Source: an uncultured Amylibacter sp. (lineage in GTDB: Bacteria > Pseudomonadota > Alphaproteobacteria > Rhodobacterales > Rhodobacteraceae). Taken from it: DNA of 64,000 bases. Both the position numbers and the translations under genes were made by a program. Below, piece after piece: positions 1 through 64,000 of this stretch; the stretch's first letter is position 1; each line of letters starts with the position of its first letter. Location of the stretch: the NCBI GenBank assembly GCA_959347345.1, contig OY365738.1, positions 2,132,501 through 2,196,500 of the forward strand, given 5' to 3'. Under the pieces are notes generated by a model, which made no database searches, was not told the origin of the DNA, and saw only the letters and a list, made by a program, of their open reading frames with translations.

Positions 1-1
1 G

Positions 2-1144
2 TCACTTGTCCGCTTGCCCGATAAAGCAACTGTGGAAATTATGTCTGCGTCAGCAAACTGGCTGTTGTCTGCATCAAAGAAATTGCCAACCTTTGGCATT
101 CCTATTTTTGAACAGCTTACAAAACGGCTCATCAAACTTTTGCACGACAATCATGCGAGCGAAGATTTTGTAATGAAATCAAGCTATACAAACCGCGATT
201 GGGGGACAGAGGCACTGAACCGCCCCGCCGGATATATTGCCCAAGCGTTGTTTCACGATCCGCGTAAGAATGGATTAAAAACAGGGCAAACTTTTCCTCG
301 TGAATGGCTTAACCTTGTGGAAAGTGTGTTAAATTTGCCTGATGACCAAGGGCGTTATGCGCTGTTGTTTTTTACCCATAACCTGCATTGGTTTTATTAT
401 GTTGATCCGCAATGGACGCATGATAATTTATTGCAACCTTTGTTTGATGGCAACCCAGATACAACCGAAGCTTGGTGGGCAGGGTATTCATGGGGTGTAA
501 GGCAATCACCAGCCCCTGATTTGTTTGCCAAAATTAAACCCTATTTATTGGCGCGGGTGTTAGATAAAGATATCGAAAAAAGAAGTAGCGACAATATAAT
601 GATACAACTGACTTTATTAAATTGGATGCCTAATGATAAAGATAAGGAGCGCATAACAGACGAGGAATTTCATAATATATTGCTTTATGCTGGCGATAAT
701 TTTCGTGTAAGGGCTCTTTGGGAAATTGACTCATTTTGTGAAAAAGACGCAAACCCACCCTATTGGAAAAATAAACGATTGCATTTGCTTGAAAAGGTTT
801 GGCCGCTTGAAAGACGGGTAAAGACTGCGCAAACTACGGCGCGGCTTATTGATCTTGCGTTTGATGATGAACGCGCATTCCCGCGTCTTGCCAAGGCTAT
901 CCTTCCTCTGCTCGGCGAAATCACGCAAGGGCACATGTCGTTACCATACGGTGAGGATAAAAATAGCATCATTGATAAACACTCCGAAGCCGTCCTTGCA
1001 ATCCTGTATAAAGTGCTATCCGAAAGTGCCAACCAGTGGCCATATAAAATAGAAGACACACTTGACCGCATCGCCACCGCCGACCCCGAATTAACCCGCG
1101 ACCCTCGTTTCAAAGAATTGCAACGGCGGTGGGCTGCACGTTAA
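2..1144 (+). CDS. C-terminal part of a possible SIR2/DUF4020-type defence protein (partial)
   Basis: The reading frame is open to the left edge, so the gene starts outside the window; the TTG at 14 is only the first possible start inside it. About 380 residues are visible. They form a soluble, largely helical, Trp-rich region with aromatic segments such as HNLHWFYYVDPQW and WAGYSWG, and no membrane segment or signal peptide. From memory this resembles the DUF4020 region found at the C-terminus of SIR2-like proteins in defence islands; the catalytic SIR2 part would lie upstream and is not seen. It lies 111 bp before a helicase-methylase-nuclease operon on the same strand, which agrees with a defence role. 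The gap 1145-1255 holds no gene. The family call is tentative; the existence of the gene is well supported. Confidence 0.5.
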   Translation, partial: SLVRLPDKATVEIMSASANWLLSASKKLPTFGIPIFEQLTKRLIKLLHDNHASEDFVMKSSYTNRDWGTEALNRPAGYIAQALFHDPRKNGLKTGQTFPREWLNLVESVLNLPDDQGRYALLFFTHNLHWFYYVDPQWTHDNLLQPLFDGNPDTTEAWWAGYSWGVRQSPAPDLFAKIKPYLLARVLDKDIEKRSSDNIMIQLTLLNWMPNDKDKERITDEEFHNILLYAGDNFRVRALWEIDSFCEKDANPPYWKNKRLHLLEKVWPLERRVKTAQTTARLIDLAFDDERAFPRLAKAILPLLGEITQGHMSLPYGEDKNSIIDKHSEAVLAILYKVLSESANQWPYKIEDTLDRIATADPELTRDPRFKELQRRWAAR

Positions 1145-1255
1145 ACCCATATTTCACACCCCACCTTCCAATTGACCACCATTTACATAATAAAACCTAT
1201 GGTAATTCGCGGCAATAGTCTTTACAATCATTAAGAAATTAAAAAAGGAAACCCT

Positions 1256-4150
1256 ATGACCACCAATTTCCATGCAAAATACTACGCCCATGATTTAACC
1301 AAAATCGGCCCCAGCACCAGCAGCGACAGATTATCCATGTCCTTGTTTGATGCCTGTGTTGATTTGAATCCTCACCAGATAGAGGCGGCGTTGTTCGCCG
1401 TGCGCTCGCCCATTTCCAAAGGTGTTATTCTGGCGGACGAGGTGGGGCTTGGCAAAACCATAGAGGCAGGCTTGGTTCTGTGCCAACTATGGGCCGAACA
1501 CAAACGAAAACTGTTAATTATCTGCCCTGCGTCTCTGCGCAAACAGTGGAGCTTTGAGCTACGCGAAAAATTTAACCTGCCAAGTGTTATTCTTGATGCC
1601 AAAACCTATAAGGACGCTACGCGCGCTGGCAAAAAGCACCCCTTTGAACAAGACTCCGTGGTGATAGCATCCTATAATTTTATCGCCAATCGTAAGGAAG
1701 AGGTGAAAGCAATAAACTGGGATTTGGTCACGATTGATGAAGCCCATAAACTGCGCAATTGCTATCGTGAAAGTAATAAAATTGGGCAAGCCGTTCGGCT
1801 CGCCACAGATGGGATTAAAAAAATCCTGCTGACGGCAACGCCGTTGCAAAACTCGCTGATGGAATTATACGGGTTGTGCTCGCTGATTGATGAGCGGATT
1901 TTCGGCGACCCCCTGTCGTTCAAATCGCAATATACAACGTCAAAGAGTGACTTGCCAGATTTGCGCGAAAGGCTGAAACCGTTTTGCAAACGCACCCTAC
2001 GCGCTGATGTTTTGGAATACGTTCCCTATACCGAGCGCAAATTGATAACCCGCCCGTTCAGCCCAACGGATGAGGAGCATAAACTCTACGAAGCCGTGTC
2101 GGATTTTCTGCTAAAGGAAAACACCTACGCCATTCCCCATGCGCAAAAACACCTGACAACTCTGGTTGCCCGCAAACTGCTGGCATCGTCGTCTTATGCG
2201 ATTGCCAAGACGCTGGAAACCATGGCGGACAGGTTGCGCGGGATAAAAGAGGGTAAGCTGGAAGAGCAAGATCATTTAAAAGACATCGCCGAAGCCGAAG
2301 ATTTGGAAGACTATATGGATGAGGAATACGCCGAGGATATGCCCAATGTGGATTTCCAAACCTATCAACAGGGCGGCGAATTCACTCCACCGCCAAGCGA
2401 GGCAGAGCTGGATTTGGCACAACTGGATGCAGAGATTAAAGAGCTGGAAACACTGGAACGTTGGGCGAATAGCATTGGTATTGATGAAAAAATGCGCACC
2501 TTGCTGGCGGCTTTGGAGGTTGGCTTTAAGGAAATGACGGACATGGGCGCGGCGCAAAAATCCCTTATTTTCACCGAATCGCGGCGCACCCAAGATGCCT
2601 TGCGCGATTTATTAGAAGCCAACGGTTATGCCGGTAAAATCGTTTTGTTTAATGGTAGCAATAACGATGATGACTCGAAAAAAATATACGCCGATTGGGT
2701 TGAGAAAAATCAAGACACGGGGCGGGCTTCTGGCTCTCGCCCGATTGATATTCGCAGTGCGATTATCGAACACTTCCGCGATGACGCACAGATTATGATA
2801 GCAACCGAGGCGGCGGCCGAAGGCGTGAATCTGCAATTTTGCTCTATGCTGGTGAATTACGATTTGCCGTGGAATCCGCAACGGATTGAGCAACGGATAG
2901 GCCGCGTGCATCGCTATGGACAGAAACACGATGTCGTTGTGATTAACCTGCTGAACAAACGAAACGAGGTTGATTGCCGCGTGCATGAATTGCTGAAAGA
3001 AAAGTTTTCCCTGTTCAGTGGGGTTTTTGGCGTGTCCGACGATGTGCTGGGGCAACTGGAATCTGGCGTGGATTTTGAAAAAAAGATTACCGCGATTTGG
3101 CAGAGCTGTCGCACCCCCGATACCATTAACAAAGCCTTCAAAACCTTGCAGGACTCGCTGGAAGAGGAAATCCAAAATAAGATGAAGGAAACCCAGCAAA
3201 CTCTGATTGACCATTTTGATGATGATGTCCATTTGCGTTTGAAATTCCACCTTGATGGGGCGAAGAAAACTCTGGATGAAATCAGCCGTAAATTCTGGGC
3301 TATTACAAAATACCGTTTGGCGCAAAACGCCGATTTTAACGAAACGAATTATTCGTTTAAAATCCTTGATGCGGGGGATGCGCCAACCGCGCCCGATTAC
3401 CGCTATCACCTTATTTCTAAGGATAAAGAGAATATTACAGGCGACCGTTTGTATCGTATATCGCACCCCTTGGGGCAGTGGGTGATTGACCAATGTAAAA
3501 CCGCAAACACGCCGATAGGCGGGCTGGAATTTCGCTATACCAAGCATCCCAAACAGATTACGGTTGCCAAGGCTTTGCTTGGGCAAAGTGGCTGGCTGAC
3601 CTTGCGTTTGCTGGATATTGATTCCTTTGCGACAGAGCAGCATTTGTTATTTACCGCTGTTATGGATAATGGCAAAACTCTGCCCGATGAAACCTGCGCC
3701 AAACTGTTTGCTATTGATGCAACGACCTTTGATTTGAACGGGCAGATGCCGCCGCCAAAGCTGGATAAAGAGGCGAAACAGTTTGCCGAGGCAACGATTA
3801 ACCAAGCGGTCGAGCATAACAACACCGTTTTCAAGGAAGAGCAGGAGCGTATGGAAAAATGGGCGGAGGATTTAATCCTGTCCGCCGAAAAAGACTTGCA
3901 CGATATTAAAGCCCAGCTTAAGGCGGCCAAACGCACTGCTCGTTTGGCGACAACGATAGAAGACCAACACACCGCGCAAAAGGATATTAAAGATTTGGAA
4001 TCCAAACAGCGCGATAAACGGCGCAAGATATTTGATTACTCGGATGATGTGGAGGCGAAACGCGATGAGATTATGGATGATTTACTGCAAAGAATGCGCC
4101 AGAAAACCAACGTTCAAACTTTATTTACCGTGCGATTTAAGGTAGTATAG
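1256..4150 (+). CDS. SNF2/RapA-type DEAD/DEAH-box helicase of a restriction-like operon
   Basis: A 964-residue superfamily 2 ATPase. Visible motifs are Walker A DEVGLGKT at residues 61-68, motif Ia (IICPASL), DEAH near residue 162, motif III (LLTATPLQNS), and the C-terminal helicase motifs ending in QRIGRVHRYGQ near residue 550. The spacing is that of SNF2/RapA-type translocases, which move on duplex DNA without strand separation. Residues about 600-964 are a long helical C-terminal extension, Lys/Glu-rich and probably coiled coil near 850-940. The ATG at 1256 has a good ribosome site (AAAGGAAA) 5-10 bases upstream. The methylase gene starts 39 bp after its stop, so the two are probably co-transcribed. 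SNF2 helicases also occur in DISARM (DrmD), but no other DISARM gene is visible. I infer a DNA-translocating partner of the following methylase and nuclease. Confidence 0.85.
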   Translation: MTTNFHAKYYAHDLTKIGPSTSSDRLSMSLFDACVDLNPHQIEAALFAVRSPISKGVILADEVGLGKTIEAGLVLCQLWAEHKRKLLIICPASLRKQWSFELREKFNLPSVILDAKTYKDATRAGKKHPFEQDSVVIASYNFIANRKEEVKAINWDLVTIDEAHKLRNCYRESNKIGQAVRLATDGIKKILLTATPLQNSLMELYGLCSLIDERIFGDPLSFKSQYTTSKSDLPDLRERLKPFCKRTLRADVLEYVPYTERKLITRPFSPTDEEHKLYEAVSDFLLKENTYAIPHAQKHLTTLVARKLLASSSYAIAKTLETMADRLRGIKEGKLEEQDHLKDIAEAEDLEDYMDEEYAEDMPNVDFQTYQQGGEFTPPPSEAELDLAQLDAEIKELETLERWANSIGIDEKMRTLLAALEVGFKEMTDMGAAQKSLIFTESRRTQDALRDLLEANGYAGKIVLFNGSNNDDDSKKIYADWVEKNQDTGRASGSRPIDIRSAIIEHFRDDAQIMIATEAAAEGVNLQFCSMLVNYDLPWNPQRIEQRIGRVHRYGQKHDVVVINLLNKRNEVDCRVHELLKEKFSLFSGVFGVSDDVLGQLESGVDFEKKITAIWQSCRTPDTINKAFKTLQDSLEEEIQNKMKETQQTLIDHFDDDVHLRLKFHLDGAKKTLDEISRKFWAITKYRLAQNADFNETNYSFKILDAGDAPTAPDYRYHLISKDKENITGDRLYRISHPLGQWVIDQCKTANTPIGGLEFRYTKHPKQITVAKALLGQSGWLTLRLLDIDSFATEQHLLFTAVMDNGKTLPDETCAKLFAIDATTFDLNGQMPPPKLDKEAKQFAEATINQAVEHNNTVFKEEQERMEKWAEDLILSAEKDLHDIKAQLKAAKRTARLATTIEDQHTAQKDIKDLESKQRDKRRKIFDYSDDVEAKRDEIMDDLLQRMRQKTNVQTLFTVRFKVV

Positions 4151-4189
4151 CGGCAAAATACCCGCTAACCCCACCAAAACGGACACAAA

Positions 4190-7100
4190 ATGACCAACAC
4201 CCCCGCCGATACTTACACCGACCTAAAAGCCAAATTGCGCGAAATGTTCCAGATGGACCAAGCCGATTTGGACTTTGGCATTTATCGTATTATGAACGCC
4301 AAACGCGATGAAATAAGCGATTATTTGGATAACCACCTGCAACCGCAAGTCAAAGAAATCCTGCAAGAGGTGGCGGATGGCGATGGCGAAAAGATAGCGA
4401 TACGGATGGGCGAAATAGAAACCGCTGCCAAGAAATTCAACGCCGACCCGAATCAGGATGAAGAATACAAAGAACTGCTTGCCCAAAAATCGGGGCTAGA
4501 CCAAATTACCGCGTTGGAACGCGAGATATTCTCGGACTTATACAGTTTTTTCGCACGGTACTATGAAGGTGGGGATTTTTTATCCCTGCGCCGATATAAG
4601 GCGGGGGTTTATGCTATTCCGTATGAGGGGGAGGAGGTGAAACTCCACTGGGCGAACGCCGACCAGTACTATATTAAAACGTCCGAATACTTTGCCAATT
4701 ATGCCTTTACACTGGGTAAAAAACGGGTTGCCTTTCGGCTGGTGTCCGCGAATACAGAGCAGAATAACAATAAACCCGCCCAAGGCACACATCGGCGGTT
4801 TGTTCTGGCTGACCCGCCGATTTTGCCTGACGCGGACGAGCTGGTGATAGCCATGGAATACCGCCTGTTTGATGCAAAAACCTCGCAAGATGATTTATGG
4901 AATGCGGCGATTAAAACCCTGCGTGAGATGCCCGCATTAAAACCTTTTGGCGGGCTGTTTGATGCTAAAGACCCTGATAAAATTTACAAAAAAGATGAGA
5001 CTCCAACCAGTGTTTTGCAATACCATTTGAAAAAATACACCGCGCGGAATAGCTTTGATTATTTTATCCATAAAGACCTTGGCGGATTTTTAAAGCGTGA
5101 GCTGGATTTTTTCATTAAAAACGAAGTTTTGTTTTTGGATAATTTCATTGGCGGGGCGCAGGAGGATATTATAGCACGGCTGGCGAAAGTGCGGGCGTTA
5201 AAAGCGATTGCCGATAAGATTATTAAATTTCTAACGGGGCTGGAAGAGTTTCAAAAAAAGCTGTGGTTAAAGAAAAAATTCGTGGTGGCGGCGGATTGGT
5301 GCATGACCTTGGATTTTGTTGATGAAGAGTTTTATGACGAGATTATTGCCAACGAAAAACAGCATGACGCGTGGGTTGCGCTGTTTGGCATTGATGGATT
5401 GAGTGCGGATTTGGGCGGGGGTGTTGCCTATAAAAAGAAATTGTCGGTGGAATTTTTGCGGGCAAACCAAAATCTGGTGCTGGATACGACCTTGTTTGAT
5501 GCTGATTTTAAGCATCGTTTGATGGCGAGTATTGATGATTTGGATGAACGGACAGACGGGCTTTTGATTCACGGGGATAATTTCCACGCGCTTAATCTGT
5601 TGCAAGAGGGCTATCGCGAGCAAATCAAATGTATTTATATTGACCCGCCGTATAATACGGGGGGTGATGGGTTTAACTATCGCGATAATTATCAGCATAG
5701 CAGTTGGCTCTCTATGATGGAGAATCGTCTTGAACTTGGTCGCGAGCTATTGGGTGAAGATGGCACGAACTTTATCAGTATTGATGACAATGAACAGGCA
5801 AACTTAAGAATACTATGTGATAGAATTTTTGGAGGTGATAATTTTATATCAAATATAACGTGGCATAAAAAAAGAGGTAAAGATAATTCTTCAAGATATT
5901 TTAGCATAACACATGACTATATTGTTGTTTATGGTAAGGATGCAAATCTTTTTTATATCAACCGTTTAAGTTTGGATGAAACGACCAAAAAGGCATATAC
6001 AAATCCCACTAATGATCCGCGAGGAAATTATAGGCTTTTGGGTCTTTGGTCTAGGCAACAGGGAGGGTCTGAATTTGAATATACAGATAAGAATGGGGTG
6101 CATTATAGCAAAAGACTTTGGCTAGTTAATAAGGAAAGCATGGAAAAATTAGATAGCGAAAACAGACTCGTTAGCACGGGAGATAAGCTATATAGAAAAT
6201 TATTTTTGCATGAAAATAAAGGCAGTATCCCTGAAACAATTTGGCTAGATGCGTCTAATAATGCAAATGCTAAAGATGAATTAAAAAACTTTTTCAAAGA
6301 CCCGATGTTTGAAACTCCAAAGCCTAAAAAACTTATGGAACGCATCGCCCGTATAGCTACTAACTCTAATGGTGTTATTCTTGACTATTTTGCTGGTTCC
6401 GCCTCCACTGGGCATGCCGTCATAAACCTCAACCGAGAGGATGGGGGCAAGCGAAAATACATCCTCGTGGAAATGGGCGAATACTTTGAAACGGTCACAA
6501 AGCCGCGTATTCAAAAGGTCATATACGCCAAAGATTGGAAAGACGGCAAGCCTAACCCATTAGGCGGTACGCGGACGGACGCGCCCGCCCAAAACTCGCA
6601 CTGTTTCAAAACCATCCGTTTGGAATCTTACGAGGACGCGCTGAATAATCTAAAATTCATCCCCATTGAAGACCAAACAAGCTCCCCCCCGCCAAATCCG
6701 CCCGTATTTGAAAAACCCGAACATTACGAACAATATCTGCTATCCTATATGCTGGATATGGAATCGCGTGGCTCTGCCATGAATCTGGATATTTTTAAAA
6801 ACCCTTTTAAGTATAAAATGAAAATCACCACGCACAATCAAGAGTCAGTGACCCTCGTGGATTTGGTGGAAACCTTCAACTATCTTATCGGGCTGCGCGT
6901 CGCCCATATCGCCGCGCCACAGTATTTTAATGCACAAACCAAAGCCGATAAAGACGGGCGCGTCAATGCCAACCTGACAGTCGCAAGCGCGGGCGCGGAT
7001 TTTGCTTTTCAAAGGTTGGAAGGCAAAACCAGAAACGACGAACTTGTGCTGGTTATCTGGCGCACCTTAACAGGGGATGTCGAACGCGATAACGCCGCGT

Positions 7101-7270
7101 TGAATGAATACCTGTGCCGATTAAAAATCAACACCCGCGAACACGAATTTGATGTGATTTATGTCAATGGTGATAATACTCTGCCAAATATCCGCAAAGA
7201 AAATGAAAATTGGAAAGTGCAACTGATTGAACAGGTGTTCTTTGATAAAATGTTTGGCGGAGCACGTTAA
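4190..7270 (+). CDS. Type III-like site-specific adenine DNA methyltransferase (Mod), large form
   Basis: A 1026-residue DNA methylase. The catalytic motif DPPYNTG lies at residues 485-491 and the AdoMet-binding motif DYFAGSASTG starts at residue 732; this order (catalytic motif first) is that of beta-class amino-methylases such as type III Mod. The region between the motifs should be the target-recognition domain, and its DNA (about 5,700-6,350) is clearly AT-richer than the rest of the gene. Residues 1-480 form a large N-terminal extension absent from classical Mod proteins (about 650 residues). The C-terminal 220 residues are a further unassigned domain. The stop TAA shares one base with the ATG of the downstream nuclease gene, indicating translational coupling. 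Expected role: marks host adenines so that the partner nuclease spares them. Confidence 0.9.
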   Translation: MTNTPADTYTDLKAKLREMFQMDQADLDFGIYRIMNAKRDEISDYLDNHLQPQVKEILQEVADGDGEKIAIRMGEIETAAKKFNADPNQDEEYKELLAQKSGLDQITALEREIFSDLYSFFARYYEGGDFLSLRRYKAGVYAIPYEGEEVKLHWANADQYYIKTSEYFANYAFTLGKKRVAFRLVSANTEQNNNKPAQGTHRRFVLADPPILPDADELVIAMEYRLFDAKTSQDDLWNAAIKTLREMPALKPFGGLFDAKDPDKIYKKDETPTSVLQYHLKKYTARNSFDYFIHKDLGGFLKRELDFFIKNEVLFLDNFIGGAQEDIIARLAKVRALKAIADKIIKFLTGLEEFQKKLWLKKKFVVAADWCMTLDFVDEEFYDEIIANEKQHDAWVALFGIDGLSADLGGGVAYKKKLSVEFLRANQNLVLDTTLFDADFKHRLMASIDDLDERTDGLLIHGDNFHALNLLQEGYREQIKCIYIDPPYNTGGDGFNYRDNYQHSSWLSMMENRLELGRELLGEDGTNFISIDDNEQANLRILCDRIFGGDNFISNITWHKKRGKDNSSRYFSITHDYIVVYGKDANLFYINRLSLDETTKKAYTNPTNDPRGNYRLLGLWSRQQGGSEFEYTDKNGVHYSKRLWLVNKESMEKLDSENRLVSTGDKLYRKLFLHENKGSIPETIWLDASNNANAKDELKNFFKDPMFETPKPKKLMERIARIATNSNGVILDYFAGSASTGHAVINLNREDGGKRKYILVEMGEYFETVTKPRIQKVIYAKDWKDGKPNPLGGTRTDAPAQNSHCFKTIRLESYEDALNNLKFIPIEDQTSSPPPNPPVFEKPEHYEQYLLSYMLDMESRGSAMNLDIFKNPFKYKMKITTHNQESVTLVDLVETFNYLIGLRVAHIAAPQYFNAQTKADKDGRVNANLTVASAGADFAFQRLEGKTRNDELVLVIWRTLTGDVERDNAALNEYLCRLKINTREHEFDVIYVNGDNTLPNIRKENENWKVQLIEQVFFDKMFGGAR

Positions 7271-10200
7271 TGCCGCGATTATCCTTTCAAAAAAAACTGG
7301 TGTTAAACCAATGGATGCTTGGCTTGTTCGGGTGCGAAACGCTTGAACTGCTGGCGGATAAGTTAAAAGACGACGCGGTAGAGGGTTATGATGAAAACAA
7401 TGTATCGTATTTTTACCATACGCTGGTGAATAACGCGATTGTCCGCAATATTTCCAAAGATGAGCTTATGATCTATGATGAAAATATTTATCGCCATACG
7501 CAGCAGCTTAACAAATATCGTGGCACGGATAAAATCCAATGGAAGTATTTTCAATATCTGGCGTTGCTTTTTACAGAGGTTTATTTGGATAGGTATTTTC
7601 GCGATTCGGGCGGGATGTTGGGTGCGTTAAATGACCATGTCTCGGCGTTTAATCAGGATAAATCTGACGCCGATTGTATTGATGAATTTGCGGCGGCGGA
7701 TTTGCGCCGTATTGCATTTTTCCAAGCAACTGGGTCTGGCAAAACTCTGCTGATGCACATAAACATTATGCAATACGAATTTTATTTGAAAAAACGGGGA
7801 CGGCAAAATGAATTAAACCGTATTATTTTGCTGACTCCCAATGAAGGACTCTCGCATCAACATCTGGCAGAGTTTAAAAAATCCGCTATGCTGGCAAAGC
7901 CGTTTGAGAAAAACAGCAGTGGTGGGTTTTTGGACAACCAGTTTATAGAGGTGATTGATGTTCATAAACTCGGCGATAAAATGGGCGATAAAACCGTGGA
8001 TGTCGCCGCCTTTGAAGGCAATAATCTGGTTCTGGTCGATGAAGGCCATCGCGGAAGCAGCGGCGAAGAATGGATGAAACGGCGCGAAAAGTTATCCAAA
8101 GATGGGTTTAGTTTTGAATACTCGGCCACCTTTGAACAGGCGATTTCCGCCAGCAGAGATAAGGCGTTGGAACAGCAGTACGCCAAGGCTATTTTGTTCA
8201 ATTATTCTTATAAATATTTTTATGCCGATGGGTTTGGTAAGGATTACAAAATTCTGAATCTGGATGAAAATCATAAAGATGAAGCAACACGCAGGTTATA
8301 TTTAACCGCCTGTATGGTGTCGTTTTATCAGCAAATACGGTTCTTTCAAGACCAACCAGCCGCCGTAAAAAAGTATAATTTGGAAAAACCATTGTTGGTT
8401 CTGGTTGGCGCACGGGTTAATGTCGGTGTGCAAGATGTCTCTGACCTTGAATTCTTTTTGTGTTTTTTGGCAAATTTTATCAAAAACGAATCCGCTGCGA
8501 TTGCCGATTTGGATATGATTATGAAAGACGAACACGGGCTTTATGCTGGCGATAAAAATATATTCTCGGGCGCGTTTGATTATTTGCGCGGCTTAAACCA
8601 AGATAGCGCGGATTTGCTTGCCGATATGAAATTGCGCGTGTTTCATAACGCGGCGGGTGGGGCGTTTACCATCGAACACCTAAAGGGTAGTGGCGGAGAG
8701 ATTGCCCTGCGGTTGGGCGATAGCAAAAAACCTTTCGGGGTTATTAATGTCGGCGCGGCCAAAAAACTGGTTGATAAATGTAAAATGAATGAGCTGTTTG
8801 ATGTGCGCGAACGCACGTTTTCGCAATCTTATTTCAGGGATATTAACGATATTACCTCTTCCATTAATGTTCTAATCGGCGCAAAGAAATTCACCGAAGG
8901 GTGGAGCAGTTGGCGCGTTTCCACCATGGGGTTGTTAAAAGTCGGACAAAGCGAAGGGTCGCAGATTATCCAACTATTCGGGCGTGGCGTGCGTTTAAAA
9001 GGCATCAATTTTAGCCTGAAACGCAGCAGCAAATCGCCAAAGGGTTCGCCGCAAAATGCTCCGCTTAAATATATCAAACAGCTGGAAACGCTGAATGTCT
9101 TTGGGGTGCAGGCGGGCTATATGGCGCAATTTCGCGATTTCCTTGCGGCCGAGGATGCGTCTGCTAATAACGAAATAGTTGATATTATCCTGCCCTTGCA
9201 TTGCGATTATGACGAGTCAAAAAACCTGAAAATACTGCGTTTGAATAAGGATGCTAATTATAAACAAATGGGTCCCAGACCGGTTGTCGGGGAAAAGGCA
9301 GAGGTTAATAAAGTCGTTTTGAATTGGTATCCTAAGGTGCAAGCTAATATCAGCAATGGTGCGGGCGAAGCAACAGAGGCAGAGCGCACGCGCCATAAGT
9401 TTACCGACAGGCACATAAAGGTATTGGATATCAATCAGATATTTTTTGATATGCAGTTGTATAAAAATATCCGTGATCGGCATAATTTAAATATCAGCAG
9501 GAAGCATATTTGCGATCTGTTGCTTGATGAGGATTGGTATGATATTGAAATCCCCCCTGAACGTATGGATTTTAGCGATAATATCGCCGATGATATTGCT
9601 CGTTGGCAGGAAATTGCCGAATCCTTGATGCGCAAATATAGTGACAGAACCTATGGACGCGAACGCATGCGCTGGGAAAATAAGCATCTGGAATATCAAG
9701 ATTTGAAAAAGGATGATAAAGGAAATATGCTTTGGGATAAAGACGCAAACCAGCATCAGTATGTTATCAGTGTTAAGGCCGATCAAGAAAATACTATTGA
9801 GGACATTAAAACTCTTGGCACCAATATCAGCGAGTGGAAATTAAACGATGCCGGGGATTTTGAACCGCGTGTGCCACAGAAATTTAATTTGCTTTCAATG
9901 GTTGAACATCTTTATCAGCCGCTTATACATCTTAAGAAAGGTACCGAGCATATCACAATAAAACCCACCGCGCTTAATGACGGGGAAAAGGATTTTGTCA
10001 AAGATTTGGGCGATTATATCAAGACGCACAAGGATTTTTTGGCTGGCAAGGAACTCTATCTGTTGCGCAATCAAAGCCGCGGGGCAGGGATTGGTTTTTT
10101 TAAAGAGGTGAGGTTTTACCCTGATTTTATCCTTTGGATTGTCGATGGTGCGCAGCAGTATATCAGTTTTATTGATCCGCATGGACTGCGCAATACCAAC

Positions 10201-10446
10201 GCAAATGATCCAAGAATCAATCTTCATAAAGATATAAAAAATATCCAAAAAGAGTTAAAAAAATCTGATAAGAACATCAGGTTGAATTCGTTTATAGTTT
10301 CAACCACACTACACGGTAGCGGTTCGTGGGTGGATACTTATTCAAAAGACTATTTTGAAACGCGTAATGTCTTTTTTCAAGACGGTGCAAATGCGGATTA
10401 TATCAATCGAATTATAAAAAAATCTTTAATGCAAGAGGGACAATAA
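7270..10446 (+). CDS. Type III-like restriction subunit (Res): DEAD/DEAH-type helicase with C-terminal nuclease-like region
   Basis: A 1058-residue SF2 helicase. Walker A ATGSGKT lies at residues 153-159, the motif II variant DEGH at 257-260, a SATF motif III follows, and motif VI QLFGRGVR is near 566-573. The C-terminal 130 residues look like the nuclease part: a proline-aspartate pair in YPDF (950-953) is followed after 15 residues by FIDPHG (967-972). This spacing matches the PD-(D/E)XK fold of type III Res proteins, but the expected D/E-x-K is replaced by D-P-H. Start and stop are fixed by one-base overlap with the methylase gene. With the upstream methylase and helicase it forms a three-gene restriction-like operon. 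Helicase assignment is secure; nuclease activity is inferred from position and the partial motif. Confidence 0.85.
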   Translation: MPRLSFQKKLVLNQWMLGLFGCETLELLADKLKDDAVEGYDENNVSYFYHTLVNNAIVRNISKDELMIYDENIYRHTQQLNKYRGTDKIQWKYFQYLALLFTEVYLDRYFRDSGGMLGALNDHVSAFNQDKSDADCIDEFAAADLRRIAFFQATGSGKTLLMHINIMQYEFYLKKRGRQNELNRIILLTPNEGLSHQHLAEFKKSAMLAKPFEKNSSGGFLDNQFIEVIDVHKLGDKMGDKTVDVAAFEGNNLVLVDEGHRGSSGEEWMKRREKLSKDGFSFEYSATFEQAISASRDKALEQQYAKAILFNYSYKYFYADGFGKDYKILNLDENHKDEATRRLYLTACMVSFYQQIRFFQDQPAAVKKYNLEKPLLVLVGARVNVGVQDVSDLEFFLCFLANFIKNESAAIADLDMIMKDEHGLYAGDKNIFSGAFDYLRGLNQDSADLLADMKLRVFHNAAGGAFTIEHLKGSGGEIALRLGDSKKPFGVINVGAAKKLVDKCKMNELFDVRERTFSQSYFRDINDITSSINVLIGAKKFTEGWSSWRVSTMGLLKVGQSEGSQIIQLFGRGVRLKGINFSLKRSSKSPKGSPQNAPLKYIKQLETLNVFGVQAGYMAQFRDFLAAEDASANNEIVDIILPLHCDYDESKNLKILRLNKDANYKQMGPRPVVGEKAEVNKVVLNWYPKVQANISNGAGEATEAERTRHKFTDRHIKVLDINQIFFDMQLYKNIRDRHNLNISRKHICDLLLDEDWYDIEIPPERMDFSDNIADDIARWQEIAESLMRKYSDRTYGRERMRWENKHLEYQDLKKDDKGNMLWDKDANQHQYVISVKADQENTIEDIKTLGTNISEWKLNDAGDFEPRVPQKFNLLSMVEHLYQPLIHLKKGTEHITIKPTALNDGEKDFVKDLGDYIKTHKDFLAGKELYLLRNQSRGAGIGFFKEVRFYPDFILWIVDGAQQYISFIDPHGLRNTNANDPRINLHKDIKNIQKELKKSDKNIRLNSFIVSTTLHGSGSWVDTYSKDYFETRNVFFQDGANADYINRIIKKSLMQEGQ

Positions 10447-10448
10447 AA

Positions 10449-10541
10449 ATGACTGAACCAACGTATAATTTAGACCAGAACATGTCGGACTTGCGCCAGA
10501 TAGTTGCGCTGGGCAAAAACAAATTATCAATCCCTAATTAA
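10449..10541 (+). CDS. Short ORF (30 codons), probable gene remnant after the restriction operon
   Basis: ATG at 10449, only 2 bases after the res stop, opens a 30-codon frame ending at TAA 10539-10541. It lies on the same strand as the restriction operon, and its last bases overlap the 3' end of the converging DUF5681 gene. The close coupling suggests that a real downstream gene once started here and was cut off when the DUF5681/methylase block became adjacent. I do not recognise the peptide and cannot exclude chance. Confidence 0.25.
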   Translation: MTEPTYNLDQNMSDLRQIVALGKNKLSIPN

Positions 10542-11331
10542 TCTTAAAACTTTTCGGTTTAGTGGGTAATATATCCTGTTCAATCCGCCGTTGCGTTTCT
10601 GCCCAGCGCGATATATCTTTTACCACCTTCTCAAGCGGTTCATTAAAGCGGTTTATAAGCGCTTGCTCCGTCACCTCTAAGAAATATTGGCAAAGATCAA
10701 TATTGTCTTTATTTATTTTAATCGCATCTTTTCCTTTTGGACGTTCGGCTTTATGAAATTTTATCATATCCTCGCTTACCTTTTTCTGCATCCATAATTT
10801 ATCCCAAAGTTTTTTAGCGTTCTGATCAAAAGGCCCTATAACCGTAACATCTCCGTTTTCAAGATCAAATATAATGTTGTCAGGATGGGGCAGGATTTCA
10901 TCTTCAATATCGTGACCATTCTTTTTGGCATCGGCAATCATTTTTTTGACAGTATTTACATAGTCAACTGCATCGTTAAGTGTCTGATCTTTCTCGGCCT
11001 TTTTTGTTTTTTCGGCCATCGCAAGGATTTCCATTAAAAGCTTTTGCGCACGAATATTACCTCTCGCGGCATTAATGGCGAGCGATCGCATCGCGGCTTT
11101 TATCATCGGTAACTTTATCGGTCCTGATTCATCTTTTACCGTCACCTCGCGGTGCGCCTCTTCAATAATAATATCAATAAACCGACTTGTTTGCTTGGGC
11201 AATTTATTCAGCGCACCTTTGGGACGGCCACTTGGATTGCCTGATTTGCCCTTTTTAAATTGGCTGGTTTTTGGTGGTTTTTTATAGCCAGTATCATAAT
11301 CAGCGATGTGGGGTATTTTGGGGCTATCCAT
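10534..11331 (-). CDS. DUF5681 domain protein, mobile-element associated
   Basis: A 265-residue protein. The N-terminal segment (about residues 14-42) carries the basic, Gly/Pro-rich pattern QFKKGKSGNPSGRPKGA typical of DUF5681 proteins, followed by a charged helical body. No catalytic motif or membrane segment is visible. In alphaproteobacteria such genes often sit directly next to a ParB-domain DNA methylase, as here: the start overlaps the 3' end of the methylase gene by 8 bases, so the two form one minus-strand operon. The function is unknown; a DNA-binding or packaging-related role is possible because of the basic N-terminus and frequent prophage context, but this is only inference. It converges on the restriction operon with its stop inside the short ORF at 10449-10541. 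Confidence 0.7.
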   Translation of the reverse strand: MDSPKIPHIADYDTGYKKPPKTSQFKKGKSGNPSGRPKGALNKLPKQTSRFIDIIIEEAHREVTVKDESGPIKLPMIKAAMRSLAINAARGNIRAQKLLMEILAMAEKTKKAEKDQTLNDAVDYVNTVKKMIADAKKNGHDIEDEILPHPDNIIFDLENGDVTVIGPFDQNAKKLWDKLWMQKKVSEDMIKFHKAERPKGKDAIKINKDNIDLCQYFLEVTEQALINRFNEPLEKVVKDISRWAETQRRIEQDILPTKPKSFKIN

Positions 11332-12139
11332 TTTTATTATCCTCTTCGTTTGTGTTTGTCTCGGCGCGATGAATTAACACCGCCTCGTCTTTGTTATAAA
11401 TTTCCCAACGCGCCAGAATCACATCGCAATAATGCGCGTCAAGCTCGCACAAATAACCTTTGCGTCCAGTTTTTTCCGCTGCGATAAGGGTAGACCCAGA
11501 CCCGCCGAAAAGATCCAAAACAATGTCCCCGCGCCCCGATACATCTTTAATCGCATCGGCAATCATCTGCACGGGTTTCACTGTCGGGTGCATTTTTAAT
11601 TCCTCCAAATTCGCCCCGCGATATTGCCACACATTGGTGCGATAACGCCCGTGTTGCCCAAGTTCAAAACTGTTAATATGCGGCGCGGTGCCATGTTTAT
11701 AGACAAAAATCATCTCGTGTCGCGAACGATAAAACACGCCCATCCCACCGTTGTCTTTGGCCCAAACAATCAGGTTTTTCAGCTCGCTATAAATGCCATC
11801 GGCCGCGTCCATAACCTCGCGGATATGCCGCCAATCCATGCAGATAAAATGGATTGAGCCATCAATCGCGTGGCGGGTTAGGTTCTCAAAAGTCTTACGC
11901 AGAAAGGCGGTGAATTCATTTTGGCTCATTTCACCCGATGCCATGGCGAACTCGGCGTGTTTGATTTTGCCCATGCCACTGACATTGCCATCAATCTTTA
12001 CATTATAGGGCGGGTCGGTAAAAACCATCTGCAATTTGCCACCATCCATTAATTTATCGACCGTGTCGGGGGCAAGGCTGTGTGCTGGAAACGCGATTAG
12101 GTCTTGTAAAAATATTAAAAAAGAGTAAAAGGGCATCAA
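11324..12139 (-). CDS. Adenine/cytosine-N4 DNA methyltransferase, N-terminally truncated (ParB domain missing)
   Basis: A 271-residue orphan methylase. DPPYN lies at residues 42-46 and the AdoMet motif DLFGGSGSTL near residue 213, giving beta-class order. Close relatives known to me are 420-460 residues long and begin with a ParB-like domain ending in a segment resembling CGDSLAP just before the catalytic domain. Here only a few residues (DLIAFPAHSLAPDTV) precede the catalytic part; they look like a ParB-domain start (LIAFP) joined directly to the post-ParB linker (SLAPDTV), as after an internal deletion. The first ten residues are hydrophobic and non-homologous, so the real start is uncertain. 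The catalytic domain itself looks intact and may still be active. The divergent zorA start is only 20-23 bp away. Confidence 0.75.
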   Translation of the reverse strand: MMPFYSFLIFLQDLIAFPAHSLAPDTVDKLMDGGKLQMVFTDPPYNVKIDGNVSGMGKIKHAEFAMASGEMSQNEFTAFLRKTFENLTRHAIDGSIHFICMDWRHIREVMDAADGIYSELKNLIVWAKDNGGMGVFYRSRHEMIFVYKHGTAPHINSFELGQHGRYRTNVWQYRGANLEELKMHPTVKPVQMIADAIKDVSGRGDIVLDLFGGSGSTLIAAEKTGRKGYLCELDAHYCDVILARWEIYNKDEAVLIHRAETNTNEEDNKNG

Positions 12140-12162
12140 AAAACAACAAGTAAGGTGTTATG

Positions 12163-13266
12163 ATGTTTGACGAACAGTTTGAAAAGATACTAGGGGCATT
12201 TCTTGATCCTATAAATCTTATAGTTGTTTTTGTTATATTTCTTGTATTTGTTGTGGGTTTATTTTTCTTTGTAAAAGAAAAAAATTGTGCGGTATTCCCC
12301 TCTCTTTTGACAACCATCGGTGTATTTGGAACGTTTCTTGGGATTTTTTTAGGGCTGCTTAATTTTGATGTAACCAATATTGACGAAAGTGTAACAAATT
12401 TATTGGAAGGATTAAAAACTGCGTTTCTAAGTAGTATTGAAGGTATGTTTGCGGCGGTTCTGTTTAGAGTTATTCTTCTTTTTCGGCAAGGAAAAAATCC
12501 CACAGAGGTTTTGTCAGAAAGTATAGCAGACGCAAATTCAAGTTCAATTCGTGATGCTCTGGAAAAATTTATCAAAGACCTTAATGAAGGTTTGACCGCG
12601 CAGTTGGGCGAAAATTTTAAACAATTAAACGAATCTATCGGTAAAATGGTGGAATGGTTGGATATTCATAAAGAGTTTATGGAAAAGACCACAGGTATAA
12701 TTGAAAATGCCAGAGATGCCTTGCAAAGCAGTGCAGAGTCTTTGCAAAAAGTGGAGCAGGCGGCTGTACCTCTTGCTGATAATATAGACCACTTGGGGCA
12801 AGTTATTAAAACGGCTGATGAACAAATACAGACATTAAAAACCACGCTTACCGATATTGGCGGTTTGGGCGAGCAAGCGAAAACAGTCTTTCCTGCCTTG
12901 CAAGAGGGTATCAATGAAATGACTACACAGATGAACACCGCCTTAACACAAGCGATGCAAAATGTTCAAGAAAGCATAACTAAAACGTCAGAGAGCATGG
13001 AAGAAAATATAAATACTCTAAAAACAAAATTGAGTGAAACAACCCAAGATGTGGCGGACGCGGCAAAAGAAACTCAAAATAAAATAGAAGGCAATTTTAC
13101 TGCCTTTGACCAGCAATCCACCGAAGTGATGAGCCGTGCATTACAAGAGCTGGGCAATCAGTTGACCTCTATATCAAGTAAATTAGCAAATGATTATGAT
13201 GGACTTGCCACAGGGGTAGAAAGACTTAACGCGCTTTTGGCAAAATTAGAGGCTAACAAAAGTTGA
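12163..13266 (+). CDS. zorA: ZorA, MotA/ExbB-like proton-channel protein of a Zorya defence system
   Basis: About 367 residues. The first hydrophobic helix covers roughly residues 15-40; two more helices follow around 48-70 and 95-118, and the segment TTIGVFGTFLGIFLGLL is characteristic of ZorA within the MotA/TolQ/ExbB family. From residue 130 to the end there are no membrane segments but heptad-like, Gln/Thr/Glu-rich helix, the intracellular tail proposed to carry the infection signal. The tail is short compared with type I ZorA. Two adjacent ATGs exist (12160 and 12163); the second is better placed after the AAGGTG site at 12152-12157. The 3' end overlaps zorB (TTGA). DNA is AT-rich relative to the core genes. 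ZorA and ZorB are expected to form an inner-membrane, ion-driven complex anchored to peptidoglycan. Confidence 0.85.
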   Translation: MFDEQFEKILGAFLDPINLIVVFVIFLVFVVGLFFFVKEKNCAVFPSLLTTIGVFGTFLGIFLGLLNFDVTNIDESVTNLLEGLKTAFLSSIEGMFAAVLFRVILLFRQGKNPTEVLSESIADANSSSIRDALEKFIKDLNEGLTAQLGENFKQLNESIGKMVEWLDIHKEFMEKTTGIIENARDALQSSAESLQKVEQAAVPLADNIDHLGQVIKTADEQIQTLKTTLTDIGGLGEQAKTVFPALQEGINEMTTQMNTALTQAMQNVQESITKTSESMEENINTLKTKLSETTQDVADAAKETQNKIEGNFTAFDQQSTEVMSRALQELGNQLTSISSKLANDYDGLATGVERLNALLAKLEANKS

Positions 13267-14042
13267 GCAATATCCACCCCTCATTCCAAGATGAAAACGA
13301 AAGCGACCATTGGATTTCTGTTGCCGATATGATGGCAGGGTTAATGGTGATTTTTTTGTTTATCGCCATTAGCTATATTCTTTTTAAGGATGAGGAAATA
13401 GCACCCATTCCAATTGTAGATACTTTGGAAGATGTGCCACAAGACCCCGTACAAGATTACCAACAAAATCTGGAAGATTGGAAGAAAAAACTAGCAGAAT
13501 TGATTAAGGCACAGGAAATTGAACGTGCTATTTTTATTGCATTAGAAGAAGAATTTAAAAACGACCTGCCCACATGGGGTGCAGAGCTTTCGCGTGATTT
13601 AACGATTTTGTTCAAATCGCCTGACATCTTATTTGATACAAACAGTGCAAAACTTAAACCCCGCTTTGAAGAGGTCTTAAGTGACTTTATCCCACGCTAT
13701 TTAAAGATTTTGTCCCAGTTCAAAATCAGTATTGAAGAAATCCGTATTGAAGGGCATACATCATCAAAATGGGGTGATGCAAATCCGATAGTGGCTTATT
13801 TTAATAATATGGAACTATCGCAAAGTCGTACTCGTGCGGTATTAGAATACAGCCTTTCCAAAACAGGTGCATGGAATGGTCATGCTTGGGCGCGTCCTTT
13901 GCTAACCGCCAATGGGCTATCTTCCAGCCGATTGGTCAAGCCAGATGGCATAGAAAACCCAGAGCTTTCGCGCCGTGTAGAGTTCAAAATCCGCACCAAA
14001 GTAAAACAAGAAATCTTAAACATATTGGAAGAATTGCAATGA
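13263..14042 (+). CDS. zorB: ZorB, MotB/OmpA-like peptidoglycan-anchoring stator protein of Zorya
   Basis: A 259-residue protein with one N-terminal membrane helix (about residues 20-40). The helix begins ISVADMMAGLM; Asp22 is in the position of the proton-carrying aspartate of MotB/ZorB. A coiled-coil linker follows, then an OmpA-like peptidoglycan-binding domain in the C-terminal half with IEGHTSS near residue 162 and the closing RRVEFKI. The start is TTG at 13263, overlapping the zorA stop by four bases (TTGA), which indicates translational coupling. Its own stop overlaps the next gene (ATGA). It should sit in the inner membrane with the C-terminal domain in the periplasm, pairing with ZorA. 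Confidence 0.87.
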   Translation: MSNIHPSFQDENESDHWISVADMMAGLMVIFLFIAISYILFKDEEIAPIPIVDTLEDVPQDPVQDYQQNLEDWKKKLAELIKAQEIERAIFIALEEEFKNDLPTWGAELSRDLTILFKSPDILFDTNSAKLKPRFEEVLSDFIPRYLKILSQFKISIEEIRIEGHTSSKWGDANPIVAYFNNMELSQSRTRAVLEYSLSKTGAWNGHAWARPLLTANGLSSSRLVKPDGIENPELSRRVEFKIRTKVKQEILNILEELQ

Positions 14043-14902
14043 AGGATTTTACGTTAGACTTAAAAAATTTAGAGGCTATCCGTAAAAGGATAGGTGCGAA
14101 ATTAACAAAGAATGAATTTAAAGGGGCAGGCTTGCCCCCAATGGATGTGGCAGTTGATAAAGAACTTCGCAAGGGAATAGAGGTAAAGAGTCTTGATGAG
14201 ATAGAAACCCAAGATGGACTGTTTGTTCATAAAGGGCGACAAATTGTAATTTATATCAATGACCACACCTATATAGGGTGTGAAAGTGTTATGCAAGATC
14301 CCAACAACGGAAAGAAAGTGCATCTATATGAATGTGAAACAATTGCTAAAATGAGAGCAGACGGCCGTTTTGATCGTTATATTAAAATCATGCCAGAGGA
14401 TAATAAATATCCAATTGATGATAAAAGCAGTCAAGGAATAGAGGTAAAACTCTATCCTTGTCAGAACTGCTTGAAGGCTTTGGACTATAAGAGGTTTAAA
14501 ACATCGCTGGTTGATTCTGTTAAAGAATTTCTGGATGCCTTTGACGCTGAAGAATTTTTTAGAGATTATTCAACATTTTTTATAAGAAAACCGAAACATA
14601 GCAACGTAACTGTTCCTTATACTGGTTATTCAAAAGGCTGGCATAAAATTTCCCGAGAATTCAGAGAACGAAACGGTTGGATTTGTGGCGGATGCGGGGT
14701 TAATCTTTCGCAAAAAAAGTATCATGGAATTATTCATGCCCATCATATTAGTGGTGTCAAATATGATGAGAGCGATGAAAATTTAAAGTGTCTTTGTATT
14801 GTTTGCCATGCTAAACAGCCCCATCATGGACACATGAAACATAACGCAGATAAATATAAAAGCCTTATAAGAAGGTTACGCCGCGAGCAAGGTTTGGAAT
14901 AG
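14039..14902 (+). CDS. zorE: ZorE-like HNH endonuclease, effector of type II Zorya
   Basis: A 287-residue protein starting at ATG 14039, which overlaps the zorB stop (ATGA); a longer frame from 13871 only reads through zorB and is rejected. The C-terminal third is an HNH nuclease: CGGC at 216-219, HAHHISG at 233-239, Asn248, then CIVCH at 253-257, giving paired zinc cysteines and the His-Asn-His core. The N-terminal 190 residues are unassigned but contain another CQNC pair at 141-144. A zorA-zorB-HNH order without zorC/zorD is the layout of type II Zorya, in which ZorE is a DNA-nicking effector. The close fit of context and motif makes this assignment good, though the N-terminal part was not compared with known ZorE proteins. 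Confidence 0.82.
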   Translation: MKDFTLDLKNLEAIRKRIGAKLTKNEFKGAGLPPMDVAVDKELRKGIEVKSLDEIETQDGLFVHKGRQIVIYINDHTYIGCESVMQDPNNGKKVHLYECETIAKMRADGRFDRYIKIMPEDNKYPIDDKSSQGIEVKLYPCQNCLKALDYKRFKTSLVDSVKEFLDAFDAEEFFRDYSTFFIRKPKHSNVTVPYTGYSKGWHKISREFRERNGWICGGCGVNLSQKKYHGIIHAHHISGVKYDESDENLKCLCIVCHAKQPHHGHMKHNADKYKSLIRRLRREQGLE

Positions 14903-14952
14903 CCCCCTTGATCTTGCAGGAAAACCAAAACCCGCACAAGAATGGTTTTTTA

Positions 14953-15029
14953 TGGCGGACCGAGGAGGATTCGAACCCCCGACCCCTTGATTCGTAGTCA
15001 AGTACTCTATCCAGCTGAGCTATCGGTCC
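14953..15029 (-). tRNA. tRNA-Arg (anticodon ACG)
   Basis: The reverse strand reads as a complete 77-nt cloverleaf: acceptor GGACCGA pairing with TCGGTCC, an anticodon stem CTTGA/TCAAG around loop CTACGAA with anticodon ACG, the T-loop GTTCGAATC, discriminator G and encoded CCA. Its 3' end points toward the defence island, the orientation in which integrases usually use tRNA ends as attachment sites. No second copy of the tRNA 3' end was noticed inside the window. Confidence 0.95.
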
Positions 15030-15096
15030 GTAACTGGCATTTAGCGGTTATTGCACGGGTTTGCAATAGTTTTTTACGGCTTTAATAAAAAAACCG

Positions 15097-16734
15097 CTAC
15101 TGCGCCAAATTTTCATCAGCAATACTATCAAACGCGGCCTTTATCAGGGCGCGAGTATAAGGGCTGTTCGGCTTAGCAAAGACCGCCTTTGTCGTGCCGC
15201 TTTCCACAACATCCCCCTTACGCATCACCAAAACATTATGCGAAATCGCGCGTACCAGTTTCAAATCATGGCTGATAAAAACATAGGCAATATCGTATTT
15301 TTTCTGCAAATCGCGCAGCAAGGCAATGATTTGAATTTGCACGGTGCGGTCTAATGCGGAGGTTGGCTCGTCCAAAATAATCATCTTTGGCTTTAAAATT
15401 AACGCCCGCGCGATGGCGATTCTTTGGCGTTGCCCGCCAGAGAATTCGTGCGGATACCGCCCCGCCATATTCTGTTCCAACCCGACCTCTTGCAAAATAG
15501 CGCGCACCTGTTTGTCGGTTTCTGCTGCATCAGACAGCCCATGAACCGCGCTACCCTCAGCAATAATCTGGCGCAGAGTCATCCGTGGCGACAGACTCCC
15601 ATACGGGTCTTGAAACACCATCTGCATATCGCGGCGCAGGGGTTTCATTGCACGATTATTCAGCGATTGGATTTCGCGACCCATAAAAACGATACGCCCG
15701 TCGGACGGCAAAAGCCGCATCAAACCCAGCCCCAGTGTGGTTTTGCCTGAGCCTGATTCGCCAACCACACCCAAAGTCTCACCCCGTCGCAGGGTAAAGC
15801 TGACATCATTCACCGCTTTGACAAAGCCACGAGTCCTCTGCAACAACCCGCGTTTAATCGGAAACCAAATCCGCAGGTTTTCCACTTGCGCCACCACTTC
15901 GGCGTTTTTTTTAGGGGCGGGCATTGTGCCTTTCGGCTCTGCCGCCAGCAGTTTTTTCGTATAGGGGTGTTGCGGTTTGGTAAAGATTTGATGGACAGAA
16001 TTATGCTCGACAATCCGCCCGTCCTGCATCACATAAACTCGGTCGGCAATACGCCGTACAACCGATAAATCGTGGGTTATGAACAACATCGCCATGCCCT
16101 CGCGTTTTTGGATTTCCGCCAGCAGGGTTAAAATTTGCGCTTGAATGGTGACATCCAGCGCGGTAGTCGGCTCGTCCGCAATTAACAAATCGGGCTTGTT
16201 CGCCAGCACCATGGCTATCATAACCCGTTGCCGTTGCCCGCCAGATAATTGATGTGGATAGGCGTTTATTCGCAGGGGCGGGTCGTCAATCCCAACCTGT
16301 TCCAACAGGCGCAGGGATTCCTGCATCGCCCGCGCACCGCGTAGGTTTTGATGCAAGGACAGTGCCTCTGCCAACTGGCGACCGACGATATGAAGGGGGT
16401 TAAGCGAGCTCATCGGTTCTTGGAAAATAAAGCTAATCCGTCCGCCGCGATGTTGGCGCAAGGTCAATTCATCGGCGGTTAATAAATCCTGCCCGCCATC
16501 CTGCTCTCCGTATAAAACCTGCCCCGATATATCGGCGGTTTTCGGCAATAGGCGCACAACGGAAAGCGCACTGACCGATTTGCCAGAGCCCGATTCGCCG
16601 ACCAGTGCAACAGTCTCGCCTGCTTTTATATCAAAGCTGATATTATCCACGGCCTTTGTCACACCGAACCGCACCGATAAATCACGAACATCTAGCAGGG
16701 GTTTTTTAGCGGGGTTTTTAGTGGGCTTTTTCAT
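15097..16734 (-). CDS. yejF: Peptide/microcin C-type ABC transporter, fused double ATPase YejF
   Basis: A 545-residue protein with two complete ABC ATPase domains. The first has GESGSGKS at 46-53 and an LSGGQRQR signature near 164; the second has GESGSGKT near 326 and FSGGQRQR near 437, each with Walker B and switch histidine. Each domain ends with the oligopeptide-transporter C-terminal extension (QHPYTK and NSPYTR). This fused form is typical of YejF, which powers uptake of microcin C-like and other oligopeptides. It is the last gene of a minus-strand operon yejA-yejB-yejE-yejF; its start overlaps the yejE stop by four bases. It acts at the cytoplasmic face of the inner membrane. Confidence 0.93.
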
Positions 16735-17873
16735 ACCACACCCCCATCGCCTATATCAAAAGTTTTGCGCGGGTCAAAGGCATCGCGAACCCCCTCAAAC
16801 ATAAATACCAGCAGGGACAGCATAATGGCAAAGGTGAAAAACGCGGTGAATCCCAGCCACGGCGCGTGTAAATTATTCTTTGCCTGCAACGCCATTTCAC
16901 CCAAAGACGGATAGGATACAGGCAACCCAAATCCCAGAAAATCCAGCGAAGTCAGTGTGCCAATCGCCCCCGTAATTAAAAACGGCAGGAACGTCAGGGT
17001 TGCCACCATAGCATTCGGCAACAGGTGGCGATACATAATTTGCCAATCTGCCACACCCAGCGCACGGGCGGCGCGAACATATTCAAAATTCCGCGCCCGC
17101 AGGAATTCGGCACGTACCAATCCCACCAGCCCAGTCCAACTGAACAAAGTAATCAGCGCCATTAAAATCCAGAAATTCAACGTGAAAATCGCAGAGAAAA
17201 TAATAATGATATAGAGCGCAGGCAGGCTATCCCAAATCTCCACCAGCCGTTGAAACACCAAATCCACCCAACCTCCGAAATAGCCCATGGCCGCCCCCGC
17301 CATAATCCCAATCAGGGAAGAGAAAAACACAACCGTCAGCCCAAAGATAGTGGAAATCCGAAACCCGTAAATCACGCGGGCGACAATATCGCGGGTTTGG
17401 TCGTCCGTGCCAAGCCAATGTTGCCAATTCGGCGGGCTTGGCGCGACCAGAACATCGTAATTTATCGTGTTAAAACTATACGGAACAGGTGGCCAGAGTA
17501 TCCAACCTTGTTTTATTTCCTCACCATTCGCATCCAGCAAATTGCCCGCGTTTAAATCCGCCAGCGTTTCGCTCGGGGTGATTAAACACGCGGGCATACC
17601 GCCCGTTTTAATCAAACATTGCACTTCGGGGGCGGGGTATTCTGCCTCGGTTTTGAACTCGCCACCGAAATCAACTTCGGTATAAGTTTGCGCAATCGGC
17701 ATATACAACCCACCACGAAACACAACCAGCAGGGGGCGGTCGTTGGCAATGACTTCGGCAAACAGGGTTGCGATAAAAATTCCCAAGAATATCCACAATG
17801 CGTAAAACGCACGGCGATTTGCGCAGAAATTACGCCAGCGACGGGCGGCCAGTGGGGATTTAAACAGGGTCAT
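16731..17873 (-). CDS. yejE: Peptide ABC transporter permease YejE
   Basis: A 380-residue permease of the oligopeptide (DppC/OppC) type. One membrane helix lies near residues 25-45, then a long periplasmic segment, then five helices in the C-terminal half. The coupling loop for the ATPase is visible as RAARALGVADWQIMYRH around 265-285. The long periplasmic insertion with paired cysteines (CLIKTGGMPACL) is usual in YejE. It pairs with YejB to form the channel; four-base overlaps with yejB and yejF show tight translational coupling. Confidence 0.93.
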   Translation of the reverse strand: MTLFKSPLAARRWRNFCANRRAFYALWIFLGIFIATLFAEVIANDRPLLVVFRGGLYMPIAQTYTEVDFGGEFKTEAEYPAPEVQCLIKTGGMPACLITPSETLADLNAGNLLDANGEEIKQGWILWPPVPYSFNTINYDVLVAPSPPNWQHWLGTDDQTRDIVARVIYGFRISTIFGLTVVFFSSLIGIMAGAAMGYFGGWVDLVFQRLVEIWDSLPALYIIIIFSAIFTLNFWILMALITLFSWTGLVGLVRAEFLRARNFEYVRAARALGVADWQIMYRHLLPNAMVATLTFLPFLITGAIGTLTSLDFLGFGLPVSYPSLGEMALQAKNNLHAPWLGFTAFFTFAIMLSLLVFMFEGVRDAFDPRKTFDIGDGGVV

Positions 17874-18958
17874 AACGCACGTCCTTCAAAATCAATTCGC
17901 GGGTCAATCCAAATATAGGTTAAGTCCGAAATCAAACGCACCAGTAAGCCAATCAATCCAAAGAAATACAGCGTGCCGAATAACACCGGATAATCGCGAT
18001 TAACGGCGGATTCATAGCCCAAACGCCCCAGACCATCCAAAGAAAACACGATTTCTATAATCAGGGAAGAGCCGAAAAACACCCCGATAAACGCCGAGGG
18101 AAACCCGGCAATAACTATCAGCATAGCGTTGCGAAACACATGGCGATAAAAAACTGCCCGTTCATTCAAACCTTTGGCGCGGGCGGTCATCACGTATAAT
18201 TTCCCCAGCTCGTCCAAAAACGCGTTCTTTGTTAAAAGCGTTAGCGTGGCAAAGGCGGCGATGGTAGAGGCCGTGACGGGCAAAACAATATGCCATAAAT
18301 AATCCGCTATTTGCCCGCCGATGCTGAGCGTATCAAAATTATCGCTCGTCAATCCACGCAGGGGAAACCATTGAAAGTACGAACCCCCCGCAAACATAAC
18401 CACCAGAATAATCGCGAATAAAAATCCGGGAATGGCGTAGGCGAAGATGATGATAGAACTGCTCCACACATCAAAACGGCCGCCGTCATGCACCGCCTTT
18501 CTAATCCCCAAAGGAATAGAAATCAGATAGGCCAGCAGGGTTGACCACAGACCCAAAGTAATAGACACAGGCATTTTTTCCAGCACCAAATCAATGACAG
18601 AGATGGAGCGAAAATAGCTCTCGCCAAAATCAAATCGCAGATAGTTGCCCATCATCAGGGCGAATCGCTGGGCGGGCGGTTTGTCAAAGCCAAATTGTTT
18701 TTCCAAATCTTCAATAAACCCATCGGGCAAGCCCCGCGCCCCTTGATAACTGGATTCGTTTTGCTGACCGCCACTGCCGACTCCATCGCCGCCACCGCCA
18801 CTGATACGGTCGGTTGCGCTGCTTTCATCGTCCAGTTGGCTGAGGATTTGTTCGATAGGCCCGCCAGGCAGGAACTGCACCAAGGCGAAGTTGATAACCA
18901 TAATACCAAGGATTGTTGGCACCATAAATAAAAGACGGCGAAAGATATAGGCGAGCAT
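17870..18958 (-). CDS. yejB: Peptide ABC transporter permease YejB
   Basis: A 362-residue permease of the DppB/OppB type. The N-terminal helix (MLAYIFRRLLFMVPTIL) is followed by a hydrophilic Gly/Ser-rich insertion at about residues 45-75, a feature of YejB proteins, and five further membrane helices. The coupling-loop motif TARAKGLNERAVFYRHVFRN lies around 245-265. It overlaps yejE by four bases downstream and lies 19 bp after yejA. Expected role: inner-membrane channel half for imported peptides. Confidence 0.93.
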   Translation of the reverse strand: MLAYIFRRLLFMVPTILGIMVINFALVQFLPGGPIEQILSQLDDESSATDRISGGGGDGVGSGGQQNESSYQGARGLPDGFIEDLEKQFGFDKPPAQRFALMMGNYLRFDFGESYFRSISVIDLVLEKMPVSITLGLWSTLLAYLISIPLGIRKAVHDGGRFDVWSSSIIIFAYAIPGFLFAIILVVMFAGGSYFQWFPLRGLTSDNFDTLSIGGQIADYLWHIVLPVTASTIAAFATLTLLTKNAFLDELGKLYVMTARAKGLNERAVFYRHVFRNAMLIVIAGFPSAFIGVFFGSSLIIEIVFSLDGLGRLGYESAVNRDYPVLFGTLYFFGLIGLLVRLISDLTYIWIDPRIDFEGRAL

Positions 18959-18977
18959 ACGGGGTATCCCTGTTGGG

Positions 18978-20870
18978 TTATTTTATTGCGCCAACTTCTT
19001 TTAGCTTGTCGTATTTTTCTTGGCTAAACCACCAGAAATCAGCCTCACCCATCGCAAACGGGGGCAGGGTTTCAGGATGCTCATAAATATCCAAATAAGC
19101 GATATTATGATAGGGATTGTACCATTGTGGCACCCAAATATGCATCGCCCGCAAAGCACGATCCAGCGCATGAACGGTGTAGGTTAGCTGTTCACGGTCA
19201 TTGGTTGTTTCAATCTTTTTCAATAACGCATCAATGGCAGGATTCGCCAGACCAGACAGGTTGGAAGAGCCAGCCGTGTCCGCCGATTCACTGCTGAAAA
19301 TACTGCGCAATTCTATCCCAGGGGTTTGGGACATGGAAAATCGCCCGATGACAATATCGTAATCAAAGGCGCGTGTGCGTTCGGTCGCTTGGGCGGAATC
19401 GACATTGAGTAAAGTGGCATCTATCCCAAGGCGATTTAGGTTTTCAATATAGGGGTTTATGATACGCTCAAAACTCGGGCTGTCTTCCAGAAATTCTACC
19501 GTGAGAGTTTCGCCCGCCGCGTTGCGCCGTTTGCCGTCTTGAATCGTCCAGCCCGCCGCGTCCAGCAGTGCGCCAGCTTCGCGCGAAAGCGCGCGGTCTA
19601 GTTTGTTTATAGTGGAAATCTTGGGGGTAAAGGCGGGTTCGGTGAAAACCGATTCGGGCAAATCCGCGCGGAGCGGTTGTAAAATCGCCAACTCCTCGGC
19701 ACTGGGCATGCCTGTCGCTTGCAGAATATCGGAGTTTTCCCAAAAGCTATCCGTGCGACGGTACAGCCCATAAAACAAGGTTTTATTTGACCATTCAAAG
19801 TTAAACATCATGCCAATCGCGCGGCGCACACGCGGGTCTTGGAATTTGTCTTTGCGCATATTAAACCAGAAACCCTGCGTGCCAGAAGGACGACCATCGG
19901 GGAGTTGTTTGCGTATCACCCAGCCCTTTTCCAACGCGGGGAAATTATAGGAAGTCGCCCAAATTTTGGATTGATGTTCTATGCGGAAATTATAATTGCC
20001 GCCTTTAAACCCTTCAAAAGCGGAAGTATAATCGGTATAATACTCAATAACTATCCTATCAAAATTATCGCGCCCGATGTTCAAATTCAAATCGCGCCCC
20101 CAATAATTCGGGTTGCGTTTGTAGGATACTTTCTTACCCGCAACAGCCTCTTCCAATAAATAGGGACCACTGCCAAGCGGGGGTTCCAGCGTGGATTCGG
20201 CGAAATCGCGGTCGGCATAATAGGCCTTTGAAAACACGGGCAAGCCCGCCGCCGCCAGTGGCAATTCTGCGTTATTTGATGTTTTCTTAAAGGTGTATTT
20301 CACGGTTAGGGGGTCTAAAGCCTCGACACTTTCAAAATCATCAAGGATGGTTTTGTAAATCGGGCGACCCTTTTCACGTAATACATTCAGGGAAAAAACC
20401 GCGTCTTCGGCGCGAACAGGGGTGCCGTCAGAAAACTGCGCTTCGGGGCGGATATGAAAAATAACCCACGAAAAATCGGACGGATATTCCACGGTATGCG
20501 CCAATAAACCATAGGACGAATCGGTTTCATCGGCAGTCCCAGCCATCATAGTTTCAAAGAACACAGAGGACAAACTGGCGGCTTGCCCTTTCAAAATATA
20601 CGGAGTCATCGAATCAAAAGTGCCAAAGCCCCAAGTGGAAAACGTGCCGCCTTTGGGCGCGTTTGGATTGACATAATCAAGGTGGGGGAAATCGCGGGGG
20701 TATTTCAAATCGCCCGCTTCGCCCGTGCCAAAAACCGACAGACCGTGGGATTTTATGATTCGCACCTCATCTTGGGCAAACGCGGGTGCGACCATAAGCG
20801 TGGCGATAAACGCCATAAAAACAAACAGCCAAGTGCCAAGCATAAATCGTGTGTGTGCCAGCGTTCGCAT
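18978..20870 (-). CDS. yejA: Periplasmic peptide-binding protein YejA of the YejABEF transporter
   Basis: A 630-residue SBP_bac_5-family binding protein. The N-terminus is a Sec signal peptide with cleavage expected after VAPAFA (about residue 32). Family features are visible: FSDGTPVRAEDAVFSLNVL near 125-145, GSGPYLLE near 235, and the C-terminal QWYNPYHNIAYLD. The length is that of YejA rather than shorter DppA/OppA proteins. It is the first transporter gene of the operon and begins two bases from the stop of the upstream cytochrome gene, so all five genes may be read together. It should capture oligopeptides in the periplasm and deliver them to YejBE. Confidence 0.93.
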   Translation of the reverse strand: MRTLAHTRFMLGTWLFVFMAFIATLMVAPAFAQDEVRIIKSHGLSVFGTGEAGDLKYPRDFPHLDYVNPNAPKGGTFSTWGFGTFDSMTPYILKGQAASLSSVFFETMMAGTADETDSSYGLLAHTVEYPSDFSWVIFHIRPEAQFSDGTPVRAEDAVFSLNVLREKGRPIYKTILDDFESVEALDPLTVKYTFKKTSNNAELPLAAAGLPVFSKAYYADRDFAESTLEPPLGSGPYLLEEAVAGKKVSYKRNPNYWGRDLNLNIGRDNFDRIVIEYYTDYTSAFEGFKGGNYNFRIEHQSKIWATSYNFPALEKGWVIRKQLPDGRPSGTQGFWFNMRKDKFQDPRVRRAIGMMFNFEWSNKTLFYGLYRRTDSFWENSDILQATGMPSAEELAILQPLRADLPESVFTEPAFTPKISTINKLDRALSREAGALLDAAGWTIQDGKRRNAAGETLTVEFLEDSPSFERIINPYIENLNRLGIDATLLNVDSAQATERTRAFDYDIVIGRFSMSQTPGIELRSIFSSESADTAGSSNLSGLANPAIDALLKKIETTNDREQLTYTVHALDRALRAMHIWVPQWYNPYHNIAYLDIYEHPETLPPFAMGEADFWWFSQEKYDKLKEVGAIK

Positions 20871-20871
20871 C

Positions 20872-21399
20872 CTATTGCCCCTGTAACGATTGCAGATATT
20901 TAATCAAATTAGCACGCTCGGAGGCTTTTTTCAATCCAGCAAAGTTCATCTTCGTGCCTTTGGCATAGCCACGTGGATTGGCGGAAAATTCATCCAATGC
21001 GTTAATATCCCAAACCCCGCCAAGGTCTGTTATCACGGCAGAATAGGCGAATCCCGCGACCGCACCCTTTGCCCGCCCAACGATTTGGTATAAATGCGGG
21101 CCAACACCATTCTGCCCGTCTTCCAATTTATGGCATGCTTTGCATTTGGCGAAAGTCCGCTTGCCCTTGCCCACATCAGCGGTTTCCAGCAATTCGGCGA
21201 TAGAGGGACCGTCCGCATCGGCGGTTTCAACCTCCGTATCCTCTACATTATAAATATCAGCAGGGGCGGCCGCGGTTTTTTCCCCATGCCCACCCGCACC
21301 AACATGATATATAGTCTCTGCCGTCCAACTTACCAAAAGATAAATCAGCAGAGCCCCGCATGCCGCGCCAACAATTTTCGTTGCTTCCATTGTATCCAT
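20872..21399 (-). CDS. Membrane-anchored class I cytochrome c (c552/CycM type)
   Basis: A 175-residue protein. Residues about 8-27 are a single uncleaved membrane anchor, followed by a flexible acidic/Ala-rich linker and a class I cytochrome domain. The heme site CKACH is at 86-90 and the likely axial methionine is Met151 in KGTKMNF. This layout matches the membrane-bound cytochrome c552 (CycM) of Paracoccus and relatives, which carries electrons from the bc1 complex to terminal oxidases. It is divergent from pheA across a 192-bp gap that must hold both promoters, and its stop lies directly against yejA. The adjacency to pheA is common in Rhodobacterales. Confidence 0.9.
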   Translation of the reverse strand: MDTMEATKIVGAACGALLIYLLVSWTAETIYHVGAGGHGEKTAAAPADIYNVEDTEVETADADGPSIAELLETADVGKGKRTFAKCKACHKLEDGQNGVGPHLYQIVGRAKGAVAGFAYSAVITDLGGVWDINALDEFSANPRGYAKGTKMNFAGLKKASERANLIKYLQSLQGQ

Positions 21400-21591
21400 G
21401 ATGTTCCACCCATAAATTGAGATTTGTTTTTACATATTTCTGTGTGGCGTTTATCATTTTTTTATTCTAAAAGGCAAGATGCAAAAGGGCTATTAGATGC
21501 GGATATTTTGAAAATTCTGTGAATAGGGCTTGTCAGTGTGGCAAACCTGCAATAAAACGGCGTGAAAATCGTATAAAATAAGGAAATAACT

Positions 21592-22461
21592 ATGGGTTTA
21601 TCTGGGAAAACATCGGCGGGGTCATCGGAATTAAAAATCGCTTTCCAAGGGGCGTTGGGCGCGTATTCGCACAAAGCCATCGCCGATTGCTATCCAAATG
21701 CTTGCGCGATAGCCTGTGATTCGTTTGAATCCGCGATATTGGCGGTGCAGCAGGGGCGTGCCGATTACGCCATGACTCCGATTGAGAATTCGATATACGG
21801 GCGGGTGCCTGATATCCATCGTTTGTTGCCCGAATCTGGGTTGCATATTATCGGCGAGCATTATGTTCGCGTGGAAATCAGCCTGTTGGCGGTGAAAGGT
21901 GCGCGTTTGGAACAGGTGAAAACTGCCCGTTCGCACCCCGTTTTGCTGGGGCAATGTGCCGAGTTTTTGCGTGGGCAAGGCATCGCCCCAATCAGTGATA
22001 TTGATACGGCGGGGGCGGCCGCACGGATTGCCGAATCGGGGGATAAGACTTGTGCTGCCTTAGCATCCAGTTTTGCCGCGGGGTTGTATGATTTGGATGT
22101 ATTGGCAGAGAATTTGGAAGACCATCGCCATAATACCACGCGGTTTGTCATTATCGCGCCCGAATCGGGGTTTATCGCTCGTGATAACGCAATGCGGGTG
22201 AAGACCAGTTTTATTTTCCGTGTGCGTAATATTCCTGCGGCTTTGTATAAGGCTTTGGGCGGGTTCGCCACGAACGGGGTGAATATGGTGAAGTTAGAGA
22301 GCTATATGCTGGATGGTAGCTTTGCCGCGACCCAGTTTTATGCAGATATTATTGGGCATCCAGAGGATGAAGAGGTGGCGCGGGCGTTAGACGAGCTGGG
22401 GTATTATACCGATATGGTGAAAATATTGGGGGTTTATCCTGCGGGTTTAACGGGGGATTAG
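21592..22461 (+). CDS. pheA: Prephenate dehydratase (phenylalanine biosynthesis)
   Basis: A 289-residue monofunctional enzyme converting prephenate to phenylpyruvate. The catalytic domain occupies residues about 15-195 and contains FQGALGAYSH, TPIENSIYG and the catalytic HNTTRF near 180-185. A C-terminal ACT domain (about 203-285, with the ESYMLDGSF segment) should bind phenylalanine for feedback inhibition. No chorismate mutase domain is present. The ATG at 21592 has AAGGA at 21580-21584, seven bases upstream. It converges on the YggS-type gene with only three bases between stop codons. Confidence 0.95.
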   Translation: MGLSGKTSAGSSELKIAFQGALGAYSHKAIADCYPNACAIACDSFESAILAVQQGRADYAMTPIENSIYGRVPDIHRLLPESGLHIIGEHYVRVEISLLAVKGARLEQVKTARSHPVLLGQCAEFLRGQGIAPISDIDTAGAAARIAESGDKTCAALASSFAAGLYDLDVLAENLEDHRHNTTRFVIIAPESGFIARDNAMRVKTSFIFRVRNIPAALYKALGGFATNGVNMVKLESYMLDGSFAATQFYADIIGHPEDEEVARALDELGYYTDMVKILGVYPAGLTGD

Positions 22462-22475
22462 TCGTTAAACCCCGC
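22441..22475. terminator. Imperfect inverted repeat across the converging pheA and yggS stops
   Basis: GCGGGTTTAACG pairs with CGTTAAACCCCGC (one bulged C) around an 10-base loop holding both stop codons. There is no clear T-run on either side, so it may be a weak bidirectional terminator or a coincidence of the coding ends. Confidence 0.35.
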
Positions 22476-23076
22476 GTTCCCCAAAAACCGCCGAGCCCAC
22501 ACGCAGATGCGTCGCCCCAAAAGCCAGCGCCGTTTCAAAATCCCCGCTCATCCCCATGGACAGCCCCGCCAGCCCATTTCGCACTGCCATTTTGCGCAAC
22601 AAAGCAAAGTGCAAAGACGGCTCATCCCCCACGGGGGGTATCACCATCAGCCCCTTAATCGGCAAATCCATCGCCCGACACACCGCCACAAAATCATCCA
22701 AATCCGCAGGCATAACTCCCGATTTTTGCGGTTCTTCGCCGGTATTCACCTGCACAAACAAATCGGGGGCGCGTCCCTGCGTTTGAACCTCTGTCGCTAT
22801 TTTATCCGCCAATTTCTGCCTATCCAACGAATGAATCGCGGCAAAAAATCCAACAGCCGCCTTTACCTTGTTCGTTTGCAACGGGCCGATAAGATGTACC
22901 GATATCCCCGCATATTCCGCCATTAAGGCTGGCCATTTATCCAAGGACTCCTGCACTTTGTTTTCGCCAAAAACGCGATGACCCGCCGCCAAAACGGCGA
23001 TAATCCGCTCAATCGGTTGCTGTTTGGATACGGCCAAAAGCTCCGCATCCCCCACTGCCCGTATTTTATTTTGCAC
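22465..23076 (-). CDS. YggS/PLPBP-family pyridoxal-phosphate homeostasis protein
   Basis: A 203-residue PLP-binding protein, slightly shorter than the usual 220-235 because of its N-terminus. The PLP lysine lies in LLAVSKQQP (Lys18), with FGENKVQE, HLIGPLQTNK, VNTGEEPQKSG and GMSGDFETA all conserved. The family buffers free PLP and affects amino- and keto-acid balance. The start is probably GTG at 23076; codons before it are in frame but contain no ATG, GTG or TTG. The gene directly follows the TPR-sulfotransferase gene on the same strand, whose stop is 6 bases upstream. Confidence 0.88.
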   Translation of the reverse strand: MQNKIRAVGDAELLAVSKQQPIERIIAVLAAGHRVFGENKVQESLDKWPALMAEYAGISVHLIGPLQTNKVKAAVGFFAAIHSLDRQKLADKIATEVQTQGRAPDLFVQVNTGEEPQKSGVMPADLDDFVAVCRAMDLPIKGLMVIPPVGDEPSLHFALLRKMAVRNGLAGLSMGMSGDFETALAFGATHLRVGSAVFGERGV

Positions 23077-23081
23077 GTCGG

Positions 23082-25238
23082 TTAGGATGATTCGCCCTCC
23101 TTTAACGCGTCAAATAAGGGGGCAAGGTCGGTTTCATACCGTTGCCACGCTTTTATTGACGATTGATAAATCGGTTGTCGCGCTTGATACAGGCTTAATG
23201 TGTTTATCTGGCGGTCGGTTTTGTGGAAATTCAAACAGTCCTCCTGCCAATCCAGCCCGCAAAAATCAATCAAACCCCGCGCTTGTTCCTCTGGCGCGGC
23301 GGTGAGACGTTCGTACTGAACCTCGTAAAACCGCCCGCCCAACAGCCCCCGCCAGAAATCAATCACCCGCAGAAACTGGTTGTAATACAGCCCCAAAGTC
23401 CGCAAATCATAGGCATAGCCGTGGGTATTTTCCATAAACCGATTGCGGTAAATGGACAAAAGATTGTCGCGTGGGTCGCGCCGAACGACTATAAACCGCG
23501 CCTTGGGCATCGCCGCCAAAATCAACCCCATCTGCATATAAGAGCTGATACCCTTATCGGTAATATGGCTGGCGTTTGGGAATAACGCGCCCAGTTGCTC
23601 GGCAATACTGGCACCGATAGCATGCAGGGAATCGCCCGTCACGCCGCGCCAATCAAAATCAATCTTATCCAAACGCCCCAGCACACGGCGAATCGCGATG
23701 GAGGTTGTGCCGATTTCGCCCCCACCCTCCACCAGCGTATGGCTGGCAAGGATTTGTTCGACCAAAGTCGTGCCAGAGCGCGGCATTCCACAGACAAAAA
23801 TCGGGGTCATATCGGCAAAACCCTGCCCGTCAAACTGCGATAAATCAAAGCCGTCAAAGGTGCGGATGAGGCTGTTCACCTCATCCACGCGGGTTTGAAT
23901 ATCATAGGGTTGGTTTTTCAAAATCAGATGATTCGCGGATTGCAAATAGGGGAAAACATGTTTGTAATCCTTCGTGTCTTCCAAGGCTTTTACAATAGAA
24001 AACCCAAGGTCGGCTTTTTTGTTATCCGCTAGAGTTTTATCGTCAAACAGGCCTCGCATTTGTTTGATTATCGGATCGTTTGGCGTTATTTTTTGCGAGG
24101 TCACGTAAAAATTGTAAAACCGAGGCTCTGTCGGGTCAATTTCCAACGCCTGTTTGAACAGGGCAATGCCTGCGTCAAACTGCCCAAGGGTGATTAAAAC
24201 TTTGCCCTTATCGGCAAGGGCGGCGGCAAAATCAGGGGTTTGCGCCAAGGCCGTATCAAAGGATTGCAACGCATTTTGCGGATCTTTTACATTGGTATAA
24301 GCATGCGCCAGATGAAAATATAAATCGGGGTTTTTTATCCCCTTATCGCGGGCGAGGCAGAGGTGTTCCACCGCCTGTTTCGGCTGTTTCAAATCGCGAT
24401 AACACAGACCAATAAGGCGATCAATCAACCCCGCTTTCGGCAGGTGTTTTTGCGCCGCGGTCAGGTGGTCAATCGCCCGTTGCCATTGGTTCTTGCGGGC
24501 AAAGGCACTGCCCAGCCCCAAAATCGGGTTCAGCATTTTGGGCGATAGCCCATAGGCACGGTGAAACAGGCGAATTGCGATATTAAAATTGCCCGCGTCC
24601 AGTTCCAAATCACCATAGTTGCTGTAGGCTTGGGCGAAGTTCGGCGCGATTTTTAACGCCCGTTCAAATTCGGCGCGGGCGGGCTGCGTTTGTCCCAAAC
24701 GGTGCAGGGCTTGCCCGATAATATCGGCAAGGACCGGCTCGTTCGGGTGTGCGGAATCCAACGCCCTTGCGCCCCGTTCCGCCGCGGCATAATCGCCCGC
24801 GTTCAGCGAGTCAATCAAGGGGTTAATATCGCTGCGTTTAATACCACGCATTGGGGCAAAGGCGATTTGACTGGTTTTATCCAGCTTTGTGCGAATCGCT
24901 GTTTTTGTTTGGTCGGGTAGGGCGGTTTTGGATAGGTGTTTTAACGCGGTTTTAATACGGGTTGCATCGGTTAAGATCCATAAAACCTCGGTATATTTTT
25001 GCCAAATCGCGGGCTCGTTTGGTTTTAATTCACTGGCGATTTGCAGGTGTTTGTGCGAATCTTCCATCTGGCCGACTTGCATGAAAATACTACCCGCCTG
25101 AAAATGAACCTCTGCTATATTTGGGTTGTGGGTGATAATATCGTTATAGATAGCCAAGGCACCAGCGAAATCCCCCGCTTTTTGACAAGACATGGCTTTT
25201 TGATAGTGGGCAGGGATTTGGGCAGGGTCAGTTATCAT
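23082..25238 (-). CDS. TPR-repeat protein with C-terminal sulfotransferase domain
   Basis: A 718-residue protein of two parts. Residues about 10-400 contain roughly ten tetratricopeptide-like repeats (for example the EPNEPAIW-like and GDYAAAERGARAL units), a scaffold for protein binding. Residues about 465-715 form a sulfotransferase domain: the 5'-phosphosulfate loop GMPRSGTTLVEQ near 483-494 and the 3'-phosphate site VVRRDPRDNLLSIYRNRF near 565-585, both needed to bind PAPS. There is no signal peptide or membrane helix, so it is probably cytoplasmic. The acceptor (protein, glycan or lipid) is not evident. It shares a strand and close spacing with the YggS-type gene. Confidence 0.85.
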   Translation of the reverse strand: MITDPAQIPAHYQKAMSCQKAGDFAGALAIYNDIITHNPNIAEVHFQAGSIFMQVGQMEDSHKHLQIASELKPNEPAIWQKYTEVLWILTDATRIKTALKHLSKTALPDQTKTAIRTKLDKTSQIAFAPMRGIKRSDINPLIDSLNAGDYAAAERGARALDSAHPNEPVLADIIGQALHRLGQTQPARAEFERALKIAPNFAQAYSNYGDLELDAGNFNIAIRLFHRAYGLSPKMLNPILGLGSAFARKNQWQRAIDHLTAAQKHLPKAGLIDRLIGLCYRDLKQPKQAVEHLCLARDKGIKNPDLYFHLAHAYTNVKDPQNALQSFDTALAQTPDFAAALADKGKVLITLGQFDAGIALFKQALEIDPTEPRFYNFYVTSQKITPNDPIIKQMRGLFDDKTLADNKKADLGFSIVKALEDTKDYKHVFPYLQSANHLILKNQPYDIQTRVDEVNSLIRTFDGFDLSQFDGQGFADMTPIFVCGMPRSGTTLVEQILASHTLVEGGGEIGTTSIAIRRVLGRLDKIDFDWRGVTGDSLHAIGASIAEQLGALFPNASHITDKGISSYMQMGLILAAMPKARFIVVRRDPRDNLLSIYRNRFMENTHGYAYDLRTLGLYYNQFLRVIDFWRGLLGGRFYEVQYERLTAAPEEQARGLIDFCGLDWQEDCLNFHKTDRQINTLSLYQARQPIYQSSIKAWQRYETDLAPLFDALKEGESS

Positions 25239-25304
25239 AGTGTCTTTTAACGAATCGGGGGGATTATATCAATAAAACAAACGCCAATAAAACGCCCTAA
25301 AATA

Positions 25305-25333
25305 AAAAGAGCGGGCGCGATGCCCGCTCTTTT
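25305..25333 (-). terminator. Rho-independent terminator after the porin gene
   Basis: A perfect 12-bp stem, AAAAGAGCGGGC (25305-25316) and GCCCGCTCTTTT (25322-25333), with a 5-base loop. It has A/T tails on both sides, so it can act in both directions. It lies 23 bp after the porin stop. Confidence 0.85.
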
Positions 25334-25355
25334 CAAAATCATAGGTTCAATAGAA

Positions 25356-26291
25356 CTAGAAGTTCAAGCTAAGACCAACAGAATACTGAAGGGCACCTTT
25401 GCCACCAGCACCATTGCTAGCACCACCGGAACCCAAACCACCTTGGATAACAGCACCACCGCTAAGCGCGTAGTTCACTGCCAAACCCCAGCCGTTGTTG
25501 CCATCGTTAGGGCCACTGGAGTAAGTTCCGTAGTTGAAGGATACAGCAAAGTCATTGATTGTATAACCAACACCCAAACCGATATGTGTACCGCCTTCGG
25601 CTGCACTACCTTGTGGTGTTGTAGAGTAGTTAAATACCAGATCAACGCCAGAGAATTTTGCAGTCGCACTCAAACCATAAAGGAAATCGTCGCCCGCGCT
25701 TTGCAAGCCAAGTCCAACGCCAAAGGAGGAGCGTTCGCCACCACCAAAGTCTAGTGCACCACCGATGCCCCAGCCAGCGTTTTCGTCAGAACCGTTAGCG
25801 AATTCCCAAGAAACAGCAATTTCAAAAATGCCGAACTGACGGTCATAACGCAAAATTTGGTCGTCGCCAGAAGATTTGCCGCTTCCGTCCGTGCCAGAGT
25901 TACCATTGTAACCAGCGTGTGCTGTGTGATCGTCAGCGATCAAAGTCAGCATGCCAACTTCGTCCAATACACGATCGAACGCACCGTCTGTATCACCCAT
26001 TGTCAATGTGCCGAAGCCAGTTGAAGAGATGAAGACAGAAACAGGAGAGTTCTTTTCAGAGATGCCATTAGAAACTTCGTCCAAATCGATGGTTGCACCG
26101 AATTGAAAGCCAGAATCGGTTGTGCCAACGCCACGGAAGTTTACGTCCATGTCAGAGTGATAACCAAGCGCGTCGTCTGCGTTTGTCCCTTGTGTGATAC
26201 CAGCTTCTGCTGTACCTGTTAGAGTTACTTCAGCGTGTGCAATACCGGCGACGGCAACAAGCGCTGTTGTAGAGATGAGTAGTTTTTTCAT
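25356..26291 (-). CDS. Outer-membrane porin, Rhodobacter type
   Basis: A 311-residue protein with a clear signal peptide (MKKLLISTTALVAVAGIAHA, cleaved after residue 20). The mature part alternates hydrophobic and polar residues, is rich in Gly/Asn/Ser, and ends with the outer-membrane insertion signal VGLSLNF (terminal Phe). The loop segment with DEVGMLTLIADDHT resembles the constriction loop of gram-negative porins. Codon use is biased compared with its neighbours, as expected for an abundant envelope protein. It is a single-gene unit: a strong terminator follows, and more than 500 bp of gene-free DNA precedes the start. It should form trimeric channels for small hydrophilic solutes. Confidence 0.9.
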   Translation of the reverse strand: MKKLLISTTALVAVAGIAHAEVTLTGTAEAGITQGTNADDALGYHSDMDVNFRGVGTTDSGFQFGATIDLDEVSNGISEKNSPVSVFISSTGFGTLTMGDTDGAFDRVLDEVGMLTLIADDHTAHAGYNGNSGTDGSGKSSGDDQILRYDRQFGIFEIAVSWEFANGSDENAGWGIGGALDFGGGERSSFGVGLGLQSAGDDFLYGLSATAKFSGVDLVFNYSTTPQGSAAEGGTHIGLGVGYTINDFAVSFNYGTYSSGPNDGNNGWGLAVNYALSGGAVIQGGLGSGGASNGAGGKGALQYSVGLSLNF

Positions 26292-26822
26292 TTTCTTTTC
26301 TTTCTCGTTTGTGAATTATAAATGAATAGCCCCGTTTTGGGGGTAATCGGGGTATCCGATCAAGTGATGACACATTCCTTTAATTCGCACATAAGTTCAA
26401 GGTAAAACAAAAAATTAATATAAGAGGTTTTACAATTTGATGCAATCTTGCCACAGTTTTTGGTTTGCTTATTATATCACCCTTATTTATAGGGGGTTCG
26501 GGATGGGGCTATGCAGGGGGTATTGTATCGGTTTTTTGCGGTTTGTAAAGGTCGGTGGGGGGATTTTGGGGGGATTTTGTGAAAATTGGGCGGAAATAAA
26601 ACACTTTTGGCGGTTTTATTGGTAAATATTTGGCAAGAATCAGGTGCGAATCGGGTAAGAATCGGTTTGGCAACCCGCCCGCGTACGCCCCCATTCACAC
26701 TATTGTTTGGCTATCCCCCTTATCCTCGCTTGTTTTTTCCCCAATAACCCTGTATTACACAGATTAAAATCGGGGCAAGCCCTCGGTTTATCCTAATTTC
26801 ACCCGATAAAGGTTTATCCAGT
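26292..26822. other. Gene-free region upstream of porin (531 bp)
   Basis: This region must contain the porin promoter on the minus strand and the promoter of the DUF3576 gene on the plus strand. It includes a G-rich stretch around 26,505-26,595. I see no convincing ORF, RNA gene or repeat array. Confidence 0.5.
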
Positions 26823-27356
26823 ATGATATGTTTTTCACGCACAAACACGGTTTTAATGACGGCTGCCATAGGGCTCTTGGCTTTTGTTTTGCTGGGATGC
26901 ACGGCATCTGGCAATGTTCCTGCGCATCCGATACCCACTAACCAAGAGGTTTTGCGCAATAACACCAATTCGCCGTTTAATAATGACGATCCTGGCGAGC
27001 GTAGAACGGCAGAGGTTGGGCGTGTCCAAGATATTTTCACCGATAACAAAGCTGGGGATAGCGTTCATGTCAATCGTTATTTATGGGCGGCGGCCTTGGA
27101 TGTGTTAGAGTTCCTGCCGTTGGAATCGGCTGATCCTTTTACCGGGCTTGTCATAACGGAATGGGGCAATCCGCCTGGCTCTGCCGATAAATACCGTGCG
27201 AATATCCATGTGATTGGGCCAGAATTGGATGCGGGCAATTTGCGTGTGTCTATTTATGATGAATCGGGGTTGGTGGGCGAGGATACGACTCGCCAGATAG
27301 AGGATGCTATCCTAACGCGGGCGCGACAGTTGCGGATTGGGCAAGCGGGACGCTAA
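26823..27356 (+). CDS. DUF3576-family lipoprotein
   Basis: A 177-residue exported protein. The N-terminus is a lipoprotein signal: hydrophobic residues 10-24 ending in LAFVLLGC, so Cys26 should be lipidated. The mature part matches the alphaproteobacterial DUF3576 pattern, with VNRYLWAAALDVLEFLPL and ITEWGNPPGSADKYRANIHV. The family has no known enzyme function; an outer-membrane assembly or envelope role is likely. The gene converges on gshA and the two coding ends overlap by four bases. Confidence 0.85.
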   Translation: MICFSRTNTVLMTAAIGLLAFVLLGCTASGNVPAHPIPTNQEVLRNNTNSPFNNDDPGERRTAEVGRVQDIFTDNKAGDSVHVNRYLWAAALDVLEFLPLESADPFTGLVITEWGNPPGSADKYRANIHVIGPELDAGNLRVSIYDESGLVGEDTTRQIEDAILTRARQLRIGQAGR

Positions 27357-28723
27357 TAACTGTATTCGCCGTAAATCCGCGATAAATCCCCATCCCACGC
27401 GCCATGGTATTTCGCCAACAGCTCATCTGCTGGGGTCTGCCCGCTTTCCACGCTTTCGCACAACGCATCCAGAAAATGCGTTTCATCGGCAATCAAACCG
27501 CCCGCACCAGCCCGCGCCCGCGCTCGCAATCCGTCTGTCGCCACCCGCAAACACTCCCGCGCCACGGCATGCAAATCCACCTTGCCAAACCGCCCAGCCA
27601 GCCCGTCAACCGAGGCCGCAACCCGCAATCCATCGCGGGTTTCTTCATCCCAATCCTTACACAAATCCCACGCCGCATCCAGCGCAGTGCCATCATACAG
27701 CAACCCCACCCAAAACGCGGGCAAGGCACAAATCCGCCGCCATTCGCCACCATCCGCCCCGCGCATTTCCATAAACTGCTTAATCCGAGCCTCTGGAAAA
27801 ATTGTCGTTAAATGGTCAGCCCAATCGGATAACAACGGCTTTTCCCCGGGCATCGCGGGCAACTGCCCCGCCAGAAAATCACGGAACGATTGCCCCAGAG
27901 CATCAATGTATTTCCCATCGCGATAAACGAAATACATCGGCACATCCAGCGCGTAATCCACGTACCTCTCAAACCCCATGCCGTCTTCGAACGCAAAGGG
28001 CAGCATCCCTGTGCGGGCATTATCCAAATCGCGCCAAATCCGCGAACGCCATGATTTATGGCCGTTTGTTGTGTTTTCAAAAAACGGGGAATTGGCAAAC
28101 AGAGCCGTCGCCACAGGTTGCAAAGCCAGCCCGACTCGCAGTTTTTTCACCATATCGGGTTCGCTGGCGAAATCCAGATTGACTTGGATTGTGCAGGTGC
28201 GATACATCATTTGCGTGCCGAGCGTGCCGACTCGCCCCATATAATCGGTCATCAGACGATAGCGTCCCTTTGGCATCATCGGCACATCCGCACCAAGCCA
28301 TTGCGGGGATGCGCCCAGCCCGATATAACCCGCGCCGATTTTATCGGCTATTTCGCGTACCTGATGCAGGTGGATATTAACCTCGTCACAGGTTTCATGC
28401 AGGGTTGCCAAGGGTGCGCCCGATAATTCCAACTGCCCGCCTGGTTCCAAGCTGACATTCGCGCCGTTTTTGGTTAGGCCGATGAGGTGGGAGTCCTCAT
28501 AAACAGGTTGCCAATCGAATCGTTTTTGCAGACCTTCCAGCATGGCTTTTATGGAACACGCGCCGTCGTATGGGAGGGGGAGGAAGGTGTCCTTATGATA
28601 GCCGAACTTTTCGTGTTCTGTGCCGATGCGCCAATCTGCTGGTGGTTTGCAGCCGTCTGATAGATAGCTGATAAGGTCGGTTTTGGTTTCAATAAGGCCG
28701 CCGCCTGTTTGGGGGATGGACAT
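27353..28723 (-). CDS. gshA: Glutamate-cysteine ligase (glutathione biosynthesis)
   Basis: A 456-residue enzyme of the plant/alphaproteobacterial (GCS2) class that joins glutamate and cysteine in the first step of glutathione synthesis. Typical segments are IGTEHEKFGY near 32-41, LEPGGQLELSGAPL near 95-108, and MYRTCTIQVNLDFASE near 170-185. Full length for the class. In related genomes it follows rsmE; here a heptad array and an inserted gene separate the two. Only 16 bases lie between its ATG and array 28740-28853, so any native promoter or leader beyond that has been displaced. Confidence 0.94.
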   Translation of the reverse strand: MSIPQTGGGLIETKTDLISYLSDGCKPPADWRIGTEHEKFGYHKDTFLPLPYDGACSIKAMLEGLQKRFDWQPVYEDSHLIGLTKNGANVSLEPGGQLELSGAPLATLHETCDEVNIHLHQVREIADKIGAGYIGLGASPQWLGADVPMMPKGRYRLMTDYMGRVGTLGTQMMYRTCTIQVNLDFASEPDMVKKLRVGLALQPVATALFANSPFFENTTNGHKSWRSRIWRDLDNARTGMLPFAFEDGMGFERYVDYALDVPMYFVYRDGKYIDALGQSFRDFLAGQLPAMPGEKPLLSDWADHLTTIFPEARIKQFMEMRGADGGEWRRICALPAFWVGLLYDGTALDAAWDLCKDWDEETRDGLRVAASVDGLAGRFGKVDLHAVARECLRVATDGLRARARAGAGGLIADETHFLDALCESVESGQTPADELLAKYHGAWDGDLSRIYGEYSY

Positions 28724-28739
28724 TGGTGGGCTTTCTTTT

Positions 28740-28853
28740 TTAGTTGTTAGTTGTTAGTTATTAGTTATTAGTTGTTAGTTGTTAGTTGTTAGTTGTTAGT
28801 TGTTAGTTGTTAGTTGTTAGTTATTAGTTGTTAGTTGTTAGTTGTTAGTTATA
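28740..28853 (+). repeat. Heptanucleotide array A (TTAGTTG/TTAGTTA, about 16 units)
   Basis: An uninterrupted 7-bp tandem array, mainly TTAGTTG with interspersed TTAGTTA, directly upstream of gshA. It forms an inverted pair with array B (29578-29705) around the 182-aa gene. Each unit carries a stop codon on both strands, and because 7 is not a multiple of 3 the array closes all six frames. Confidence 0.97.
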
Positions 28854-29017
28854 GTATTAATTGTGAATTGTGAATACCACTTGATTCAACTTTGAATACC
28901 CCTTTTGCCCTTGCAAAAGAAAATAAAGCGATTAAAGGTACTGAAGCGTATTGGGCGTTAAGTGATGCGTAATACGAATAACTAATTAAACGAATAACTA
29001 ACTAAAAGGATAAAACG

Positions 29018-29566
29018 ATGGATTTACGACTTATGTGCGAGCGAGATTTTAAGCCAGATGAATGGGGTGGCATAGGATTTAGTGATAGAGAAGTTCAAAG
29101 GCATTTAGTACAAAACGCAACAATTGTTGCAGTCTATATCTTGAAAGAGAACGAAGATGAAAAGAAGGCTGGTAAATTTGCAGGCTTTGTTGAACTCTCT
29201 GGTTTAGAAGATAATATATCTGCTTTTGTTACGCCTGAAATTTTAGAACGACATTTTGCAAATCATGATAATGAATGGCTTCATTCTGTTGGAATAAAGC
29301 GGGCTTGGTATATTGCAAAGGATGAATGTGATAATTGGCCAGATGTAGGTGATATTTTTAAAAAAACGTACAACCCTAATGCAGCTATACGCATAGGAAG
29401 TCATACAAAAATTGTAGATGCAGAAGATTTTGTCAATATTGCAGGATTAAAAATTATACCTGTAGAAGTTTATCGCCGTGAATCTGACCTGCCAGATGAA
29501 GAATATGCAACAGAAGACCATGAAACAGCATTAAATCTTTTAATAAGTCGCGGGTTGCTAGTTTAA
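29018..29566 (+). CDS. Unknown 182-residue protein carried between inverted heptad arrays
   Basis: A soluble, acidic protein, not recognised with confidence. ATG 29018 has AAGGA about 10 bases upstream. The middle part (residues 35-130) has alternating strand-like segments (IVAVYILKE, KFAGFVELSG, KRAWYIAKDE) that could be a PUA/EVE-like nucleic-acid-binding fold, but this is a guess from texture only. No signal peptide, membrane helix or catalytic motif is evident. Codon use is AT-rich compared with the flanking gshA and rsmE. It is transcribed opposite to both neighbours and sits alone between arrays A and B, with 163 bp of leader after array A. The arrangement suggests a recently acquired single-gene cassette. 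Confidence 0.7.
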   Translation: MDLRLMCERDFKPDEWGGIGFSDREVQRHLVQNATIVAVYILKENEDEKKAGKFAGFVELSGLEDNISAFVTPEILERHFANHDNEWLHSVGIKRAWYIAKDECDNWPDVGDIFKKTYNPNAAIRIGSHTKIVDAEDFVNIAGLKIIPVEVYRRESDLPDEEYATEDHETALNLLISRGLLV

Positions 29567-29577
29567 TAGCCCAAAGA

Positions 29578-29705
29578 TAACTAATAACTAACAACTAATA
29601 ACCAATAACTAATAACTAATAACTAATAACTAATAACTAACAACTAATAACTAACAACTAACAACTAACAACTAATAACTAATAACTAACAACTAACAAC
29701 TAACA
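29578..29705 (-). repeat. Heptanucleotide array B (AACTAAY units, inverted relative to array A)
   Basis: About 18 units reading AACTAAT/AACTAAC on the plus strand, thus TTAGTTR on the minus strand, opposite to array A. Its right end overlaps the last codons of rsmE. Confidence 0.97.
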
Positions 29706-30441
29706 AAGCCATCGCCGCCACAGCCGCTGTATCGGCGCGGAGGATTCTTTGACCTAAACCCACCCGATAAACGCTTGGGTGCGCCGATAACATATCCTTT
29801 TCACCAGCAGAAAACCCGCCCTCTGGTCCAATCAATATAGCCCACTTGCCCGCAAGCAAACCACTAGCCGAATCACCTTTTGAATTATTGCGCAACCCCG
29901 CCCAACCACTAGCGGATTCACCCGCCATCCGCTCATCACAAAACAAAATCCGTCGCTCTGCATCCCAGCTCGCCAAAACCTCCGATAGCCTCGCCAAATC
30001 ATCCACAACGGACAGGGTAGTCCCACCACATTGCTCTGCCGCTTCCACCACATGGGCGACCAGCCGAGCCCGCGCTATCCGCGCCGTTTGGCTATAATCC
30101 GTGGTAATCGGGCAAATCCTTGCCATCCCCATCTCGGCGGCTTTTTCCACAATAAAATCAGTCCGAGTCTTTTTAATCGGGGCAAATAACAGCCATACAT
30201 CCGCCACCCGACCCTGCGGGGCGGTCTGCTTTTCACAAACCAACTCCCCATTTTTCCGCCCCAACACCGCAATCCGCGCTTGCCATTGCCCGTCCATACC
30301 ATTAAACACAGACAGGCAATCGTCCGCCCCCATCCGCATCACATTACCCAAATAATGGCTGTGAGCGGGCGACAAGGGCAAGCGCAAACCCGCCCCCATC
30401 GGGGCATCAATATAAAGACGGATTTTGGGTGAGTCTGCCAT
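29686..30441 (-). CDS. rsmE: 16S rRNA (uracil-1498-N3)-methyltransferase RsmE
   Basis: A 251-residue SPOUT-class RNA methylase for U1498 of 16S rRNA. An N-terminal PUA-like part is followed by the knotted AdoMet-binding domain: IVEKAAEMGMARI near 100-112, LIGPEGGFSAGEKD near 205-218 and LGQRILRADTAAVAAMALL near 228-246. The final six residues (LLVVSC) and the stop codon are encoded by the heptad array, not by typical RsmE sequence, so the native C-terminus has been replaced at its very end. It is divergent from ubiA with a 30-bp gap. Confidence 0.93.
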   Translation of the reverse strand: MADSPKIRLYIDAPMGAGLRLPLSPAHSHYLGNVMRMGADDCLSVFNGMDGQWQARIAVLGRKNGELVCEKQTAPQGRVADVWLLFAPIKKTRTDFIVEKAAEMGMARICPITTDYSQTARIARARLVAHVVEAAEQCGGTTLSVVDDLARLSEVLASWDAERRILFCDERMAGESASGWAGLRNNSKGDSASGLLAGKWAILIGPEGGFSAGEKDMLSAHPSVYRVGLGQRILRADTAAVAAMALLVVSC

Positions 30442-30471
30442 AACCCGCAGTCTAGGATAAATTGGAAAAAC

Positions 30472-31479
30472 ATGCGAGCCAAATTAAAGAAAAACACGGC
30501 AAATAAGCAAAATGATATTCGGGTTTTTGACGCAACCGCACAAAACTGGGTTGATCGGTTCTGCCCTGTGATTATCCGCCCTTATCTGCGTCTATCACGA
30601 TTAGACCGCCCGATTGGCGCGTGGTTGCTGTTTATTCCGTGTTTATGGGGGGTGTTGGCGGCCAGTTTTACCTCCCCCAATATCGGTAAAACGGTTTGGA
30701 TTATCTTTGCGTGTGCCATTGGGTCAATTTTAATGCGTGGGGCGGGGTGTACTTGGAATGACATCACGGATAGGCAGTTTGATGGGCAAGTCAAACGCAC
30801 CGCGACTCGCCCGCTTCCTGCTGGGCAAATCACTCCGCGAGCCGCGTTTATTTGGATGGTCGCGCAAACCGCGCTGGCTGGGGTGATTTTGCTTACATTT
30901 AACTGGTTTGCCGTTTTGATAGGGGTTGCGTCCTTGCTGCCCGTTTTAATATATCCCTTTGCCAAACGATGGACTTGGTGGCCGCAAGTCTTTCTGGGTG
31001 TGGCGTTTAATTGGGGGATTTTGCTGGCTTGGGCGGCGCAGGCGGGGGCTTTGCCTGTTTCTGCCTTTATTTTATACTTATCGGCGATTTTCTGGACGTT
31101 ATTTTATGACACTATTTATGCGTTTCAGGATACCGAAGATGACGCATTACTGGGCATTAAATCAACCGCACGATTATTCGGCAATCGCGCCAAACCGATG
31201 TTGTTCGTATTCGCCCTTGCCAGCACCGCGTTGCTCAGCCTCGCGGTGTTTTTACTGCCAATCGGCGTAACCCCGCATATCGTCCTTTACGGAGGAATCG
31301 CAGGTTTCGCCACACATTTATCATGGCAACTTTACAGATTAGACATCCGCACCCCCGCCCTTTGCCTAAATTTATTCAAAAAAAACCGCACGGCGGGGCT
31401 GATAGTCGTTTTTGCCCTTTTATTATCGCTGGCTTTGCAATATATCGGGGGGGAGTTCGCTCGCCCCTTTACCCCATAG
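30472..31479 (+). CDS. ubiA: 4-hydroxybenzoate polyprenyltransferase (ubiquinone biosynthesis)
   Basis: A 335-residue integral membrane prenyltransferase. The two Asp-rich Mg-prenyl-diphosphate motifs are present: NDITDRQFDGQVKRTATRPL around residues 98-117 and DTIYAFQDTEDDALLGIKS around 213-231. Eight or nine hydrophobic helices fill the rest. It attaches the polyprenyl tail to 4-hydroxybenzoate in ubiquinone synthesis. The gene starts 30 bp from divergent rsmE and is followed after 10 bp by the OmpA-like gene, suggesting co-transcription. Confidence 0.95.
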   Translation: MRAKLKKNTANKQNDIRVFDATAQNWVDRFCPVIIRPYLRLSRLDRPIGAWLLFIPCLWGVLAASFTSPNIGKTVWIIFACAIGSILMRGAGCTWNDITDRQFDGQVKRTATRPLPAGQITPRAAFIWMVAQTALAGVILLTFNWFAVLIGVASLLPVLIYPFAKRWTWWPQVFLGVAFNWGILLAWAAQAGALPVSAFILYLSAIFWTLFYDTIYAFQDTEDDALLGIKSTARLFGNRAKPMLFVFALASTALLSLAVFLLPIGVTPHIVLYGGIAGFATHLSWQLYRLDIRTPALCLNLFKKNRTAGLIVVFALLLSLALQYIGGEFARPFTP

Positions 31480-31489
31480 GTTTGGCGCA

Positions 31490-33427
31490 ATGTATCGTTT
31501 TGTTTTTTTGCTTATTTTTTGCTGTTCGTCGGTTGTCGCCTATTTTGGCGTGGCGCTTGGCGTGGGCTGGTTTGAGAGCCAAACCGAAGCCCAAATATCC
31601 TCGGTTCTGGTTGCCCAAAACGTTGACTGGATGGAGGTAGAGGCAGACGGCATGTCGGTAAAACTCAGCGGATTTGCCCCTGACGAAGGCTCGCACCTGC
31701 ATGTGTTAGAGGCGATTAGCGGTATTATCAGCACTTCCCGCCTATCCGATACCATTGAAATTGACCGTAATAAAAGGGTCGCCCCACCGCAATTCAGCCT
31801 TGAAATCCTGCGTAATGATGATGAGATTTCCCTGATTGGGCTGGTGCCGAAATCGGCTGGTCGGCAAGGTATTTTGGATTTGGTGGATGACATCAGCAAA
31901 GGGCAGAAAATCGCCGATATGCTGGAAACCGCCGATTACCCCGTCAGTGAAAAGTGGAGCGTTGCTTTGACTCTGGGCGGGGAAATCCTGCGCCGTTTGC
32001 CCCGTTCCAAAATATCCGTGACGGCGGATAAAATCGTTGTGTCCGCGATAGCCGATTCTCTGGAAGAAAAACGGGCGGTTACGGAGTTCTTAAACCAAGA
32101 AAAAACCCGTGGGATTATGATTGAAACCCACATAACCTCGCCCCGTGAGGTCATTGCGCCCTTTGTATTTCGCCTGAATCTCAGCGATGGTCGGGCGCAG
32201 TTGGATATTTGTTCTGCCGATAGTGAAACTGCGCAAACGCGTATTTTGCAAGGGTTAGAAAAGTTTGATATGATAACCCCGCCCATCTGTGATGTTGGGC
32301 TGGGTGTGCCAACACCCGATTGGGCGGATGTCGTGCTATCCAGCCTTGATGCCTTGTATAATATGGGCGCGGGTGTGGTGACTATGACCGATTTTAACAT
32401 AAGGTTTGTTGCGTCCAGTGATGTAGATGAAGGGCATTTTGAACGGGTTGTGGCGCGATTGCGCGATAGCTTGCCGCGTGTGTTTTCCCTAAATGCGGTT
32501 CTGCCCCCGCCTGTCGTTGTGGATGATGAAACGGGCGAATCGGATATCCCCGAATTTATCGCAACGATGAGCCCCGAAGGGCAAGCCCAATTACGCGGGC
32601 GGGTTGATTCGCCTCTGGCGCAAAACACCACCGATATTCTGGCGCAATCCCTGTTTGGCACGAAAAACGTTCATCAACAGGCGCGGGTGGATAATGATTT
32701 ACCGCAAAACTGGTCGCGCCGTGTGATGGCCAGTTTGCTGGCTTTGGATATGCTACACAACGGTATTGTCACTATGAACCCCAATCAAATAGAGGTCAAA
32801 GGCATGGGCAAAACCGCCACCAGTGCCGATGATGTTTTGCGGATTTTATCGGAGTATGTCAGCAACGCTAATGAGCTGGTTATCAGCGTTGATTACGATG
32901 AAAAACTGGTGTTAAAAGAGGTGGTGGATATTGAACCCTTGGAATGTGCCGAGCAGATTGACGCGATTTTGGCAGAGAAAAAGATTATTTTCAAACCCAG
33001 TTCGGCCGAATTGGGCGAAGATGGGCTGGCTATTGCGGGGTTAATCGCCGCGGTTTTGCGCACTTGTCCCGATGTTTATTTTGAAATAGAGGGTCATACG
33101 GACAGCCAAGGACGCGAGGAATTAAACCGCTCTATCAGTCAAAAACGCGCCGAAGCGGTTTTGTTTGCCTTGTTAAATGAGCGGATTGTGACAACGAATT
33201 TGCGGGCAAAGGGCTATGGCCCCGACCGCCCGATTGCCGATAATAAAACGGCGGTGGGACGGGCGGCGAATCGGCGGATTGAATTTAGCCTGTTGTTGCA
33301 GGAGACCTTGAAACACGAAGAGGCAAAACTGGGGGAAGACCCCGTAATAAATGAGGAAATACCAAGTGAAACAACTACTGAAATACCTGATGAAACACCC
33401 ACACAAGCAATTCCAGAAGGAGAATAA
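31490..33427 (+). CDS. OmpA-family protein with BON-like repeats
   Basis: A 645-residue exported protein when started at ATG 31490; a longer frame from 31412 only reads through the end of ubiA. Residues about 3-22 form a signal peptide or membrane anchor. The middle contains several repeated units of about 75 residues resembling BON domains (each with a VxLxG / GRVDS-type strand and a central helix). Residues about 515-620 are an OmpA-like peptidoglycan-binding domain with IIFKPSSAEL, EGHTDSQGREELN and GRAANRRIEFSL. The tail after it is Glu/Thr/Pro-rich. It probably links envelope layers. A small membrane coiled-coil gene follows after two bases. Confidence 0.88.
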   Translation: MYRFVFLLIFCCSSVVAYFGVALGVGWFESQTEAQISSVLVAQNVDWMEVEADGMSVKLSGFAPDEGSHLHVLEAISGIISTSRLSDTIEIDRNKRVAPPQFSLEILRNDDEISLIGLVPKSAGRQGILDLVDDISKGQKIADMLETADYPVSEKWSVALTLGGEILRRLPRSKISVTADKIVVSAIADSLEEKRAVTEFLNQEKTRGIMIETHITSPREVIAPFVFRLNLSDGRAQLDICSADSETAQTRILQGLEKFDMITPPICDVGLGVPTPDWADVVLSSLDALYNMGAGVVTMTDFNIRFVASSDVDEGHFERVVARLRDSLPRVFSLNAVLPPPVVVDDETGESDIPEFIATMSPEGQAQLRGRVDSPLAQNTTDILAQSLFGTKNVHQQARVDNDLPQNWSRRVMASLLALDMLHNGIVTMNPNQIEVKGMGKTATSADDVLRILSEYVSNANELVISVDYDEKLVLKEVVDIEPLECAEQIDAILAEKKIIFKPSSAELGEDGLAIAGLIAAVLRTCPDVYFEIEGHTDSQGREELNRSISQKRAEAVLFALLNERIVTTNLRAKGYGPDRPIADNKTAVGRAANRRIEFSLLLQETLKHEEAKLGEDPVINEEIPSETTTEIPDETPTQAIPEGE

Positions 33428-33429
33428 TA

Positions 33430-33729
33430 ATGGATAGAAATCAATTGACCCTAGCCCTGACCATCGCCATTATGGTGGCGATGGGTTTGGGCTGGTTCTT
33501 ACGCGAAATTTACGGGCGATTAAGCCAAAATAAGGACTATAAACCCACCGAAGTGGATGCCATGCAAGAGCAACTTTATGCCTTTGAATCCGCGCAAATT
33601 CAGGCGGAACAGGATATGGAAGAGTGTCGGACTTATGCGTTGCAAATGCTGTCCGAACGCGATGCGATATCGGATGAATTGGGGCGGGTGCGTCAGCAAA
33701 TGGCGGATTTGAAAAACCAAAGGTCTTAG
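33430..33729 (+). CDS. Small membrane-anchored coiled-coil protein
   Basis: A 99-residue protein with one N-terminal membrane helix (residues about 8-26) and a cytoplasmic or periplasmic coiled coil over residues 40-98. ATG 33430 is preceded by GGAG and starts two bases after the OmpA-like stop, so the two are co-translated. A gene of this size between the OmpA-like gene and moaE is usual in Rhodobacterales; the function is unknown, perhaps as partner of the OmpA-like protein. Confidence 0.75.
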   Translation: MDRNQLTLALTIAIMVAMGLGWFLREIYGRLSQNKDYKPTEVDAMQEQLYAFESAQIQAEQDMEECRTYALQMLSERDAISDELGRVRQQMADLKNQRS

Positions 33730-33746
33730 GGTTTTTTGCGGGGGGT

Positions 33747-34202
33747 TTAATCCCAATTCTTTAGGGCGGATTCATCCGCAATCAAAGCCTCAACCCACCG
33801 CGTTCCCTTGGCAAAATGTTCCTTTTTCCAAAACGGCGCACGGGTTTTCAAATAATCCATAAGGAAATTTGCGGCATCAAACGCCTGTTTTCTATGGGCG
33901 GACAGCGTTGCCACCATCATAATCGGCTCGCCCACCGACAGTCGCCCATACCGATGAATGATGAGGCAGGCGGGCAAGTCCCACCGCGTTATGGCTTGGG
34001 TTTCAAGGGTTTGCAGAGTTTTCAAACACATCGCGTTAAAACATTCCAATTCCAACGCGATAAGCGGATTTTCAGGGGTGTCATTGCGGACAAGCCCCGT
34101 GAAACTTGCCATAGCCCCGATGGGCGTATCAAAGGGCTGATCTTGCAAAAGCCGCAGCTCTTCCCCGACATCAAACCCGTCCTTTTGCAATTTCACCACC
34201 AT
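33747..34202 (-). CDS. moaE: Molybdopterin synthase catalytic subunit
   Basis: A 151-residue MoaE. Recognisable segments are GAMASFTGLVR near 28-38, IIHRYGRLSVGEPIMMV around 84-101, and APFWKKEHFAKGTRWVEA with the catalytic lysines near 118-135. It transfers sulfur from the MoaD C-terminus to precursor Z to make molybdopterin. moaD lies three bases upstream, and the order uvrC-pgsA-moaD-moaE is a Rhodobacterales arrangement. Confidence 0.95.
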   Translation of the reverse strand: MVVKLQKDGFDVGEELRLLQDQPFDTPIGAMASFTGLVRNDTPENPLIALELECFNAMCLKTLQTLETQAITRWDLPACLIIHRYGRLSVGEPIMMVATLSAHRKQAFDAANFLMDYLKTRAPFWKKEHFAKGTRWVEALIADESALKNWD

Positions 34203-34205
34203 AAT

Positions 34206-34457
34206 TTATCCCCCCGTCATAGGTGGAAAAAACGCAACTTCATCGCCGTCATGCAGGGGATGGTCGCCCTCCACCAATTCTTGATTTACCGCCGCACGAA
34301 TCGCCAAAGGCTCGCCAAAGGCGACTTTATACCGCGCCCCACGCCCCGTTAAATCAGCAATCAAATCACGCACGCACGCAGCATCGCTCGTTATGGTTTC
34401 ACCATCCACGCCAATCCGCTCGCGCACCCACGCGAAATACAAAACCGTTAGCTTCAT
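34206..34457 (-). CDS. moaD: Molybdopterin synthase sulfur carrier subunit
   Basis: An 83-residue ubiquitin-like protein ending in the required Gly-Gly (FFPPMTGG), which is thiocarboxylated and donates sulfur in MoaE. LAIRAAVNQE and DGDEVAFFPP are family features. The start overlaps the pgsA stop by four bases (ATGA). Confidence 0.95.
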   Translation of the reverse strand: MKLTVLYFAWVRERIGVDGETITSDAACVRDLIADLTGRGARYKVAFGEPLAIRAAVNQELVEGDHPLHDGDEVAFFPPMTGG

Positions 34458-35038
34458 CGTTTGCCCTCTTGCAGAAAACCACGGGCTTTTATGAAATAAT
34501 CAACCCCGCTGATAAAGGTTATTAACGCGGCAATCGCCAGCAAAACCCGCCCGATATAATGGGCAGGTGCGCCAAAATCCGTGACGTAATAATGGGCGAA
34601 AACGCCTTCGGAAAACAAAACCACAATCGCCAGCATTTGCAGAGTGGTTTTCCATTTCGCCAGCCGAGTCACCGCCAAAAGCCGTGCCTCATCCCCCAGA
34701 AATTCGCGAAGGCCAGAGATAAAAACCTCGCGAAACACGATAACCGTTGCGGGTAGCAGGATGGTAGAATCGGGTGCGGGGCTGATAGCGACAATCACCA
34801 TCAGAGCCAGAATAACCATAATTTTATCGGCAATCGGGTCCATCATTGTGCCGAGTTTAGAGGTTTGATTCCACCGCCGTGCCAAGTATCCATCGATAAA
34901 ATCGGTCAGGGCGGCGGCGAGGAATAGTATCAAGGCGAACCAGTCCGCCAAGGGGCGTAGCAGGTATAAAAACAGCAGTGCCATGACGGGTGCGGCGATA
35001 AGACGCAGGATAGTGAGGATGTTTGGGATGTTCCACAT
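34454..35038 (-). CDS. pgsA: CDP-diacylglycerol-glycerol-3-phosphate 3-phosphatidyltransferase
   Basis: A 194-residue membrane enzyme making phosphatidylglycerol phosphate. The CDP-alcohol phosphotransferase signature is complete: DFIDGYLARRW followed by SKLGTMMDPIADK (about residues 46-72). Four or more membrane helices. In the usual arrangement it follows uvrC; here a heptad-array cassette carrying a DUF1643 gene lies between them, leaving 62 bp of leader before array C. Confidence 0.95.
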   Translation of the reverse strand: MWNIPNILTILRLIAAPVMALLFLYLLRPLADWFALILFLAAALTDFIDGYLARRWNQTSKLGTMMDPIADKIMVILALMVIVAISPAPDSTILLPATVIVFREVFISGLREFLGDEARLLAVTRLAKWKTTLQMLAIVVLFSEGVFAHYYVTDFGAPAHYIGRVLLAIAALITFISGVDYFIKARGFLQEGKR

Positions 35039-35099
35039 GGGGTGGCTCCTTTATCGGGGTTTATGGGGATATAACCTGATTTGGGGGTAAAGTGCAACT

Positions 35100-35131
35100 T
35101 TAGTTGTTAGTTGTTAGTTATTAGTGATTAG
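35100..35131 (+). repeat. Heptanucleotide array C (TTAGTTG/TTAGTGA)
   Basis: Four to five units with 7-bp period upstream of pgsA. It pairs in inverted orientation with array D (35991-36021) across the DUF1643 gene. Confidence 0.9.
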
Positions 35132-35144
35132 TGGGGTAATGATG

Positions 35145-35320
35145 AACGATTTGTTATTAGGGATTGGGGGTTCGTTATGTATCGTTAAGGGCAGAGGTTT
35201 TTTGGTGCCCACCCGCCCACCCCCCCTGCGGGGAGCGGGCGGGTGGGATTATGTTTTTTTGGTTATTTGTGAAAAAGCGTTTGACTTTAGGTGGGTTTTC
35301 GCCCGTCCGTCTAAATAAAA
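35145..35320 (+). repeat. Noncoding repeat block, second dispersed family (copy 1)
   Basis: This block shares with 46398-46590 the runs TTATTAGGGATTGG, GGTTCGTTAT and TTAAGGGCAGAGGTTTTTTG, then a CCCGCCCACCC-rich segment and GTCTAAATAAA. It includes a strong GC hairpin (CCCACCCGCCC ... GGGCGGGTGGG). The similarity extends over noncoding DNA, so short ORFs here are not considered real. Confidence 0.75.
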
Positions 35321-35332
35321 TTTTGAAAAAGA

Positions 35333-35917
35333 TTATCTTCGCCATTCATTAAGAATTAGGTCATCAACATCACCAACATCACGAATAAGTTCAAGAGGTT
35401 GTTTGGGGTTTCCGCTGTCTGCTATCTCAAAACAGTACAACGTCCCTTCGTCCTCGCGTAACGTAACTTCCTCGCGTAACATAGATTCTATATTATTTAA
35501 TCGATCTGGAAACCGATCATCAACACATCTATCACCCCATGCACAAAGGATTGTTGTTTGTGCTGTTCTTGCATATTCTCTAATAATTCTATCATTTTCT
35601 GTGCCAATTTGGTCATTCACAGTTTCATAGCGTCCTGCCTCTCTTTGCACAAAAGCAAAAATGTTTGTCACGTAAATCCCGCCAAACTCATTTTTGGGAA
35701 GTTTTGCAAATTGTTCGCATATTTCGACTGTATCATCATTTATTGCCTCCGTTGCTGTTGAAGAATGCGACATAACAAACATTAGCATAGGGCGGTCTCT
35801 GCGCCAGATTTTTTCTATTAAATAACGGTGTCTCCTGTTAGCGTCATTAGAAAAAATAGCTATAGCGTCCGTGCCATCAGGCCATCTATAAGTGGGGGTT
35901 GTTATTGTATTTGGCAT
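35333..35917 (-). CDS. DUF1643-family protein carried between heptad arrays
   Basis: A 194-residue soluble protein. RHRYLIEKIWRRDRPMLMFV, the S-S-T-A-T stretch (MSHSSTATEAINDDTVEICE) and GGIYVTNIFAFVQRE followed by GTENDRII match the DUF1643 pattern. The family is common on phages and mobile elements; its biochemical role is unknown. DNA is AT-richer than in uvrC and pgsA. The gene lies alone between arrays C and D, in the place where uvrC and pgsA are normally adjacent, and is read in the same direction as both. Confidence 0.8.
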   Translation of the reverse strand: MPNTITTPTYRWPDGTDAIAIFSNDANRRHRYLIEKIWRRDRPMLMFVMSHSSTATEAINDDTVEICEQFAKLPKNEFGGIYVTNIFAFVQREAGRYETVNDQIGTENDRIIREYARTAQTTILCAWGDRCVDDRFPDRLNNIESMLREEVTLREDEGTLYCFEIADSGNPKQPLELIRDVGDVDDLILNEWRR

Positions 35918-35990
35918 TGCTTTACTTGCTTTTAATTATGGTTGGTGTTTAATCATAACAAAAATATAATGCGATTAAAAGCAAAAAAAT

Positions 35991-36021
35991 TAATCACTAA
36001 TCACTAATCACTAATCACTAA
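35991..36021 (-). repeat. Heptanucleotide array D (TAATCAC units)
   Basis: Four to five units of TAATCAC on the plus strand (TTAGTGA on the minus). The uvrC stop codon TAG is the first array unit. Confidence 0.92.
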
Positions 36022-37883
36022 CCCCCATCCTGAAAAAAATCATAAATCTGCTCCGCCATAGCCTCCGACACCCCCTCCGCCGATTTCAAATCCTTTAACG
36101 AAGCCTGCGCCACCGCCTTGGCAGACCCGAAATGCGCCAACAGAGCCGCCTTCCGCCGCGCCCCAATCCCCGCGATACTATCCAACGGATTCCGCTTAAT
36201 AGCCCGCGACCGCGCCGCCCGATGCGTGCCAATGGCAAACCGATGGGCTTCATCACGCAGACGCTGAATAAAATACAAAACCGCGTCCTGCGGGGGCAAA
36301 GAAAACGGCACTTGCCCGTTGATATAAAACTCTTCCTTGCCCGCGTTTCTATCCACACCCTTGGCGACTCCGATAAAGGGCAGGTCTTTAATCCCCAGTC
36401 CCTCCAACGCCTCGCGTGTCGCTTTTATCTGCCCAAGACCACCGTCAATCAGCAAAACATCTGGCCAATTCTCACCATCACGCGGATGGTCTTCCTTTAA
36501 CAGCCGAGCAAACCGCCTGTGCAAAACCTCGCCCATCATCGCCACATCATCACCAGGCGTAACATCAGGCGAGGCGATATTAAACTTGCGATAGGCGGAT
36601 TTGATAAACCCCTCCTCACCCGCGACAATCATCGCGCCAACCGCGTGTGTGCCTTGAATGTGGGAGTTGTCATAAACCTCAATCCGCTTTGGCGGGGCGG
36701 GTAAATTAAACGTCTGCGCCAACCGTTCCAATAGATGCTTTTGGCTGGCACTTTCCGCCAATTTGCGTTCCAGAGATTCGCGGGCATTGCGAATAGCCAG
36801 CGTGATAATCTCCGCCCTCTCGCCCCGTTGCGGGCGGGTAATATCCACGCGAGAGCCCCGTTTCTGCCCCAAAGCATCGCAGAGCAAATCGGCATTGGAT
36901 AGTTTATCCGATACAATAATCTGTTTCGGCGGGGTTTTATTATCGTAGAATTGGGCGATAAAACCCTCCAAAACCTCTTCTGCCTCCGCCCCTGAACCCG
37001 TATGGGGGAAATACGCCCGATTGCCCCAGTTTTGATGGGCGCGGATGAAAAACACTTGGATACAGGCAGCCCCGCCTTTTTGATAAATAGCAATCACGTC
37101 CGCCTCTTTAATATGGGCGGGGTTAATGCCTTGACTGCCTTGGATATTGGTTAAAGCACGGATTCTATCGCGAAGGCGAGCCGCGTGTTCAAAGGCTAAA
37201 TCCTTGCTGGCTGTTTTCATCTCATCCGCCAGCCGTTTTTGGATATCAACGGTTTTGCCCGATAGGAAATCACGGGCTTCGTCCAGTGATTTTTTATAGT
37301 CGGCTTGGCTGATTTTGCCAACACACGGTGCCGAGCATCTCGCGATTTGATGTTGCAAACACGGGCGGGTTCGGTTCGCGAAAACATGGTCGGTGCAGGT
37401 GCGCAAAAGAAAAATCTTTTCCAAATGATGCAGGGTTGTATTCACCGCGTTGGCAGAGGCAAAGGGGCCGTAATATTCCCCTTTCGGGGTTTTTTTCCCG
37501 CGATGTTTGGTGATTTGGGCGAACGGGTGGTCTTTGGCAATCATAATGTTTGGAAAGGATTTATCATCGCGTAGCAAAACATTGTAAAGCGGTTTTAATT
37601 GTTTAATCAGGTTTTGTTCCAGCAGCAGGGCTTCCGTTTCCGTATCGGTGCTAAGGAACATCATAGAGGTCGTTTTGGCTATCATCCGCATAATCCGCAA
37701 GGAATGACCGCGCGGTTTGGCATAGCTGGACACCCGTTTTTTCAAATTGCGGGCTTTGCCGACGTAGAGCACTTTACCGCTCTTATCCAGCATGCGATAG
37801 ACTCCCGCCGTGTTCGTCAGGCTGTTTAGATAGCCGTCAATAACGGCATGACCAGATAGCGGTTTTGGGGCTGGGTGAGTCAT
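36018..37883 (-). CDS. uvrC: UvrABC excinuclease subunit C
   Basis: A 621-residue nucleotide-excision-repair nuclease. The N-terminal GIY-YIG domain begins GVYRMLDKSGKVLYVGKARN near 28-47; the UVR motif (ADEMKTASKDLAFEHAARLR) lies near 215-235; the RNase H-like C-terminal nuclease contains EVYDNSHIQG near 400-410 and LLIDGGLGQI near 475; a helix-hairpin-helix pair (IAGIGARRKAALL) ends the protein. It cuts both sides of UvrB-marked lesions. Its stop codon abuts array D, and the FolM-like gene lies 16 bp upstream on the same strand. Confidence 0.96.
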   Translation of the reverse strand: MTHPAPKPLSGHAVIDGYLNSLTNTAGVYRMLDKSGKVLYVGKARNLKKRVSSYAKPRGHSLRIMRMIAKTTSMMFLSTDTETEALLLEQNLIKQLKPLYNVLLRDDKSFPNIMIAKDHPFAQITKHRGKKTPKGEYYGPFASANAVNTTLHHLEKIFLLRTCTDHVFANRTRPCLQHQIARCSAPCVGKISQADYKKSLDEARDFLSGKTVDIQKRLADEMKTASKDLAFEHAARLRDRIRALTNIQGSQGINPAHIKEADVIAIYQKGGAACIQVFFIRAHQNWGNRAYFPHTGSGAEAEEVLEGFIAQFYDNKTPPKQIIVSDKLSNADLLCDALGQKRGSRVDITRPQRGERAEIITLAIRNARESLERKLAESASQKHLLERLAQTFNLPAPPKRIEVYDNSHIQGTHAVGAMIVAGEEGFIKSAYRKFNIASPDVTPGDDVAMMGEVLHRRFARLLKEDHPRDGENWPDVLLIDGGLGQIKATREALEGLGIKDLPFIGVAKGVDRNAGKEEFYINGQVPFSLPPQDAVLYFIQRLRDEAHRFAIGTHRAARSRAIKRNPLDSIAGIGARRKAALLAHFGSAKAVAQASLKDLKSAEGVSEAMAEQIYDFFQDGG

Positions 37884-37899
37884 GGTTAATCATTAACCC

Positions 37900-38658
37900 C
37901 TAATCATTAATAATATCTGCCGTGCGCCAGCCCAAATGCTGTCCGCCATCAACGCAGATTAACTGCCCCGTCACGGCTTGGGCATCCAATAAATAATCCA
38001 AAGCCGCCAGAATATCGCTTGGCTCTGCCCCGCGTTGCAAAAGCGAGCGTTTGCGTTGTGCATCAAAATGGGCGGTGCTTTGCCGTGCGGCTTTTATCGT
38101 GGAACCAGGGGCAATCGCATTCACCCGTAAATGCGGAGCCAAGGCCTGTGCGCTGGTTTGGGTCAAATGCCATAGGGCGGCTTTGCTGACGCTATAAGTC
38201 ATAAATTCAGGCGTGAGCTTGCGCACACGTTGGTCAATCATATTGATAATCGTGCCCTTAAGTTTCGTTTGTTTGGCAAACGCTTGCGTCAAAATAAACG
38301 GCGCATGCAGGTTAATCCCAATATGATGTTGCCACGATTCGGGCGTGGCGCTCGCCAGACTATCATAATCAAACACCGCCGCGTTATTGATTAAAACATC
38401 CAACGCACCCAAAGCCTCCACCGCACGGGGAATCAGGGTTTGCGTGTCCGCCACATCCGCCAAATCCGCGTGTAAAACCACGCCAGAGCCGCCTGCCTCC
38501 ATAACTTCCGCCAGAACCGCCTGTGCCTCTGCCTTGCTGGTATTGTAATGGATAGCCACCGCAATGCCTCGCCCCGCGCAATGCAGTGCCATAGCCCGCC
38601 CCAGCCGCCTTGCCGCCCCTGTTATCAGTGCCGCGTGATAGTGTGTTTTCTGTGTCAT
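37900..38658 (-). CDS. FolM/PTR1-like pteridine reductase (SDR family)
   Basis: A 252-residue short-chain dehydrogenase. The cofactor motif is TGAARRLG (13-20), with the Arg-Arg pair that marks NADPH-dependent pteridine reductases. NNAAVFD is at 91-97, and the active site has Tyr155 and Lys159 (YSVSK). The usual catalytic serine is replaced by Asp142 (MIDQRV), another PTR1/FolM feature. The likely reaction is reduction of dihydromonapterin or dihydrofolate. The start overlaps the calcium exchanger stop by four bases, and uvrC follows 16 bp later. Confidence 0.8.
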   Translation of the reverse strand: MTQKTHYHAALITGAARRLGRAMALHCAGRGIAVAIHYNTSKAEAQAVLAEVMEAGGSGVVLHADLADVADTQTLIPRAVEALGALDVLINNAAVFDYDSLASATPESWQHHIGINLHAPFILTQAFAKQTKLKGTIINMIDQRVRKLTPEFMTYSVSKAALWHLTQTSAQALAPHLRVNAIAPGSTIKAARQSTAHFDAQRKRSLLQRGAEPSDILAALDYLLDAQAVTGQLICVDGGQHLGWRTADIIND

Positions 38659-39614
38659 ACCGACCCGTATAATAATAAATAGCTATATAAACCATAGCAA
38701 ATCACGAATAATCCCCCGAAAATCCGCCCCATTCGCCAGCCAAACACGATAAACGGCGTGAGTGCCAAGGTTGCCATGCCCATCACCCATAAATCACGGG
38801 TAAGGAAATCGTCGGGCACGGGTAGGGGGGCGACCATCGCGGCTATTCCAGGGATTGCCAGTAGGTTAAACAAATTACTGCCGATAATGTTGCCAATGAC
38901 TATGTCGCCGCGTTTGTGGTAGGCGGCGGATAGGCTGGTTGCCAGTTCGGGTAGGGAGGTGCCGAGGGCTACTAAGGTGAGCCCGATAACGGCGGGGGCG
39001 ATGTTAAATGTCATGGCGATGTTAATCGCGCCGTCAATTAATAGTTTCCCGCCCAGTGGCAAGGCCGCCAATCCTATTAATAAGGCGAATAACGCTTTGG
39101 GTAGGGATAGTGGGGATTTTTTTGGGGTGGGGTTGGTTTGGGGTTGGGGTTTTATTAGTGCCTGTTGCAGGTTTCTGGTTAAAATCGCCCCAAGGCAAAT
39201 CAGCAAAATCACCCCTTGGATGCGTCCAATCGCCCCCATCCAGCATAGGGCGGAAAATACGACCGTCGCGCCCAGCATAATCGCGAAATTACCCCGTGAT
39301 TCGGTTTGTATTTTGGGCGAGAGATCTAGGGTGAAAATCGCCATAGGCAACCCGAGGATTAATAAAACATTGGCGGTGTTTGACCCGACGACATTGCCTA
39401 AGGCTAATTCGGGTGCGCCCGCTAGGACGGCTTGGATAGCCACCAGCAATTCGGGGGCGGAGGTGCCGAAGGCTACCACCGTTAGGCTGATAACAAGGGC
39501 GGAAATACCCAGCCGTTCGGCGAGGGCAACCGTGCCTTTGACAAGGAAGCTGCCGCCGATGACAAGCAGGGCAAGCCCTGATGCGATGAAAAGCCAGTTT
39601 TGGAGGAGGGGCAT
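38655..39614 (-). CDS. CaCA-family calcium/sodium antiporter (YrbG type)
   Basis: A 319-residue membrane protein with about ten helices and the two inverted alpha-repeats of the CaCA family: VAFGTSAPELLVAIQA near 47-62 and VALGTSLPELATSLSA near 214-229, each followed by GNVVGSN or GNIIGSN. It exchanges Ca2+ for Na+ or H+ across the inner membrane. The ATG lies one base from array E, so its leader consists of heptad units without a recognisable ribosome-binding site. Confidence 0.93.
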   Translation of the reverse strand: MPLLQNWLFIASGLALLVIGGSFLVKGTVALAERLGISALVISLTVVAFGTSAPELLVAIQAVLAGAPELALGNVVGSNTANVLLILGLPMAIFTLDLSPKIQTESRGNFAIMLGATVVFSALCWMGAIGRIQGVILLICLGAILTRNLQQALIKPQPQTNPTPKKSPLSLPKALFALLIGLAALPLGGKLLIDGAINIAMTFNIAPAVIGLTLVALGTSLPELATSLSAAYHKRGDIVIGNIIGSNLFNLLAIPGIAAMVAPLPVPDDFLTRDLWVMGMATLALTPFIVFGWRMGRIFGGLFVICYGLYSYLLLYGSV

Positions 39615-39615
39615 T

Positions 39616-39675
39616 TTTAGTGATTAGTGATTAGTGATTAGTGGTTAGTGGTTAGTGATTGGTTATTAGTGGATT
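39616..39675 (+). repeat. Heptanucleotide array E (TTAGTGA/TTAGTGG)
   Basis: About eight units, mostly TTAGTGA with TTAGTGG, immediately upstream of the calcium exchanger ATG. Pairs with inverted array F (39921-40012). Confidence 0.93.
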
Positions 39676-39699
39676 AGGGATGAATTGTAAATGAATGAT

Positions 39700-39905
39700 G
39701 AAGACCAGCTCCACGCGAGGGCGGGGGCTTTTGTGCATATAGAGCTTTTGCTTTCGCAAAAGCCCATACACAAAAGCCTTTGGTTACAAGATGATAGGGT
39801 CTCTATAAATTTGCTATCTGGAATAACAAGATTATAGATTGGATGATTTGCAAAGAATACTTGGGAAGTGGTGATAGGTTCGTTCTAAATTTATTTAGGC
39901 TTTCC
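39700..39905 (+). repeat. Dispersed noncoding repeat, copy A
   Basis: Between arrays E and F. It shares with copies B and C the ordered words GACCAGC, TTTTGTGC, a central hairpin, CAAAAGCC, GGTTACAAGA, AGAATACTTGGGAA and TCTAAATTTATTTAG. The central hairpin differs (here GCTTTTGC/GCAAAAGC), with pairing kept. No ORF is conserved between copies. Confidence 0.9.
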
Positions 39906-39920
39906 CTATTTTCTAAAAAC

Positions 39921-40012
39921 ACTAATAACTAATAACTAACAACTAATAACTAATAACTAATAACTAACAACTAATAACTAACAACTAATAACTAACAACT
40001 AATAACTAACAA
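39921..40012 (-). repeat. Heptanucleotide array F (AACTAAY units)
   Basis: About thirteen AACTAAT/AACTAAC units ending 37 bp before valS. Inverted relative to array E. Confidence 0.97.
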
Positions 40013-40049
40013 CCTTGTTTTTTCATAAAAACCCGTTATAACCCGCCCT

Positions 40050-42797
40050 ATGGATATGGATAAAAACTTTGACCCGAAAACTGCCGAGGCAGTCATTCGC
40101 GCACAATGGCACGATAAAAACGCCTTTGCTGCGGGGGTGCATGTGCAAACCCAGAATAACGACCAGAGCTTTTGCATCATCATGCCACCGCCCAATGTTA
40201 CGGGTGTTTTACACATGGGACACGCCTTTAATTCCACCTTGCAAGACATTTTAATCCGCTGGCATAGGATGCGCGGGTTTGACACGCTTTGGCAACCTGG
40301 ACAAGACCACGCGGGTATCGCCACGCAAATGGTCGTGGAACGGGAGCTGGCGAAAACGCAACAACCCTCCCGCACCGAACTCGGTCGCACGGCATTTTTG
40401 GAAAAGATATGGGAGTGGAAAGAACAATCTGGCGGCACGATTATAGAGCAGTTAAAACGGCTGGGTGCGTCCTGCGATTGGCAACGCAACCGTTTCACGA
40501 TGGACGAGGGTTTTCAAACGGTCGTGCGCAAAGTGTTCGTGGATTTATACAACAAGGGCTTGATTTACCGCGATAAACGGCTGGTCAATTGGGACCCGCA
40601 CTTTCAAACCGCGATTTCGGATTTGGAGGTGGAAAATATAGAAACCCAAGGGCATATGTGGCATTTTAAATATCCGCTTGCCGATGGTGAAACCTATACT
40701 TATATTGAAAAAGACGATGACGGGGTGGAAATATTACGCGAGCAACGCGATTATATTTCCATTGCCACAACTCGCCCCGAAACGATGCTGGGCGATGGTG
40801 CGGTGGCGGTGCATCCCAGCGATGCTCGCTATGCTTCTATCGTTGGCAAACAGGTGCATTTGCCCCTGTGCGATAGGACTATTCCGATTATAGCCGATGA
40901 CTATCCCGACCCCGATTTCGGCTCTGGCGCGGTGAAAATCACGGGGGCACACGATTTTAATGATTACCGAGTCGCCAAACGTAATAATATCGCCATGTAC
41001 CCCCTGATGGATGAGTGCGGGGCGATGCGTAAGGATGTGGCGGAGGACAATCTGGTGCCTGAAAAATATCGCGGGCTGGATAGGTTTGAGGCTCGCACGA
41101 TGATTATCGCGGATTTGGACGCACAGGGGTTAATGATAAAAATTGAGGATAAATTAATTCAACAGCCCTTTGGTGACCGTTCCAAGGTTGTCATTGAACC
41201 GATGCTGACCGACCAGTGGTTTGTTGCGGCCGAAAAGCTGGCACAACCAGCGATAGCGGCGGTGGAGTCGGGGGAGACTAAAATCCTGCCGAAATCCGAG
41301 GAAAAAGTTTATTTCCACTGGATGAAATCGATTGAGCCTTGGTGTATATCGCGGCAACTCTGGTGGGGGCATCAGGTGCCCGTTTGGTATGATGAGGAAG
41401 GCAATCAGTATTGCGCGATGGATGAGGCGACCGCACAAAAACAGGCGGGTGGGCGAGTTTTAACCCGTGATGCGGATGTGCTGGATACTTGGTTTTCGTC
41501 TGGTTTGTGGGCGTTCGGCACGCTCGGCTGGCCAGAGGACACCGATGTTTTGCAACGGTTTTATCAAAGTGAAAACGCCAACCGCGTTTTAATCACGGGG
41601 TTTGATATTATCTTTTTCTGGGTGGCGCGGATGATGATGATGAGCCTTGAGGCAACCAATCGCGTTCCCTTTGAAACCGTTTATGTGCATCCTTTGGTGC
41701 GTGATTCCAATGGTAAGAAAATGTCCAAATCCTTGGGCAATGTGCTTGACCCGATAGAGCTGATTGACAAATACGGTGCTGATGCGGTGCGATTTACCTT
41801 GTGTGCTATGGCGGCGATGGGCAAAGATTTGCGTCTGTCGGAAGACCGTATTATAAGTTTCCGTAATTTTGCCACAAAGCTGTGGAATGTCGCGCGGTTT
41901 GCCGATATGAATGATGCAAAACCAAGTGCGGGTTTTGACCCGAGCACTGTCAAGCACAAGCTAAACACATGGATTATTTGCGAGCTTGTACTGTTTCAAA
42001 GATTATTTGATAAATCGCTGAGGGGCTATCGGTTTAATGATTGTGCGACTGCCTTGTACGATTTTATTTGGCGGTTTTTTTGCGATTGGTATGTGGAGCT
42101 TTCAAAACCACTTTTGCAAGGTGAAGACGAAGCCGTTAAACAAGAAACCCGTGATACTCTGGCGTGGGTTTTGGACCAATGTTTGATTTTATCACACCCC
42201 GTTATGCCGTTTATTACCGAAAAACTATGGCATGATATTGCACCCAGAGATAATCTGCTGGCACATCAGGCTTGGGGTGATTATCCGTCTATTTTGGGTG
42301 ATATACCCAAGAATAAAAAGATAAATAAAGAGATAGCTTGGATGATTGATTTAATACAAGCCATTCGTTCCCTCCGCGTTGAAATGGGGGTAAAAGCGGG
42401 CGATAAAATCCCACTGGTTAATCTGGGGTTGGATGCAGAGCATCAGGCTATACTGGATGAAAACGCCCCGTTAATCCTGCGTCTGGCACGGATTGAAACC
42501 ATTACTAAAGAGACCACCGCGCCCAAAGGTGCACCGTCCTTACCCGTGCGGGGCGGTGAATTCTGCCTGCCTTTGGCGGGGATTATTGATATTGCGGGCG
42601 AATCCGCACGATTAAACAAGGCAATCGCCAAATTGGAGGCGGAATTAACCGCTATGAGTGCCAAATTAAACAACGAGACCTTTATGTCCAAAGCCCCAGA
42701 TGCCGTGATAGAACAGGCACGGGCAAGGCTGGAAGAGGGTCGCCTTGAGTGCGATTCCCTGCAAAAAGCTGCCGCACGGATAGCCGCCCTTGCCTAA
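40050..42797 (+). CDS. valS: Valyl-tRNA synthetase
   Basis: A 915-residue class I synthetase. PPPNVTGVLHMGHA lies at 46-59 (HMGH signature at 55-58) and GKKMSKSLGN near 553-562. The editing domain lies between (TTRPETMLGD near 246), and a C-terminal coiled-coil arm of about 65 residues closes the protein. It charges tRNA-Val and edits threonine. MDMDKNFDP at ATG 40050 is the natural start. The upstream 37 bp and array F contain the only available leader, so the promoter may lie within or before the repeat block 39616-40012. An ABC exporter gene follows after 55 bp. Confidence 0.96.
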   Translation: MDMDKNFDPKTAEAVIRAQWHDKNAFAAGVHVQTQNNDQSFCIIMPPPNVTGVLHMGHAFNSTLQDILIRWHRMRGFDTLWQPGQDHAGIATQMVVERELAKTQQPSRTELGRTAFLEKIWEWKEQSGGTIIEQLKRLGASCDWQRNRFTMDEGFQTVVRKVFVDLYNKGLIYRDKRLVNWDPHFQTAISDLEVENIETQGHMWHFKYPLADGETYTYIEKDDDGVEILREQRDYISIATTRPETMLGDGAVAVHPSDARYASIVGKQVHLPLCDRTIPIIADDYPDPDFGSGAVKITGAHDFNDYRVAKRNNIAMYPLMDECGAMRKDVAEDNLVPEKYRGLDRFEARTMIIADLDAQGLMIKIEDKLIQQPFGDRSKVVIEPMLTDQWFVAAEKLAQPAIAAVESGETKILPKSEEKVYFHWMKSIEPWCISRQLWWGHQVPVWYDEEGNQYCAMDEATAQKQAGGRVLTRDADVLDTWFSSGLWAFGTLGWPEDTDVLQRFYQSENANRVLITGFDIIFFWVARMMMMSLEATNRVPFETVYVHPLVRDSNGKKMSKSLGNVLDPIELIDKYGADAVRFTLCAMAAMGKDLRLSEDRIISFRNFATKLWNVARFADMNDAKPSAGFDPSTVKHKLNTWIICELVLFQRLFDKSLRGYRFNDCATALYDFIWRFFCDWYVELSKPLLQGEDEAVKQETRDTLAWVLDQCLILSHPVMPFITEKLWHDIAPRDNLLAHQAWGDYPSILGDIPKNKKINKEIAWMIDLIQAIRSLRVEMGVKAGDKIPLVNLGLDAEHQAILDENAPLILRLARIETITKETTAPKGAPSLPVRGGEFCLPLAGIIDIAGESARLNKAIAKLEAELTAMSAKLNNETFMSKAPDAVIEQARARLEEGRLECDSLQKAAARIAALA

Positions 42798-42852
42798 TCG
42801 GGCGTTTAGGCTATACTCGTACGAATTTGAAAATTAGGGCAAAAACAAAACC

Positions 42853-44751
42853 ATGAACGCAAAGAAAACAAAAAACCTGCCCACCAAGCAAGGCGCGTTT
42901 GATAATGATGCCAAGTTGTGGTCGTCCTATCGCCGGCTATGGCATGATTGGATGCGTCGCTATTGGTATTTGGTTGTTGTTATTCTTCTGCTAACGATTA
43001 TCAGCGCGGTCAGTGCTGCTGGCTATGCCAAATTTATCCAATGGGTGATAGAGGCGTTTGAAACAAAATCGCAAAGTGTCGTTTTTTGGGGTCCGCCTGG
43101 GATAATTTTCTTGACTGTTTTTAAGGGCGGGGCGCAATATGCGTCTGCCACGGTACAAGCGCGGTTTTTATCGCGAATCCAAGTCAACATGCAAAAGAAA
43201 ATGTTTGATAGCCTGATTTACACCGATTTAACCAATTTGATGACGGAAGCCCCCGCCGCGCTGGGGATGCGCTTTATGATGGATGTTGTTTTGGTGCGTG
43301 GCTCAATACAGGCGTTGTTTGGCGGTTTGCAGAGTATTCTGACGATTACCTTTGCCTTTGGCGTGATGTTTTCCATTGATTGGGTTTTGACGCTGGGGAT
43401 TCTGGTTATTTTTCTGTTTGCCACCGTGCCGATTGCAGTTGTTGGCGCACGAGTGCGTGATTTAACGCAAATCGCGCAACGGGCGGCGGCCAGTATGCTG
43501 GCGCAAATCAGTGAAAATCTAACGGGGATTCGCATGGTGCGTACCTATGGGCTGGAAGAGCATTTGAAAAAAGTAACCTCTTTGGGGTTTGAAGCCTTGT
43601 ATAAATTGAATGTCAAAGCCGTGCGTTTGCAGGCGGCAACCGCCCCTATTACAGAGATTTTTAGCGGACTCGCCATTGCATTTTTGCTTTTGCTGGTTGG
43701 CATACGGATTAACCAAGACGCGGTTACTGTGCCTGAATTCGTTGGGTTTTTAACCGCGCTCGGTGTGGCAACCCCGCCGTCGCGCCAGTTGGGAACCTCC
43801 TATACCGCGATTTTGCAAGGACTGGTTGCCTTGGGGCGGATTTTTGGCATGTTTGATGCGAAAAACAAAATAAAGGATGGAGCGTTTGACTATCCCAAGG
43901 GTGAAAAATCGGGCGGCTCGCTTAGTTTTGAACATGTGGATTTTGATTATCCGGGTGGGTTTCGCGCCCTGCACGATATTAATTTACAGGTGGAAGCGGG
44001 CAAAACCTACGCCCTTGTCGGGCGGTCTGGTGCGGGCAAATCGACTATCTTTAGCCTTATTCCTCGCCTGTTTGATGTCAGCGCGGGGGTGATAAAAATT
44101 GACGGTCGCCCCTTGGCAGATTTCAAATTGCCAGCCCTGCGTGACCAGATTTCCGTGGTTAGTCAGGATAGCGTTTTGCTCAGCGGTACGGTGTTGGAAA
44201 ACATCGCCTATGGACGCGAGGGTGCGAGCGAGGCAGACTGTATCGCGGCGGCCAAAGCGGCGGCGGCGCATGAGTTTATTGAAAAATTACCTGCGGGTTA
44301 TCATACCGATATCAGCGCGGGTCAATCCAATTTTTCTGGTGGCGAACGCCAACGTTTATCAATAGCCCGTGCGATTGTCCGCGACGCGCCGATTTTGATT
44401 TTGGACGAGCCGACTTCGGCACTGGACTCCGTGTCAGAGACCGCGATTCGCCAAGCCTTGGCAGATTTATCCAGAGGTCGCACAACGCTGGTAATCGCCC
44501 ATCGTTTGTCAACGATTTTGGATGCCGACCAGATTGTTGTGATGCAAGAGGGCAGGATAGTCGATCAGGGCAAACATGCCGAATTGATTAAACGCGACGG
44601 GATTTACAATACTTTGTATGAATTGCAATTTAATCAAAAATCCATCATTGCCACATCCAAAGACGATGAAAAACAATCCGCAAAACAACCCGTCAAAAAA
44701 ACGGGCGGGTTTTTGTCCGCGTGGCGGGATTTTTTGAATGAGAAGAATTAG
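42853..44751 (+). CDS. MsbA-type ABC exporter (fused membrane and ATPase domains)
   Basis: A 632-residue half-transporter. Six membrane helices occupy about residues 35-330; the ATPase domain has Walker A GRSGAGKST near 391-399, signature FSGGERQRLS near 497-506 and Walker [13 protein letters not shown]. This order is that of lipid and multidrug exporters such as MsbA; the exact substrate cannot be read from sequence. An additional basic tail of about 40 residues follows the ATPase. It acts as a homodimer in the inner membrane. Stop codon overlaps the converging glycosyltransferase stop. Confidence 0.9.
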   Translation: MNAKKTKNLPTKQGAFDNDAKLWSSYRRLWHDWMRRYWYLVVVILLLTIISAVSAAGYAKFIQWVIEAFETKSQSVVFWGPPGIIFLTVFKGGAQYASATVQARFLSRIQVNMQKKMFDSLIYTDLTNLMTEAPAALGMRFMMDVVLVRGSIQALFGGLQSILTITFAFGVMFSIDWVLTLGILVIFLFATVPIAVVGARVRDLTQIAQRAAASMLAQISENLTGIRMVRTYGLEEHLKKVTSLGFEALYKLNVKAVRLQAATAPITEIFSGLAIAFLLLLVGIRINQDAVTVPEFVGFLTALGVATPPSRQLGTSYTAILQGLVALGRIFGMFDAKNKIKDGAFDYPKGEKSGGSLSFEHVDFDYPGGFRALHDINLQVEAGKTYALVGRSGAGKSTIFSLIPRLFDVSAGVIKIDGRPLADFKLPALRDQISVVSQDSVLLSGTVLENIAYGREGASEADCIAAAKAAAAHEFIEKLPAGYHTDISAGQSNFSGGERQRLSIARAIVRDAPILILDEPTSALDSVSETAIRQALADLSRGRTTLVIAHRLSTILDADQIVVMQEGRIVDQGKHAELIKRDGIYNTLYELQFNQKSIIATSKDDEKQSAKQPVKKTGGFLSAWRDFLNEKN

Positions 44752-45443
44752 GGTTGGTTTTTATACCAACGTGCCAAAATTTCCGTGTCTGTCCCTGCAA
44801 AATACAACGCCAGAGTCGCTAGGTTCTTTGTCCCGCGTTTTAGCCAACCCTCATTTGTGAATTTATCCGCCCGTGTTATGGCGTTAAACTCAAGGCGGGT
44901 ATAATTGCGCCTTATTTTGCGGGCGATTGCGACATCTTCCATCAGGCTAATCTGCGGATAACCGCCGATTTCGTGATAATAATCGCGTGAAATTAACAGG
45001 GTTTGGTCGCCGTAGGGCAGGGCAAAAACCGCAGAACGCAGGTTCGCCCAGCCCGCAACAAAACGGGGGCGCACCCCGCCGATATCAAACCGTAACCGCC
45101 CATAACCCGCACGGGTATGGTTCGCTTTATCGCTGATATGTTGGATAACAGCCGCGCTCCAATCCGCCGATAAACAGGTATCGGCGTGGATAAAGAGCAG
45201 CCACGTGCCTTTGGCTTTATCCGCACCCGCGTGCAGCTGTCGCCCACGCCCTTTATCGGTGCGGACAATCCGCGCCCCCCAGTCATCGGCGATTTTCAGG
45301 GTGTTATCGGTGGAGCCTCCATCGGCAATTATTACCTCGGCAAGCAAGGCATTTGGCAAGGCTTCCATCAATGCGTTCAGGCTGGCGGGCAAGCTGGCTT
45401 GGGCATTCAGGGTTGGGATAATAATGGTTAGAGGTGCAGGCAT
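44748..45443 (-). CDS. Family 2 glycosyltransferase (TIGR04283 type)
   Basis: A GT-A-fold enzyme of about 231 residues when started at ATG 45443 (MPAPLTIIIPTLNA); an ATG 12 codons earlier exists but adds no family sequence. Motifs are ADGGSTDNT near 49-57, GRGRQLHAGA near 73-82 and the metal-binding FIHADT near 92-97. EDVAIARKIRR near 180 is the acceptor-side catalytic region. Length and pattern fit the TIGR04283 group, whose sugar and acceptor are not known. The 3' end overlaps the ABC exporter gene by four bases in convergent orientation. Confidence 0.85.
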   Translation of the reverse strand: MPAPLTIIIPTLNAQASLPASLNALMEALPNALLAEVIIADGGSTDNTLKIADDWGARIVRTDKGRGRQLHAGADKAKGTWLLFIHADTCLSADWSAAVIQHISDKANHTRAGYGRLRFDIGGVRPRFVAGWANLRSAVFALPYGDQTLLISRDYYHEIGGYPQISLMEDVAIARKIRRNYTRLEFNAITRADKFTNEGWLKRGTKNLATLALYFAGTDTEILARWYKNQP

Positions 45444-45560
45444 GGGGGGTGTATTAGTGTATCTGTTGGCTGGTGTCAATTATTTGAGTGGTTATTTCGT
45501 GCGCAAGTGTTTATATGTTTGATAAAGGGAAATCACTTTGGGATTGTGGCGGTGAAAATA

Positions 45561-46382
45561 ATGACTTTAAAGACTGAAAAAAATACAGAAAAAAAGACTG
45601 AAAACCGAGCGATTTTGCATATTACGGGCAAGGATGCTTTTGCCTTTCTGCAAGGGCTTATCACCAATGATATGGCGAAAACTGCTTTGAATAATAATGG
45701 GGGGCTGGTCTATACCGCGTTGCTCTCCCCGCAGGGGAAATATCTGTTTGATTTCTTTGTTTTAGAGGATAGGGGGGATTATTTGGGTGCGGGTTATTTG
45801 ATTGATATTGACGCGGAATGCGCCGATGGATTTTGCCAAAGGCTGACTATGTATAAGCTCCGCGCCGAGGTGCAGATTGAAAAAACCATCGGTTGGGTTG
45901 CCCGTGGGCTGGGTGATAAAACGGAGGATGCAACGGTGCATCCCGACCCGCGACATGATTCGCTGGGTTGGCGTAGCTATCATTTTGACGCACCGCCCCC
46001 GTCATCTGATACGGAGTGCGATACGGATTGGAACGCGCTTTATGTGCGGCATTTAATCCCCAAAACGGGGGTGGAATTGATAGCGAATGAAACCTATATT
46101 TTGGAGGCAGGGTTTGAACGTTTGAACGGGGTGGATTTTCAAAAGGGCTGTTATGTTGGGCAAGAGGTCACCGCACGGATGAAGCACAAAACTACTCTGC
46201 GTAAGGGTTTGGCACGGGTGCGGTTGGACGGTGCGGTTCCCATCGGCACGGATATTATCGCGGGCGGTAAGTCCGTCGGCAAAGTGCTGTCCCAAGCCGA
46301 TGGCCACGCCATAGCCCACCTGCGGTTTGAACAGGCAAAGGGAGAGATGGTGGCTGATGGAGTTTTAGTTGTTAGTTATTAG
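45561..46382 (+). CDS. ygfZ: YgfZ-type folate-binding protein (iron-sulfur protein maintenance)
   Basis: About 273 residues from ATG 45561; earlier in-frame starts add a non-conserved segment. The N-terminal part (ILHITGKDAFAFLQGLITND) and the family signature KGCYVGQEVTARMKH near 199-213 place it in the YgfZ/GcvT-like folate-binding family, which supports assembly or repair of certain Fe-S proteins. The last codons (VLVVSY, then TAG) lie inside array G, so the C-terminus has been reshaped by the repeat. Divergent from the glycosyltransferase. Confidence 0.88.
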   Translation: MTLKTEKNTEKKTENRAILHITGKDAFAFLQGLITNDMAKTALNNNGGLVYTALLSPQGKYLFDFFVLEDRGDYLGAGYLIDIDAECADGFCQRLTMYKLRAEVQIEKTIGWVARGLGDKTEDATVHPDPRHDSLGWRSYHFDAPPPSSDTECDTDWNALYVRHLIPKTGVELIANETYILEAGFERLNGVDFQKGCYVGQEVTARMKHKTTLRKGLARVRLDGAVPIGTDIIAGGKSVGKVLSQADGHAIAHLRFEQAKGEMVADGVLVVSY

Positions 46383-46410
46383 TTGTTAGTTGTTAGTGAT
46401 TGGTTATTAG
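46365..46410 (+). repeat. Heptanucleotide array G (TTAGTTG/TTAGTTA/TTAGTGA)
   Basis: Six to seven units that start inside the coding end of ygfZ. Pairs with inverted array H (46790-46822). Confidence 0.93.
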
Positions 46411-46590
46411 GGATTGGAGGTTCGTTATTAGAGGTTAAGGGCAGAGGTTTTTTGTTGCGCCCTCACTTCGTGGCAAGCCACTTCGTTCGGTCGCCCGCCC
46501 GCCCACCCCTCCTGCGGAGAGCTGGACGGTTTTTTTTGGCTGGGGGTTTGGCTCAGCGTCTTGTATATAGTCTAAATAAATTTAGAGCAA
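46398..46590 (+). repeat. Noncoding repeat block, second dispersed family (copy 2)
   Basis: Shares TTATTAGGGATTGG, GGTTCGTTAT and TTAAGGGCAGAGGTTTTTTG with 35145-35320, followed by a Pro-codon-like CCCGCCCGCCCACCC tract. It runs into copy B of the first family. An ORF of 94 codons here is a by-product of the repeat. Confidence 0.75.
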
Positions 46591-46788
46591 ACCTATCACC
46601 AATTCCCAAGTATTCTAAACAAATAATCCACTCTATCGTCTTGTTATTCCAGATAGTAAATTTATAGAATCCCTAGCGTCTTGTAACCAAAGGGCTTTTG
46701 GCATGCTCCCGCGAAGCGGGGGCTACGCACAAAAGACCATGCTGGTCGGCATTCGCGTAGCGATGACGAAGACCCGCAAGGGCTAAAA
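46570..46788 (-). repeat. Dispersed noncoding repeat, copy B (reverse orientation)
   Basis: On the minus strand this reads the same ordered words as copies A and C, including TACGCGAATGCCGACCAGC, the hairpin CCCCGCTTCGCGGG, GGTTACAAGA, AGAATACTTGGGAA and TCTAAATTTATTTAG. Closest to copy C, which shares its long left part. Confidence 0.9.
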
Positions 46789-46789
46789 A

Positions 46790-46822
46790 AACTAATAACT
46801 AATAACTAACAACTAACAACTA
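46790..46822 (-). repeat. Heptanucleotide array H (AACTAAY units)
   Basis: Four to five units that end exactly at the stop codon of the inositol-monophosphatase-like gene. Confidence 0.93.
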
Positions 46823-47620
46823 TTAACTATCCAAAACCAACTTACAAAACGGATCAAAAATCTCCCCATTCGCCGCCAGCAAAATCGCGGGAGTTTTATC
46901 CTCTTTATCATCGGCGCTGTCTATCCACTTGCTCATCCCGCCCGCCTCTTGCAACACCATCAAACCAGCCGCCACCTGCACGGGCGTAGCCGTACTCTGC
47001 AAAAATCCGTCAAACCGCCCCATCGCCAGCCACACCAATCCCAAACAAGATGCCTCTAACATCCGCAAACCCCCGCCTCGCGCCGATATCCGTGCTTGCA
47101 TAGCCCGCATCCATTCCCCCTGCGCCACGCCACCATCGCCCGCATCGGTTAAAGCAAACACGCATTGCCCAACATCACGCCGCGCCGATACGCGAATCCT
47201 CTGATCATTTAGCCACGCACCCGCGCCGCGTTCCGCCACATACAACTCATCACTGATAGGATTGTAAATCACCGATGCAACCACCGCCCCGCGATGTTCC
47301 AACGCCACAGAAATCGCCCAAAACGGCAGAGCATGCGTGAAATTAACCACCCCATCCAAGGGCGCGACAATCCACCGCCGCGTAGGATCAACGCCCGCAA
47401 TATTTTGCACACCATCGGTATAACCATAGGTCTCACGGGCTTCAAACAATGCCTCTTGCAGATATTCACCGGTCCGTGCCTTGGCTTTATCGGTGAAATC
47501 GGCCGTGCCTTTGGGGGTGGATTGCAGTTTTTCCACCTCGTTAAAATCACGCAAAAGCCCACGCGCCGCGCGTCTTATCACCTTCATCATTACATTGATA
47601 TTTGCCGACCATTGCGCCAT
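46823..47620 (-). CDS. Inositol monophosphatase-fold protein lacking most metal ligands (probable pseudoenzyme)
   Basis: A 265-residue member of the SuhB/IMPase family by overall alignment: RRWIVAPLDGVVNFTHALP at 81-99, GRFDGFLQ at 201-208 and VAAGLMVLQEAGG at 216-228. The metal-binding residues are largely lost. The usual DPLDGT is APLDGV (Ala86, Asp89 kept), the GEE loop is replaced by DGVQ around 69-72, and the WD of the C-terminal KPWDMAAG motif is VQ (Gln215). It is therefore unlikely to hydrolyse phosphate esters, though the fold seems intact and the frame is uninterrupted. SuhB itself also has a non-catalytic role in rRNA transcription, so a structural role is possible. Lies just upstream of ffs on the opposite strand. 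Confidence 0.85.
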   Translation of the reverse strand: MAQWSANINVMMKVIRRAARGLLRDFNEVEKLQSTPKGTADFTDKAKARTGEYLQEALFEARETYGYTDGVQNIAGVDPTRRWIVAPLDGVVNFTHALPFWAISVALEHRGAVVASVIYNPISDELYVAERGAGAWLNDQRIRVSARRDVGQCVFALTDAGDGGVAQGEWMRAMQARISARGGGLRMLEASCLGLVWLAMGRFDGFLQSTATPVQVAAGLMVLQEAGGMSKWIDSADDKEDKTPAILLAANGEIFDPFCKLVLDS

Positions 47621-47770
47621 AATTTTGCCTTTTTTATTTTTGCGTATATGCTGTTTTTACACAAAACCCAAGGGCAAATATCGCTGTTTTGCCACATAAC
47701 CCGTATTAACCCACATTAACCCACATTAACCCGCTTGCCTTGCCCGCCGATTCCATGTATAGTAAGCAAA

Positions 47771-47861
47771 GAGAGGGGGCGCGGGCAAAGCTGTCGCCAA
47801 CTCGGTCAGATCCGGAAGGAAGCAGCCGTAACGAATTGTTTTTGGGTCGCTACCCCCTCTC
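47771..47861 (+). ncRNA. ffs: Signal recognition particle RNA (4.5S, small bacterial type)
   Basis: Ends GAGAGGGGG and CCCCCTCTC pair to close the hairpin. The conserved apical domain TCCGGAAGGAAGCAGCC is at about 47811-47827, with the symmetric-loop sequences GGTCAG and GTAACGA beside it. Length (about 91 nt) is normal for alphaproteobacteria. It stands 24 bp before dnaX on the same strand, a common placement. Confidence 0.95.
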
Positions 47862-47885
47862 GTTTTGTTGTATAGTTTAGGTCAG

Positions 47886-49832
47886 ATGAGCATCGAGCCC
47901 CCCGCATATCAAGTTTTGGCGCGTAAATATCGCCCTGCCAGTTTTGCCGATTTAATCGGGCAGGACACGATGGTGCGTACTTTGAAAAACGCCTTTGATT
48001 CAGACCGTATTGCCCATGCGTTTATCCTTACAGGCGTGCGTGGGGTTGGCAAAACCACGACCGCTCGGATTATCGCCAAGGGGCTGAATTGCATTGGCAA
48101 GGATGGCAAAGGTGGCGCGACTGTCGCGCCCTGTGGTTCGTGCGAGCCGTGTGTTGCTATCGCCCAAGGTCGCCATGTTGATGTGTTAGAGATGGACGCG
48201 GCATCACGTACTGGCGTTGATAATATCCGCGAGATTATCGATTCGGTGCATTACCGTGCAGCCTCCGCCCGTTATAAGATTTATATTATTGATGAGGTTC
48301 ATATGCTCTCATCCAGCGCGTTTAACGCGTTGTTAAAAACCTTGGAAGAACCGCCCGCCCATGTGAAATTCATCTTTGCCACGACAGAGATTCGCAAAAT
48401 CCCGATTACCGTGATGTCGCGGTGTCAAAGGTTTGATTTGCGCAGGATAGAGGCGGAAGTCATGGCGGAATTCCTGCAAAAAATCGCCAAGGCTGAGAAG
48501 GCAAAGATAGAACCAGACGCACTGGCCTTGCTGATTCGCGCAGGCGAGGGCTCTGTTCGCGATGCTTTGTCGCTTTTGGATCAAGCGATTGCCCATAGCA
48601 ATTCTGATATAAAAGCGGATAAATTGCGCACGATGTTGGGCTTTGCCGATCGCGGGCGGACGCTCGATTTGTTTCATTTTATTATGCAAGGGGATGCGCA
48701 ATCTGCCTTGGCGGAATTGGCGGAACAATCGGCGCAAGGTGCCGACCCGATGGCGATTTTGTCCGATTTGGCAGAGGTGACGCACTGGATTTCCGTGGTG
48801 AAACTATCGCCAGAGGCGGCGAAAGACCCAACCATTTCCCCTGATGTGCGCGACCGTGGGTTGCAAGCGGCAGAGGCACTGGCTATGCGTGGATTGGCGC
48901 GGATGTGGCAGATGTTATTAAAGGCGTTAAAGGAAATAAAGGACGCGCCGAATGCGTTAATGGCGGCGGAGATGGCGATAATTCGCCTGACCCATATTGC
49001 CGATTTGCCCAGCCCTGATGAGATTATAGGGTTGTTAAAGGCGCAAGAACAGGTTGCGCCAGAGGAGGCGGGTGCGAGTGAAGCCACGCCCAAAGCCGTA
49101 TCTAAAAAAACGCAAACACCTGTGGCAAAGTCCGAGCCTGTTGCAAAGGCTAAACCAGAGTCTAGTCAGTCCGCACAACCCGCACAAACAACCCCGCAAT
49201 CTGTACCAGAGTCCGTGCCAGAGTCTACCCCTGAACCTACCGCCTCTTTATCACAAGAACCGCAACCAGATTCACAAACCGAACCCGCAACTCTTGTTGC
49301 TATCCAAGGTGGCACGAACGGCAACGCGGCACTAGACTCCGCGCCCGACCCAAACGCCGACCCCAACAAAGCCTTCACCGATTTTGCCCAAGTCGTTGCC
49401 CTTATCCGCGCGAAAAACGATATTCCCCTGCTTTACGAAGTGGAAACCCACCTGCGTCTTGTCAGCTATAAACCCGGGCGGATTGAATTCCAACCCACGC
49501 CGACTGCTGCCAAAGATTTGTCGCAGTTATTGTCGCAGAGGTTAAAGCTCTGGACTGGGCATCGCTGGGGGGTCAGTATCGTGGGGCAGGGCGGTGGTGA
49601 AACCATTGCCGAGCAAAACCAAGCCCGCCAATCCACGCAACGCGAACAGGTGAAAACCCATCCGTTGGTTGCCGCCGCGATGGAAGTGTTTGCGGGGGCC
49701 GAGATTGTGAAAGTTCATCCTGTTAGTGAAAAATCGTTTGAAACCGCGCAAACGGATAATTTTGACGCGCCCGATAATTTTCCCACGGACGCGGATGATA
49801 TTGACGATGAAACATGGGATGCGTTTGAATAA
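47886..49832 (+). CDS. dnaX: DNA polymerase III subunits gamma/tau
   Basis: A 648-residue clamp-loader ATPase starting at ATG 47886 (MSIEPPAYQVLARKYRP); an earlier in-frame start at 47865 lies at the end of the SRP RNA gene and is unlikely. Walker A GVRGVGKTT is near 46-54, the zinc site near 70-90 includes CGSCEPC, and IIDEVHMLSSSAFNALLKTL near 130-150 is Walker B. The arginine finger region TVMSRCQRFD follows. Residues about 390-490 are a Gln/Pro/Glu-rich linker, and the C-terminal 130 residues match the tau-specific polymerase-binding region of alphaproteobacteria. recR follows after 37 bp. Confidence 0.95.
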   Translation: MSIEPPAYQVLARKYRPASFADLIGQDTMVRTLKNAFDSDRIAHAFILTGVRGVGKTTTARIIAKGLNCIGKDGKGGATVAPCGSCEPCVAIAQGRHVDVLEMDAASRTGVDNIREIIDSVHYRAASARYKIYIIDEVHMLSSSAFNALLKTLEEPPAHVKFIFATTEIRKIPITVMSRCQRFDLRRIEAEVMAEFLQKIAKAEKAKIEPDALALLIRAGEGSVRDALSLLDQAIAHSNSDIKADKLRTMLGFADRGRTLDLFHFIMQGDAQSALAELAEQSAQGADPMAILSDLAEVTHWISVVKLSPEAAKDPTISPDVRDRGLQAAEALAMRGLARMWQMLLKALKEIKDAPNALMAAEMAIIRLTHIADLPSPDEIIGLLKAQEQVAPEEAGASEATPKAVSKKTQTPVAKSEPVAKAKPESSQSAQPAQTTPQSVPESVPESTPEPTASLSQEPQPDSQTEPATLVAIQGGTNGNAALDSAPDPNADPNKAFTDFAQVVALIRAKNDIPLLYEVETHLRLVSYKPGRIEFQPTPTAAKDLSQLLSQRLKLWTGHRWGVSIVGQGGGETIAEQNQARQSTQREQVKTHPLVAAAMEVFAGAEIVKVHPVSEKSFETAQTDNFDAPDNFPTDADDIDDETWDAFE

Positions 49833-49869
49833 CGCACCCTTACACCTTAAAAATATTTCTTAAACCCAA

Positions 49870-50466
49870 ATGAACTCGCCCAACAAAGACATAGACCACC
49901 TGATTCAACTGATGGCAAAACTGCCGGGCTTTGGTCCGCGTTCGGCCCGCCGTGCCGTCCTGCATCTGGTGAAAAAACGCGATGTTTTGCTTGCGCCCTT
50001 GGCGGATAGCCTGTTAAATGTCGCCTCCCGCGTTGGCGAATGCGCGGTTTGTGGCAATTTATCCACCGCCGATAAATGCGATATTTGCACCGACCCGCGC
50101 CGTGCCAACGGGCAGATTTGCGTGATAGAGGATGTGTCGGATTTGTGGGCGATGGAACGCTCAAATATGTATCGGGGCGCGTATCATATCCTTGGCGGAG
50201 TGTTGTCCGCGTTAGACCATATCGGCCCGGAAGAGCTGCGTATTCCGTTGTTATTGGAACGGGTTCAGGGCGGTATTACAGAGGTGATTTTGGCATTAAA
50301 CGCCACGATTGACGGGCAGACGACCGCGCATTATATTGCCGACCAGTTGCAGGAAAGCGGGCTGGTGATTACCACTCTGGCACAGGGGATTCCGATTGGC
50401 GGAGAGCTGGATTATCTGGATGACGGCACGATAAACGAAGCGTTTCGGGCGCGGCGAAGCCTTTGA
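49870..50466 (+). CDS. recR: Recombination mediator RecR
   Basis: A 198-residue protein for RecFOR-dependent gap repair. N-terminal helix-hairpin-helix [16 protein letters not shown] near 18-33, the zinc finger [16 protein letters not shown] at 58-73, then a Toprim domain with [13 protein letters not shown] near 86-98, and the C-terminal Walker B-like segment ARGI-type [15 protein letters not shown]. In most bacteria ybaB (ebfC) lies between dnaX and recR; it is not present here. Confidence 0.96.
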
Positions 50467-50479
50467 TTTAAGAGTTGAT

Positions 50480-51385
50480 TTAGGGGTTAGTTTTTTTCGC
50501 GATATTCTCACGATGCGCCACATACAAAGTGGATAGCGTAATAATCACCGCCCCCAAAACCGTTGCCACGCTTGGCACTTCGGCAAACAAAAAATACCCA
50601 GCAATCCCAATGAAAACCAACCGCAGATAGGAAATCGGGGCAATCACCGCAGCCTCGCCAAAACGATAGGCTTGGATATCGCAAAACTGGCGCATCACGC
50701 CAACGATAATCACCAAAACCAGCCATCCCCAAATCACCCAGCCCGTCGGAACGGCAAAATGCCCCTGCACCAAAATCAGCGAAAATATCGCCGTGATAAC
50801 ACTGGCAGAGGCAACTGTGCTGAGGACTCCATCCTTATCCGCCAGCCCGCGTGACATAATCAGGGCAGAGGCATAAAACAAAGAACTGCCCAGCGCCGAC
50901 AAAACCCCCAAAGGCGGCAGTTGCGTATCAGGGCGTAGAAAAATTAGCACACCCAGAAACCCAACGGCTATCGCGCTCGCCCGACGTAGACCTATTTTCT
51001 CCCCATGGATAAAAATCGATAGAATCGCCGCGAAAATCGGGGCGGTGAAAAATATCGCGCTGACCGCGGCTAGGGGGACATTGGCTATCGCGTAAAATCC
51101 AAAATGCGTCGCCAAAGCGATAAACAACCCCCGCAAAATATGGCGTTTGGGTTGGGAAAACCGCACCTGCCCGCGCAGTCCAGAAAACATCATTAACGCC
51201 AGCCCGCCGACCAAAACCGTCACCCAAAACCGTATCAGAACAATCATCCGCGTGTCCATGTATTCGGCCGTGCCACGAATGGCTACGGTAATCACGCTGG
51301 CGGCAATCACCGCGGCAAAAGCCCAGATAAACCCGCGCATAACGTCAGTTTTATTCGGTTGTCGTGGCGGTATTATTTTGGGCAT
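50480..51385 (-). CDS. EamA-family (DMT) membrane transporter
   Basis: A 301-residue protein of about ten membrane helices forming two EamA repeats (residues about 10-140 and 155-290). Conserved elements are the ALxxxxLPxAxxxxIFFTAPIFAAILS-like region near 105-120 and SYLRLVFIGIAGYFLFAEVPS near 245-265. The family exports or exchanges metabolites such as amino acids and their substrate cannot be predicted. It converges on recR across 13 bp and is divergent from hemF. Confidence 0.88.
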   Translation of the reverse strand: MPKIIPPRQPNKTDVMRGFIWAFAAVIAASVITVAIRGTAEYMDTRMIVLIRFWVTVLVGGLALMMFSGLRGQVRFSQPKRHILRGLFIALATHFGFYAIANVPLAAVSAIFFTAPIFAAILSIFIHGEKIGLRRASAIAVGFLGVLIFLRPDTQLPPLGVLSALGSSLFYASALIMSRGLADKDGVLSTVASASVITAIFSLILVQGHFAVPTGWVIWGWLVLVIIVGVMRQFCDIQAYRFGEAAVIAPISYLRLVFIGIAGYFLFAEVPSVATVLGAVIITLSTLYVAHRENIAKKTNP

Positions 51386-51501
51386 AAGGGCGGGGGTTTC
51401 CTAAATATCATAATCCCAATCAAACACGGATAGCGGTTATTGTCAAGCGATTGTTAATCGCAGGGCTGGCAAATCGTGCGTAAATATCGTAAGTGCAAGC
51501 T

Positions 51502-52371
51502 ATGGATATGGAACAGAATAAACAAACGGCAGCCCAGTGGTTTGCCGATTTGCGCGATGATATTTGCACGGCTTTTGAGGATTTGGAGGACGCCCAAATC
51601 ATCGGTGCGTTCAAAGACCGCCCAGCGGGGCGGTTTATCCGCAAAGAAACACGCGGTGCGCAAGGCGGCGGAGGGCAGATGGCGACCTTTAAAAACGGGC
51701 GGTTATTTGAAAAGGTCGGGGTGAATATATCCACCGTTTATGGGCAGTTATCGCCCGCCGCCCGTGCGTTAATGGGTGCGGACAAAGCGGTTGCCTTTGA
51801 TGAAAACGGCGATTTCTGGGCGGCTGGGATTTCTTTGGTAGCCCACATGAACAGCCCCCATTGCCCCGCCGTTCATATGAATACGCGGATGTTTTGCGCG
51901 GCCGATACCTATTGGTTTGGTGGCGGGTGTGATTTGAATCCAATGATTGATAACCCCGCCGATACCGCCCATTTTCACGAGGTATTAAAGACCGCCTGTG
52001 ATGCCTATGATGCCGATTATTATGCCAAGTTTAAGGCTTGGGCGGATTCGTATTTTATGCTGCCCCATCGTGGCGAAGCCCGTGGCGTTGGCGGGATATT
52101 CTTTGATAATTTAAACACGGGCGATTGGGCGTGTGATTTTGCTTTTACCCGCGCGGTTGGCAAGGCGTTTTTATTGGCTTACGCACCTATTATTCATAAA
52201 CGGCGGCTTATGGACTGGACAGAGGCCGAACGCGAAGTTCAATTACACAAACGCGGGCGGTATGTGGAGTTTAATTTATTGTATGATAGAGGCACGCAGT
52301 TCGGTCTGCAATCAGGGCATGATGCCGATGCGGTGTTAATGAGCATGCCGCCATTGGCAATGTGGGGTTAG
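51502..52371 (+). CDS. hemF: Oxygen-dependent coproporphyrinogen III oxidase
   Basis: A 289-residue enzyme of heme synthesis that oxidatively decarboxylates coproporphyrinogen III. Family sequences are present throughout: GRLFEKVGVNIS near 68-79, HMNTRMFCA near 125, WFGGGCDLNP near 138-147, YFMLPHRGEARGVGGIFFD near 185-203 and RGRYVEFNLLYDRGT near 253-267. ATG 51502 is chosen; ATG 51508 and GTG 51493 are also in frame. Its TAG stop interlocks with the TAA stop of the converging beta-galactosidase gene, sharing the bases TTAG. Confidence 0.95.
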   Translation: MDMEQNKQTAAQWFADLRDDICTAFEDLEDAQIIGAFKDRPAGRFIRKETRGAQGGGGQMATFKNGRLFEKVGVNISTVYGQLSPAARALMGADKAVAFDENGDFWAAGISLVAHMNSPHCPAVHMNTRMFCAADTYWFGGGCDLNPMIDNPADTAHFHEVLKTACDAYDADYYAKFKAWADSYFMLPHRGEARGVGGIFFDNLNTGDWACDFAFTRAVGKAFLLAYAPIIHKRRLMDWTEAEREVQLHKRGRYVEFNLLYDRGTQFGLQSGHDADAVLMSMPPLAMWG

Positions 52372-54209
52372 GGTTTATTTATATTTAACACATCACAGGC
52401 TTTTACAGATAGCCCGTTAAAATCCACATCATAATCATTATAATTCACCAGCATATCGCCCCACGCAGTGTGGCGTTTGCGCAAACCCTCTGGCATTTGC
52501 TCGGTCGTAATACCCGCACGGGTCGCCATATCCGTTAAGACTCGAACCAATGCGGTATCATCCAGCCACGCACCAATATAAAACCGCTTATCCTGCACAC
52601 CATCTTGTCCAACAACAACCGCCGCGCCGTCAACAGTTGCCTCTATCACTGCTCCATTTACCGCCAAATCCTCCATCCATTTTTTCACAAACCCGCCGTT
52701 TGCCAAGGCAATCTGCACATTCGGGCGTAGGGTTGCGACACGCAAAACCTGCACATCCAGCCCGTTAATATCAGGGGCGTTTGTGTTTGTCATCATCCCC
52801 TCCGCCTTACTGGCGAACCGCGGACCATAGACGATTGCAGCATCGCTGGCATTCAGAGCCTGTGTGAAATCCGCCTCTGCCTGCATTAACGCGGGGATAA
52901 TAATCAACCGCCGCCCTTTGATTTCATCAATCTGTGCGGGGATGATATCAACCGAAAGCCCCAAACGGCGCAACGCCCGATAGGTATCAAAAACCACGCG
53001 GAAATAATCAAAATCGCGTCCTTGGGGCTGAACATCCCACGCCCATTGTGATGGATAATCAAACACCAACGCGACATCGGCACGGGGGGTTACGCCCGCC
53101 TCCCCCAATTCTGCCAGCTCTTGCCCGACCCGCGTTACCTCTGCCAAACCCTCCGCGTCCGAGCCATCACTGCGCAATAATCCCGCATGCATTTGTTCTT
53201 GGGCAAACCCCGCCTGTCGCCAGCGAAAGAAGGATACGACTTCTGCGCCATGGGCAAAAGCCTCCCACGTCCATAATCGCACCATACCCGCCTTTGGAAT
53301 AGGATTCCACGCAGCCCAATTCACCGGGCCGGGCTGTTGTTCCATCACCCACCATCGCCCGCGCCCCACGGCTCGGTATAAATCGTGGTGGAAGGCTTGG
53401 AAATCGGGGTCGCCTTGGGTGTAGAAACGGGCTTTCCAATCGTCATTATCCTCTAACGCCTCTTCCAAAAAGCCCAAAGGATAACTGTCCCAACTGGCGA
53501 TATCCAAATCCGCCCCGACTTCATAATGGTCAAAATCCGTGACTCGTCCCATGTAATTATGAATAAGCGGGGCGTTGGAATGGGCGCGAATCGCGTCGGC
53601 TTGGGCGCGGTTGAAGGCAACGACTTGGGCGGAAGAATATCGGCCGAAATCCCACGCGTGGGCGGGGTTAGGCTCGGTTACACAGATATTCGGCAGGTCT
53701 ATCTGGGTGAAATCATCGTATTCCATTGACCAAAACACATTGCCCCATGCGCGATTTAACGCATCTATGGATTGGTATTTTTGCGCCAGCCAATCGCAAA
53801 AGCCCGCCTTTGCTGCGGGGGAATAGGATTGCGTCGTGTTATGACAGCCATATTCGTTATCAATTTGCCATGCGGTAATATGCGGATTTTTGCCATATCG
53901 AGTTGCCAGAACGCGGGCAATACGGGCGGCTTGGTCGCGATAGGGTAGGTGGGAAAAGCAATAATGACGGCGCGAGCCGAATCCTCGCGTTTGTCCATCG
54001 CGCCCTTGGGCGAGCATATCGGGGTATTTATCCACCATCCACCGAGGCGGAGTGGCAGTGGGGGTGCCAAGGACTATGTTTAATCCCGCCTGTCCTAGGG
54101 TGTCAATCGCGCTATCCAGCCAATCCCAAGTGAAAGTGTCAGGGCTGGGTTCAATCCGCGACCACGCGAATTCGCCAATCCGCACGACAGAGATGTTTGC
54201 CTTGCGCAT
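52368..54209 (-). CDS. GH42 beta-galactosidase whose native start is missing
   Basis: A GH42 enzyme hydrolysing terminal beta-D-galactosides. ISVVRIGEFAWSRIEP, the acid/base region AWQIDNEYGC (Glu within NEYG, near residue 119) and, later, WWVMEQQPGPVNWA with the nucleophile glutamate near 282 are conserved, followed by the trimerisation domain and a C-terminal beta domain. The listed start at 54209 is the first possible ATG, but the sequence before it in the same frame still encodes the family N-terminus LGVCYYPEHWTPSDW (about residues 1-20 of the native protein). Reading further back to the in-frame TAA at 54369-54371, I find no ATG, GTG or TTG; the frame enters array I instead. The barrel's first strand is thus probably not translated, and the gene may be inactive. 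Confidence 0.85.
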   Translation of the reverse strand: MRKANISVVRIGEFAWSRIEPSPDTFTWDWLDSAIDTLGQAGLNIVLGTPTATPPRWMVDKYPDMLAQGRDGQTRGFGSRRHYCFSHLPYRDQAARIARVLATRYGKNPHITAWQIDNEYGCHNTTQSYSPAAKAGFCDWLAQKYQSIDALNRAWGNVFWSMEYDDFTQIDLPNICVTEPNPAHAWDFGRYSSAQVVAFNRAQADAIRAHSNAPLIHNYMGRVTDFDHYEVGADLDIASWDSYPLGFLEEALEDNDDWKARFYTQGDPDFQAFHHDLYRAVGRGRWWVMEQQPGPVNWAAWNPIPKAGMVRLWTWEAFAHGAEVVSFFRWRQAGFAQEQMHAGLLRSDGSDAEGLAEVTRVGQELAELGEAGVTPRADVALVFDYPSQWAWDVQPQGRDFDYFRVVFDTYRALRRLGLSVDIIPAQIDEIKGRRLIIIPALMQAEADFTQALNASDAAIVYGPRFASKAEGMMTNTNAPDINGLDVQVLRVATLRPNVQIALANGGFVKKWMEDLAVNGAVIEATVDGAAVVVGQDGVQDKRFYIGAWLDDTALVRVLTDMATRAGITTEQMPEGLRKRHTAWGDMLVNYNDYDVDFNGLSVKACDVLNINKP

Positions 54210-54272
54210 ACGCGCGGCATCCTGCGCCCAATCGCTGGGAGTCCAATGTTCGGGGTAGTAGCAAACGCCAAG

Positions 54273-54366
54273 CGAATGGTGAATTGTGAATGGTGAATTG
54301 TGAATGATTAAGCCTGTTGTTATGATTAATGGTGAATTGTGAATGGTGAATTGTGAATTGCGAATG
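54273..54366 (+). repeat. Heptanucleotide array I (GTGAATT/GTGAATG)
   Basis: Two runs of GTGAATT/GTGAATG units separated by a short unique stretch (about 54306-54328). The right run ends 3 bp from the DUF4209 stop; the left run touches the beta-galactosidase coding sequence. Inverted relative to array J. Confidence 0.92.
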
Positions 54367-54369
54367 ATT

Positions 54370-56142
54370 TTAGTTCTGTGGTTTTGGGTCTAGTGTCTGC
54401 GATTTTATAAACGGAATAAAAATAATATGCAAGGTTAGCCAATAAAGATAAACCATTTGAGGGGCGAACAACTCGGCATCATTCATAAGACCATGTGCAA
54501 GGTCGTTTCGCAGATTTCCACCCTCTTTTTTAATGAGTAACCCCTGTAAATCAAAAACCAAATCTTTGCCAAAAATATCTTCTAATTCTTTGGATTCAAG
54601 TAATTCTTTAAAACTCCCCTGTTCTTGAGTACCATCATTAATTTGCTTTGATGTTTCTATTCCGTGATTGGTAAGCACATAACGGATAGAGTTTTCTATT
54701 TGAGGGATTAGGATATGAGCCGCAGAAAGAAAATCGCCATGAAATCCATGAAAAAGACCGTATGCGTAGGTGTTTATCCGATCTGGCGGGATGAATGGGC
54801 AATTTTCAAGTAAATCCCTCCAATCAAAAAGAGAAATATGATGTTCTAATTTGATTTTTTGTAGGACTGGAATTAAAATATTTTCAACTAAAAAATTTCT
54901 ATGAAATAATGCTATATCATGATGCATTTTGGATTCTATGGGAGCGTCTGTTGGAATCTCGGTAATAAGATGTCCGTTGTGGTTATGAAGCTGGTCACCA
55001 AATAAAGAAGAGAAAATATTTTTTTCCTTAGCCTCTTCTGTTTCTTTTTTAATATCTTCAAAATTAGGTGACGATATTATAAATGCAAATTTATAGATTG
55101 CGTCCCACGCATTAATTTCAGAAACATGTTGCGTGTATTTTTTGGTTATGGTTATGTCAGGGGCAGGAAGAGGAATAGAGAGTAGTCGCATTTCATTTTT
55201 GATGTTAGACTGCACTTCAACCAAGCGGGCATATATTTCATCACATCTTTTATTTTTGCTAGAGATAGCACGATATGCCTTTACAGCAAGTTGCAGGAAA
55301 TGACTAATACGTATATAAGATGGGTTTTGCGTAACTTGTATAGTATCGGCTAATAAAACATAGGTTTCAGCAGCATTAATTTGACATTGAATAGCTTTAT
55401 TGTTGTTCTTTGCTATTTTATATAGATCGGCAGCCAAACTCCAAACGTGCTGTGCGCTATCATAATTGCTTTCTGTTTGATATGTGGTGGCGATGGCTTC
55501 CAGTATTTTGACATGCTTTGGGTTATTTTGACGATGTGTCTCATGTAATAACTCAACCAAGTATACTATTAAATGATGTGGGGTGCTCGTATTTTCAATA
55601 TACGCAGATATTTTTTTTGGTGCATCCAGTTTTGTTGGATTTTGTTTATTAGAAAGTCTTATATTATCAAAAATGCAAAGTGCTCTGGCTAATCTTTCCC
55701 ACGTATCATGCCAGCTTTCCCCTAAAAGAGTATCAGCGGAAATAAGATATGCCTCTATCGCATTTTTGGCGTGTTCTTGGGCTTTCCCATGCTTTAATAC
55801 CCATAGCGTATCTGCCACACGCGCCTTTAATTCGTTATCTTTTATTTCAGGTAAAACCTGCTGTAAGAAATCACGTTCTTCTGGGGTAAGGTCGCTTGGT
55901 ATAGGGCTTCTACGCCCTTGCATCATAATATATTCTTTAAGAGGTTCATTGGGTGAATATGGCACTAAATAATAAGAAACAACTGCATCAAAGATATCAA
56001 CAACGGCTCTTGCTTCTTGAGACATTTGTTTTTGTGACAGGTTTCGGGTAAATTCCCAATATTCAGAGCAATTCTTTTTTTCGCATGCATCAATTAACGG
56101 GGCGATATAAAATTGATAATCATCAATACTCATTTTAACCAT
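54370..56142 (-). CDS. DUF4209-family protein with HEPN-like RNDLAH motif, cassette gene
   Basis: About 590 residues from ATG 56142 (MVKMSIDD), which has AAGG eight bases upstream; an ATG 19 codons earlier lies in the terminator region and is less likely. The protein is soluble, with helical repeat-like texture in residues 130-330. Near residues 545-556 is GNLRNDLAHGLM, an Arg-x4-His arrangement as in HEPN ribonucleases, followed by a hydrophobic helix. I recognise the C-terminal part as DUF4209. HEPN proteins often act in abortive infection or RNA-based defence; that role is inference here. DNA is AT-rich compared with the galactoside genes around it. It is bounded by arrays I and J and preceded by its own terminator. 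Confidence 0.75.
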   Translation of the reverse strand: MVKMSIDDYQFYIAPLIDACEKKNCSEYWEFTRNLSQKQMSQEARAVVDIFDAVVSYYLVPYSPNEPLKEYIMMQGRRSPIPSDLTPEERDFLQQVLPEIKDNELKARVADTLWVLKHGKAQEHAKNAIEAYLISADTLLGESWHDTWERLARALCIFDNIRLSNKQNPTKLDAPKKISAYIENTSTPHHLIVYLVELLHETHRQNNPKHVKILEAIATTYQTESNYDSAQHVWSLAADLYKIAKNNNKAIQCQINAAETYVLLADTIQVTQNPSYIRISHFLQLAVKAYRAISSKNKRCDEIYARLVEVQSNIKNEMRLLSIPLPAPDITITKKYTQHVSEINAWDAIYKFAFIISSPNFEDIKKETEEAKEKNIFSSLFGDQLHNHNGHLITEIPTDAPIESKMHHDIALFHRNFLVENILIPVLQKIKLEHHISLFDWRDLLENCPFIPPDRINTYAYGLFHGFHGDFLSAAHILIPQIENSIRYVLTNHGIETSKQINDGTQEQGSFKELLESKELEDIFGKDLVFDLQGLLIKKEGGNLRNDLAHGLMNDAELFAPQMVYLYWLTLHIIFIPFIKSQTLDPKPQN

Positions 56143-56189
56143 GATAATTGCCTTATTCTGTGATTCTTTAGTGATAGCTTTTTCATGCA

Positions 56190-56217
56190 AAAAAAGCAAG
56201 CAACCTTGCGGTTGCTT
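56190..56217 (-). terminator. Rho-independent terminator at the entry of the DUF4209 cassette
   Basis: On the minus strand an 8-bp stem AAGCAACC/GGTTGCTT with loop GCAA is followed by a T-run of seven (56190-56195). It would stop transcription coming from the galactonate genes before it reaches the DUF4209 gene and the beta-galactosidase. Confidence 0.75.
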
Positions 56218-56233
56218 ACTTTATTACTAAAAA

Positions 56234-56291
56234 ATTCATAATTCATAATTCATAATTCATAATTCATAATTCACCATTCACAATTCACCAC
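56234..56291 (-). repeat. Heptanucleotide array J (ATAATTC units, ending ACCATTC/ACAATTC)
   Basis: About six ATAATTC units, then ACCATTCACAATTCACCA. The minus-strand reading GGTGAATTGTGA supplies the last two codons and the stop of the SMP-30 gene. Confidence 0.93.
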
Positions 56292-57138
56292 TAAAAACAG
56301 GTTCATCCACGCCAACCCCCACCCCCGTCAGCTCAAAGGTAAAGCCCGCTTGCCCCTGTTTTACATCACCCTCCGCCATTCCCTCGGCCGCGCTGGTGAT
56401 AAATAACCGCGCCATATCGCCGCCGCCAAAGGCTGGGCAAGTCGCCTGAACAGCAGGCACTTTATGCGCCGCCACAAACCGCCCGTTCGTATCATAGCAC
56501 GCAACCCGCCCCGCGCCCCACTGCGCATTCCACAGATTGCCCGCCGCATCAATTATCGCTCCATCGGGCAATAACGCCTCGCCGCGTAAATCTACGAAAA
56601 CCTGCGGCTCTTCACAGGGCCAACCTTCGGCATCCAACGCAACCCGCATAATCTGGTGCGTCGGGGTATCGGCGAAATACGCACACCCCCCATCGGGGGC
56701 AAAACATATCGCATTCGGTATGGTCAGCCCGCCGTACAACCGCCGCAACTGCCCGCGATAATAGCGGTAAATCGCGCCCGCCCCAGATTCCAACCCGCGC
56801 CCCATTGTGCCAATCCAAAACCCGCCCTGGCGATCAACCCGCCCGTCATTGGAACGGGTGCGCGGATTATCTGCCTCCAATGCGATTATCGGCTTGCAGG
56901 TTTTATCGTGCAAATCAAAGATAAACAGGTCTTTGTCAGAGGCTATGATAATCCGCCTTTCATCAATAATTCCAGCCGCCGACACGGTATTATCAAACCG
57001 ATAGGTTCGCGTGGTCGGGATATCAACCCGCCTCTCAAACAAAAACCGCGTGTTAATATCAAACCAGAGCAGGGTTTGACGCAACGGATGCCACAACGCA
57101 CCTTCGCCTAATTGACAGTGGGTGTTATCAAAAATCAT
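56278..57138 (-). CDS. SMP-30/gluconolactonase-family sugar lactonase (galactonolactonase role)
   Basis: A 286-residue beta-propeller lactonase started at ATG 57138 (MIFDNTHCQLGEGALWHP), which overlaps the aldolase stop by four bases; the longer frame reads into the aldolase gene. Metal-binding residues are suggested by LGEGALWHP (Glu near 11), SNDGRVDRQGGFWIGTMG near 93-110 and LLPDGAIIDAAGNLWNA near 190-206. It should open galactono-lactone to galactonate, linking the SDR dehydrogenase to the KDGal kinase/aldolase pair. The final residues (GEL) come from array J, so the 3' end is the junction of the inserted cassette. Confidence 0.88.
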   Translation of the reverse strand: MIFDNTHCQLGEGALWHPLRQTLLWFDINTRFLFERRVDIPTTRTYRFDNTVSAAGIIDERRIIIASDKDLFIFDLHDKTCKPIIALEADNPRTRSNDGRVDRQGGFWIGTMGRGLESGAGAIYRYYRGQLRRLYGGLTIPNAICFAPDGGCAYFADTPTHQIMRVALDAEGWPCEEPQVFVDLRGEALLPDGAIIDAAGNLWNAQWGAGRVACYDTNGRFVAAHKVPAVQATCPAFGGGDMARLFITSAAEGMAEGDVKQGQAGFTFELTGVGVGVDEPVFSGEL

Positions 57139-57731
57139 AATAAATCGTATGCCCGTTTGATTGCCCGTGCAGCCTCGCGTAATTCTTCGGCACTCATCCC
57201 TGTTTTGTAAAGAACCGAGCCCACGCCAAACCCGTTTGCCCCCGCCTTGTGCCATTGCGCAAAATTATCGGGGGAGACTCCGCCAACCGCATAGCATTGC
57301 GTGTCTTTTGGCAAAACCGCACGGAACGCGGTGAGGCCTTTGGTGGTTATGATTTCCGCAGGGAAGAGTTTTAATCCATCCGCCCCCCAATGCAGGGCGT
57401 TTATCGCTTCGCTTGGAGTCATAACCCCAGGGTAGGATTGCATTTTATAGTTTTTGGTTGCCTTTATCACTGCTTCATCGCAGTTTGGCGATACGATAAA
57501 CTGCCCGCCGATTAGTTTGATATCCGCCACTTGTTCGGTGGTCAGCACCGTCCCCGCGCCTATCATCGCGGTTGGGCAGGCTTGTATCATTTTGCCGATT
57601 GATGTGGTCGCGTCTGGCGAGTTCATCGGGACTTCTATCATCGTAATTCCCTCTTCCACCAATATTTGGGCGTGGGTGATTGCGTCCTTTGGCGTGATGC
57701 CACGTAAGATAGCAATAATGTTTCGGGTCAT
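57135..57731 (-). CDS. dgoA: 2-dehydro-3-deoxy-6-phosphogalactonate aldolase
   Basis: A 198-residue KDPG/KDPGal class I aldolase. ILRGITPKDA near 8-17, the base in EVPMNSPDA near 34-42 (Glu34), GAGTVLT near 58-64, and the Schiff-base lysine in GADGLKLFPAE (Lys117 region) are present. The EVP-MNSP variant is more like KDPGal than KDPG aldolases. It cleaves KDPGal to pyruvate and glyceraldehyde-3-phosphate. Coupled by four-base overlaps to the kinase upstream and the lactonase downstream. Confidence 0.88.
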   Translation of the reverse strand: MTRNIIAILRGITPKDAITHAQILVEEGITMIEVPMNSPDATTSIGKMIQACPTAMIGAGTVLTTEQVADIKLIGGQFIVSPNCDEAVIKATKNYKMQSYPGVMTPSEAINALHWGADGLKLFPAEIITTKGLTAFRAVLPKDTQCYAVGGVSPDNFAQWHKAGANGFGVGSVLYKTGMSAEELREAARAIKRAYDLL

Positions 57732-58654
57732 GGTGTTTCCTTTATTATGGTTTGATAAATACCGTATAGGCCTTTTATCGTTGTGGATTGCACGGTGTGT
57801 TGCTGATGTTTTATGCCGAGTGCGTCCAGAACGCGGGCGTAAAGGTTGGATAAGCCCTCCGCCCCGATAAGGATAATCGGCTGGTTTGACTGGTTTGTGG
57901 TTTGCGTGCCGATTTGCGTTCCAATTTCTGTGCCAATCAGCGCACCAGACAGGTGCGATTGCCCGGTTTTATCACCGTTTAACAAATCCCTCGCGCGAAT
58001 TTGGAAGAGGTTTTTTAACAGGGATTCAGGGTGTTTCACCGCCTCCAACGCCGATTCCAAAAACACCGCATCATCCCAGTTTTGCCTATCATACATGGAA
58101 TGCTTTAGCACAGAGTGGGTTGATATCAGTGAAAAAACCTCCCCCGTTAGAGCCGTATGAAACCCAGTAATCGCGCCGTTTGCCACCCGCACCCATTTGG
58201 AATGAGTCCCAGGCAAAACGATTTGCCCATTAAAATCGGGGTGCTCGCATAAAAACCCACGGATTTGGGTTTCCTCACCCCGCATCACATCGGGCGGGTT
58301 TTCCTGCATTAACCCCGCCGCAATCCAAACCCGCAAACGCGGGTTGCGGGTTTTTATTTTGATAGTTTGGGCGTGGGTTGTGGTTGGCACGGATTGATAA
58401 GGAGCCTCTTGCCAGCCTTGTTTCGCCCCGACCATGCCACAGGCTATTATTGGTGCGGGGGTGTCGGTCAACCAATCGCCAATATGGGCGAGCAACGCGG
58501 GTTCAAACGCCTCCGCGTTCAGGTTCGCCATACCGTCCGCGGTGGCACGATGGGCAAGGATGCGGGTATCATCCATCGCCCAAGCCCGCAGGTGAGTCGT
58601 TCCCCAATCGAGTGCTATCCATTTGGGGGCTATCCATGTGGGTTTGTGAGTCAT
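57728..58654 (-). CDS. dgoK: 2-dehydro-3-deoxygalactonokinase
   Basis: A 308-residue kinase of the DgoK family (ASKHA fold). IALDWGTTHLRAWAM near 13-27 is the phosphate-binding loop; ACGMVGAKQGWQEAPY near 70-85 and LPGTHSKWVRVANGAITGFHTALTGEVF near 150-177 are family-defining. IGAEGLSNLYARVL near the C-terminus is the adenosine region. It phosphorylates 2-dehydro-3-deoxygalactonate using ATP. Four-base overlap with dgoA. Array K lies 44 bp before its start and separates it from the dehydrogenase gene. Confidence 0.9.
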   Translation of the reverse strand: MTHKPTWIAPKWIALDWGTTHLRAWAMDDTRILAHRATADGMANLNAEAFEPALLAHIGDWLTDTPAPIIACGMVGAKQGWQEAPYQSVPTTTHAQTIKIKTRNPRLRVWIAAGLMQENPPDVMRGEETQIRGFLCEHPDFNGQIVLPGTHSKWVRVANGAITGFHTALTGEVFSLISTHSVLKHSMYDRQNWDDAVFLESALEAVKHPESLLKNLFQIRARDLLNGDKTGQSHLSGALIGTEIGTQIGTQTTNQSNQPIILIGAEGLSNLYARVLDALGIKHQQHTVQSTTIKGLYGIYQTIIKETP

Positions 58655-58697
58655 GGGGATGTTTTAATGGATTTGAGTTCTGTTGTAAAGATTAGTC

Positions 58698-58743
58698 CTT
58701 AATAACTAATAACTAACAACTAACAACTAATAACTAACAACTA
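58698..58743 (-). repeat. Heptanucleotide array K (AACTAAY units)
   Basis: Six to seven AACTAAT/AACTAAC units between dgoK and the SDR gene. The SDR stop codon TAG is the first array unit. This array has no inverted partner and no inserted gene. Confidence 0.95.
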
Positions 58744-59505
58744 AACCGCCCCACCATCGACAATCAGCATCTGCCCCGTCATCATCTTTGACGCATCGGA
58801 TGCCAGAAACAAAGTCGGTCCTACCATATCATCAGCCATTAAATGCTCGGGCAAACATTGGCGATCAAGGTGCTTTGCCAAACCCTCTGGCGTTGCCCAT
58901 TTGTCCATCTGCTTTTGCGTTAAAACCCAGCCAGGCACCAGCGTATTCACGCGGATATTATCAACCCCCAGCTCCCGTGCCAAAACACGGGTCATGCCAG
59001 CTATTCCCGCGTTCGCGGTTGTATAGGCGGCAAAGCCCGCTTGCCCCATAAGATAGCTAATCGAAGAATAATTGATAATCGCACCGCCACCCCGTTTGCG
59101 CATCTTTGGTGCCACCCATTGGGATGTGAAAAAATACGGACGCAGATTAACCGCGTGGTTTTTATCCCAATCATCTACGGTCGTTTCAGCAATCGTATGG
59201 CGCACATCATTGCCCGCATTATTGACCAGAACATCTATCGCACCATTGACCTCTTCGGCGGTTTGCATTGCGGTTTGCAATGCGTTAATATCGCTGATAT
59301 CGCAGGGAATAAAGGTCGGCGTGGTAAAATCCCGCCCCATTTGTTTGACAAAATCACTGGCATCAGAGCGTTGAATAAAGCTAACCTTTGCCCCTTGCCC
59401 CAGAAATCCAGCGGTTAAGGCAGCACCTATGCCAGAGCCTCCGCCAGTGATAAAAACGTGCTTATCCTTTAGGTCGTGAAAGGTTGCGTGTGGTTTGTGG
59501 GTCAT
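58741..59505 (-). CDS. SDR-family sugar dehydrogenase (likely galactose 1-dehydrogenase), atypical active site
   Basis: A 254-residue short-chain dehydrogenase. TGGGSGIG (20-27) binds NAD(P), NNAG is at 95-98, and the active-site serine region YSSIS is at 146-150. Tyr161 is present in YTTANAG, but position 165, normally the catalytic lysine of YxxxK, is Asn (codon AAC). PGWVLTQKQMD and the C-terminal VDGGAV fit SDRs that oxidise aldoses at C1, such as galactose, arabinose or fucose. Context (alpha-galactosidase directly upstream, lactonase and KDGal enzymes downstream) points to galactose oxidation. Strong ribosome site AGGAGG lies before the ATG. The stop codon is inside array K. Confidence 0.78.
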   Translation of the reverse strand: MTHKPHATFHDLKDKHVFITGGGSGIGAALTAGFLGQGAKVSFIQRSDASDFVKQMGRDFTTPTFIPCDISDINALQTAMQTAEEVNGAIDVLVNNAGNDVRHTIAETTVDDWDKNHAVNLRPYFFTSQWVAPKMRKRGGGAIINYSSISYLMGQAGFAAYTTANAGIAGMTRVLARELGVDNIRVNTLVPGWVLTQKQMDKWATPEGLAKHLDRQCLPEHLMADDMVGPTLFLASDASKMMTGQMLIVDGGAV

Positions 59506-59506
59506 T

Positions 59507-61618
59507 TTATCCTCCTATAACACCAGTGAAAACGTAAGTGGAACACGGCATTTGCCAAGGCAACACCAATCCGTGGTTTAATAAATATCCGCCGTTTAGC
59601 CGTGCCAGTCCATCCTTTATTAAGGGCGCACCGCGTGAGAGTGTTGGGCATTCCGCCGCATTCACCCAGCTAATCGTATAATCCTTTGTAGCATCCAGTC
59701 CCTCTAACCGCAAGGGGCGCGGGGAAATCTGGGCAGAGGTCGCGATTTTATTAACAAACAAGGCAAACCGCGAGGCATCTCGCGATAGATGTAACCCTGC
59801 CAAAACGGCAGTATCCGCGCTGGTAATCCGCAAGATATCCGCGTCCATCAGCCAATCGCGGTTATCCTTCCACCACTGGGTTATTTCACGCAATTTCTCG
59901 GTATCGGGTGCGTCCAGCTCCCGCGGGTCCATTTCAAAGCCAAAATGCCCCTGCGTCGCAACCCACGCACGGAATGACAGCGATAAAATCCGACCAGAGG
60001 TATGACATTGGGCTGGTCCAACATGGCTGCCCATAACGCTCGCCGGTAGAAAAGTCGCGGCGCTGCGTTGAATACGGGTGCGTTCCAGAGCATCGTTGCT
60101 ATCGGATAGCCAAACGCGATGGGTACGTGCCAGAATACCGTAATCGGCGCGACCCCCGCCAGAGGCACAGGTTTCAATCTCAACCTTGGGATGTTTTGCC
60201 CGCAAACGGTCTAACAAAGCGTAGGTTGCCCGGGTTTGCGCCGCGTCTGCGTAAGGCAAAACGCGGTTATGGTCCCATTTTATATAATCAATCGGGTACT
60301 CAGTTAATAAGGCGGATATGGCGTTAAAGATATAATCGCCAACCTCCGTCATTGCCATATTCAGCACCAATTGCCCGCGCCCAAGCGACTGGTCATCCGC
60401 ACCCAAAACCCAATCGGGATGGGCTTTATAGGTTTGGGATTGCGGGTTTATCATTTCAGGTTCTACCCACAGACCGAATTCCATGCCTTGCTCGTGGATA
60501 TGGGTAATGAGGGGCGACAATCCGTCAGGGTATTTGCGCCTATCCACCTGCCAATCACCCAGCGAAGTGGTATCATCATCGCGCCCGTTAAACCAGCCGT
60601 CATCCAGCACAAACCGTTCCGCGCCCAGTGCGGCGGCCTTGGTGGCTATGGTTTTTAGCTCGGTTATATTGTGGTTAAAATAAACCGATTCCCAGCAGTT
60701 ATAATGGACAGGGCGGGGTTTTTTCGGGTTGGGTAGGGCGATGATTTCATCACGGACATGTCGTCCAAAAGCGCGGGCAATACCGTTCAAACCCGTAGCA
60801 TAACTTATATAAAGCGGGGCGGTTTCAAAGGATGTTTTTGCATTGGTCTCACTACCCCAAGCCGCGCCGAATTGGATTTGACGGCGACCATCGGCCAATT
60901 CTTCTGCCACCATGCGATGCCCGCCAGACCAGCCATAGTGAAAGCCATAAACATCGCCACTGCGAACCGCACACCCGTTTTGTGCGTCTGCGTGTTCGGC
61001 TAGTATTAACGCGGGGAAATGCTCGTGCCCGCTGCGCCCTGTGCGGTTATCGCGGGTGCGTGCGCCTGCCTGCCATTGGGTGTGGATTTCTTGGAACTCG
61101 CCACACCAACGCCCGCCGTAATCTATGATATGGGGGCAATGTTGGGGTGCGGGAATAGCGGGGGCGGTCAGCCAATCCAGATAAATCGGGGTGGCGGAGG
61201 CTAGGGTTGCTTGGGCAACTATTACCGCGCTGTTTGGGTTGGATTGAAAAATGGCGCAGTAGGTTAGCCCGGCGTTTTTGTCAGTATAAAACAGGGTTAG
61301 ACGGGTGGTGTTTTTGGTGTGTGTGTGTTCGGCGCGATCAAAGATAAACTGGGGGTGATAGCCCGCGCCGTTATGTTGGCGCATCACCAGCCCTGCCTGT
61401 CCAGCAAAGCCCCTGCGAACCTCTGGACAAATTGACAAGGGCGGGGTCTCATCCAGCATCCCGCCCGTTATATCAATATTGCCCGCCCGTGCGATGGTAT
61501 CGGGGCAGGTGTCGGCTGGCAAGGACGCACCCCAATAGGCTATGGTTGCCAGCGCATCCGCGTTGCTTGCCAATATCAGGGTTTGCCCTAGGCTATCTAT
61601 TCGCCAAGTTTGCATCAT
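59507..61618 (-). CDS. GH36 alpha-galactosidase
   Basis: A 703-residue enzyme. The N-terminal beta-sandwich (residues 1-310) is followed by a TIM barrel with RFVLDDGWFNGRDDD near 341-355, the nucleophile aspartate in DYIKWDHNR near 468-476, CASGGGRADYG near 513-523 and the acid/base region WLSDSNDALERTRIQ near 532-546. All are hallmarks of bacterial GH36 enzymes that release alpha-linked galactose from melibiose, raffinose-type sugars or galactolipid headgroups. No signal peptide, so the substrate is hydrolysed in the cytoplasm after uptake. It is followed at one base by the SDR gene. Upstream, a repeat block separates it from the sugar-binding-protein gene. Confidence 0.93.
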   Translation of the reverse strand: MMQTWRIDSLGQTLILASNADALATIAYWGASLPADTCPDTIARAGNIDITGGMLDETPPLSICPEVRRGFAGQAGLVMRQHNGAGYHPQFIFDRAEHTHTKNTTRLTLFYTDKNAGLTYCAIFQSNPNSAVIVAQATLASATPIYLDWLTAPAIPAPQHCPHIIDYGGRWCGEFQEIHTQWQAGARTRDNRTGRSGHEHFPALILAEHADAQNGCAVRSGDVYGFHYGWSGGHRMVAEELADGRRQIQFGAAWGSETNAKTSFETAPLYISYATGLNGIARAFGRHVRDEIIALPNPKKPRPVHYNCWESVYFNHNITELKTIATKAAALGAERFVLDDGWFNGRDDDTTSLGDWQVDRRKYPDGLSPLITHIHEQGMEFGLWVEPEMINPQSQTYKAHPDWVLGADDQSLGRGQLVLNMAMTEVGDYIFNAISALLTEYPIDYIKWDHNRVLPYADAAQTRATYALLDRLRAKHPKVEIETCASGGGRADYGILARTHRVWLSDSNDALERTRIQRSAATFLPASVMGSHVGPAQCHTSGRILSLSFRAWVATQGHFGFEMDPRELDAPDTEKLREITQWWKDNRDWLMDADILRITSADTAVLAGLHLSRDASRFALFVNKIATSAQISPRPLRLEGLDATKDYTISWVNAAECPTLSRGAPLIKDGLARLNGGYLLNHGLVLPWQMPCSTYVFTGVIGG

Positions 61619-61653
61619 AGGGGTGTGATAGGGGGTTTTGTGGCGATTGTAAA

Positions 61654-61693
61654 TAGTTGTTAGTTATTAGTTGTTAGTTATTAGTTATTAGTG
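61654..61693 (+). repeat. Heptanucleotide array L (TTAGTTG/TTAGTTA)
   Basis: Five to six units starting 36 bp upstream of the alpha-galactosidase ATG. It opens the repeat block that ends with array M. Confidence 0.93.
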
Positions 61694-61696
61694 ATG

Positions 61697-61945
61697 CCCT
61701 GCGGGTCTTCGTCATCGCTACGCGAATGCCGACCAGCTCCACGCGAGTGGCGGGGTCTTTTGTGCGTAGCCCCCACTTCGTGGAGGCATGCCAAAAGCCC
61801 TTGGGTTACAAGATGATAATGATTCTATAAAATTACTAGCAGGATATACAAGAGGATAGATTGGATTATTTGTTTAGAATACTTGGGAAGTAGCGATGGG
61901 TTTTTTCTAAATTTATTTAGGCTTTGCCTATAAACTAGGACAGGC
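61697..61945 (+). repeat. Dispersed noncoding repeat, copy C
   Basis: Same ordered words as copies A and B: CTACGCGAATGCCGACCAGC, a central hairpin CCCCCACTTCGTGGAGG, GTTACAAGATGATA, AGAATACTTGGGAA and TCTAAATTTATTTAGGC. The hairpin is changed on both arms compared with copy B. Confidence 0.92.
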
Positions 61946-61948
61946 TTG

Positions 61949-61996
61949 GGTGCGCCCGCCCCGAAGAGGCTTTAGCCTCAAGGGTGCGGGCGCACC
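61949..61996. repeat. Large nested hairpin after repeat copy C
   Basis: GGTGCGCCCGC (61949-61959) pairs perfectly with GCGGGCGCACC (61986-61996). Inside is a second perfect stem GAGGC/GCCTC with loop TTTA (61966-61979). Not followed by a T-run, so unlikely to be a simple terminator. Confidence 0.8.
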
Positions 61997-62043
61997 CCGT
62001 GGGGGCATCGCAAAGCGATGACGCAGACCCGAAGGGCTAAAAA

Positions 62044-62073
62044 TTAATCGTTAATCGTTAATCGTTAATCGTT
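62044..62073 (+). repeat. Heptanucleotide array M (TTAATCG)
   Basis: Four units of TTAATCG, a variant of the TTAGTTR/TTAGTGA unit, at the far end of the repeat block. Confidence 0.9.
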
Positions 62074-62076
62074 CAC

Positions 62077-62105
62077 AAAAAAACCCCGCCCAAAGGCGAG
62101 GTTTC
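62077..62105 (-). terminator. Rho-independent terminator after the sugar-binding protein gene
   Basis: On the minus strand AACCTCGCC pairs with GGCGGGGTT around loop TTTG, followed by a run of T. A/T tails on both sides allow bidirectional action. It separates the transporter gene from the alpha-galactosidase cluster. Confidence 0.85.
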
Positions 62106-62164
62106 TTTTTTTCAAACATCAAAGGCGCAAGGGCAAAACCCCAAACCACCCTTTAATACAGGTT

Positions 62165-63394
62165 TTAATAAACGCTGCCACGAACCTTTTCTAACCGATC
62201 TAAAATAGCATCCAGACGTTCAGGCTTTACCATAAACTCTTGAAACCCTTCCATACCAGCCTTTGCCATCTCTGCTGGTGCATCACGGTCAAAGAATTGG
62301 GCAATCCCGCCCGTCGTCCCAGACAGCATTCCAAACCCAGCCTCAATGAAAACATCATCAGCAATCTCTGAGTTTTTATTAATAGGCAACTGCCCCAAGG
62401 TTTTGTTCATCTCACCTTGAACATCCGCCCGTGCCAAATAAGCAAGGAATTTCTTCGCTTCTACCTTATTCTTTGCATTCGCAGGAATGTGGATTGTGTC
62501 CGTCGGAGCTTCCTCTGCCAAAGGCACGCTTGGGTCAATCACGGGGAATTGGAAGAATCCCAACTGATCGTCCGTCAGCCCAGCTTCACGCAACGGAGCA
62601 ACGGCAAAATTGCCCATCACATACATCGCAGCCTTGCCTTGCACCATTGGCGCAAGAGCCTCTTGCCAACTGAACGCGGCGTGGTTATCGATGAAAAACC
62701 CAGCCTCTACCAATTGTCCCCAGTTCTTAAACGTCTCACGCACACGCGGGTCAGTCCAAGCAATTTTACCATTCGTCAGGTCTTGATGGAATTCAAACCC
62801 ATTGGTGCGCAGGTTTAAATAATCAAACACCCCTGCCGCAGTCCAAAGATACTTTGTTCCAATAGTAATGGGGGTAATGCCAGCGGCCTTCAAAGCCTCA
62901 CCCGCGGCGATGAATTCATCCCACGTGCTTGGTGCAGAAATACCGTTCTGGGCAAACAAATCCTTGCGGTAATACACACCCCATTGATAATAGGTATAAG
63001 GGACACCCCAGATTTGCCCGTCAATCGTCATAGACCCTTGGGACGCACCCATGCTATCGCCTAAACCATTGTCTTCCCATACGTCATCCACTGGCTCAAA
63101 CAAGCCCGCCTTAACAAACGGCAGCATGCGATTGCCCGCGTACCAGTTTGCCAAATCCGGCGCGTCAGCCGTTAAAAAGTTACGGATAGAGGTTTTATAC
63201 CCCTCATGGTCAAACAAATTCCATTTGACGGTGATATCGGGGTTTTCCGCCTGAAACCCGTTGATCAGGTTTTGAAAGGCTTCTTTCGGTGCAGGGTCTG
63301 ATGTGTCGGTGTTAATGACAAGCTCGCCCGCGAAGGCCGAGGTTGCCAGCACGCTGGCCAGGGCAAACCCCATAAATTTTGTTTTTGTAATCAT
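62165..63394 (-). CDS. Sugar ABC transporter periplasmic binding protein
   Basis: A 409-residue MalE/UgpB-type (cluster 1) binding protein. Residues 1-22 are a Sec signal peptide with cleavage after TSAFA-G. LINGFQAENPDITVKW, TADAPDLANWYAGN, GVPYTYYQWGVYYRKDLFAQNG and GKAAMYVMGNFAV fit binding proteins for mono-, di- or oligosaccharides. GGAG before the ATG. It is divergent from the ABC ATPase across 114 bp, and its permeases are not in the window. With the galactosidases downstream, an alpha- or beta-galactoside substrate is likely. Confidence 0.9.
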   Translation of the reverse strand: MITKTKFMGFALASVLATSAFAGELVINTDTSDPAPKEAFQNLINGFQAENPDITVKWNLFDHEGYKTSIRNFLTADAPDLANWYAGNRMLPFVKAGLFEPVDDVWEDNGLGDSMGASQGSMTIDGQIWGVPYTYYQWGVYYRKDLFAQNGISAPSTWDEFIAAGEALKAAGITPITIGTKYLWTAAGVFDYLNLRTNGFEFHQDLTNGKIAWTDPRVRETFKNWGQLVEAGFFIDNHAAFSWQEALAPMVQGKAAMYVMGNFAVAPLREAGLTDDQLGFFQFPVIDPSVPLAEEAPTDTIHIPANAKNKVEAKKFLAYLARADVQGEMNKTLGQLPINKNSEIADDVFIEAGFGMLSGTTGGIAQFFDRDAPAEMAKAGMEGFQEFMVKPERLDAILDRLEKVRGSVY

Positions 63395-63423
63395 TGTTTT
63401 TCTCCATTTTGATACATAATTTT

Positions 63424-63439
63424 TAGAACCTATGTTCTA
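63424..63439. promoter_or_regulatory. Palindrome in the divergent sugar-transporter promoter region, possible operator
   Basis: TAGAAC-CTAT-GTTCTA is a perfect 6-bp inverted repeat with a 4-base centre, placed between the binding-protein and ATPase genes (63395-63508). Position suits a repressor or activator site controlling both directions; the regulator is unknown. Confidence 0.45.
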
Positions 63440-63508
63440 GGTATTGAAAGCTAAACACAAATGCGATAGGGAGTCAATAAGGAAATAGCAAAAAGAAGGA
63501 AAAATCCC

Positions 63509-64000
63509 ATGAGTGGCGTTGAATTAAAAGCAACAAAGAAAAAATATGGCGATATAGAGGTCATTCACGGTGTTGATTTGGTCGTTGAATCAGGCGAGTT
63601 CTGTGTGTTTGTCGGTCCCTCTGGCTGTGGTAAATCCACGCTTTTGCGGATGATTGCGGGGTTGGAGGAGACGACTTCGGGACAGATAACTATTGGCACG
63701 CGTGATGTTACCCGTGTTGATGCGGCCGAGCGGGGGATAGCGATGGTGTTTCAGGCCTATGCCCTGTATCCGCATATGACGGTGCGTGAAAATATCGGCT
63801 TTGGATTAAAGATGAACGGGGTGAAACGCGCCGAAATCACCCGTAAGGTTGATGAGGTTGCGGGGATTTTGCAACTGCATCCCTATATGGCGCGAAAGCC
63901 AAAGGCTCTGTCGGGCGGGCAAAGGCAACGGGTGGCGATTGGGCGCGCGTTGGTACGCGGACCAGAGGTGTTTTTGTTTGACGAGCCTTTGTCCAACCTT
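63509..64000 (+). CDS. Sugar ABC transporter ATPase, UgpC/MsmK type (cut by window end)
   Basis: The first 164 codons of an ATPase that continues past the window. ATG 63509 is preceded by AAGGA. Walker [10 protein letters not shown] lies near 37-45, the Q-loop in [16 protein letters not shown] near 80-95, the signature [15 protein letters not shown] near 132-146 and Walker [12 protein letters not shown] at the edge. This pattern, with ALYPHMTV, is that of sugar-importing ATPases such as MalK, UgpC and MsmK. It is divergent from the binding-protein gene and should power the same importer, likely with permease genes beyond the window. Confidence 0.93.

What the first reader, a model, noticed from the sequence alone, without database searches (positions are those of the whole stretch)
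28740..62073. Heptanucleotide arrays at gene junctions, arranged as inverted pairs that bracket inserted DNA
Thirteen arrays with a strict 7-bp period lie between core genes: 28740-28853, 29578-29705, 35100-35131, 35991-36021, 39616-39675, 39921-40012, 46365-46410, 46790-46822, 54273-54366, 56234-56291, 58698-58743, 61654-61693 and 62044-62073. Ten form five clearly inverted pairs around either a single accessory gene (182-aa unknown, DUF1643, DUF4209) or a noncoding repeat block. In most cases an end of the pair is exactly at a host stop codon (rsmE, uvrC, ygfZ, the IMPase-like gene, the SMP-30 gene, the SDR gene). In rsmE/gshA and uvrC/pgsA the inserts separate genes that are usually adjacent in related bacteria. 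No transposase or integrase lies in any insert. I infer an array-bounded cassette system, perhaps mobilised in trans by an unknown enzyme or by recombination between arrays, that places accessory genes at gene ends without breaking host genes.
Basis: partly seen in the sequence, partly recalled or inferred. Interest (0 to 1): 0.85.

Follow-up and report, generated by a model that had tools for sequence, protein, structure and literature searches.

The report
Paired seven-base repeat arrays bracketing genes
In this stretch of an uncultured bacterium's genome every long gap between genes is flanked by two mirror-image runs of a seven-base repeat, a known but unexplained kind of repeat; here the pairs enclose single genes that relatives lack there, and the repeat wording seems to change from strain to strain at the same spot.

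Summary
The 13 period-7 arrays are real: six convergent pairs, not five, plus one solo array. On my gene list all six junctions of 435 bp or more (of 26) carry a pair. The host is Amylibacter-like. TTAGTKR arrays are absent from sampled relatives (0 of 12, 0 of 394, 0 of 390), and uvrC-pgsA and ygfZ-IMPase are usually close there, so pairs mark insertions. Corrections: stop codons lie inside the arrays; RsmE's last eight or nine residues are replaced and GH42 lost its start codon, so genes are clipped; rsmE-gshA is not normally adjacent. Cargo genes are low-GC; one matches a candidate defence family. New: eight RsmE and eight YgfZ close relatives have array-like tails at the same codon, but the unit differs by strain and locus (inferred from proteins). 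The pairing itself is published for Xanthomonas heptamers (PMC4692102). I read this as a new variant of that class, with inserts exchanged by recombination between arrays; a mobilising enzyme is neither shown nor excluded.

The parts
28740..28850 (+). E1 left array, TTAGTTR x ~16, running inward into AATTGTG units; 16 bp from the gshA start
29018..29566 (+). E1 cargo: 182-aa protein (u182), no Pfam; predicted fold resembles PUA/ASCH/EVE/YTH domains, moderate support; GC 0.361
29577..29706 (-). E1 right array, TTAGTTR on the - strand; contains the rsmE stop (29686) and encodes its last residues
35100..35133 (+). E2 left array TTAGTTR/TTAGTGR, degenerating inward
35148..35239 (+). E2 left subterminal module, shared with E4 left (46398-46458 and 46493-46525)
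35333..35917 (-). E2 cargo: DUF1643 protein (194 aa), GC 0.40
35991..36021 (-). E2 right array TTAGTGA; contains the uvrC stop (36018)
39617..39667 (+). E3 left array TTAGTGR, 2 bp from the ATG of the gene at 38655-39614
39703..39909 (+). E3 noncoding core, repeated in E4 and E7
39921..40013 (-). E3 right array TTAGTTR, upstream of valS
46365..46397 (+). E4 left array TTAGTTR; contains the ygfZ stop (46382)
46569..46781 (-). E4 noncoding core, inverted relative to E3 and E7
46790..46830 (-). E4 right array TTAGTTR; contains the IMPase stop (46823)
54274..54365 (+). E5 left array GAATTGT/GAATGGT (interrupted); sits where the GH42 start codon should be
54370..56199 (-). E5 cargo: DUF7380+DUF4209 protein, PADLOC PDC-S39; GC 0.358
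56233..56288 (-). E5 right array (TGAATTR-type); contains the SMP-30 stop (56278)
58700..58744 (-). E6 solo array TTAGTTR; contains the SDR stop (58741)
61654..61692 (+). E7 left array TTAGTTR
61697..62043 (+). E7 noncoding core with inner inverted repeat; the stretch 61650-62080 folds as single-stranded DNA far better than shuffles (z -9.0)
62044..62073 (-). E7 right array TTAACGA, about 90 bp from the stop of 62165-63394

Best explanation
The arrays belong to the known class of intergenic heptameric tandem repeats that occur as convergent pairs with the C-poor strand reading inward. Shown: each pair encloses DNA (a repeated noncoding core, or one low-GC accessory gene), and at the two junctions compared cleanly with relatives (uvrC-pgsA, ygfZ-IMPase) most relatives have little or nothing there; array edges run into neighbouring coding sequence and supply its stop codon. 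Shown on proteins only: at two junctions an array-like tail stays at the same codon in all close relatives that could be read while its coding changes. Inferred: the arrays are rewritten by replication slippage, unequal exchange and conversion between arrays. The inverted arrangement survives because two arrays in the same direction would delete what lies between them and leave a solo array such as E6. Two arrays with copies elsewhere give homology on both sides, so any array-flanked segment can replace another by ordinary homologous recombination. Array pairs would thus be passive landing pads for cassette exchange, and no dedicated enzyme is needed once a first insert is in place.
For: Six convergent pairs, in all six junctions of 435 bp or more. 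Mosaic inserts: E4 shares its left module with E2, and its core and right module with E7. Cargo-gene GC 0.358-0.400 against a mean of 0.502 (sd 0.044) for 37 other genes, five of which, all in the island at 4190-14902, are themselves at 0.379-0.436. RsmE relatives P0015-P0022 end in LLVVSC (3 of 8), LLTIND (4 of 8) or VLTISD (1 of 8) at the same codon; YgfZ: VSY 3, TIND 2, TISD 3 of 8 readable of 9. Under a strict 7-bp period LVVSC* decodes only to TTAGTTG and LTIND* only to TTAACGA; 112 of 200,000 random ends fit any such period. Two proteins listed on contigs of the same length (443,088) show different endings at the two loci (P0020, P0137), so change appears local. A TTAACGA array is also present in the window (62044-62073).
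Against: In E3 and E7 the two arrays of a pair carry different units, so pairs are not homogenised together. Strict decoding fails for LVVSY* and LTISD*, which need two unit variants. Rehm 2015 found repeat sites in Xanthomonas more stable than other intergenic sites, which argues against arrays as insertion hot spots in general. Two of three cores have host-like GC. In 21 of 63 loci uvrC-pgsA is longer than 150 bp without such arrays, so this junction accepts DNA without them. The survivorship argument is untested: seven junctions only.
Confidence: 0.45

Rival explanations
1. The pairs are the ends of non-autonomous transposable elements (MITE or mobile insertion cassette) whose terminal inverted repeats are heptamer arrays, moved in trans by a transposase encoded elsewhere in the genome.
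For: Repeated noncoding core at three places, both orientations; inner inverted repeat of E7, z -9.0 against shuffles; single passenger genes without transposase; empty sites at genus/family distance.
Against: No target-site duplication seen: longest shared word in the outer 15-bp flanks is 2-4 bases for six pairs, random mean 3.48. Arrays of a pair can differ in unit (E3, E7). In the masked self-comparison E1 and E5 share nothing with other inserts and E2 shares only a left module. No match of the E7 core in plasmids or the E4 core in phages. All readable close relatives keep an array-like tail at rsmE and ygfZ.
Confidence: 0.25
2. The arrays are boundary elements acting at the RNA or DNA level (3'-end structure, terminator, insulator or protein-binding site), kept by selection at gene ends; the cargo is incidental because genes can be gained only in the few long gaps.
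For: C-poor strand is sense downstream of stops and antisense upstream of starts, like the rule reported for Xanthomonas and Nostoc; arrays pair in the folded RNA of E4, z -4.8; position fixed while coding drifts in 8 of 8 and 8 of 8 readable relatives.
Against: E3 lies between two start codons; the arrays clip RsmE and GH42, odd for a tuned element; 19 of 26 junctions have no array; unit sequence and length vary.
Confidence: 0.2
3. Assembly artefact: arrays or inserts come from misjoined long reads or mixed strains.
Against: The same junction peptides recur on other contigs; gene order around the arrays is the usual one at uvrC-rsmE.
Confidence: 0.03

Closest known systems
GGGAATC / GGGGA(C/T)T heptamer repeats of Xanthomonas and Nostoc (Rehm et al. 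2015, PMC4692102; abstract, passages, and sections 10, 13, 14 and 16 read)
   Same: Period 7, intergenic, degenerate units, convergent inverted pairs (70 cases in Xcc, 75 in Xac), coding strand at and over stop codons, non-coding strand upstream of starts, positions mostly kept and length and sequence varying between relatives.
   Different: Unit here is TTAGTTR and kin, without G-runs, so no G-quadruplex; pairs here enclose single accessory genes or a repeated core; unit type seems to change between strains at one codon. Rehm generally found no association with mobile elements and, in the sections I read, describes no cargo.
TAACTGA heptamer repeats of Beggiatoaceae, Cyanobacteria, Bacteroidetes (MacGregor 2015, PMC4679880; abstract, passages, sections 12 and 24 read)
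   Same: Heptamer arrays, similar unit, stops in all frames in one orientation, some overlap with gene ends, patchy occurrence, a suggested role in gene rearrangement.
   Different: In the Beggiatoaceae genome mostly direct repeats just upstream of start codons, 169 sets and one indirect repeat; no bracketed cassettes described in what I read.
STRR heptanucleotides of cyanobacteria (recalled; Calothrix heptanucleotides are mentioned in a passage of PMC4692102)
   Same: Tandem heptanucleotides.
   Different: Details of pairing not seen by me.
MITEs and mobile insertion cassettes (seen only in a search listing; otherwise recalled)
   Same: Short repeated elements, or single passenger genes between inverted repeats, without transposase.
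   Different: No target duplication seen, no fixed terminal repeat, no related transposase known here.

Membership tests
Heptameric intergenic tandem repeats (Rehm/MacGregor class) | Tandem arrays of a 7-bp unit, over-represented against other periods | tested here: met
Heptameric intergenic tandem repeats (Rehm/MacGregor class) | Convergent pairs on opposite strands (Xanthomonas) | tested here: met
   12 of 13 arrays form six pairs
Heptameric intergenic tandem repeats (Rehm/MacGregor class) | Coding strand at or over stop codons, non-coding strand upstream of starts | tested here: met
   6 of 6 abutting 3' ends have the stop inside an array whose C-poor strand is sense; the seventh 3' end facing an array (62165) is about 90 bp away
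Heptameric intergenic tandem repeats (Rehm/MacGregor class) | G-rich unit able to form G-quadruplexes (Xanthomonas/Nostoc subtype only) | tested here: not met
   the units TTAGTTR, TTAGTGR, TTAACGA and GAATTGT have no run of three G. Same class in geometry, not the G4 subtype.
MITE | Repeated short noncoding element with terminal inverted repeats | tested here: inconclusive
   core shared by three of six inserts; inner inverted repeat seen in E7, other inserts not checked in the same way
MITE | Target-site duplication | tested here: not met
   six pairs; array turnover could have erased one
Mobile insertion cassette | Passenger gene between the ends of a known insertion sequence | not tested
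   whole genome not held
Integron gene cassette | attC site and integrase | not tested
   no attC scan was run; no integrase hit among the three cargo proteins

The most novel reading that the evidence does not exclude
Convergent heptamer-array pairs form a genome-wide set of landing pads through which single accessory genes, probably defence genes, are swapped between strains and loci; the array units are replaced as blocks during exchange, so that the unit at a junction is a trace of the last cassette that passed, and an unidentified enzyme acting on 7-bp periodic DNA may drive it.
Probability: 0.15. Interest if true: 0.85.

Novelty: new variant of a known kind. Interest (0 to 1): 0.5.

Why it matters
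Heptamer arrays have been reported in unrelated bacteria without an established function or mechanism. This genome links them to gene gain (single low-GC genes inside the pairs) and gives a handle on their turnover: the same gene end seems to carry different units in closely related strains. That makes two open questions testable with long-read genomes: whether arrays change by slippage or are replaced as blocks, and whether array pairs guide cassette exchange.

Tried and rejected
Looked for TTAGTKR or TTAGTTR arrays (exact patterns; other units were not searched) in whole genomes: 0 of 12 nearest, 0 of 394 of the family, 0 of 390 of the order, 1 of 398 of the phylum, where the backward control also matched 1; the three large sets are samples and overlap in part. 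A scan for any period-7 array in the 80 relatives' loci found one short array, in L076. Looked for the E7 core in plasmids and the E4 core in phages: none; for a core motif, u182 and the DUF4209 protein in viral contigs: none confirmed. Rfam at gathering scores: only a tRNA and the SRP RNA. Arrays in the DNA held of 20 viral contigs and one genome locus, all chosen for having an array: 43 arrays, 6 opposed neighbour pairs within 2 kb (4 convergent, 2 divergent), so paired geometry is not the rule there. Target-site duplications: none seen. Considered and dropped: a transposon splitting one array (would give same-direction halves); stop-codon targeting (arrays carry stops and the gaps are short); G-quadruplexes (no G-runs). 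Positional clustering alone was not significant. SMP-30 ends could not be compared (the four relatives printed end differently) and SDR was not compared. Six paper searches (10 to 25 rows shown of each) listed no report that I recognised as heptamer pairs enclosing genes; only two papers were opened.
Full report
Observation. Tandem Repeats Finder and a separate lag-7 scan recover the 13 arrays. At the same threshold period 7 gives 14 segments (one array is interrupted), period 10 one, and periods 3-6, 8, 9 and 11-13 none. The first 28.7 kb have no array. By the C-poor strand, arrays run + - + - + - + - + - (-) + -: six convergent pairs and one solo array at 58700 (the last array, TTAACGA, has equal G and C and was assigned by its unit). 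In 27353-63394 my gene list gives 26 junctions if cargo is left out; the six of 435 bp or more all carry a pair, the solo array lies in one of 86 bp, and the other 19 are at most 244 bp, the longest of these holding the SRP RNA.

Host. UvrC matches Amylibacter and other Rhodobacteraceae at up to 67%; no genome is held for the window. The order exchanger-SDR-uvrC-pgsA-moaE-ompA-like-ubiA-rsmE-gshA is shared, whole or in part, with many of the 80 loci fetched. TTAGTKR arrays: 0 of 12, 0 of 394 and 0 of 390 genomes; any period-7 array in the 80 loci: one short array.

Insertions. uvrC to pgsA is at most 150 bp in 42 of 63 loci (21 of 63 longer, up to 2,949 bp) and 979 bp here. ygfZ and the IMPase-like gene are convergent with alignment ends at most 62 bp apart in 8 of the 9 genomes that have both on one contig (the ninth, G011, 864 bp; of the other three of 12, G005 has the best matches on different contigs and G006 and G007 gave no YgfZ match) and 440 bp apart here. 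rsmE to gshA is different: none of 32 loci has a gap of 300 bp or less, and in the six loci inspected an ORF of 137 to 235 aa lies between. In the window u182 stands in that place. u182 and DUF1643 have no hit in the 80 loci at 1e-8.

Array edges. All six host genes whose 3' end touches an array have their stop codon inside it. UvrC and the IMPase-like protein stop within a few residues of where relatives do; YgfZ ends in array-coded residues at about the usual length; RsmE ends AVAAMALLVVSC where the 14 relatives printed continue to WQ...LGDW, so eight or nine residues are replaced by five. SMP-30 relatives (four) end too differently to compare; SDR was not compared. At the GH42 gene the frame opens upstream of the first ATG (54209) into LGVCYYPEHW, which aligns to residue 2 or 3 of the best solved GH42 enzymes, and the array begins where the start codon should be. 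So the edges clip genes; short gaps and array-borne stops explain the apparent preference for stop codons.

Strains. RsmE has eight relatives at 89-93% and then none above 59% among those listed. Their ends are LLVVSC (P0018, P0020, P0022), LLTIND (P0015, P0016, P0017, P0019) and VLTISD (P0021); P0023 at 59% ends in WQ..LGDW. YgfZ has nine at 88-96%, eight with a readable end: VSY (P0138, P0139, P0140), TIND (P0137, P0143), TISD (P0141, P0142, P0144); P0145 diverges before the end. A strict period-7 reading gives TTAGTTG alone for LVVSC* and TTAACGA alone for LTIND*, and nothing for LVVSY* and LTISD*, which need two unit variants, so their decoding is my reading. The DNA was not seen, and the proteins are representatives of 90% clusters. 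TTAGTTG to TTAACGA takes four changes per unit, which suggests replacement of blocks rather than single mutations (inference). P0020 and P0137 are listed on contigs of 443,088 bp and have different endings, so change seems to be per locus; P0022 and P0011 (a u182 relative, 44%, 47%) are both listed with 5,425-bp contigs, which would put a divergent cargo beside an 89% RsmE. Both rest on equal contig lengths only.

Array structure. Inner edges keep some period (mean lag-7 match 0.365) against 0.272 outside and 0.244 at random, mainly in left arrays: old units inside, fresh units at the host side.

Literature. Rehm 2015 (PMC4692102) reports convergent heptamer pairs, the same strand rule at stops and starts, and positions mostly kept with varying length and sequence, and more genomic stability there than at control sites; cargo is not described in the sections I read. 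MacGregor 2015 (PMC4679880) reports TAACTGA arrays with stops in all frames and suggests a role in rearrangement in some species. So the array kind and pairing are known; the enclosed accessory genes and unit switching are what this case adds.

Verdict. A new variant of a known kind. The most economical mechanism is passive exchange by recombination between array pairs, with trans-mobilisation and an RNA/DNA boundary role as live rivals.

Noticed in passing
window 1256-15029: A defence island beside a tRNA gene: SNF2 helicase (DrmD-like), type III methyltransferase and restriction subunits, ZorA and ZorE of Zorya type II; no heptamer arrays in it.
   Followed up: partly
window 52368-54275: GH42 beta-galactosidase frame has lost its start codon to the E5 array; the first in-frame ATG is residue 23 of the open frame.
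   Followed up: yes
contig lengths: The contig length listed for u182 (4,737,489 bp) is also listed for a YgfZ only 89% identical to the window's; it is about twice that of a related 2,370,456-bp contig, so it may be two strains joined.
   Followed up: no
L093 (viral contig): Eleven heptamer arrays of several unit sequences within 9 kb, two close convergent pairs 48 and 58 bp apart.
   Followed up: no
window 47692-47732: A separate 10-bp tandem repeat (CCACATTAAC, 4.2 copies) just upstream of the SRP RNA gene.
   Followed up: no
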